35,912 bases of DNA from Flavobacteriaceae bacterium (GTDB lineage: Bacteria; Bacteroidota; Bacteroidia; Flavobacteriales; Flavobacteriaceae). Shown piece by piece: positions 1-35,912 of the stretch; the stretch's first letter is position 1, and each line of letters begins with the position of its first letter. The translations under genes were made by a program, and so were the position numbers. Location: the NCBI GenBank assembly GCA_947478365.1, contig CANJWG010000007.1, positions 1 to 35,912 on the forward strand. The letters run 5' to 3'. The notes below the pieces were generated by a model. That model was given only the letters and a program-made list of their open reading frames with translations, was not told the DNA's origin and did no database searches.

Positions 1-248
<248 letters not shown>

Positions 249-263
249 TAAAAGAACATTGAA

Positions 264-376
264 AATAGAGTATAGATATAGACTAAAAAAAATATCTTTA
301 CTCTGTTTTTATAACTAATCAATATAGTGACGAAAATGGCTGAGTCTATTTTCTATAATCTATTCTCTATACTCTT
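264..376. repeat. Inverted pair of short-word tracts (AATAGAGTATAGATATAGACT ... AGTCTATTTTCTATAATCTATTCTCTATACTCTT)
   Basis: Left arm 264-284 and right arm 343-376 share complementary words (ATAGACT/AGTCTAT, AGAGTATAGA/TCTATACTCT); right arm ends 7 nt before the ATG at 384. Confidence 0.6.
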
Positions 377-383
377 AAAAAAT

Positions 384-1235
384 ATGAAATTACTAGTTGA
401 TAGTGGATCTACGAAAGCCGATTGGATTGCCATTGATGATAACGGAAAAGTACTTTTTACTACACAAACACTGGGTTTAAATCCGGAAGTTTTAGATAAA
501 GAAGGAATTATCAAGCGTCTTGATGATAAATTTGATATTGAACACAATAAAGACAAAGCGTCACATCTTTACTTTTATGGTGCTGGTTGTGGAACGGATA
601 GAATGAAAGATTTTTTAACCAAAGTGTTTCAGGAATATTTTAACAAAGCTATCGTTTCGGTTTATGAAGATACTTATGCAGCTGTTTATGCAACTACCCC
701 TAAAGAAGAAGAAGCCATTGTTTGTATCCTTGGAACAGGTTCTAACTGTAGTTATTTTGATGGCAAAGTCTTGCATCAAAAAGTACAATCTTTAGGTTAT
801 ATAGCGATGGATGATGGATCAGGTAATCGTTTTGGGAGACATCTACTACGTGGGTATTCATTTAATAAAATGCCTATAGAATTAGCCAAAGAATTTGAAG
901 AAACATACAATCTCGACCCTGATTATATCAAGCATAATTTATACAAAGCACCGAATCCAAATGCCTACTTGGCAACATTTGCCAAGTTTTTGATTAAACA
1001 TAAAAACACCGATTTCTGTAAAAAATATATCTATGCTGAACTCGAAGATTTTGTAGAAAACTTTATCATGCAGTTTGAAAATCACAAAGAGGTACCGGTA
1101 CATTTTGTAGGTTCAATAGCATATTATTTGAAAGACGAATTGTCAGAAGTATTAAATAAATACGGCATCAAAATGGGTAGCGTACTCCGCAGACCGATTG
1201 ATGGTTTGATTGCATTCCACATTTTGAACAAATGA
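384..1235 (+). CDS. BadF/BadG/BcrA/BcrD-type ATPase, N-acetylglucosamine-kinase-like
   Basis: MKLLVDSGSTKADWIAID (phosphate-1 motif), CILGTGSNCSYFDG, DDGSGNRFGR. Start moved from 327 to 384 because the upstream extension translates the repeat tract. Confidence 0.82.
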   Translation: MKLLVDSGSTKADWIAIDDNGKVLFTTQTLGLNPEVLDKEGIIKRLDDKFDIEHNKDKASHLYFYGAGCGTDRMKDFLTKVFQEYFNKAIVSVYEDTYAAVYATTPKEEEAIVCILGTGSNCSYFDGKVLHQKVQSLGYIAMDDGSGNRFGRHLLRGYSFNKMPIELAKEFEETYNLDPDYIKHNLYKAPNPNAYLATFAKFLIKHKNTDFCKKYIYAELEDFVENFIMQFENHKEVPVHFVGSIAYYLKDELSEVLNKYGIKMGSVLRRPIDGLIAFHILNK

Positions 1236-1339
1236 TTCTCTTATTGCCATTCATCCTTTTGTGGGATTCGAAATGTACAAAAAAAGCCAGTTCATAAACA
1301 ATGACATTTTTTTATCTTGAATGAAATAGTATTATCTTT

Positions 1340-1371
1340 AGACCTGACAGTTTATAAAACTTGTCAGGTCT
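1340..1371. repeat. Perfect 10-bp inverted repeat (AGACCTGACA...TGTCAGGTCT), REP-like hairpin
   Basis: AGACCTGACA-GTTT-ATA-AAAC-T-TGTCAGGTCT: 10 bp stem plus 4 more bp after a 1-nt bulge; no trailing T-tract. Confidence 0.8.
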
Positions 1372-1386
1372 TAAATTATATGAGAT

Positions 1387-1758
1387 ATTGAAATAGCAAT
1401 AATTGCACACGATGGAAAAAAAGCCGACATGGTTCAGTTTATCAATAAAAATATAGCAATATTTCAAAAAGAAAACATAAAACTAATTGCAACTGGAACA
1501 ACAGGTAGCAAGGTAGAAGCCGTTGGTATTAAAGTTAAAAAAATGCTTTCCGGTCCACAAGGTGGAGATGCCCAAATTGCTGCCCGTGTGGCCGAAGGGA
1601 AAACCAAAATGGTATTATTCTTTAAAGACCCAAATTCAACTCATCCACATGAACCGGACATCAACATGCTTATCCGTATTTGTGATGTACACAATGTGCC
1701 TTTAGCTACCAATGAAGCTACAGCACAGTTATTATTGAATGCTATTGCAGTAGATTAA
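1387..1758 (+). CDS. mgsA: Methylglyoxal synthase, apparently initiating at ATT
   Basis: Frame reads ATT-EIAIIAHDGKKADMVQFINKN...LIATGTTGSKVE...VKKMLSGPQGGDAQIAARVAEGKTKMVLFFKDP. In-frame TGA at 1381-1383; the only in-frame ATG (1429) lies after the conserved HDxxK segment. Confidence 0.85.
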   Translation: MEIAIIAHDGKKADMVQFINKNIAIFQKENIKLIATGTTGSKVEAVGIKVKKMLSGPQGGDAQIAARVAEGKTKMVLFFKDPNSTHPHEPDINMLIRICDVHNVPLATNEATAQLLLNAIAVD

Positions 1759-1763
1759 TTATA

Positions 1764-2144
1764 TTATTTCACCGCTATCATCGAAATTTCAACGTTTACG
1801 CCCAAAGGCAAACTAGCTACTTGAACAGTTTCACGTGCAGGCGAAGTAGCTTCATCAAAAAAAGTTGAATATACTGAATTAATCCGCGCAAATTCACCCA
1901 TATTCATAATAAAGATGGTTGCTTTTACTACATTTTCAAAAGTCATGTCGGCAGCATCTAAAACAGCTTTTAAATTATTCATAACTTGTTTTGTTTCGGT
2001 TTCTATATCCTCAAGAATCAATTCCATTGTCTTTGGATTAAGTGCTATTTGTCCCGAAGTATATAGTGTGTTTTCAACCAAAATTGCTTGACTATACGGT
2101 CCAATAGGAGCTGGGGCTTTATCGGTTAAGATTATCTTTTTCAT
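1764..2144 (-). CDS. ridA: RidA family reactive intermediate/imine deaminase
   Basis: APAPIGPYSQAI, LYTSGQIALNP, VKATIFI, PARETVQVASLPLGVNVEISMIAV: RidA/YjgF family motifs. Confidence 0.93.
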   Translation of the reverse strand: MKKIILTDKAPAPIGPYSQAILVENTLYTSGQIALNPKTMELILEDIETETKQVMNNLKAVLDAADMTFENVVKATIFIMNMGEFARINSVYSTFFDEATSPARETVQVASLPLGVNVEISMIAVK

Positions 2145-2146
2145 CG

Positions 2147-2178
2147 TTTGTTATTTGTTGTCTGTTGTCTGTTTTGGT
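2147..2178. repeat. Short-word tract TTTGTTA-TTTG-TTGTCTG-TTGTCTG-TTTTGG
   Basis: TTGTCTG twice in tandem at 2158-2171, directly abutting the ridA start (2144, minus strand). Confidence 0.5.
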
Positions 2179-2209
2179 TTTAAATCATAACCGATAAAAA
2201 AACCAATAT

Positions 2210-4933
2210 CTATCTTAAAGTTCTATCTGCCTGATTTCGTTTATCCCATTTGATGTCGCTTAAAACGCCTGCTTTTATTCCGATAAAAAATCCCCAATAG
2301 GGATTATCTCCAAAAGGCACCCAATTAAAATCCATTCGCCAACTAAGTAAATCTCTTTCAAATCTTAGCTGTGTAAATGTTACACCCTCTTGTACAAAAT
2401 CATACCCAGTTGAAACTCCAATTTTCCATTTAGGTGTTAAATCGGTATTCATAGAAACCATCAAAGAGTTTCCTGTTATTTTTTTCTCCCGATTATTATT
2501 GGAATACGTCAATGAATAAGCGAGAGTCATATCCCAGGGCAATTCATATTTAAAAAACTCAGTTGGAGTTTCTTCTTCCTTGTCATCGTCTTTAAATTGG
2601 CTCTGTCTCCTGTCACTCAAATCGGTATTACTACCAAATAAATCGTCTTGGCGTCCACCATTTCTTTCTCCTTGCATATTTTTCTTTTCTTCCCCATTAA
2701 GATCTTTACTTGAGAATGCATAGTTTAAAGTCATATTGGTACTAGTCATTCTAAACAAACTTCCCCCATTGTCAATGTTCCAGGTATTAATTCGTCTTCC
2801 GGCATTGTTTATTGCATAAGGATCGAGTGTCATACCAAAATTGACATTCATTTTTTGTTTAAATAAAAGTGTCCCGCCACTAACACGCATTGGTGACCAT
2901 TTCAACGAGTCAGCTGTTATATCATAACTTGTTGAAAAATTTAAATTGTTCAACAACATTATTTTTTTAGGCTCTGTTTTGGTTGAATCTTTGTCCGTTA
3001 CTTTAGCTTCAAAGGTATTACTCAAATTGAAACCTAAATTGTTGGACATATTTTTTCCTGGTGCACCAAAAATTCCACCATCAAATCGCGTATACTCTTT
3101 TATCATGGTACCGCTTCCGTCAGGATCATAAGTATCATAGTATTTAGAAAAACTTGGGGTATAACTATAGGAAACATTAGGACGCATTACGTGTCGTATG
3201 GCTTGAATTTTTTTCTTTTCACCAAAATTAAAGGTTCCATATATAGTAGTTCCTAACCCAGCTGAAAACGAATAGGTTCTAAACGCATCATATCCTTGCA
3301 CTTCGGTATCAATAACTGCATTCTGAGTTGGGTCATATTTACGACGGATTGTTTTTAAATACCATACTTCATTATAATTCATTGAAGTTGTTGCACTAAA
3401 ATATTTAAAAACTTTAAAATTTGTACTCAAAGGAACACTATGTTGGAAACCAATTTTGGCATCCTTGAACATTTGAGGTTTAAAGAAAAGTGAATCGGTA
3501 GTTTGAATTCGGTTTTCGCCCCTTAAGTTATATTGCAAATTAATATTCTTAAAAAAACCTTTTTTAATTCCATCTCTAGAGGCAAAAGGAAACATTCTGT
3601 CCACACTCAATTGCAACGTCGGCAAAGTCATGCTGATTTGTTCTGTGTTTGTGTTTTGCGAATGTGAAGCAGCTACAGTTAAATTAACTTGTGGAATTGA
3701 GTTAAATGTTTTAGAATATGAAATCGTTGAACTTAATTGATTATTTAAACGAGAACCTACATTAATTTGATTTATTGATTGTCTGTAAAACTTGCTAGTT
3801 CCAAGGTTAACAGAAGCAGAAAAGCGTGAATTTGGATTAGACTTTCCATCTTTAGAATGTGACCACTGAATGTTATAATTATTACTTTTTTCATAATCGG
3901 GATAACCTCTTTCACTAGTAATTAGATTTTCAATTCTAATATTTATATTCCCCGAAAACTTATATTTTTTGGCATACGAAGATTCAAAGCGCATGGCATA
4001 ACTTCCGTTGGTAAAATAATCGCCCAATACGGCCAAGTCGTAATTATCGCTTAACGCAAAATAATAACCTCCATTTTGCAAAGAAAAACCTCTTGTATTG
4101 CTATCATTATAACTAGGAACAATTATTCCAGAACGACTTTTTTCTGACATCGGAAAGAAGGCAAATGGCAAAGCCAAAGGAGTTGGTACATCTGCAATAA
4201 CCATATTGGTAAAACCTACCACCACTTTTTTCCCGGGAACTAGTTTTACTTTATTAGTCTGAAAATAATATTCAGGATCATCTATGTCTTTGGCCGTCGT
4301 AAATCGGCTACTTTTCATAAAATAAACTGAATCGTTTTCTTTTTTGGTGATTTCGGCTTTTACTTTAAACTCTCCTTGGTCTGTTCTTGAATTCCAAACC
4401 AATGCTTTTTTTGTTTTAAAATTAAAACGAATAGAATCAGGTTCCACAATATTACTACCTTGTTTGAAAACTGGTCTTTGTGTATAAGCTCCGGTTGAAT
4501 CTTTTATTCTTCCGGCATAAACTTCACTCTTATTATAATCAATAACAATAATCCCAGATTTGAGTTCAATATCCTGATAATATACTTCTGCTTTATTGTA
4601 TAGTGTAATTAGCTTTTTATTTTGATCAAATTTTTCGTAGTCAACCGCCTTTCTTTTAATCTTACTTTCCAATAAAGGCTTTTTTTTAAGACTATCAGAT
4701 ACTTTAATTTCGGTAACTTCTAATTTAGGTTCTGTGTTAGTTTCAGTCTTAGTTTCCTGATTTTTAGGAGGAAAAGAATTGTTGCCTTTAGGCAACTCTT
4801 GTGAATATGTTTTTTGGTTTCCTTGTGTTAGGAAAATTGTTAAAAAAACGATATAAAATAAGTTTCTTTGCAAAGGTTTAGTGCTATTTTTGTAGAAATA
4901 TGGCTTGATTTTTGACGAGGCAAACTTAAACAA
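2210..4933 (-). CDS. lptD: LPS-assembly protein LptD-like outer-membrane protein
   Basis: Signal-like N-terminus (LFYIVFLTIFLTQGNQKTYSQ), OstA/LptA-like stretch (LITLYNKAEVYYQDIELKSGIIVIDYNKSEVYA), long beta-barrel-like C-terminal part; next to ridA and amidase. Confidence 0.85.
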   Translation of the reverse strand: MFKFASSKIKPYFYKNSTKPLQRNLFYIVFLTIFLTQGNQKTYSQELPKGNNSFPPKNQETKTETNTEPKLEVTEIKVSDSLKKKPLLESKIKRKAVDYEKFDQNKKLITLYNKAEVYYQDIELKSGIIVIDYNKSEVYAGRIKDSTGAYTQRPVFKQGSNIVEPDSIRFNFKTKKALVWNSRTDQGEFKVKAEITKKENDSVYFMKSSRFTTAKDIDDPEYYFQTNKVKLVPGKKVVVGFTNMVIADVPTPLALPFAFFPMSEKSRSGIIVPSYNDSNTRGFSLQNGGYYFALSDNYDLAVLGDYFTNGSYAMRFESSYAKKYKFSGNINIRIENLITSERGYPDYEKSNNYNIQWSHSKDGKSNPNSRFSASVNLGTSKFYRQSINQINVGSRLNNQLSSTISYSKTFNSIPQVNLTVAASHSQNTNTEQISMTLPTLQLSVDRMFPFASRDGIKKGFFKNINLQYNLRGENRIQTTDSLFFKPQMFKDAKIGFQHSVPLSTNFKVFKYFSATTSMNYNEVWYLKTIRRKYDPTQNAVIDTEVQGYDAFRTYSFSAGLGTTIYGTFNFGEKKKIQAIRHVMRPNVSYSYTPSFSKYYDTYDPDGSGTMIKEYTRFDGGIFGAPGKNMSNNLGFNLSNTFEAKVTDKDSTKTEPKKIMLLNNLNFSTSYDITADSLKWSPMRVSGGTLLFKQKMNVNFGMTLDPYAINNAGRRINTWNIDNGGSLFRMTSTNMTLNYAFSSKDLNGEEKKNMQGERNGGRQDDLFGSNTDLSDRRQSQFKDDDKEEETPTEFFKYELPWDMTLAYSLTYSNNNREKKITGNSLMVSMNTDLTPKWKIGVSTGYDFVQEGVTFTQLRFERDLLSWRMDFNWVPFGDNPYWGFFIGIKAGVLSDIKWDKRNQADRTLR

Positions 4934-4943
4934 TATTTTCGGT

Positions 4944-4951
4944 CAAAAATA
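4944..4951 (-). promoter_or_regulatory. Bacteroidota -7 like element TATTTTTG upstream of lptD
   Basis: CAAAAATA on the plus strand reads TATTTTTG (TAnnTTTG) on minus, 10 nt before the predicted lptD ATG; no clear -33 box. Confidence 0.3.
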
Positions 4952-5008
4952 AAGAAATATAAGTTTTATAACCTTTCGGTTTTAATTAAAATTAACTTTT
5001 ACATTCAT

Positions 5009-6196
5009 ATGAATACTCACAAATACAGCAAAGTTCTACTGATATTATCGTTCTTCTTCTTTATTACACAATCATTTGGTCAATCAAAATTTAAAGTTAC
5101 ACTCGATGCTGGTCATGGCGATCATGATTATGGTGCTGTTTATCATGGGCATATTGAAAAAAATATTGCTTTGGCAGTGGTGCTTAAAGTTGGTAAGTTA
5201 TTAGAGAAAAATTCAGGCATTGATGTGATTTATACCCGAAAAGTCGATCAGTTTATTGATTTGGTTGAGCGAGCAAACATCGCCAACAGAGCGGATGCCG
5301 ATATTTTTGTTTCTATACATTGTAATGCCAATGCAAACAATGCTGCAGATGGTTGTGAGACCTATGTAATGGGTATGTCTAAAAATGCTTCTAATCTTGA
5401 AGCAGCGAAAAGAGAGAACTCGGTTGTAACATTAGAAAAAGATTATAAACAAAAATATGAAGGATTTGACCCAAAATCTCCTGAATCTTTTGCAGGAATG
5501 ATTATGGCTCAAGAGTTATATTTAGATCAAAGTATTGCTTTGGCGGGAAAAGTGCAGGGTAAATTTATAGAAATCGGTAAAAAGAGCCGTGGTGTTAAGC
5601 AAGCACCTTATATGGTTTTACACAAAGCATACATGCCAAGAGTCTTAATAGAAATGGGTTTTATTTCTAATCAGACGGAAGGTTCAAAATTAGATTCAGA
5701 AGAAGGACAGGAAGAAATAGCACAATCTATCTCAGATGCTATTATAAGTTACAAAAAAGAATATTTTGGAGCCGGTGATAATGATAATGCGATCAAACCT
5801 TCACAACAGATAGTACCTATAAAAACACAAGACTCTATAACAAATAAAGAGCCAGTTAAAACTTCCGAAGTTAAAAAGCCATCTGTAAAAACACCAGAAA
5901 TTAAAAAACCTGAAACAAAACCAGAAGTTGTCTCTTCTGGGATTGCATCGTTCAAAGTACAGCTTTCGGCAAGTGGTAAAAAAATAGAGCTTCTTCCTAG
6001 TAATTTCAATGGTTTAAGTAATATTTCAATAGCTTCGGAAGGCAATTTATACAAATACATGTATGGAGAAACTACGAATTATGATGAAGCTAAGCGATTA
6101 TTATCAGATGCCAAATCTAAAGGATATTCATCTGCCTTTTTAATTGCTTTTAAAAATGGGAAGAAAGTATCAGTGCAAGATGCATTAAAGCAATAA
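5009..6196 (+). CDS. N-acetylmuramoyl-L-alanine amidase (Amidase_3) with C-terminal SPOR-like region
   Basis: KVTLDAGHGDHDYGAVYHGHIEKNIAL, VSIHCNANAN, VLIEMGFISNQTE: Amidase_3 Zn-site motifs; C-terminal FKVQLSASGKKIEL...YKYMYGETTNYDEAKRLLSDAKSKGYSSAFLIAFKNGKKV. Confidence 0.93.
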   Translation: MNTHKYSKVLLILSFFFFITQSFGQSKFKVTLDAGHGDHDYGAVYHGHIEKNIALAVVLKVGKLLEKNSGIDVIYTRKVDQFIDLVERANIANRADADIFVSIHCNANANNAADGCETYVMGMSKNASNLEAAKRENSVVTLEKDYKQKYEGFDPKSPESFAGMIMAQELYLDQSIALAGKVQGKFIEIGKKSRGVKQAPYMVLHKAYMPRVLIEMGFISNQTEGSKLDSEEGQEEIAQSISDAIISYKKEYFGAGDNDNAIKPSQQIVPIKTQDSITNKEPVKTSEVKKPSVKTPEIKKPETKPEVVSSGIASFKVQLSASGKKIELLPSNFNGLSNISIASEGNLYKYMYGETTNYDEAKRLLSDAKSKGYSSAFLIAFKNGKKVSVQDALKQ

Positions 6197-6222
6197 TAAT
6201 AAGGAGTTATAATTATTTATTT

Positions 6223-6230
6223 TAACTTTG
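6223..6230 (+). promoter_or_regulatory. -7 like element TAACTTTG upstream of the MCE-domain gene
   Basis: TAnnTTTG consensus in the amidase-MCE intergenic region. Confidence 0.35.
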
Positions 6231-6305
6231 CCTATCAAAATTAAAGGTCGAACTGTAGGACACGAGCAAAACAAATAGAGTGCAACTAAATAAAAAAGAT
6301 TTATA

Positions 6306-7265
6306 TTGAAAATAACTAAAGAAATAAAGACAGCAATTTTAGTAATTGCCTCTATTTTATTGTTTATATGGGGTTATAGCTTTTTAAAAGGAAAAGATTT
6401 ACTTACTAACTATAAAACATTCTATGTTCAATATGACAATGTTGAAGGCCTTGTCAATTCGGCACCTGTTACTATTAATGGACTTAATGTTGGAAAGGTT
6501 AGCAAAGTTGAATTTCTCAATGATAATTCTGGAAAAATAAGAGTTGAACTTCAAATAAAATCAGATTTTCCTTTTTCAAAAAAGAGTATCGCTTCTATTT
6601 ACGAACCCGGTTTGATAGGAGGTAAACAAATTATGATTACTCCTAATTTTGAAGATAAATCAGTTGCTGAGTCAGGAATCACTTTACAAGGAGATGTCAA
6701 ACCAGGTTTAACTTCTTTAGTTGCGGAACGGTTGACACCACTACAAGAAAAAGTGGAAAAGATGGTAGTTTCTGCCGATGTACTTTTGAAAAATGTTAAT
6801 TCAGTATTAGATTCCAAAACTAAAGCGAATCTAAAAAGCAGTATTGCTAATCTAGATGATACTTTAGCCGAATTTAAATTGGCTTCCAAATCAGTGAATG
6901 AAATGTTAGCTGAAAACAAAGGTAAAATCAGCTCAGCATTGACTAATGTTGATAAAGCTTCAGCTAATTTTGTAAAAATATCGGATTCGATTTCTAAAGC
7001 AAATCTTGGTAAAACGGTTAAAAGCTTAGAAAGAACATTAGCAAGTGTTGATAAAATTATGGCTGATGTGCAATCAGGAAAAGGTACTTTAGGCAAATTA
7101 GCAAAAGATGAAACGATGTACAATAACTTTGCAAAAACATCCAAAGAATTAGAATTGTTACTTCAGGATTTACGATTAAATCCAACACGTTATGTAAACG
7201 TATCACTGTTTGGAAAGAAAAATAAACCCTATAAATCACCTGTAAACGATACTATTAAAAAGTAA
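6306..7265 (+). CDS. MlaD/MCE-domain family protein (TTG start)
   Basis: Single N-terminal TM (TAILVIASILLFIWGYSFLKG) then MCE fold (YNVEGLVNSAPVTINGLNVGKVSKVEF...LIGGKQIMITP). Confidence 0.85.
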   Translation: MKITKEIKTAILVIASILLFIWGYSFLKGKDLLTNYKTFYVQYDNVEGLVNSAPVTINGLNVGKVSKVEFLNDNSGKIRVELQIKSDFPFSKKSIASIYEPGLIGGKQIMITPNFEDKSVAESGITLQGDVKPGLTSLVAERLTPLQEKVEKMVVSADVLLKNVNSVLDSKTKANLKSSIANLDDTLAEFKLASKSVNEMLAENKGKISSALTNVDKASANFVKISDSISKANLGKTVKSLERTLASVDKIMADVQSGKGTLGKLAKDETMYNNFAKTSKELELLLQDLRLNPTRYVNVSLFGKKNKPYKSPVNDTIKK

Positions 7266-7274
7266 CCCAAAGCC

Positions 7275-8579
7275 ATGATGTATATCGACAACATACTTTT
7301 TGCTATCATTCTTGTTATTGGAATTGGTTTTTTTGCTAAAAATATAAAAAAGCTAAAGCGTAATATCAAATTGGGTCATGATGTTAATCGTAAAGATAAT
7401 CCATCTGCACGTTGGAAAAACATGGCCATGATTGCTTTAGGACAATCTAAGATGGTAAAAAGACCTGTTGCTGGTTTTTTACACATTATAGTTTACGCTG
7501 GTTTTATTATTATCAACATTGAAGTTCTTGAAATCATTATTGATGGACTAATAGGCACACACAGAGTATTATCCTTTTTAGGTCGATTTTATGGCTTCCT
7601 GATTGGTTCGTTTGAAATACTGGCAGTTTTAGTTTTAGTAGCCGTTATTATTTTTTGGATTAGAAGAAATATAATACGGCTAAAACGTTTTGCAAGTTCT
7701 GATTTGAAAGGTGCACCAAAAAGAGATGCCGATATAATTTTGTATTTTGAAATAGTATTGATGTCGTTGTTTCTGATAATGAATGCTACTGACTTGCATT
7801 TTCAGGAAATGAAGTCAGGTAATATCATTTCACAGTACATTCATCCTTGGTTTTCTTCTTTAGATATTGCACAAATCGAAGCGGTCGAATTGGTTGCCTG
7901 GTGGTTTCATATTATTGGTATTTTAATATTCCTGAACTATCTATACTATTCAAAACATTTACACATACTTTTAGCTTTCCCAAATACTTATTTTGCCGAT
8001 TTGAATGCCAAAGGAAAATTCGATAATTTGGAAAGTGTTACCAAAGAAGTAAAACTTATTATGGATCCTAATGCCGATCCATTCGCTTCACAAGCTATAG
8101 ATGAAAATGCTGTTCCAAGTAAATTTGGAGCTTCAGACGTACAAGATTTGAATTGGGTTCAATTACTTAATGCCTACACTTGTACCGAATGTGGAAGATG
8201 TACTTCTTCTTGTCCGGCTAATCAAACCGGTAAAAAATTATCGCCCCGTAAAATCATGATGGATACGCGAGATAGGATGGAAGAGATCGGCAAAAACATA
8301 GACGCTAATAAAGGAGTTTTTGTACCAGATAATAAATCGTTATTGAATGATTATATTACAGCCGAAGAGCTTTGGGCATGTACATCTTGTAATGCATGTG
8401 TTGAAGAATGTCCGGTAAATATTAGTCCTTTGTCAATTATTATGGATATGAGACGCTATTTAGTTATGGAACAAAGTGCCGCACCACAATCTTTGAATGC
8501 CATGATGACCAATATTGAAAACAATGGTGCGCCATGGCAATACAACCAACAAGACCGATTAAATTGGAAAAATGAATAA
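7275..8579 (+). CDS. Membrane (Fe-S)-binding protein with two CxxCxxCxxxCP ferredoxin motifs
   Basis: N-terminal TM helices; CTECGRCTSSCPANQTGK and CTSCNACVEECPVNISPL. Confidence 0.9.
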   Translation: MMYIDNILFAIILVIGIGFFAKNIKKLKRNIKLGHDVNRKDNPSARWKNMAMIALGQSKMVKRPVAGFLHIIVYAGFIIINIEVLEIIIDGLIGTHRVLSFLGRFYGFLIGSFEILAVLVLVAVIIFWIRRNIIRLKRFASSDLKGAPKRDADIILYFEIVLMSLFLIMNATDLHFQEMKSGNIISQYIHPWFSSLDIAQIEAVELVAWWFHIIGILIFLNYLYYSKHLHILLAFPNTYFADLNAKGKFDNLESVTKEVKLIMDPNADPFASQAIDENAVPSKFGASDVQDLNWVQLLNAYTCTECGRCTSSCPANQTGKKLSPRKIMMDTRDRMEEIGKNIDANKGVFVPDNKSLLNDYITAEELWACTSCNACVEECPVNISPLSIIMDMRRYLVMEQSAAPQSLNAMMTNIENNGAPWQYNQQDRLNWKNE

Positions 8580-8658
8580 TTAAAATAAAAAACAAATTAC
8601 CATAAATGTGAGTCTTGGGAATTTGTCAAATGAATGTGAAATAATTTAAAATAAAAAA

Positions 8659-9105
8659 ATGAAAGCGGAAGACATTCACAAAAACTTGCAATCAATTATA
8701 GTAAACGGACAACATTTAAGTCCAATTTTACCAGAAGGAATTAAGAATTATCTAATCGATATTGACGGAACCGTCTGTGACGATATCCCTAATGAAGAAC
8801 CAGAAAGAATGTTGACAGCAGAGGTTTATCCTGATGCATTAGTTACCTTAAATAAATGGTATGACGAACGGCACATTATATTTTTCTTTACTTCAAGAAC
8901 AGAAGCGCACAGAGAATATACTGAAATATGGTTGAAAAAACACGGTTTCAAATATCACGGAATTCTATTCGGTAAACCACGTGGGGGAAATTACCATTGG
9001 ATTGACAATCACTTGGTAAAAGCTACGCGTTATAGAGGGAAATTTACGGATTTAGTTGATAAAGAAGTAAAAATTCAAGTATTTGACGATGAGCATCATG
9101 AGTAA
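8659..9105 (+). CDS. HAD-superfamily-like small phosphatase
   Basis: YLIDIDGTVCDDIP (DxDGT motif I), FFTSRTEAHR (motif II), KPRGGNYHWIDNH (motif III region). Confidence 0.7.
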   Translation: MKAEDIHKNLQSIIVNGQHLSPILPEGIKNYLIDIDGTVCDDIPNEEPERMLTAEVYPDALVTLNKWYDERHIIFFFTSRTEAHREYTEIWLKKHGFKYHGILFGKPRGGNYHWIDNHLVKATRYRGKFTDLVDKEVKIQVFDDEHHE

Positions 9106-9133
9106 AATCTATTATTGGATTTTTGGATAATAA

Positions 9134-9165
9134 AATCTAACAATCTAACAATCTAACAATCTAAA
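9134..9165. repeat. Tandem repeat (AATCTAAC)x3 + AATCTAAA, period 8
   Basis: Units 9134-9141, 9142-9149, 9150-9157, 9158-9165; ends 4 nt before the ATG at 9170. Confidence 0.92.
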
Positions 9166-9169
9166 AAAA

Positions 9170-9961
9170 ATGTCAGAAGTATTAAATGTGCCAACAATGG
9201 CAGAAATGATTGCTCAAGGCAAGCAACCCGAAGTATTGTTTTGGGTTGGTTGTGCAGGTAGTTTTGATGATAGAGCAAAAAAAATAACCAAGGCTTTTGT
9301 ACGTATTCTAAATCGAGCGAATGTCGAGTTTGCTGTTTTAGGTACAGAAGAAAGTTGTAGCGGCGATCCTGCAAAACGAGCGGGTAATGAGTTTTTGTTC
9401 CAAATGCAAGCCATGATGAACATCGAAGTTCTGAATGCCTACGAAGCTAAAAAAATCGTAACTGCTTGCCCACATTGTTTTAATACACTGAAAAATGAAT
9501 ACCCAGAATTGGGTGGAATATATGAAGTAGTTCACCATACTGAATTTTTAAAACAACTTTTAGATTCAGGAAGGTTGACTATTGAGGGTGGACAATTCAA
9601 AGGTAAAAGAATTACCTTCCACGATCCTTGTTATCTTGGAAGAGCTAACAACGTTTACGAAGCTCCAAGAGAATTGATCGAAAAACTGGATGTTGAATTA
9701 GTAGAAATGAAACGTTCAAAAGCTAATGGTTTATGTTGTGGTGCCGGTGGTGCCCAAATGTTCAAAGAACCAGAACCAGGTAGCAAAGACATCAATGTGG
9801 AAAGAACCGAAGAAGCTTTAGAAATCAAACCAGATATAATTGCTGCGGGTTGCCCGTTTTGCAATACCATGATGACTGACGGTGTAAAAGCTAAAGAACA
9901 AGAAGCCAATGTTAAAGTAATGGACATCGCTGAATTAATTGCCAATGCGCAGGATTTATAA
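9170..9961 (+). CDS. (Fe-S)-binding protein with two CCG domains (HdrB/LutA-like)
   Basis: VGCAGSFDDRAKK, ACPHCFNTLKNEYPELGG, FHDPCYLGRANN, GLCCGAGGAQMF, AAGCPFCNTMM. Confidence 0.92.
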   Translation: MSEVLNVPTMAEMIAQGKQPEVLFWVGCAGSFDDRAKKITKAFVRILNRANVEFAVLGTEESCSGDPAKRAGNEFLFQMQAMMNIEVLNAYEAKKIVTACPHCFNTLKNEYPELGGIYEVVHHTEFLKQLLDSGRLTIEGGQFKGKRITFHDPCYLGRANNVYEAPRELIEKLDVELVEMKRSKANGLCCGAGGAQMFKEPEPGSKDINVERTEEALEIKPDIIAAGCPFCNTMMTDGVKAKEQEANVKVMDIAELIANAQDL

Positions 9962-9981
9962 ATCCTTAATCCCAAATAATA

Positions 9982-10464
9982 ATGTTTATCCCTTTTGAAA
10001 ATTTACCGGAAGACTCTAAAATTTGGATTTACCAATCCAATCGTAAATTTTCAGATGATGAGATGGCAGATATCGAAAATGATTTAAAAGTATTTATCGA
10101 AAATTGGTCAGCACACGGAACCGGATTGGAATCGTCTTATCTATTGAAATACAATCGTTTCATCATTCTTGCTGTCAATCAGGAAGTGCAACAAGCAACT
10201 GGTTGCTCTATAGATTCTTCGGTGGCTTTTATCCAAAAATTGGAACAAATATACGATGTCGATTTGTTGGACAAAATGAATGTTACCTTTAAAAACGGAG
10301 AGCATATTGCACATAAATCACTGATTGATTTTAAACGAATGGCTAAAGAAAAAGCTGTTACTGCTAACACTATTGTTTTTAACAATTTGGTAAATAGCAT
10401 CGAAGAATTTAACGAAATTTGGGAAGTTCCTGCAGGCGAAAGCTGGCACAGTCGTTTCTTTTAA
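9982..10464 (+). CDS. Conserved protein of unknown function
   Basis: 160-aa ORF MFIPFENLPEDSKIWIYQSNRKFSDDEM...GESWHSRFF, in line with the Fe-S genes; no Walker A motif. Confidence 0.8.
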   Translation: MFIPFENLPEDSKIWIYQSNRKFSDDEMADIENDLKVFIENWSAHGTGLESSYLLKYNRFIILAVNQEVQQATGCSIDSSVAFIQKLEQIYDVDLLDKMNVTFKNGEHIAHKSLIDFKRMAKEKAVTANTIVFNNLVNSIEEFNEIWEVPAGESWHSRFF

Positions 10465-10473
10465 TCCATATAC

Positions 10474-13400
10474 ATGAAAAGGCTTTTATTCAGTTTAGGT
10501 TTATGTATAGGACTGCTATTTCTGGTTACGAATTGTTCGTCGACTAAAGTTGTCAACCAATCAGTATCAATTTTCCCAAAAGCTGATATAGCATCTGAAG
10601 AAGAAGTTTATATTCCTCACTTAAAAGCCGACCGAAAGAACTTTTTCCTTGAGACTTTAGCAGAAACAAAATGGGTAGACAGTATTTACAATCAAATGTC
10701 TTTTGACGAAAAAGTGGGGCAATTGTTTATGGTTGCTGCTTATTCAAATAAAGATACTATACACACTAACGCTATTGAAAAACTAGTAACCGAGAATAAA
10801 ATCGGTGGATTAATATTTTTTCAAGGTGGCCCAATGCGTCAAGCGCGCTTGACCAACAAATACCAGTCTCTTACTAAAGTTCCTTTATTTATTGGGATTG
10901 ACGCCGAATGGGGATTGAATATGCGCATCGATTCTACTTTCCGTTATCCTTTCAACATGACTTTGGGTGCCATAAAAGATTTAAAATTGATTGAAAAAGT
11001 GGGAGCGAGTATGGGTGTTGAAAGTAAACGTATGGGAATTCATTTCAATTTTGCTCCCGTTTTAGATATCAATACTAATCCAAAAAATCCAATTATTGGT
11101 TATCGTTCTTTTGGTGAAAATAAAATTAATGTTACTGAACACGCTATTGCCTTGATGAATGGCGCACAGAGACAGGGAATTTTTTCTACGGGAAAACATT
11201 TTCCCGGACATGGTGATACCGCAACCGATTCTCACAGTACATTACCTGTGGTAAATGCTTCTTTGGAACATATTGAAAAGATAGAGTTGTATCCCTACAA
11301 GCGTATGTTTGACGAGGGTTTAGTTTCTGTAATGGTGGCTCATTTGAATGTGCCAAGTTTGGAACCTCGTGAAGGTTACCCAACTTCTTTATCCTATAAT
11401 GTTGTAACAAATTTGCTCAAAAGTGACTTAGGATTTGATGGATTGATTTTTACGGATGCCTTAAATATGAAAGGGGCAAGTAATTTCAAAGCTCCTGGAG
11501 ATATCGATTTGGAAGCCTTTATGGCGGGTAATGATATTCTTCTTTTTGCAGAAAACGTTCCGCTTGCTTTCGAAAAAATATGTATGGCTTATCAAGACAG
11601 TCTTATTTCAGATGCAAGATTAGCGGAATCGGTAAAGAAGATTTTACGCTTTAAGTTCAAAGCAGGATTAAACAACCACAAACCTACCGAAGTGATCAAT
11701 TTGTATAATGATTTGAATCCGATATCGAATGAAACGTTACAATATGAATTGTATGAAAACGCCGTTACGGTTGTCAAAAATGATGGTAACATTCTTCCTA
11801 TTAAAAATCTGAATCAGAAAATTGCCTATGTAAAATTAGGTGATGATACCAACAGTTCTTTTGTCACTACTTTAAAGAAATATACTGATGTTACTGAAGT
11901 TTCAGAAACTAATATAGATACTTTAATGGCTAAATTGACCGATTATGAAACGGTAATTATTGGATATCACAAATCGGATAAATTCTGGTGGAAATCGCCA
12001 GAATTGACCGTGCCTGAATTGCAGTTAATTGATTCTATTGCCTCTAAAAAGAAAGTAATTATTGATTGTTTTGCCAAGCCATATTCCTTATCAAGGATTT
12101 CGAATTTAAATGAAATTCCGGGCCTAATTGTATCCTATCAAAATGGAAACATTGCACAGGAAGTTTCGGCTGAGTTAATTTTTGGCGCAATTGATGCCAA
12201 AGGATTGCTCCCGGTTTCTATCAACAGCACCTTAAAAGCAGGTTACGGAATCACCACTAAAAAACTCAACCGATTGGGATTTGCCACTCCGGAAAGTGTG
12301 GGAATGAGTTCAGAGAAACTCAGCCAGATTGATTCGTTTGCACAAAAAGCCATTGATGGTAAAATGGCTCCAGGGATGCAGATTTTGGTAGCTAGGAAAG
12401 GAAAAGTTATCTATCAAAAATCATTTGGAAAACAAACATATGATGGCGATGTTAAAGTTAGTAATAGCGATTTATATGATGTAGCTTCATTAACTAAAAT
12501 GGTAGCGACTTTGCCAAATGTAATGCAGGTATATGACCAAAAGAAAGTAACACTCGAAACTACTTTAGGAGAGATGTTGCCGGTATTTAAAGGTTCTAAC
12601 AAGCAGAATATTACTTTTAAAGAATTGTTGTCGCACTATGGCAGAATGCAAGCATGGATTCCTTTTTATAAAGCCACTTTAGATTCGACTAAAATGCCAA
12701 TGGAGAAATACTATCGTAAAATATATAGCGAAGGATTTACCAAACGTGTTTCTGATAGTTTGTATTTGCGCGATGATTATCATGACACTATTATGAAACG
12801 TATCATCGAAAGTCCACTTATCGATAAAAAAGAATACCGCTACAGCGATTTTACCTTTATTATTTTGAAAAAATATCTTGAAAAAATCATGGGCAGACAA
12901 CTAGATGAATTGGCTACTAACAATTTCTACAATACACTTGGAATGAATAATACACTTTATAATCCTTTAAAAAAGTTCGATAAAAGCGTAATTGCTCCAA
13001 CCGAAATAGATACATATTTCCGTCATGATACCATTCAGGGTTATGTTCACGATATGGAAGCAGCTATGGAAGATGGAGTTGGAGGGCATGCAGGGATTTT
13101 TTCCAATGCCATGGATATAGCAAAGATAATGCAGCTGTATTTGCAAAAAGGTAACTATGGCGGACAGCAATATTTTTCAGAAGCTACGTTTAAAGATTTT
13201 AATACGTGTTGGTTTTGTGGTGAAGGAAATCGTCGCGGATTAGGATTTGATAAACCGCAATTAAGCGGAGGTGGACCAACATGCGGTTGTGTTTCAATGT
13301 CGAGTTTTGGGCATACCGGTTTTACAGGAACTATGGCTTGGGCTGACCCCGAAACCGAAATTGTTTATGTTTTCTTATCCAATAGAACTTATGCTGATTC

Positions 13401-13482
13401 TAATTTGCCAAATAAACTTTCAAAAGAAAACATTCGCGAAGACATTCAAAAAGTCATTCAGGATGCAATTATAGAGAAGTAG
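10474..13482 (+). CDS. Lipoprotein fusion: GH3 beta-N-acetylglucosaminidase (NagZ-like) plus beta-lactamase-fold serine hydrolase (AmiE-like)
   Basis: Lipobox LVTNC; GH3/NagZ motif GKHFPGHGDTATDSHSTLP and FTDALNMKGAS; C-terminal SxxK (SLTK), YSD and HTGFTG motifs of the class C beta-lactamase fold. Confidence 0.9.
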   Translation: MKRLLFSLGLCIGLLFLVTNCSSTKVVNQSVSIFPKADIASEEEVYIPHLKADRKNFFLETLAETKWVDSIYNQMSFDEKVGQLFMVAAYSNKDTIHTNAIEKLVTENKIGGLIFFQGGPMRQARLTNKYQSLTKVPLFIGIDAEWGLNMRIDSTFRYPFNMTLGAIKDLKLIEKVGASMGVESKRMGIHFNFAPVLDINTNPKNPIIGYRSFGENKINVTEHAIALMNGAQRQGIFSTGKHFPGHGDTATDSHSTLPVVNASLEHIEKIELYPYKRMFDEGLVSVMVAHLNVPSLEPREGYPTSLSYNVVTNLLKSDLGFDGLIFTDALNMKGASNFKAPGDIDLEAFMAGNDILLFAENVPLAFEKICMAYQDSLISDARLAESVKKILRFKFKAGLNNHKPTEVINLYNDLNPISNETLQYELYENAVTVVKNDGNILPIKNLNQKIAYVKLGDDTNSSFVTTLKKYTDVTEVSETNIDTLMAKLTDYETVIIGYHKSDKFWWKSPELTVPELQLIDSIASKKKVIIDCFAKPYSLSRISNLNEIPGLIVSYQNGNIAQEVSAELIFGAIDAKGLLPVSINSTLKAGYGITTKKLNRLGFATPESVGMSSEKLSQIDSFAQKAIDGKMAPGMQILVARKGKVIYQKSFGKQTYDGDVKVSNSDLYDVASLTKMVATLPNVMQVYDQKKVTLETTLGEMLPVFKGSNKQNITFKELLSHYGRMQAWIPFYKATLDSTKMPMEKYYRKIYSEGFTKRVSDSLYLRDDYHDTIMKRIIESPLIDKKEYRYSDFTFIILKKYLEKIMGRQLDELATNNFYNTLGMNNTLYNPLKKFDKSVIAPTEIDTYFRHDTIQGYVHDMEAAMEDGVGGHAGIFSNAMDIAKIMQLYLQKGNYGGQQYFSEATFKDFNTCWFCGEGNRRGLGFDKPQLSGGGPTCGCVSMSSFGHTGFTGTMAWADPETEIVYVFLSNRTYADSNLPNKLSKENIREDIQKVIQDAIIEK

Positions 13483-13532
13483 TTAATTATTATTAGAAAA
13501 GAAACAACTAAATTTATAATTATATAAAAATA

Positions 13533-14732
13533 TCACTCTTCACCATCATCCAACTTAAATGGATAGTCTCCAAATAGGGTCGCCAGTCTTTTAGCTTGAT
13601 AAGTTTTCTTAGTAAACTTATTAGACAAAACAATAATGGTGACTTTCTCTTTTCTTAAATTAATAAAACAGGAAGTGTTTCCATGCCACCAACCGTTATG
13701 ATAATAAAAAGGTTCCCCATTTTCAAACTCAGTCATTCTGATACCTAAACCGTAATTACGTATTCCTTTGCTTTCATGACTATAACCAGTATATACTTTT
13801 TTAAGCAGATCCGGATTAAGAAAAAAAGGAGCATAGCGTGCTTTGTCAAATTTCAATAGGTCTCTAGGAGTTGAATAGATGTTTTTATCTCCGTAAATTC
13901 CATCCAGATAATCAATACCAATTTCTACATTATTTCCTTTATAGGATGGTGCAATCATGTTACGGTCTTTCGCAATATCAAAAACAAAAGTATCTATCAT
14001 ACCAAGCGGTGCGAAAATCATTTCTTTCATCGCTTCAGGATATTTCAATCCGGTAACCTTTTCAATGATTAAAGCAAGCATTGCATAATTAGTATTGCAA
14101 TAGCTAAATCCTGTATCGGTTGGTCTTTCTAACGTAATTTCTTTCTCAACCATAATTTTAACTATGTCTTCATTGGTAAGGGTTTCTTTCTTATCCCAAT
14201 TACCATTTTCAAAAGTGAAATAGGCATAATTTCTCATTCCGCTGCGATGATTAAGCAGCGTTTGAATTGTAACATCTGGATAAGGAAAATTATCGATTAT
14301 AGTATTAACCTTTTGGTCCAAACTAATTTTTTTAGCATCAATAAGCATTAAGACCGCCGTTGAAGTCAATACTTTACTCACAGAAGCGATATGTAAAGGA
14401 GTATCTTTAGTTATGTTTTTGGCCGTTCTTTTATTGGCATAACCCATATAATTTTCATAAATTATATGCCCATTTTTTGCTACCAAAAAAGCTACATTAT
14501 CATTTTTTTCTGACCAAGTTTTCTCAAAATAACGGCTAACACTATATTTTTTATCATTTACATAAGCAGAAGTTAGTGCAGATAATTCTTCCTTTAACGG
14601 CTGCATTACCGGTATACCGTTTTTATTTACCTTAATAATTCCATCTTCAGTCTTTTCTAATTTGGAGCAAGAAACAGTAAGTAGAAGAATTGCTAAAATT
14701 TGAGTAGTATTGAGGCTGATTTTAGATGTCAT
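13533..14732 (-). CDS. Serine hydrolase (class C beta-lactamase fold) lipoprotein
   Basis: Lipobox LLTVSC, SVSK (SxxK), YCN (YxN), HNGWWHG. Start set at MTSKISLN (14732); the ORF can extend to 14753. Confidence 0.87.
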   Translation of the reverse strand: MTSKISLNTTQILAILLLTVSCSKLEKTEDGIIKVNKNGIPVMQPLKEELSALTSAYVNDKKYSVSRYFEKTWSEKNDNVAFLVAKNGHIIYENYMGYANKRTAKNITKDTPLHIASVSKVLTSTAVLMLIDAKKISLDQKVNTIIDNFPYPDVTIQTLLNHRSGMRNYAYFTFENGNWDKKETLTNEDIVKIMVEKEITLERPTDTGFSYCNTNYAMLALIIEKVTGLKYPEAMKEMIFAPLGMIDTFVFDIAKDRNMIAPSYKGNNVEIGIDYLDGIYGDKNIYSTPRDLLKFDKARYAPFFLNPDLLKKVYTGYSHESKGIRNYGLGIRMTEFENGEPFYYHNGWWHGNTSCFINLRKEKVTIIVLSNKFTKKTYQAKRLATLFGDYPFKLDDGEE

Positions 14733-14865
14733 TATATTAATATTGAAAAACAAATATAATTATTCATTAAAGTTGTATTATTTCTTTTTTAGAAAGCTAT
14801 CAACAGGTTTTCCACAATCAGAATTGCTCAACAAAACATCAATAAAAAGTATTTTATTAAAAAGC

Positions 14866-14896
14866 TTTGAAATCGATTTCGTTACTACTACTTTTG
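14866..14896 (+). promoter_or_regulatory. Bacteroidota promoter: TTTG -N19- TACTTTTG
   Basis: TTTG at 14866-14869, TACTTTTG (TAnnTTTG) at 14889-14896, 19-nt spacing; ATG 21 nt downstream at 14918. A second TAnnTTTG (TAAATTTG) is at 14906-14913. Confidence 0.55.
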
Positions 14897-14917
14897 GCAC
14901 CTAAATAAATTTGCCTT

Positions 14918-16135
14918 ATGCAATTCGGAATTATAAAAGAAAGAAAAAATCCACCCGATAGAAGAGTAGTTTTCACACCTGAAGAGTTGGTCCGTTTACA
15001 AAAGGAATACCCTGAAGCCAAAATCAAAGTGGAGAGTTCAGATATTAGAGTTTTTAATGATGAAGCTTATAAAAATTTAGGTATGGAAGTAGCTGATGAT
15101 ATTTCCGATTGCGACGTTTTCTTTGGTGTAAAAGAAATTCCAATTGAATATTTAATTCCAAATAAAAAGTATTTTTTCTTTTCGCACACTATTAAAAAGC
15201 AAGTCCATAATAGAAAACTGCTTCGAGCAATTCTTGATAAAAAAATCGAATTATATGACCATGAAACTATCGTTGATGCTAATAACAGACGCTTGATTGG
15301 TTTTGGTCGCTATGCTGGAATTGTGGGTGCATATAATGGTTTTAGAGCTTTTGGAATTAAATATGATTTGTATACTATTCCAAAAGCAGAAACATTACAA
15401 AGTAAAGAAGATTTAATTAATCGATTGAAAAGACAAACATTGCCTAATATAAAAATTGTTTTAACGGGTCATGGTAAAGTGGGAATGGGTGCCAAAGAAA
15501 TCTTAGATGGTATGAAAGTAAAACAAGTTTCAACTGACGATTTCTTAAATAAAATATACACTCAGCCTGTCTACACTCAAATTGATGTTTTGGATTATAA
15601 CAAACGAATAGATGGAACTAAGGCAGGAAATAACCATGATTTCTACAAAACCCCAAAAGATTATACCTCCAATTTTGAACGTTTTACTAAAGTAGCCGAT
15701 ATTTTCATAGCCGGGCATTTTCATGGCAACGAATCGCCGGATATCTTAACTCGTGAAATGCTCAAGGCATCCGATTGTAAAATAAAAGTTGTAGCCGACA
15801 TTTCGTGTGATGTAGATGGTCCTATCGCTTGTACCTTAAAAGCTTCAACTATTGCAGAGCCATTTTTTGGGTATTTGCCAAGTGAGAACAAAGAAGTTCC
15901 CTATACACATCCGGGCTCAATAATGGTAATGGCGGTTGATAATTTGCCTTGTGAATTGCCTAAAGATGCCAGTGAAGGTTTTGGAGAAATGTTTATGAAA
16001 CATGTTATCCCTGCTTTTTTTAATGGAGATAAAGACGGAATTCTAGCTAGAGCCAAGATTACAGAAAAAGGAAAGTTGACACCAAGATTTGCCTATCTTC
16101 AGGATTATGTTGATGGGGATATGGGTAACAATTAA
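14918..16135 (+). CDS. Saccharopine-dehydrogenase-like NAD(P)-dependent oxidoreductase (AlaDH/PNT N-terminal domain)
   Basis: IIKERKNPPDRRVVFTPEELVRLQKEYPEAKIKVESSDIRVFNDEAYKNLG and GHGKVGMGAKEIL nucleotide-binding turn. Confidence 0.78.
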   Translation: MQFGIIKERKNPPDRRVVFTPEELVRLQKEYPEAKIKVESSDIRVFNDEAYKNLGMEVADDISDCDVFFGVKEIPIEYLIPNKKYFFFSHTIKKQVHNRKLLRAILDKKIELYDHETIVDANNRRLIGFGRYAGIVGAYNGFRAFGIKYDLYTIPKAETLQSKEDLINRLKRQTLPNIKIVLTGHGKVGMGAKEILDGMKVKQVSTDDFLNKIYTQPVYTQIDVLDYNKRIDGTKAGNNHDFYKTPKDYTSNFERFTKVADIFIAGHFHGNESPDILTREMLKASDCKIKVVADISCDVDGPIACTLKASTIAEPFFGYLPSENKEVPYTHPGSIMVMAVDNLPCELPKDASEGFGEMFMKHVIPAFFNGDKDGILARAKITEKGKLTPRFAYLQDYVDGDMGNN

Positions 16136-16158
16136 TTACTTTTTAAAAGTTAATAACT

Positions 16159-16191
16159 ATATAAAATCTCGATTTTTTTGAGATTTTATAT
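16159..16191. terminator. Strong AT-rich hairpin, likely transcription terminator
   Basis: Perfect 12-bp stem ATATAAAATCTC / GAGATTTTATAT around GATTTTTTT, then TTTTT; outer AATAACT (16152-16158) / AGTTATT (16200-16206) can extend it. Confidence 0.75.
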
Positions 16192-16229
16192 TTTTAAAAA
16201 GTTATTATATTTAAACAAAATTATTTTCA

Positions 16230-16640
16230 ATGAAAAGATTCATCTGTATTGGTTTACTCATTTTAGGAATTGAGGTTCAATCTCAAAGTGTTAAATCACC
16301 TTCTAAAGAAATTACACTCAACTTCTCTTTATCTGAAAACGGGAAACCAATTTATAATGTTTTCTATAAAAATAAGCCGGTAGTATTGCAAAGTAACATG
16401 GGTATCAAACTAAAAGCTGATGGTGATTTAAGTGATAATTTTCGTATAGACAGCATTGGTCAAAAGAAAGTAAACGAAACTTGGCAGCCAGTTTTAGGAG
16501 AACAGTCCAACATCAAAAATAATTACAATGAAATGATTGTTGCGCTATCACAGTCATCATCAAATAGAAAGATAAATGTCATTTTCAGAATGTTTGACGA
16601 AGATATTCCTTTTCGTTGGCGAAACAGCTATTTCTTTTAA
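16230..16640 (+). pseudogene. Truncated GH97 (SusB-like alpha-glucosidase) N-terminal domain remnant
   Basis: Signal peptide, then SPSKEITLNFSLSENGKPIYNVFYKNKPVVLQSNMGIKLK...NETWQPVLGEQSNIKNNYNEMIVALSQ...IFRMFDEDIPFRW, the GH97 N-terminal pattern; stop 7 codons after the FR[YW] motif, no catalytic domain. Confidence 0.8.
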
Positions 16641-16668
16641 TCCCATCAATTAAACTAATTTCATTATT

Positions 16669-18321
16669 ATGAGTGCAACTAACACGAATTATTCTGCTCT
16701 TTATACCTTAATTACCGTCTTTTTCTTTTGGGGTTTTATAGCAGCAGGGAACAGTATTTTTATTCCTTTTTGTAAAAGTTATTTTTCACTAGATCAGTTT
16801 CAATCGCAGTTGGTTGACTTTGCATTTTACACAGCTTATTATATTGGAGCTTTGTTACTTTTTGCATTTGGAAATTTAAATGGAAAAGATGTGGTTGGAA
16901 AATGGGGTTATAAAAAAAGTATTGTATATGGTTTATTGTTTTCTGCGCTAGGAGCTGGAGCAATGATTATAGCGGTTGAAGCTAATATGTATGCTGGAAT
17001 GTTGTTAGGCTTGTTTATTGTTGCTTTAGGATTTTCATTGCAGCAAACAGCAGCTCAACCTTTCGCAATATTATTAGGTGATCCAAAAACAGGAGCAAGC
17101 AGGGTAAATCTTGGTGGTGGAATAAATTCATTTGGAACAACAATTGGTCCTATAGTAGTGGCTTTGGCATTGTTTGGAACTGCAGCTTCCGTTTCTGAAG
17201 AACAAATAAAAAGTTTAGAGCTTAATAAAGTGATTTTCATGTATGTTGGAGTTGGTTTATTGTTTTTAGCTGCTGCAGTTTTATTCTTTTTTTCAAAAAA
17301 AGTGCCAAGTGGTATTTCTGAAGAACCAATTGAAAAAGCAAATAAAGCTTTAAGAATTTTAGTCATCATGACGATTTTATTAGCGGCTTGTTTTGTTCCA
17401 ATATTTAAAACCTATCAAATAGACACCACTACTTTTGAAGCTATCCAATTAGAAGATCTAGAAAAGTACAGAATGTATTGGTTATTTGGTGCTCTAGCGG
17501 TTGTAATAGGTGGATTATTATTTTCTTATTCATCAGCAAAAAAAAATGCCGAAGGTTGGGGCGCCATGCAATACCCACAATTGGTTTTGGGTATGTTGGC
17601 TATTTTTACTTATGTAGGTGTTGAAGTCGCTATCGGAAGTAATTTAGGAGAATTATTAAAGTTGCCAGAATTTGGCAGTATACAATCTTCGGATATTGCT
17701 CCTTATATTTCTATGTATTGGGGAAGTTTAATGATTGGTCGTTGGGCTGGTGCTATTAGTGTTTTTAACTTAAAAGGAACGAATAAAACTTTAGCATTAA
17801 TATTTATTCCATTGATAGCATTCGGGATTATATTAGGAGTAAATATACTTTCAGGAAAAGACATGAAGCCATTATATTATTATATTGTTTGTGTAATGGT
17901 TCAAATTGGAGCATTCTTTTTGAGTAAAGATAAACCAGCAAGAACCTTAATGATATTTGGAAGTTTTGGAATTATAGCTATGTTAGTTGGGTTGTTTTCT
18001 TCAGGAACAGTGGCTATTTACTCTTTTCTTGCAGGTGGATTGGCTTGTAGTATTATGTGGCCAGCTATTTTTACTTTATCAGTACTTGGCTTAGGGAAAT
18101 ATACATCTCAAGGTTCTGCATTTTTAATTATGATGATTTTAGGTGGTGGCATTATTCCGCCAATTCAAGGAAAACTGTCTGATATTATTGGAATTCACCA
18201 ATCTTATTTTGTAGCTGTAGTTTGCTTTGCTTATCTAACTTTATTTGCTGTTTTGGTTAAAGGTATTTTGAAGAAACAAAACATAGATGTTGATGATATA
18301 GAAAAAGAAGTTAGTCATTAA
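16669..18321 (+). CDS. Sugar MFS transporter (FucP/glucose-galactose permease-like)
   Basis: [68 protein letters not shown]; polytopic membrane protein. Confidence 0.87.
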
Positions 18322-18384
18322 TTATTTTCAATATATTTACATATTCTTAATTACATCATGATGATATTATTCAATTAGTTTTTA

Positions 18385-19560
18385 ATGAAAAAGTTTTTAT
18401 TTTCTTTTATCTTATTACTATATTTTCAAGGTTATAGCCAAACTTTCATTCCTTATTATGGAACAATTGTTAGTCAAGTTTCTGAATCTAATGTACTGAA
18501 TAAACTAACTGAATTTGAAAACCTAGGTGTAAAAATAAGAGGAACTTCACCTTTACAAAACACCCTTAATTGGTTAAAAGCAGAATATCTAAGCTATGGT
18601 TATACAACTAATCAAATGCAAGAATATAGTTTTACAAACGGTTCTGCTACTTGTAAAAATTTGGTGGTAACAAAAGTTGGAACGCTTTATCCTAATTCAT
18701 TTATTATTTTATGTGGACATTATGATACGATAACAGGTAGAGGAACTAATGATAATGGAAGTGGTATTGTTACAATTTTTGAAGTAGCTAGGTTATTAAA
18801 AAATATACCCACAGAGTATTCAATTAAGTTTATTAATTTCAGCGGAGAAGAAGATGGATTAATAGGGAGTCAAAATTTTGTTTCAACAGTTGTTAACGGC
18901 ATTAACCCTAAAATGGATATTAAATTGGTTTTTAATATTGATGAAGTAGGAGGAAGAGCCGACATGATCAATGATACGATTACATGTGAAAGAGATACCG
19001 GAAGTCCAACATCTAATAATGCAGCATCGAACACAGTAACTAACGAATTGATAAACTGTGTTCAATTATATTCGCCTTTGAATACTTTCCTTAGTTATGC
19101 CTATGCATCAGACTATATGCCATTTGAAGATAATAATGAAATAATTACGGGTTTTTTCGAAAAGAATGAAACACCACACAGACATACAGCTACAGATTTA
19201 CTAATTAATATGGATCCTGTTTATGTATATAATATAGCTAAAGCAGCTACAGGAGCAATGCTTCATTTTGCAAAAGCTTCAACAACTACTCTTGATTTGA
19301 GTGATTTAAATGATACTCATCAAGTTGTTTTTTTTCCTAGTCCGGCAAAAGATTTTTTGAATATTAATTTAGGTAACTTATCTGATACAGAATATTCTTT
19401 TTCTCTAATTGATTTACAAGGGAAAATAGTTATCAAAAAGCATGTTGAAAACGTCCATTTAATAGAGTCAGTTTCTTTGGACGGCTTGTCAAAAGGAATG
19501 TATTTGGCGGTTCTGCAAACTTCTACTAAACGAATTACAAAAAAGATTATTGTAGAATAA
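18385..19560 (+). CDS. M28 family metallopeptidase with type IX secretion C-terminal sorting domain
   Basis: CGHYDTITGRGTNDNGSG, NFSGEEDGLIGS, NIDEVGG (M28 Zn-site motifs); tail VVFFPSPAKDFLNINL...GMYLAVLQTSTKRITKKIIVE is T9SS type A-like. Confidence 0.92.
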   Translation: MKKFLFSFILLLYFQGYSQTFIPYYGTIVSQVSESNVLNKLTEFENLGVKIRGTSPLQNTLNWLKAEYLSYGYTTNQMQEYSFTNGSATCKNLVVTKVGTLYPNSFIILCGHYDTITGRGTNDNGSGIVTIFEVARLLKNIPTEYSIKFINFSGEEDGLIGSQNFVSTVVNGINPKMDIKLVFNIDEVGGRADMINDTITCERDTGSPTSNNAASNTVTNELINCVQLYSPLNTFLSYAYASDYMPFEDNNEIITGFFEKNETPHRHTATDLLINMDPVYVYNIAKAATGAMLHFAKASTTTLDLSDLNDTHQVVFFPSPAKDFLNINLGNLSDTEYSFSLIDLQGKIVIKKHVENVHLIESVSLDGLSKGMYLAVLQTSTKRITKKIIVE

Positions 19561-19603
19561 TTTGACATAGATATAATAAAAAAAATCTACTTTCTAGGCT
19601 TTT

Positions 19604-19744
19604 TTATTCTTTGTTTTCATTGATTTTTTTTAGAAATGCTTTAAGTTGTTCAGCTCGAGCAGTTTTTTTAGCTTTATCTTTGGCTTGCGTTTTGTGAAGC
19701 TTATCGTTATGTGCTTAAATATTTTTTGCATTGTTTCTTCCCAT
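19604..19744 (-). pseudogene. Small Lys/Ala-rich ORF (46 codons) with one in-frame TAA
   Basis: Minus-strand reading: MGRNNAKNI*AHNDKLHKTQAKDKAKKTARAEQLKAFLKKINENKE*; internal TAA at 19715-19717. Coding status uncertain. Confidence 0.4.
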
Positions 19745-19816
19745 TCGTTAAAAATACAAATTTTTGTTTTAAATAAACTTTGGCATAGTTAATGGGTAGT
19801 GCTTGAAATACCATAA

Positions 19817-19838
19817 ACCTGCCTGTCGGCAGACAGGT
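19817..19838. repeat. REP-like imperfect palindrome ACCTGCCTGTCGGCAGACAGGT
   Basis: CCTGTC-GGCA-GACAGG stem-loop, alternative CTGCC/GGCAG pairing; GC-rich island in AT-rich DNA just upstream of the lipoprotein gene. Confidence 0.75.
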
Positions 19839-19856
19839 CATTTAAAAATATATATC

Positions 19857-20357
19857 ATGAAAAAAATTACTCTAATTGTAGCTTTTATTGGGATGATAAC
19901 GTTACAAAGCTGCAGCAACAACGATAATAACATTGATAACGATACTATCAGTGAAGTATTTGAATATACTAACGTTAATTTCTTGCCTAATGATTATCGT
20001 GTTGTATTGATATATCCACATTCAATTCTTAGTTCCGATATGGTTTTGGTCTATCGATTGTCGGGTTCTTTTCAAGGAGAAGATATTTGGAAGCTATTAC
20101 CGGAAACGTACTATTTTGATGATGGAACTTTAGACCTACGTTACGATTTTGATTTCACACGTTTTGATGCTGAATTGCATTTAGAAGGATTTGATTTAGC
20201 CGGAGTAACCAATGTATATAAATTAAATCAAATATTTAGAGTAGTAATTTTACCAGGTTATTTTGGTAAAAACAGTAAAATAAATTTTAATGATTATAAA
20301 GCGGTGGTAAAAGTGCTTAATATTAATGAAAGTAAAATAATCAAAGTGCAACAATAA
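19857..20357 (+). CDS. Hypothetical lipoprotein
   Basis: MKKITLIVAFIGMITLQSCSNND: signal peptide with lipobox. Start moved from 19803 because the extension translates the REP-like palindrome. Confidence 0.8.
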   Translation: MKKITLIVAFIGMITLQSCSNNDNNIDNDTISEVFEYTNVNFLPNDYRVVLIYPHSILSSDMVLVYRLSGSFQGEDIWKLLPETYYFDDGTLDLRYDFDFTRFDAELHLEGFDLAGVTNVYKLNQIFRVVILPGYFGKNSKINFNDYKAVVKVLNINESKIIKVQQ

Positions 20358-20377
20358 ATTTTAGTACTATTTTAAAT

Positions 20378-20408
20378 AAAAAACCATCTCAAATAGAGAT
20401 GGTTTTTT
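20378..20408. terminator. Bidirectional intrinsic terminator between convergent genes
   Basis: AAAAAACCATCTC - AAATA - GAGATGGTTTTTT: perfect 13-bp stem, A-tract and T-tract on either side. Confidence 0.92.
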
Positions 20409-20426
20409 ACTTTTATATGATGTAAA

Positions 20427-21686
20427 TTAAGACACGTCAACCGTATTAGCTTCCGCAATTTTTTTATATGTCCCATTTAAAAGTTTCTCTCTGATGGAAT
20501 CAAATGCGGTAAGTGTTTCGTCTATATCTACTAATGTGTGCGAAGCAGTTGGAATCATTCTCAACAAGATTATCCCTTTAGGAATAACCGGATAAACAAC
20601 TATCGACAAAAAGATACCATAGTTTTCACGAAGGTCATTTACCATAACCATTGCTTCTGGAATAGAACCCTCTAAATAAACCGGAGTTACACAGGTGTTG
20701 GTATCTCCAATATTGAATCCTTTCGCTTTTAATCCGCTTTGTAATGCATTTACGTTTACCCAAAGTTTGTCTTTCAATCCAGGATTATCACGTAACAATT
20801 GTAACCTTTTTAACGCACCAACTGTTTGAATCATTGGTAATGCTTTGGCAAACATTTGTGAACGCAAATTGTATTTTAAATAATCGATAATAGCTGCATC
20901 GGCCGCAAGGAAAGCTCCAATGCTCGCCATAGATTTGGCAAATGTTGAAAAGTAAACATCAATTCCTTCTTGACAACCTTGCTCTTCTCCGGCTCCTGCA
21001 CCGGTTTTTCCTAAAGTTCCAAAACCATGAGCATCATCAACTAAAAGTCGGAAATTGTATTTCTTTTTCATTTCCACAATTTCTTTCAACTTGCCTTGTT
21101 GACCTCGCATACCGAAAACACCTTCAGTAATAAAAAGAATTCCACCGCCAGTTTCAGTAGCCATTTTAGTAGCACGTTGAAGGTTTTTCTCCATGCTTTC
21201 AATATCGTTATGACGATACGTAAATCTTTTTCCCATATGTAGCCGTACCCCATCAATAATACATGCGTGAGCATCAACATCGTAAACTATAATATCATTT
21301 TTGGTAACTAATGCATCAATAGCAGACATTATTCCTTGGTAACCAAAGTTTAATAAGTATGCCGATTCTTTTTGAACAAAAGCCGCTAACTCGTTTTCTA
21401 ATTGTTCGTGAGCATCAGTGTGACCAGACATCATTCTAGCACCCATTGGATAAGCAGCGCCATATTTAATTGCAGCATCTGTATCAGCTTGACGAACTTC
21501 AGGATGATTGGCAAGACCTAAATAGTCATTCAAACTCCAGTTCAAAATGTCTTTGCCGTGGAATTTCATTCTTGGACCAAGTTCTCCTTCTAGTTTTGGG
21601 AAAACATAATATCCTTCTGCTTGAGAAGCCCATTTTCCTAGTGGACCTTTATTATTTTGTATTCTTTCGAATAAATCTTTTACCAT
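20427..21686 (-). CDS. PLP-dependent alpha-oxoamine synthase family (KBL/AONS/serine palmitoyltransferase-like)
   Basis: LNWSLNDYLGLANHPEVR, GARMMSGHTDAHEQLENELAAF, DAHACIIDGVRL, LLVDDAHGFGTLGKTGAG, STFAKSMASIGAF. Start at MVKDLFERIQ (21686); extension to 21854 overlaps the divergent gene. Confidence 0.88.
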   Translation of the reverse strand: MVKDLFERIQNNKGPLGKWASQAEGYYVFPKLEGELGPRMKFHGKDILNWSLNDYLGLANHPEVRQADTDAAIKYGAAYPMGARMMSGHTDAHEQLENELAAFVQKESAYLLNFGYQGIMSAIDALVTKNDIIVYDVDAHACIIDGVRLHMGKRFTYRHNDIESMEKNLQRATKMATETGGGILFITEGVFGMRGQQGKLKEIVEMKKKYNFRLLVDDAHGFGTLGKTGAGAGEEQGCQEGIDVYFSTFAKSMASIGAFLAADAAIIDYLKYNLRSQMFAKALPMIQTVGALKRLQLLRDNPGLKDKLWVNVNALQSGLKAKGFNIGDTNTCVTPVYLEGSIPEAMVMVNDLRENYGIFLSIVVYPVIPKGIILLRMIPTASHTLVDIDETLTAFDSIREKLLNGTYKKIAEANTVDVS

Positions 21687-21710
21687 AATCAGTTTGAGTT
21701 TTAGTCGGTG

Positions 21711-21718
21711 CAAAAGTA
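21711..21718 (-). promoter_or_regulatory. -7 like element TACTTTTG for the PLP enzyme gene
   Basis: CAAAAGTA on plus reads TACTTTTG on minus, about 25 nt before the start at 21686. Confidence 0.4.
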
Positions 21719-21776
21719 ATAATTTATTATTGAAATTTATACTTAAGAAATTATGTTTTGTAAGCTTTTCTAAGAT

Positions 21777-21784
21777 TATATTTG
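21777..21784 (+). promoter_or_regulatory. -7 like element TATATTTG for the XTPase gene
   Basis: TAnnTTTG 20 nt before ATG 21804; upstream TTTG at 21757-21760 with 16-nt spacing. Confidence 0.4.
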
Positions 21785-21803
21785 TAAATCGAAATTCTGA
21801 ATC

Positions 21804-22373
21804 ATGCAACTTGTCTTCGCTTCCAACAATCAAAATAAAATCAAAGAGATTCAATTATTGATGCCAAATTCTATTCAGATTCTAAGTTTGGAAGATATTG
21901 GTTGTTTTCAAGAAATTCCAGAAACATCTGATACTATTGAGGGGAATGCTATTCTCAAAGCTAATTATGTAACAGATAAATTTGGGTTTAATTGTTTTGC
22001 AGATGATACAGGTTTGGAAGTCGAAGTATTAAATGGTGAACCAGGAGTTTATTCTGCCCGATATGCTGGCGAACAAAAAGATGCTAAAGATAATATGGAT
22101 AAATTATTGGCAAACTTAAAACATTCAACTAATAGAAATGCACAATTCAAAACTGTAATTGCTTTAAATTTAAACGGCAAACAATCTTTATTTACTGGTA
22201 TTATCACTGGGCAAATAATAGATAAAAAAGTAGGGACTAATGGCTTTGGTTACGATCCAATTTTTGTTGCTGATGGATATAATAAAACGTTTGCAGAATT
22301 GACAATTGAAGAAAAATCCAAAATTAGTCACCGTGGTTTAGCCGTTCAACAATTAGTTGCTTTTTTGAAATAA
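21804..22373 (+). CDS. rdgB: Non-canonical purine NTP diphosphatase (RdgB/HAM1 family)
   Basis: LVFASNNQNKIKEIQ, FADDTGLEVEVLNGEPGVYSARYAG, GTNGFGYDPIFV, KSKISHRGLA. Confidence 0.95.
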   Translation: MQLVFASNNQNKIKEIQLLMPNSIQILSLEDIGCFQEIPETSDTIEGNAILKANYVTDKFGFNCFADDTGLEVEVLNGEPGVYSARYAGEQKDAKDNMDKLLANLKHSTNRNAQFKTVIALNLNGKQSLFTGIITGQIIDKKVGTNGFGYDPIFVADGYNKTFAELTIEEKSKISHRGLAVQQLVAFLK

Positions 22374-22487
22374 TTATTCATCTATTTTCTTCTCAATCAC
22401 TCTTTCATATTTTTTATTGTTTTGTTGTAAAACACAACTGTCTAATTATCAATAAATAGCAAATTAGTTAATATGGTATTTAAAGAG

Positions 22488-22495
22488 TATCTTTG
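22488..22495 (+). promoter_or_regulatory. -7 like element TATCTTTG for the DEAD-box helicase gene
   Basis: TAnnTTTG 21 nt before the ATG at 22516. Confidence 0.45.
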
Positions 22496-22515
22496 CACCA
22501 AATTTTAAATAAAAC

Positions 22516-24459
22516 ATGAATAAATTTGAACAATTAGGTCTGAATGAGTCGTTACTGCTGGCGATCAAAGATCTAGGATTTGAGAATCCGTCAGAAGTGC
22601 AAGAAAAAGCCATTCCAGTCTTATTGGAACAAAACACAGACTTAGTCGCTTTAGCACAAACAGGTACAGGGAAAACGGCAGCATTTGGTTTTCCGCTAAT
22701 ACAAAAAATTGATGCTGAAGACAGAAGTACTCAAGCGTTAATTTTATCACCAACGCGTGAACTTTGCTTACAAATCACCAACGAGATTAAACAATACTCA
22801 AAATATGTAAAAGGTTTGCATACAGTGGCAGTTTATGGTGGTGCCAGCATTACAGAACAAGCCAGAGAGATTAAACGAGGAGCACAAGTAATTGTAGCAA
22901 CTCCGGGTAGAATGCAGGACATGATTAACCGTGGCTTGGTAAACATTAAAAATATCAATTTCTGTATTCTTGACGAAGCAGACGAGATGTTAAACATGGG
23001 ATTTTATGATGATATCGTTTCGATTTTATCAGACACTCCAGATGAAAAAAATACTTGGTTATTCTCAGCAACTATGCCTGCAGAGGTAGCGAGAATTGCT
23101 AAAAAATTTATGCATGATCCTGCTGAAATTACAGTAGGTCACAAAAATTCTGGATCGGCTACTGTTTCACACGAATTTTACTGTGTAAATGCACGTGACC
23201 GTTATGAAGCGTTGAAAAGATTAGCTGATGCTAATCCGGATATATTTTCGGTAGTTTTTTGTAGAACAAAACGTGATACACAAGCGGTTGCCGAGAAGTT
23301 AATTGAAGATGGGTATAATGCTGCTGCATTGCACGGAGATTTGTCTCAAGCACAACGCGATGGTGTAATGAAATCGTTTAGAGGAAGACAAATTCAAATG
23401 CTAGTAGCTACTGATGTTGCAGCGCGTGGAATTGATGTTGATAATATTACACACGTAGTGAATTATCAATTACCTGACGAAATTGAAACCTACAATCACC
23501 GTTCTGGTCGAACCGGTCGTGCAGGAAAATTAGGGACTTCTATTGTAATCATCACAAAAAGTGAATTGCGTAAAATTTCGTCAATCGAAAGAATCATTCA
23601 ACAGAAATTTGTTGAGAAAACCATTCCAAGTGGAATTGAAATTTGCGAAATCCAATTATTACACTTAGCCAATAAAATCAAGGATACTGAAGTTGACCAT
23701 GAAATAGACAACTATCTTCCAGCTATTAACGAAGTACTCGATGGTCTGTCTAAAGAAGAATTGATTAAGAAAATGGTATCGGTTGAATTCAACAGATTCA
23801 TTGCTTACTATAAAAAGAAACGCGATTTATCGGGTGAAAAAGGAGAAAGAAGCGAACGCAGTTCAGAGCCGAGAGAAATAAGAGCAGGAGATCCAGTTCG
23901 TTATTTTGTAAATATTGGTTCAAGAGACGATTTCGATTGGATGCAATTGAAAGATTTCCTTAAAGAAACATTGGATTTAGGTCGTGATGATGTGTTTAAA
24001 GTTGATGTGAAAGAAGGTTTTTCGTTCTTTAACACTGATGGTGAACATACGGATAAAGTGATGTCTGTCCTTAACGGATTTGACCTTAACGGAAGACGTA
24101 TTAATGTGGAAATCTCTAAGAACGACGGAGGAAGCAGAGAAAGACGTGACCATAATGGAAGAAGTGGTGGTGAACGAAGAAGCTCAGGTGGGTTTGGAGG
24201 AAGAAGTTCAGGTGGTGGTGGAAGTTTCGGGCCAAGAAAAGAAGGCGGATTCAGAAGTGATAGAAATGCTGCTCCAAGAACAGAACGTTCAGACAGACCT
24301 AGAAGAGAAGGAGGATATAGTCGAGATGCAGCTCCAAAAAGAGAACCAGGTTCATTTCAAAGAGAAGAACGTGCTCCAAGACGTTCTGAAGGTAATACCG
24401 AAAGACCAGCAGGACGTTCATTCGAAGCCGCTAAAAGTAGAAGGCCGAGGAAGCAGTAG
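22516..24459 (+). CDS. DEAD-box RNA helicase with DbpA-like RNA-binding domain and Arg/Gly-rich tail
   Basis: AQTGTGKTAAF, PTRELCLQ, LDEADEMLNMGF, FSATMP, ATDVAARGID, HRSGRTGRAG; C-terminal RGG-like low-complexity tail. Confidence 0.95.
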   Translation: MNKFEQLGLNESLLLAIKDLGFENPSEVQEKAIPVLLEQNTDLVALAQTGTGKTAAFGFPLIQKIDAEDRSTQALILSPTRELCLQITNEIKQYSKYVKGLHTVAVYGGASITEQAREIKRGAQVIVATPGRMQDMINRGLVNIKNINFCILDEADEMLNMGFYDDIVSILSDTPDEKNTWLFSATMPAEVARIAKKFMHDPAEITVGHKNSGSATVSHEFYCVNARDRYEALKRLADANPDIFSVVFCRTKRDTQAVAEKLIEDGYNAAALHGDLSQAQRDGVMKSFRGRQIQMLVATDVAARGIDVDNITHVVNYQLPDEIETYNHRSGRTGRAGKLGTSIVIITKSELRKISSIERIIQQKFVEKTIPSGIEICEIQLLHLANKIKDTEVDHEIDNYLPAINEVLDGLSKEELIKKMVSVEFNRFIAYYKKKRDLSGEKGERSERSSEPREIRAGDPVRYFVNIGSRDDFDWMQLKDFLKETLDLGRDDVFKVDVKEGFSFFNTDGEHTDKVMSVLNGFDLNGRRINVEISKNDGGSRERRDHNGRSGGERRSSGGFGGRSSGGGGSFGPRKEGGFRSDRNAAPRTERSDRPRREGGYSRDAAPKREPGSFQREERAPRRSEGNTERPAGRSFEAAKSRRPRKQ

Positions 24460-24460
24460 G

Positions 24461-24495
24461 CAGTTTCAGTTTTCAGTTTGTATATCCTGAAAAAG
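24461..24495. repeat. Short-word tract CAGTTT-CAGTTTT-CAGTTTG followed by inverted word CTGAAAAAG
   Basis: Tandem 6/7-mers at 24461-24480 and TTTTCAG ... CTGAAAA inverted pair, right after the helicase stop codon. Confidence 0.5.
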
Positions 24496-24505
24496 AAATT
24501 ATCAT

Positions 24506-24545
24506 AACTCCGTTTTTACTCAATCATTGATGTAAAAACGGAGTT
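24506..24545. terminator. Intrinsic terminator after the helicase gene
   Basis: AACTCCGTTTTTAC / GTAAAAACGGAGTT perfect 14-bp stem, 12-nt loop, followed by TTTTT. Confidence 0.9.
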
Positions 24546-24646
24546 TTTTAGGCGGATACTTTATTTTGTTAATTTTGTTCTAATTCTGATGCCAAACTTT
24601 ATAATATCTTAAAAGAGTTTCATACTTTTAACCATCAAAAATTGAT

Positions 24647-25414
24647 ATGAGATATTTTACAATTTTACTTTTAATTATATTTTCTCTAAGTGCAGTCGCG
24701 CAAGTTAATCAGATATCGCAAAAAGTAACAGGAACAATCATTAATGACAATACTTTGAAAGCTATTTCTAATGTAAATGTTATTAACGTCAACAAAGTAA
24801 AAGGTGTTACTACTGATATAAAAGGATATTTTGAATTGGATGTAAGTGTCAATGATACGCTACACATTGCTTCTTTAGGTTATCAATCCTTGCGCGTAAG
24901 AGTAACCAATGACTGGCTGAAAAATGGAATTGCTAAATTAATGCTCACAGAAAAAGCCATAGCTTTAGAAGAGGTTATTGTTAGGAAATATGACTTAACG
25001 GGTTATCTTGAAATAGATTCAAAACTTATTCCCGACAAAGAAAATTACCGTTATAGTATTTCAGGTTTACCACAAGGTTATGAATCAGGTGATACTTCGC
25101 CAGGTGCTTTCACTAGAGTCTTAGGTTCTATATTCAATCCGGCAGACATGCTCTATAATTTCTTTGGGAAGAAGACAAACGAGCTAAAAAAACTCAAACA
25201 GATGAAAAAAGATGATACGGTTAGAAATCTTTTAGAATCTAAATTTGACAGAGAAACTTTGGGTGTTCTTCTAGGTATTGATAAAAAAGAAATTTCCGAA
25301 ATTCTTTCACGCTGCAGTTACTCTGAAGAGTTTGTCAAAACCGCAAACGATTTGCAAATAATGGATGCCATCAGCGAATGCTATGAGCAATATAAGGTGT
25401 TGAAGAAGAAATAG
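24647..25414 (+). CDS. Carboxypeptidase-regulatory-like (CarboxypepD_reg) domain protein
   Basis: Signal peptide; VTGTIINDNTLKAISNVNVINVNKVKGVTTDIKGYFELDVSVNDTLHIASLGYQSLRVRV: TonB-associated beta-sandwich pattern. Confidence 0.82.
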   Translation: MRYFTILLLIIFSLSAVAQVNQISQKVTGTIINDNTLKAISNVNVINVNKVKGVTTDIKGYFELDVSVNDTLHIASLGYQSLRVRVTNDWLKNGIAKLMLTEKAIALEEVIVRKYDLTGYLEIDSKLIPDKENYRYSISGLPQGYESGDTSPGAFTRVLGSIFNPADMLYNFFGKKTNELKKLKQMKKDDTVRNLLESKFDRETLGVLLGIDKKEISEILSRCSYSEEFVKTANDLQIMDAISECYEQYKVLKKK

Positions 25415-25416
25415 GG

Positions 25417-25477
25417 TTATGTTATCTGTTTTCAGTTCTCTGTTCTTTATGATTACAACCGATAACTGACAACTACT
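25417..25477. repeat. Inverted pair of short-word tracts (GTTATCTGTTTTCAGTTCTCTGTTC ... AACCGATAACTGACAACTAC)
   Basis: GTTATC/GATAAC and TCAGTT/AACTGA inverted words, starting just after a CDS stop and reaching the end of the convergent trmH. Confidence 0.5.
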
Positions 25478-26126
25478 TAGAATAATACCTAGCCTCAATC
25501 CGCTTAATATCTTTAATTGTATTCTTCGCCCAAAGCAATCTCTTTTCCAGTAACTCTTCTTCGGTAAGTTGCCACTTTACATTTGATTGGCGTAGGCGAG
25601 TGGTTATGTCTTGAATTATAATTGCAGCGGAAACAGAAATATTTAAACTTTCAGTAAAACCTACCATCGGTATTTTTAAATAACCATCAGCTTTAGACAT
25701 TACTTCTTCCGAAAGCCCTTCTTTTTCGGTGCCAAAGAATAAGGCGCTCTTTTTGGTTACATTAAATTCATGTAGCAAACACGAATCATTATGTGGTGTG
25801 GTGGCAATGATTTGATAACCTTTATTCTTTAGTGTTTGGATGCAATTGGAAATATTTTCAAACTTATTGATATCGACCCATTTCTGTGCACCCATAGCAA
25901 TTTCTTTATCGATATTTTTTCCAAATCGTTGCTCTACAATATTAATTTCTTGAATCCCAAAAACTTCGCAACTCCGCATCACCGCACTCGTATTATGAAA
26001 CTGAAAGACATCTTCTACAGCAATGGTAAAATGATTGGTTCTATTGGCTAATACGGTTTCAAAACGCTCTTTGCGGTTGTCGGTTAAAAATCCTTCGAGG
26101 TATTCTAGGTAATCTTGGTCAATCAT
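25473..26126 (-). CDS. trmH: TrmH-type tRNA/rRNA 2'-O-methyltransferase (SpoU family)
   Basis: RKERFETVLANRTNHFTIAVEDVFQFHNTSAVMRSCEVFGI, FFGTEKEGLSEEV, IPMVGFTESLNISVSAAI. Start set at MIDQDYLEY. Confidence 0.92.
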   Translation of the reverse strand: MIDQDYLEYLEGFLTDNRKERFETVLANRTNHFTIAVEDVFQFHNTSAVMRSCEVFGIQEINIVEQRFGKNIDKEIAMGAQKWVDINKFENISNCIQTLKNKGYQIIATTPHNDSCLLHEFNVTKKSALFFGTEKEGLSEEVMSKADGYLKIPMVGFTESLNISVSAAIIIQDITTRLRQSNVKWQLTEEELLEKRLLWAKNTIKDIKRIEARYYSK

Positions 26127-26140
26127 AAGAATGCTTTTGG

Positions 26141-26148
26141 CAAAAATA
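26141..26148 (-). promoter_or_regulatory. -7 like element TATTTTTG for trmH
   Basis: CAAAAATA on plus reads TATTTTTG on minus, 14 nt before the trmH start; TTTG (CAAA at 26172-26175) 23 nt further upstream. Confidence 0.35.
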
Positions 26149-26183
26149 GTAAAAATGCGTAGCTTTAAGTCCAAATTAAAAAA

Positions 26184-26870
26184 ATGAAAAAACTAGTTGC
26201 ATTAACCGGAGCAGGAATTTCTGCCGAAAGCGGTATCAAAACTTTTCGTGATGCCGATGGGCTTTGGGAAGGGTATGATGTTATGGATGTAGCTTCTCCT
26301 GAAGGTTGGCATAGAAACAAAGCATTGGTCCTAGATTTTTACAATCAACGTCGCCGTCAATTGCTAGAAGTAAAACCAAATTATGGTCATATAGTTTTAG
26401 CGGAACTTGAGAATGATTTTGACGTTCACATAATTACTCAAAATGTAGATAACCTTCACGAGATAGCAGGAAGCACTAAAGTTCTGCATTTGCATGGCGA
26501 GTTGTTAAAAGTACGAAGTACTAAAAACGAAGATTATATTATAGACTGGCAAAATGATTTAGTACTTGGTGATGTTGATTCTAAGGGAAATCAATTGCGC
26601 CCACATATTGTTTGGTTTGGTGAAATGGTTCCCGCTTTAGATGAAGCAATAACTATCACAGAACAAGCAGACTATGTAGTTGTTATTGGTACATCGCTTC
26701 AAGTATATCCTGCAGCAAGTTTAATACATTATGCGAATCCTAATGTTCCTGTTTTCTATATAGATCCAAGACCGTCAAGCATCAATAATTTGCATAACCC
26801 ATTAGAAGTTATTCCCATGAATGCCACAGAAGGCGTACCGATATTAAGAGAAAAGCTGTTAAGAAGATAA
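26184..26870 (+). CDS. cobB: Sir2-family NAD-dependent protein deacylase (CobB/SIRT5-like, no cysteines)
   Basis: LTGAGISAESGIKTFRDADGLW, TQNVDNLHEIAGS, HLHGEL, RPHIVWFGE, VIGTSLQVYPAA; Y-x-x-R (YNQRR) acyl-pocket motif. Confidence 0.93.
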   Translation: MKKLVALTGAGISAESGIKTFRDADGLWEGYDVMDVASPEGWHRNKALVLDFYNQRRRQLLEVKPNYGHIVLAELENDFDVHIITQNVDNLHEIAGSTKVLHLHGELLKVRSTKNEDYIIDWQNDLVLGDVDSKGNQLRPHIVWFGEMVPALDEAITITEQADYVVVIGTSLQVYPAASLIHYANPNVPVFYIDPRPSSINNLHNPLEVIPMNATEGVPILREKLLRR

Positions 26871-26873
26871 TAG

Positions 26874-26960
26874 CGAATAGACAAAAAGAACAGAAAAATT
26901 CAATCCTATCTTCGTCTTTTATCTATAATCTATTTTCTATTCTCTTTACTCTATTTTCTA
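26874..26960. repeat. Inverted short-word tract; second copy of the family at 264-376
   Basis: GAATAGAC ... GTCTTTTATCTATAATCTATTTTCTATTCTCTTTACTCTATTTTCTA; shares TCTATAATCTATT with 352-364; starts just after the cobB stop. Confidence 0.6.
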
Positions 26961-26972
26961 AATAGGATTACC

Positions 26973-26980
26973 TAAATTTG
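26973..26980 (+). promoter_or_regulatory. -7 like element TAAATTTG upstream of purB
   Basis: TAnnTTTG 48 nt before the purB ATG, directly downstream of the pyrimidine-rich tract. Confidence 0.4.
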
Positions 26981-27028
26981 CAGCTTACAAAAGATTCTGA
27001 AATAAATTTAGAATAAACAACACAATTC

Positions 27029-28372
27029 ATGTCACTAACTCCACTTAACGCCGTTTCACCCATTGACGGAAGATACCGAAGTAAAACCAAATCGCTTTCC
27101 AATTATTTTTCGGAAGAAGCCTTAATCAAATATCGTGTTCTGGTAGAAGTTGAATATTTCATCGCTTTATGCGAAGCTGATTTGCCACAACTAAAAGGTG
27201 TAAGTCCAACCGTTTTTGGCAGCATGCGAAATCTCTATAAAAACTTTACCACTGAAGATGCGCAATGGATAAAAGAATCTGAAAAAATTACTAACCACGA
27301 TGTAAAAGCGGTAGAGTATTTTATCAAAGATAAGTTTGAATCCTTAGGATTATCTAGCTACAAAGAGTTTATTCATTTTGGTTTAACTTCACAGGATATT
27401 AATAACACAGCTATTCCGCTATCAACAAAAGAAGCCTTTCAAGAAGTCTATTTAAAAGCATTAATCGGAATAGTAGCCAAATTAAAAGAATTGGCAATAG
27501 AGTGGAATGACATTCCGATGTTAGCCAGAACTCATGGTCAGCCTGCTTCACCAACTCGTTTAGGAAAGGAAATTTTGGTTTTTGTAGAACGTTTGGAAGA
27601 GCAAATGCGTTTATTGTTTAATATACCGTTTGCTGCTAAATTTGGAGGTGCTACCGGAAATTTTAACGCCCATCATGTAGCGTATCCCGACATAGATTGG
27701 AAAAAATTTGGTACCACTTTCGTGGAAGATACTCTAGGTTTACATCATTCATTTCCAACCACACAAATAGAACACTACGATCACTTTGCGGCCTTTTTTG
27801 ATGCACTAAAAAGAATAAATAATATCATCATCGATTTAGATAGGGATATCTGGACCTATGTTTCGATGGAGTATTTTAAACAAAAAATCAAAGCAGGAGA
27901 AATTGGATCTTCAGCAATGCCACACAAGGTAAACCCAATAGACTTTGAAAACTCGGAAGGAAATTTAGGTATTGCTAATGCCATATTTGAACACTTATCG
28001 GCTAAACTACCAATATCAAGATTGCAGCGAGATTTAACTGACAGTACTGTATTAAGAAACATTGGTGTTCCAATTGGACATACTTTGATTGCTTTTGATG
28101 CCACTTTAAAAGGCCTGAATAAACTATTGCTAAATGAATCAAAAATTGCTGACGATTTAGAAAAAAACTGGTCAGTAGTTTCAGAAGCGATTCAAACTAT
28201 TTTAAGAAGAGAGGGCTATCCCAATCCATACGAAGCATTGAAAGTCTTAACTAGAACAAATTCAGTCATTGATAAAAAAGCAATTCATGATTTTATAATA
28301 AATCTTGATATTTCAGATGAAATTAAAGCTGATTTGCTAAAAATTACACCAACTAATTATTTAGGAGTTTAA
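27029..28372 (+). CDS. purB: Adenylosuccinate lyase
   Basis: LTPLNAVSPIDGRY, HDVKAVEYFIKDK, HFGLTSQDINNTA, ARTHGQPASPTRLGKE, GSSAMPHKVNPIDFENSEGN. Confidence 0.96.
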   Translation: MSLTPLNAVSPIDGRYRSKTKSLSNYFSEEALIKYRVLVEVEYFIALCEADLPQLKGVSPTVFGSMRNLYKNFTTEDAQWIKESEKITNHDVKAVEYFIKDKFESLGLSSYKEFIHFGLTSQDINNTAIPLSTKEAFQEVYLKALIGIVAKLKELAIEWNDIPMLARTHGQPASPTRLGKEILVFVERLEEQMRLLFNIPFAAKFGGATGNFNAHHVAYPDIDWKKFGTTFVEDTLGLHHSFPTTQIEHYDHFAAFFDALKRINNIIIDLDRDIWTYVSMEYFKQKIKAGEIGSSAMPHKVNPIDFENSEGNLGIANAIFEHLSAKLPISRLQRDLTDSTVLRNIGVPIGHTLIAFDATLKGLNKLLLNESKIADDLEKNWSVVSEAIQTILRREGYPNPYEALKVLTRTNSVIDKKAIHDFIINLDISDEIKADLLKITPTNYLGV

Positions 28373-28392
28373 ATAGTTTAAATTCAAAAATG

Positions 28393-29865
28393 TTATCTCG
28401 AATAATTAGGCGCTTCTTTAGTAATGGTTACGTTATGTGGATGACTTTCAGTTATACCACTTGAAGTTATTCTTACAAAGCGTCCTGTATCTTGTAATGT
28501 TGGAATATCTTTGGCGCCACAATAGCCCATTCCGGCTCGTAGTCCGCCAATAAATTGCTGCATGCTTTCGTTTAATTCGCCTTTATAAGGTACACGACCA
28601 ACAATTCCTTCAGGAACTAATTTTTTAATATCATCTTCAACATCTTGGAAATATCGGTCTTTTGAACCATCTTCCATTGCTTCAATAGAACCCATTCCAC
28701 GATAAGACTTGAATTTTCTTCCTTCAAAAATAATAGTTTCTCCTGGGCTTTCTTTTGTTCCGGCTAAAAGTGATCCTAACATAACGCTATCTGCACCAGC
28801 AGCTATAGCTTTGGGGATATCTCCTGTATATCTAATTCCACCATCAGCAATAACAGGAATTCCAGTTCCTTTCAATATTGCCGAAACCTCTAAAACTGCA
28901 GAAAATTGAGGAAAACCAACTCCAGCTATTACTCGAGTAGTACAAATAGAACCTGGACCAATACCAACTTTAACTCCATCAGCACCATTGTCAACTAAAT
29001 ATTTAGCTGCTTCTGGAGTAGCAATATTCCCTACAATTACATCTATTTTAGGAAATATTGATTTTATGTTTTTCAATACATTAACAACTCCTGATGTATG
29101 TCCATGAGCCGTATCAATTATAATAGCATCTACTCCTGCATTGACTAATGCAGTTGCTCTATCAATTGAATCAGCTGTGACTCCAATAGCGGCTGCAACT
29201 CGTAATCGACCATAAGAATCTTTATTAGCAATAGGTTTTTGAGTTAGTTTGGTAATATCTCTAAAGGTAATTAAACCAACTAATTTATAATCTGTATTTA
29301 CGACAGGAAGTTTTTCAATCTTATTTCCTTGTAGAACAACTTCCGCTTGTTCTAGTGATGTTCCTTCAGCTACAGTAATAAGGTTTTGACTAGTCATTAC
29401 TTCTACAATAGGTCGATAATTGTTTTTTTCAAAACGCAAATCTCTGTTGGTTACAATTCCTTTTAACGTTTTATTGTCATCAACTATCGGAATTCCACCA
29501 ATGCCAAATTCTTTCATAGCCGCTTTAGCATCAAAAACTGTTGCTGTAAGTGGCAAGGTTACTGGGTCGATAATCATACCACTTTCAGCACGTTTCACTT
29601 TGCGTACTTTGGAAGCTTGTTGCTCTATTGTCATGTTTTTATGAAGTACCCCAATGCCACCTTCCTGTGCCATAGCAATCGCCATAGCACTTTCAGTAAC
29701 GGTATCCATAGCCGCAGAAACAATAGGAACATTTAAAGTAATATTTCTCGAAAACTTCGATTGGATACTGACTTCGCGTGGTAATACTTCAGAATAATTT
29801 GGGATTAGCAGTACATCGTCATAGGTTAAACCTTCTCCAACGATTTTAGTTGTGTGTGCTTTCAT
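28393..29865 (-). CDS. guaB: Inosine-5'-monophosphate dehydrogenase with CBS pair
   Basis: [35 protein letters not shown] (catalytic Cys loop), [41 protein letters not shown]. Confidence 0.97.
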
Positions 29866-29883
29866 TGCAATTTGTAGTTTATG

Positions 29884-29898
29884 CTGAACTGAGTTCAG
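29884..29898 (-). repeat. Small palindrome CTGAAC-TCA-GTTCAG in the guaB leader
   Basis: 6-bp perfect inverted repeat between the guaB start (29865) and a -7 like element at 29919-29926. Confidence 0.5.
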
Positions 29899-29918
29899 TG
29901 TTGAAGTTAAATTGCATA

Positions 29919-29926
29919 CAAATATA
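29919..29926 (-). promoter_or_regulatory. -7 like element TATATTTG for guaB
   Basis: CAAATATA on plus reads TATATTTG on minus, 54 nt before the guaB start. Confidence 0.45.
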
Positions 29927-30001
29927 GTAATCTTTACCTAAATAATCCAGTTATTTTAATCATAAATAACTAATTTAGTAGTTATAACTCAATTCATCAT
30001 A

Positions 30002-32497
30002 ATGGCAGGAAATCAAGAGCTTATTAAAGGACTTTTAAATGATGAAGTTATTTCCTCTAGAAAAAAGTATGGTTCTAATTCTTTAAAACATCAACAGAAA
30101 AATCATTTATTGATTTCAATATTGGAAATGGTAAAAGAACCTATGTTTCTTCTTTTGGTTGCAGCGGCAAGTATCTATTATGTTATTGGAGATTTTGGAG
30201 ATGGTGTTTTTATGACAATTGCTATTATGTTGGTTGCTACCATTTCATTATTTCAGGAGGCTAGGAGTAAGAACGCAATAGATACTTTAAAAAAGTTATC
30301 CCAGCCTAAAAGCAAAGTCATTAGAAATAGGGAAGTAATCGAAATTCTTAGCGAAGAAATTGTATTAGGAGATATTATTCAGTTAGAAGAAGGTACTTTT
30401 GTACCAGCTGATGCTGTAATTTTAAAGTCGAATGATTTTTCGGTTAATGAAGCTATTTTGACGGGTGAATCTTTATCGGTTTTTAAAAGTGAATCGTCAA
30501 AAATTAAACAAGTATTTCAGGGAACTATTGTTGCTACAGGGTTGGCAATTTGTGAAGTTATTGCAATTGGTAATCAAACCAGTCTGGGTAAAATCGGTAA
30601 AAGCCTTGAATCCATTGAAGAAGAAAAAACTCCTTTGCAACGACAGATTAACAATTTTGTTAGGAAAATGTCAATTATTGGATTGATTATTTTTGGAATA
30701 GTTTGGGTATTAAACTATTATCATTCAAAAACTATTTTAGATAGTTTATTAAAGGCACTAACTATAGCAATGAGCGTCATTCCTGAAGAAATCCCAGTGG
30801 CTTTTACAACGTTTATGGCACTAGGTGCCTGGCGTTTAATGAAAATGGGTATTATAACCAAACAAACCAAAACGGTCGAAACACTTGGAAGCGCTACTGT
30901 TATTTGTACTGATAAAACCGGTACGATTACGGAAAATAAAATGAGTTTGGTACAACTATATCTTGTAAACTCAAATGAAATTATTGATACCAAAGAAAAA
31001 CTGAATAAGGAAGCTGAAGAATTATTGAGTTATGCCATGTGGTCTAGCGAACCCATTCCGTTTGACGCTATGGAAATTGCAGTTCACGAAGCTTACTCTA
31101 ATTTGGAATCGGTTGATGAACGGACTAATTTTAAATTAATTAAAGAATATCCATTAGGAGGTAAACCTCCCATGATGACTCATATTTTTGAAGACTCAAA
31201 CGGTAAAAGAATTATTGCAGCTAAAGGCGCCCCCGAAGCAATAATTGAAGTTAGTAAATTATCTGATAAAGAAAAAAATCAAATTTTAATCGCTATAGAA
31301 ATGATGGCTAAAGAAGGATATCGGGTTTTAGGAGTTGGAATAGCAAATTTTTCAGGAAATAGATTTCCTAAATCACAACAGGAATTTAAGTTTTGCTTTA
31401 AAGGATTGGTAGCTTTTTATGACCCACCTAAAGCCAATATTCAACAAGTTTTTGAAACTTTCTATACGGCAGGTATTCAAGTAAAAATTGTGACAGGTGA
31501 TAATGCAATTACAACTAGAACAATTGCTCAGCAAATAGGTTTTAAAGATGCTGATAGAATACTTAATGGCGATGAACTCATGGCAATGGATGATGATACT
31601 TTAAAATCAAAAGTTATGAAAACGGCTATTTTTACAAGAATGTTTCCTGAAGCTAAACTTAAAATTATTCGAGCATTAAAAGCCAACAATCAAATTGTTG
31701 CTATGACAGGAGATGGCGTAAATGATGGTCCGGCCCTAAAATCAGCTCACATTGGAATTGCCATGGGAAAAAACGGAACCGAAATTGCAAAACAAGCCGC
31801 CAATATTATTTTAATTGACGATGATTTTAGTAAAATGATTGATGCAATTGCAATGGGTAGAAAGATTTACATTAATCTTAAAAAGGCCATTCAATATATT
31901 ATTTCGATTCATATACCTATTATTTTAATTGTCTTTATTCCTCTAGCTTTGGGTTGGATGTACCCTAATATTTTTACTCCTGTACATATTATCTTTTTGG
32001 AAATAATTATGGGGCCAACTTGTTCCTTGATTTATGAAAACGAACCGATGGAACATAATTTAATGCTACAAAAACCTAGACCTTTAACAACTACTTTTTT
32101 TAATTTAAAAGAAGTAATAATCAGTATTGTTCAGGGATTGATCATTACTTTAGGATTACTTTTTGTTTATTATCATTGTGTTAATGCCGGTTTTTCTGAA
32201 AAGTATACTAGAACAGAAATATTTTTGACTTTAATAGCATCAAACATATTTCTAACTTTAGAGAATCGGTCTTTTTATTATTCTATTTTAACAACCATAA
32301 AATATAAAAATAATTTGGTTTTGTTGATTATTGGAATTACAATAAGTGTTACTTCTCTTATATTATTTATACCGGTTTTTTCAAAATTCTTCCTTTTTGA
32401 AAAAGTAGCCATTACCCAAATTGGATATTGTATTTTGGTTGGATTTGTATCAGTAATGTGGATTGAAGTTTATAAACTGATTAAGAGGAAGATGTAG
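30002..32497 (+). CDS. Cation-translocating P-type ATPase (P2-like)
   Basis: LTGES, PEEIP, ICTDKTGTITEN (phosphorylation site), AKGAPE, MTGDGVNDGPAL. Confidence 0.93.
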   Translation: MAGNQELIKGLLNDEVISSRKKYGSNSLKHQQKNHLLISILEMVKEPMFLLLVAAASIYYVIGDFGDGVFMTIAIMLVATISLFQEARSKNAIDTLKKLSQPKSKVIRNREVIEILSEEIVLGDIIQLEEGTFVPADAVILKSNDFSVNEAILTGESLSVFKSESSKIKQVFQGTIVATGLAICEVIAIGNQTSLGKIGKSLESIEEEKTPLQRQINNFVRKMSIIGLIIFGIVWVLNYYHSKTILDSLLKALTIAMSVIPEEIPVAFTTFMALGAWRLMKMGIITKQTKTVETLGSATVICTDKTGTITENKMSLVQLYLVNSNEIIDTKEKLNKEAEELLSYAMWSSEPIPFDAMEIAVHEAYSNLESVDERTNFKLIKEYPLGGKPPMMTHIFEDSNGKRIIAAKGAPEAIIEVSKLSDKEKNQILIAIEMMAKEGYRVLGVGIANFSGNRFPKSQQEFKFCFKGLVAFYDPPKANIQQVFETFYTAGIQVKIVTGDNAITTRTIAQQIGFKDADRILNGDELMAMDDDTLKSKVMKTAIFTRMFPEAKLKIIRALKANNQIVAMTGDGVNDGPALKSAHIGIAMGKNGTEIAKQAANIILIDDDFSKMIDAIAMGRKIYINLKKAIQYIISIHIPIILIVFIPLALGWMYPNIFTPVHIIFLEIIMGPTCSLIYENEPMEHNLMLQKPRPLTTTFFNLKEVIISIVQGLIITLGLLFVYYHCVNAGFSEKYTRTEIFLTLIASNIFLTLENRSFYYSILTTIKYKNNLVLLIIGITISVTSLILFIPVFSKFFLFEKVAITQIGYCILVGFVSVMWIEVYKLIKRKM

Positions 32498-32501
32498 TAT
32501 T

Positions 32502-32580
32502 TAGTCTCGTTCTCAGTCTCATTTTTTAGTAATATTATTAATGCCAAATAAGTATATATACTGCGACTGTGACTGTAAAC
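32502..32580. repeat. Inverted pair of short-word tracts (TAGTCTCGTTCTCAGTCTCA ... CTGCGACTGTGACTGTAAAC)
   Basis: Left arm reverse complement TGAGACTGAGAACGAGACTA resembles the right arm CTGCGACTGTGACTG; fills the interval between two convergent CDSs. Confidence 0.5.
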
Positions 32581-32582
32581 TT

Positions 32583-33446
32583 TTAATGGAATGACGTAAA
32601 AATTTTTGAGGCTTCATTATATGCACTTTCAAAACTCATTGGACTAGTATTCGTATTTGCTTTTTGTTGTGTAAAATAGGACAGGAGCTTCTCGGTTGGC
32701 ATGTTACCAGTTAAATCATCTTTAGCCATTGGGCAACCACCAAAACCTTGAATAGCCCCATCAAAACGAACACAGCCTGCTTTATATGCAGCATCTATTT
32801 TTTCATGCCATAAATCAGGCGTAGTATGCAAATGGGCACCAAATTCTATGTGAGGATATTTTGGAATTAAATTCGAAAATAAATAACTTATCACATCTGG
32901 CGAAGAACTACCAATTGTATCTGAAAGCGATAGAATTTTAACTCCCATTTTTGCTAGCTTCTCTGTCCAATCGCCAACTATTTCTATATTCCACGGATCA
33001 CCATAAGGATTCCCAAATCCCATTGAAATATAAGTTACAACTTCTTTGTTGGAAGCATCAGCAATGTCTAAAATTTCTTGAAGTGTTACCAAACTCTCAG
33101 CAATTGTTTTGTGTGTATTACGCATTTGAAAATTCTCCGAAATCGAAAACGGGAAACCAAGATATTGGATTTCTTTATGCGTTGAAGCAATTTGGGCTCC
33201 TTGTGTATTAGCAATAATAGCTAACAATTTACTTTGTGTTTGCGATAAATCCAATTGAGCTAAAACTTCTGCCGTATCTTGCATTTGCGGAATCGCTTTA
33301 GGGGAAACAAAACTTCCAAAATCAATTGTGTCAAATCCAACCCGAAGGAGCGATTGAATGTAATCGACTTTCTTTTGTGTAGGGATGAATTCTTTTATGC
33401 CTTGCATGGCATCACGAGGACATTCTATGATTTTAATTTTTTTCAA
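32583..33446 (-). CDS. Hydroxymethylglutaryl-CoA lyase-like (HMGL/DRE-TIM family)
   Basis: IIECPRDAMQGIKEFIPTQKKVDYI, FGSFVSPKAIPQM, LSLSDTIG, HLHTTPDLW, GAIQGFGGCPMAKDDLTGNMPTEKL. Confidence 0.87.
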   Translation of the reverse strand: MKKIKIIECPRDAMQGIKEFIPTQKKVDYIQSLLRVGFDTIDFGSFVSPKAIPQMQDTAEVLAQLDLSQTQSKLLAIIANTQGAQIASTHKEIQYLGFPFSISENFQMRNTHKTIAESLVTLQEILDIADASNKEVVTYISMGFGNPYGDPWNIEIVGDWTEKLAKMGVKILSLSDTIGSSSPDVISYLFSNLIPKYPHIEFGAHLHTTPDLWHEKIDAAYKAGCVRFDGAIQGFGGCPMAKDDLTGNMPTEKLLSYFTQQKANTNTSPMSFESAYNEASKIFTSFH

Positions 33447-33454
33447 GAGATACG

Positions 33455-33486
33455 GAGTTGCAAAGTGGCTAAGTTACAAAGTTTTT
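33455..33486. repeat. Short-word tract GTTGCAAAGTGGCTAAGTTACAAAGTTTTTT overlapping the pyrD 3' end
   Basis: GTTGCAAAGT / GTTACAAAGT repeated words; the pyrD stop codon (33474-33476) and last codons lie inside. Confidence 0.5.
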
Positions 33487-34496
33487 TCAAGGATTTTTTT
33501 ATTGATTTTTTTTACCAATTTCGGACCTTCATAAATAAATCCAGTATATAACTGAACCAAACTTGCACCAGCTTCTAATTTCTCTAAAGCGTCATCAGCA
33601 GAATGAATTCCTCCAACACCAATAATTGGAAATGCGTTATTGCTTTTTTCAGCAAGAAAACGAATGACTTCAGTAGAACGTTTGGCAAGAGGTTTACCCG
33701 ATAGGCCACCGATTTCTGTTTTGTTTTCCGATTTCAAACCTTCTCTTGAAATTGTGGTGTTAGTAGCAATTACGCCAGCAATTTTGGTTTCGTTTACAAT
33801 ATCGATAATGTCTAATAATTGCTCATTGGTTAAATCGGGAGCTATTTTTAGAAGGATTGGTTTTTTAGTTTTATGTTCCGAGTTTCGGGTTTCGAGTTTG
33901 CTTAAAAGTTCTGTTAAAGGTTTTTTTTCTTGAAGCTCCCGTAGATTTGGCGTGTTTGGTGAACTCACATTCACAACAAAATAATCAACATAATCAAAAA
34001 GTGATTCAAAGCAATACAAATAATCAGAAGTAGCTTCTTCGTTTGGAGTTATTTTGTTTTTACCTATGTTTCCACCTATTAAAACGCCTTTGTTTTTCTT
34101 TAATCTCATGACTGCTGACTCAACGCCATCATTATTAAATCCCATTCGGTTAATAATAGCGCTATCTGATTTTAATCGGAATAATCTTTTTTTTGGATTG
34201 CCATCCTGAGGTTTTGGTGTTAAGGTTCCGATTTCAATAAAGCCAAACCCAAAATTTGAAAGTTCTTGATAACATTTGGCATCTTTATCAAATCCGGCTG
34301 CCAAACCTATAGGATTTTTAAATTTTAAACCAAAAACCTCGCGTTGCAATCTTTGATCTTTTACTTCGTAAATCGATTTTAGAATACTTGAAACAAAAGG
34401 AATTTTAGAAATAAATTGAATAAAACTAAAAGAGAAATAATGTACTTCTTCTGGGTCAAACCAAAAAAGAATAGGACGAATGAGTAGTTTGTACAT
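33474..34496 (-). CDS. pyrD: Dihydroorotate dehydrogenase (quinone, class 2)
   Basis: [103 protein letters not shown]. Confidence 0.96.
33875..33902. repeat. Period-7 tract (GTTCCGA GTTTCGG GTTTCGA GTTTGCT) inside the pyrD CDS
   Basis: Four consecutive 7-nt units; in coding direction AGCAAAC TCGAAAC CCGAAAC TCGGAAC encoding (SK)LETRNSE. Confidence 0.8.
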
Positions 34497-34500
34497 GATT

Positions 34501-34515
34501 TGTTGTGTTGTGTTG
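34501..34515. repeat. (TGTTG)x3 in the pyrD 5' leader
   Basis: TGTTGTGTTGTGTTG; mRNA sense CAACACAACACAACA immediately upstream of the pyrD ATG. Confidence 0.75.
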
Positions 34516-34523
34516 CAAATGTA
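34516..34523 (-). promoter_or_regulatory. -7 like element TACATTTG for pyrD
   Basis: CAAATGTA on plus reads TACATTTG on minus, 20 nt before the pyrD start. Confidence 0.45.
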
Positions 34524-34651
34524 ATCTATAATTTGAAAATGCTTTTAAAAATAAAACTAAGAATTTACAATTAGTAACTCAAATGTTTTAAAGTTTGTCA
34601 CTCTATAATATTTTGATATATTTTAAACTAAAGGTGATATTTTTATTTCTA

Positions 34652-34680
34652 AATTTCCGAATTTTCAAATTTTCAAATTA
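34652..34680. repeat. Short-word tract AATTTCCG-AATTTTCA-AATTTTCA-AATTAC
   Basis: Period-8 units just upstream of nadC. Confidence 0.6.
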
Positions 34681-34704
34681 CTTTAGCCAATCAATAATTG
34701 TAAG

Positions 34705-35562
34705 ATGATTTCAGAAGAACAATTTCAAAGAGAACTTGATATAATTATTCAAAATGGTATTCGCGAAGACATAGGGCCAGGCGATTATAGTTCATTGGCT
34801 TGTATTCCAAATAACGCTATAGGCAAAGCAAAACTTTTAGTAAAAGATACAGGAATTATTGCTGGAGTTGATTTTGCTAAAATGATTTTTAAAAATGTGG
34901 ATCCAACTTTGGAAGTTGAAACATTTATCAATGATGGAACAGAAGTAAAGCATGGTGATATTGTTTTTCATGTTTCCGGTAGCTCTCAATCGATCCTAAA
35001 ATCAGAGCGATTAGTATTGAATTCCATGCAAAGAATGTCTGCTATTGCAACTAAAACCAATCTGTTTGTAAAACTTTTAGACGGTACGAAAACTAAAATA
35101 TTAGATACTCGAAAAACAACACCTGGATTTCGTGCCTGCGAGAAATGGGCTGTCAAAATTGGTGGCGGTGAAAACCATCGTTTTGCGTTATATGATATGA
35201 TAATGTTGAAAGATAATCATAACGATTTTGCAGGTGGAATTACAAATGCTATTAATAAAACCAAAGATTTTTTGAAGTTTAACAACCTGGATATTCAAAT
35301 CATTGTTGAAGCCAGAAATCTTGACGAAATAAAAGAAATTCTTGAAAATAAAGGCGTTTACCGAATACTTATTGATAACTTTAACTTTGAAGATACACAA
35401 AAAGCAGTCAAATTGATTGGAAATAAATGTTTGACAGAATCATCAGGAAACATTAATGAAAATACCATTCGAAAATATGCTGAATGCGGAGTGAATTATA
35501 TATCTTCAGGAGCATTAACTCATTCGGTTTATAATATGGATTTAAGTTTAAAAGCATTTTAA
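34705..35562 (+). CDS. nadC: Nicotinate-nucleotide pyrophosphorylase (carboxylating)
   Basis: REDIGPGDYSSLACIP, ERLVLNSMQRMSAIAT, LDTRKTTPGFRACEKWAVKIGGGENHRFALYDMIMLKDNH, YISSGALTHSV. Confidence 0.96.
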   Translation: MISEEQFQRELDIIIQNGIREDIGPGDYSSLACIPNNAIGKAKLLVKDTGIIAGVDFAKMIFKNVDPTLEVETFINDGTEVKHGDIVFHVSGSSQSILKSERLVLNSMQRMSAIATKTNLFVKLLDGTKTKILDTRKTTPGFRACEKWAVKIGGGENHRFALYDMIMLKDNHNDFAGGITNAINKTKDFLKFNNLDIQIIVEARNLDEIKEILENKGVYRILIDNFNFEDTQKAVKLIGNKCLTESSGNINENTIRKYAECGVNYISSGALTHSVYNMDLSLKAF

Positions 35563-35912
35563 ATGTCAACTTCAACAACAGAAAATAAAATTATTAAACT
35601 GCCTGTAATTAAACAGCTTGTCTTTCTTTTGCATAAAATAAAACTACCTTGGCTGCATGGCATGTCTTTATTCGAGCTGCTGGATTTTTATTTTACAGGA
35701 ATTGTTCAGGGAGAAATTACCTATCGTGCTACAGCCATTGCCTTTAGTTTCTTTATGGCCTTGTTTCCGTTTGCATTATTTATCTTAAATCTTATTCCTT
35801 ATATACCAATACAAGGATTTCAAGCAGATTTTTTGGGATTTGTTAAGCAAAGTGTACCGCCAACAACCTATGATGCTATATATAAAATAATTAACGATAT
35901 TTTGCATAATAG
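35563..35912 (+). CDS. YihY/BrkB (UPF0761) family membrane protein, 5' part (truncated by window edge)
   Basis: ATG directly after the nadC stop; MSTSTTENKIIKLPVIKQ...GEITYRATAIAFSFFMALFPFALFILNLIPYIP matches the YihY/BrkB N-terminus. Confidence 0.85.
   Translation, partial: MSTSTTENKIIKLPVIKQLVFLLHKIKLPWLHGMSLFELLDFYFTGIVQGEITYRATAIAFSFFMALFPFALFILNLIPYIPIQGFQADFLGFVKQSVPPTTYDAIYKIINDILHN

Follow-up and report, generated by a model that had tools for sequence, protein, structure and literature searches.

Intergenic regions of Flavobacterium carry a genus-wide family of approximate tandem words with a period of 7 bp and, less often, 8 bp, and each genome reuses a small vocabulary of such words in a dialect that differs between species. 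The family was noticed in the window, which is the whole 35,912-nucleotide stretch analyzed here and one contig of a Flavobacterium-type MAG (1.9 Mb, 85% complete, 151 contigs). The analysis covered about 1.0 Mb of this own genome and, from the complete genome of a relative (G042), 1.2 Mb; genes were taken throughout as heuristic ORFs called by a simple ORF rule, and most results were drawn from relatives rather than from the window's own species. The tracts occurred in about 8-9% of intergenic regions. In the own genome, 56 tracts (score of at least 12) were found in 97.5 kb of intergenic DNA compared with 3 in dinucleotide shuffles, and their density was 0.574 per kb in intergenic and 0.021 per kb in coding DNA. 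The corresponding values for G042 were 69 tracts versus 0, and 0.454 versus 0.0092 per kb; per kb, coding DNA thus held 27-65 times fewer tracts. In addition, 47 loci, mostly from Flavobacterium records, held 56 tracts, and 1 after shuffling, while other Flavobacteriaceae had fewer tracts than Flavobacterium. Period 7 accounted for 40 of the 56 own tracts and 35 of the 69 in G042, and period 8 for 11 and 23, respectively. The single family that the preliminary description had proposed, scattered through intergenic DNA and built on a common plan, is borne out, with enrichment over both shuffles and coding DNA. The location given there is refined: tracts are frequent upstream of starts, and convergent, divergent and co-directional gaps showed no consistent preference.

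Within the window, 400 dinucleotide shuffles per border served as the control for a detector of periods 5-10 that rejected low-complexity runs. Seven of the ten loci listed beforehand reached P ≤ 0.005, namely 345-375, 2147-2173, 9134-9167, 25420-25446, 26915-26960, 32560-32576 and 34645-34679; two were weak (24464-24479 and 33456-33483, P about 0.02), and the TGTTG run at 34501-34515 was missed by the period 5-10 detector and obtained only the minimum score in TRF. Features are given below without strand assignment. The tract at 2147-2173 (TGTTGTC, period 7) lies directly upstream of the minus-strand gene 1764-2144, on whose coding strand it is A/C-rich, and has no clear partner. The weak period-7 tract TTTCAGT (24464-24479, P = 0.02) follows a helicase stop codon, the other weak run, AGTTGCAAAGTGGCTAAGTTACAAAG, has period 8 (33456-33483), and the period-8 tract (ATTTTCAA)n at 34645-34679 (P = 0.0025) is upstream of a quinolinate phosphoribosyltransferase gene.

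Pairable facing arms were found at five borders. At the first, 261-285/343-374, the 5' arm GAAAATAGAGTATAGATATAGACTA (261-285) has the core ATAGA plus two free letters, and the 3' arm AGTCTATTTTCTATAATCTATTCTCTATACTC (343-375, period 7, core TCTAT-NN, P = 0.0025) ends 7 nt 5' of the likely ATG at 383. At the second, 9112-9129/9134-9164, ATTATTGGATTTTTGGAT faces 3.9 copies of the period-8 word AATCTAAC, which end 5 nt 5' of the ATG at 9170, and the intergenic region has a fold z-score of -3.97. The third, 25420-25446/25457-25476, joins the period-7 arm TGTTATCTGTTTTCAGTTCTCTGTTCT, detected in the shuffle test, to AACCGATAACTGACAACTAC, whose word AACYGA-N recurs on other contigs of the own genome. 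At 26871-26897/26915-26960, a partly decayed TAGCGAATAGACAAAAAGAACAGAAAA faces a period-7 array with the core TCTAT-NN, and at 32503-32520/32560-32580 the arms AGTCTCGTTCTCAGTCTC and ACTGCGACTGTGACTGTAAAC (the latter of period 6, P = 0.005, and with the usual polarity reversed) lie between convergent genes and pair imperfectly. The fold z-score of the intergenic region was below -2 for four borders (249-382, 9106-9169, 24460-24646 and 25415-25472), but the signal at 24460-24646 is an ordinary terminator and the minimum-energy fold of 249-382 leaves the two arms unpaired with each other. An Rfam scan of the window gave no match above the gathering score.

Facing arms are a general property of the family. 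Of 117 tract-bearing intergenic regions, 36 also contained a reverse-complement partner of the tract (score of at least 12), compared with 3.3 when flanks were shuffled and 4.0 when they were swapped; this is about ten times more frequent than chance and upholds the inverted pairing described earlier. The pairs follow a polarity rule: in 44 of the 53 pairs that could be decided (44:9), the 5' arm has G and the 3' arm has C, and unpaired single arms obey the same side-of-gap rule (112:17). The purine-core arm came first in all 11 octamer pairs of G042 and in all 19 picked among the matches listed for three further genomes. Relative to the flanking gene, the G strand runs outward both near starts (41:5, 45:7 and 29:5) and near stops (15:9, not significant, in the own genome; 32:6 and 25:2). 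In comparable gaps, terminator-like hairpins have the opposite polarity (C exceeding G in the 5' arm, 214:69); this, together with the frequency of tracts upstream of starts, rejects intrinsic terminators as an explanation.

It is possible, though we consider it doubtful, that the arms act in transcripts, where they would pair into ladder-like stacks of 5-bp helices separated by internal loops (2x2 or 3x3) and would protect mRNA ends or insulate neighbouring genes. Tract-bearing regions do fold better than others (-1.62 versus -0.01 in divergent gaps of the own genome; -4.13 versus -2.71 over all gap classes in G042), and RNAalifold returned 20 pairs, 8 of them with double changes, and in three helices A-U was exchanged for U-A. 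Against RNA hairpins, A-C mismatches equal or exceed G-U wobbles on the mRNA strand: the ratio of G-T to A-C was 32:46 genome-wide and 4:12 at core R/Y letters, counts that lend no support to selection for RNA wobble. Moreover, the tracts have no consistent gene-orientation preference, many arms are without a partner, and polarity and position are unchanged between divergent genes; the same polarity is also seen in convergent gaps. Since these tests of transcription direction (orientation class, convergent-gap polarity and wobble asymmetry) were negative, we favour an element acting at the DNA level over an RNA hairpin and over a functionless one.

The words are not different at each locus, contrary to the preliminary description. 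Pairs of period-7 tracts with the same consensus numbered 32 in the own genome, where 3.4 were expected, and 227 in G042, where 15.6 were expected. Sharing between the two genomes was at chance level (11 versus 8.7 expected), and the own-genome sample held 31 distinct period-7 consensus words. The dialect of the own genome includes TCTAT-NN, AACYGA-N, AATTRA-N, AATTACG and AATCTAA-N, with TCTAT-NN occurring at two window borders and on several other contigs, and that of G042 includes AAATCTA, CTRAG-NNN, CARAG-NNN, GTTTCAA/G and AACTCAT. Four units of the octamer CTRAG-NNN were matched in 24 of 61 Flavobacterium genomes, with up to 142 matches, and the reversed pattern mostly gave zero; for (AATCTAA)n, which reads the same backwards, the reversed pattern is no valid control of the genome counts. 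A TAACTGA-type pattern had few matches across Flavobacteriaceae. The recurrent words have single or paired Gs and not runs of three or more, so a G-quadruplex element was rejected.

Each word combines a fixed core (4-6 letters) with 1-4 free letters and recurs at intervals of 7 or 8 bp, a grammar that bears on the proposal in the literature that bacterial heptamer repeats are ordinary microsatellites made by polymerase slippage (cited in PMC4679880 and PMC4692102). The dominance of period 7, near-perfect, slippage-like AAATCTA arrays in G042 and a difference of one exact 7-nt unit between the sister MAGs L087 and L091 would all suit that origin. However, spacer triplets of CTRAG-NNN were less alike within an array (0.442) than between arrays (0.500), 499 of 500 shuffles giving a value equal to or above the observed one, and CARAG-NNN, AACYGA-N and AATTRA-N had no within-array excess of likeness; the exceptions were AAATC-NN and AATC-NNNN. 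In most of the core-plus-spacer families examined, units of one array resemble each other no more than they resemble units of other arrays, a result that speaks against local slippage and rules it out as the sole cause of such arrays. The vocabulary shared across loci, the pairing and polarity of the arms and the conserved cores also speak against ordinary microsatellites, which we hold to be an improbable account, as the preliminary description had anticipated. The AAATCTA arrays of G042 and the one-unit difference between L087 and L091 are, in their own right, observations that do not favour the DNA-level reading.

Comparison of orthologous borders revealed that words can be replaced between sister species, in support of the preliminary description. 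Upstream of the gene 9170-9961, which encodes a cysteine-rich-domain (CCG, LutA-like) protein, the words differ among sister species whose flanking genes are about 90% alike; some of these species have a GGTTA/AACCGATT hairpin, others a TTTCAGATT/GAAACTTTGAAC tract, and one has a hybrid. At the SIR2/purB border, which carries the tract at 26915-26960, the ATAGA/TCTAT core is kept in G021, G048 and F. aquatile at only 71-74% DNA likeness, and other species have different words. Neither of the outcomes named beforehand as speaking against the family, namely tract density and pairing equal to those of shuffled sequence or purely gradual substitution at orthologous borders, was observed when both were examined.

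The clearest case is a border between two genes that, from sequence motifs, are putatively carbamoyltransferase-like and acetylglutamate-kinase-like. An octamer hairpin is present there in 30 of 31 species of the G042 clade (16 CARAG/CTYTG and 14 CTRAG/CTYAG), and both arms belong to one class in all 30. On the gene tree, the hairpin class changes at least 10 times, with 7 changes forced by well-supported branches, and is distributed no better than shuffled labels. Modules of the CT2 type occur in four lineages and are 94-97% alike there, compared with 90-92% for the genes; the sister species of these lineages have the other hairpin class (59-65% identity). The full-length CT2 module is single copy in each genome, with 41-78 relatives per genome. 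The final 60 nt of the gene upstream bore no footprint of import, and recombination import together with flanks was rejected for this border on the basis of that stretch. For class CARAG, with cores located by best match at this one border, diversity was 0.008-0.016 in the fixed core letters and 0.59-0.60 in the spacers, compared with 0.032/0.010/0.239 at codon positions 1/2/3 of the neighbouring gene. The core is conserved like first and second codon positions and the spacers are near saturation. As cores are preserved across species while the letters in between change, the tracts look like selected, swappable elements and not like ordinary stuttering DNA.

Another view is that the tracts are selfish or neutral hairpin repeats without host function that some enzyme, recombination or template switching has spread. 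Genome-specific vocabularies, the 41-78 relatives of a single module, and module swapping with a phylogenetically random class distribution agree with it. We nevertheless judge it unlikely, given that cores at an old border are conserved to this degree, that replacement is precise and without extra insertions, and that no match to the REP-type Y1 transposase (PF01797) was found in the octamer-rich genomes G004, G053 and G054 or in the own genome. The same negative result, with the several unrelated words per genome, led us to reject REP/BIME elements with a RAYT.

The reading we lean towards, tentatively and short of even confidence, is a strand-symmetric putative recognition element at the DNA level, built of convergent core arrays whose modules are exchanged. 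The window tracts would be members of a dispersed family whose ideal form is two facing arrays (e.g., CWRAG-NNN, TCTAT-NN, AACYGA-N or AATTRA-N), single arms probably being pairs that lost one side. We infer that selection maintains the cores and that they act on DNA irrespective of strand, most likely as repeated, convergently laid out recognition sites for a putative DNA- or ssDNA-binding factor, with cruciform or hairpin extrusion possibly part of the recognition. Modules would be exchanged whole between genomes or loci, changing the word and keeping the layout, and gene borders may simply be places where modules can live. The core W letter co-varies from A-T to T-A between arms, and the likeness of octamer spacers is slightly higher for paired arms than for swapped ones (0.722 versus 0.653, p = 0.0035), suggesting that pairing or copying fits better than pure protein recognition; the excess is only slight, and fold-back copying of arms was rejected. 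Templated repeat addition of a telomerase-like kind by a bacterial reverse transcriptase (DRT10-like), with the ends joined head to head, seems very improbable. The G strand points away from the gene on either side, a layout also seen at fused telomeres, and DRT10 is known to produce tandem-repeat cDNA (PMC12632851), but six genomes rich in tracts, namely G042 (one contig), G053, G054, G057, G008 and G049, gave no RVT_1 match in a search that divergent reverse transcriptases could escape.

Bacterial intergenic heptamers have so far been reported piecemeal in unrelated phyla and ascribed to slippage or quadruplexes. The Flavobacterium arrays are pervasive and obey rules that slippage, terminators, quadruplexes and known transposases leave unexplained: words join a core to free letters, arms face each other, G points outward, and both arms of a pair share one class. 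The 30-species border turns them into a testable question of what preserves the cores and what swaps the modules. More speculatively, and with rather low confidence, they may constitute a hitherto undescribed, strand-symmetric border-element system of Flavobacterium in which facing 7-8 bp core arrays are read by a putative trans-acting factor and whole modules swap class with core, arm matching and polarity kept, under a polarity law that would make them one general kind with the heptamers of Xanthomonas, Nostoc and Beggiatoaceae.

Repeats of several known kinds resemble the tracts. Tandem heptanucleotides of Calothrix go by the name STRR, and the P6b repeats of cyanobacterial trnL introns pair inside a hairpin; both likewise involve several degenerate heptamers per genome, a likeness in description. 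Intrinsic terminators share inverted repeats after genes, whereas the Flavobacterium tracts have the opposite arm polarity, need no T-run and also occur upstream of starts. REP/BIME elements, by their criteria (PMC12306157), are similarly short, intergenic, many-copy and hairpin-capable; the tracts differ in having no single consensus, an internal periodicity and no tie to a Y1 transposase. The statement in the preliminary description that no related feature was established overlooked the heptamers of Xanthomonas, Nostoc, Calothrix, Beggiatoaceae and a few Bacteroidetes (PMC4692102, PMC4679880), those of Calothrix being cited in the former. The TAACTGA repeats of Beggiatoaceae, Cyanobacteria and a few Bacteroidetes (MacGregor 2015) are oriented toward the start in 147 sets and toward the stop in 12 (PMC4679880). 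The word AACTGA-N and the orientation toward start codons are common to Beggiatoaceae and Flavobacterium, but the former have a single perfect word, essentially no inverted pairs and related heptamers that are rarely repeated. The GGGAATC/GGGGAYT heptamers of Xanthomonas and Nostoc (Rehm 2015) are of period 7, intergenic and degenerate in their units, form 70 convergent inverted pairs in Xcc, place the G strand on the non-coding strand upstream and on the coding strand downstream of genes, and in sister species often occupy the same gene border, varying in length and sequence (PMC4692102). The Flavobacterium tracts thus share with the heptamer repeats of Xanthomonas, Nostoc and Beggiatoaceae 7-nt intergenic units and an outward G strand, and with the Xanthomonas and Nostoc repeats also degenerate units and convergent inverted pairs; in place of one dominant, mostly identical word, G-rich and quadruplex-capable in Xanthomonas and Nostoc, they have many words without G-runs, periods of 7 and 8, a core/spacer grammar and class switching.

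The ORF listed at window positions 327-1235 begins with a GTG located ahead of the 3' arm of the TCTAT-NN array (343-375). ATG 383 is likely its start instead, so that the 3' arm tract stays intergenic.

Among the stretches from relatives, L109 (CALPPA020000016.1) is titled as a Klebsiella pneumoniae MAG. Judged by its sequence, this DNA is clearly that of a Flavobacterium, because its CCG-domain protein shows 88% identity and was placed within Flavobacterium in the tree. At the spoU-sir2 border of L069, also from a relative, one gap holds a long AGAAAGAAGA microsatellite adjoining an (ACTAATC)n heptamer tract.

In G042, a complete Flavobacterium relative, two tracts were found again with the same spacing about 460 kb away (L204 and L227), suggesting a segmental duplication. 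An additional inverted repeat family, spaced by about 10-11 nt, lies between genes of this genome (GCCACGAATTACACGAATT...AATTCGTGGC and CACAGATTAAC...AATCTGTGGC; L252, 5352-7837, and L254, 18870). When patterns were scanned across the family, the reversed control AGTCAANAGTCAANAGTCAA gave 73 matches in G183, from another Flavobacteriaceae genus; going by these matches, this is one more genome-specific heptamer dialect.
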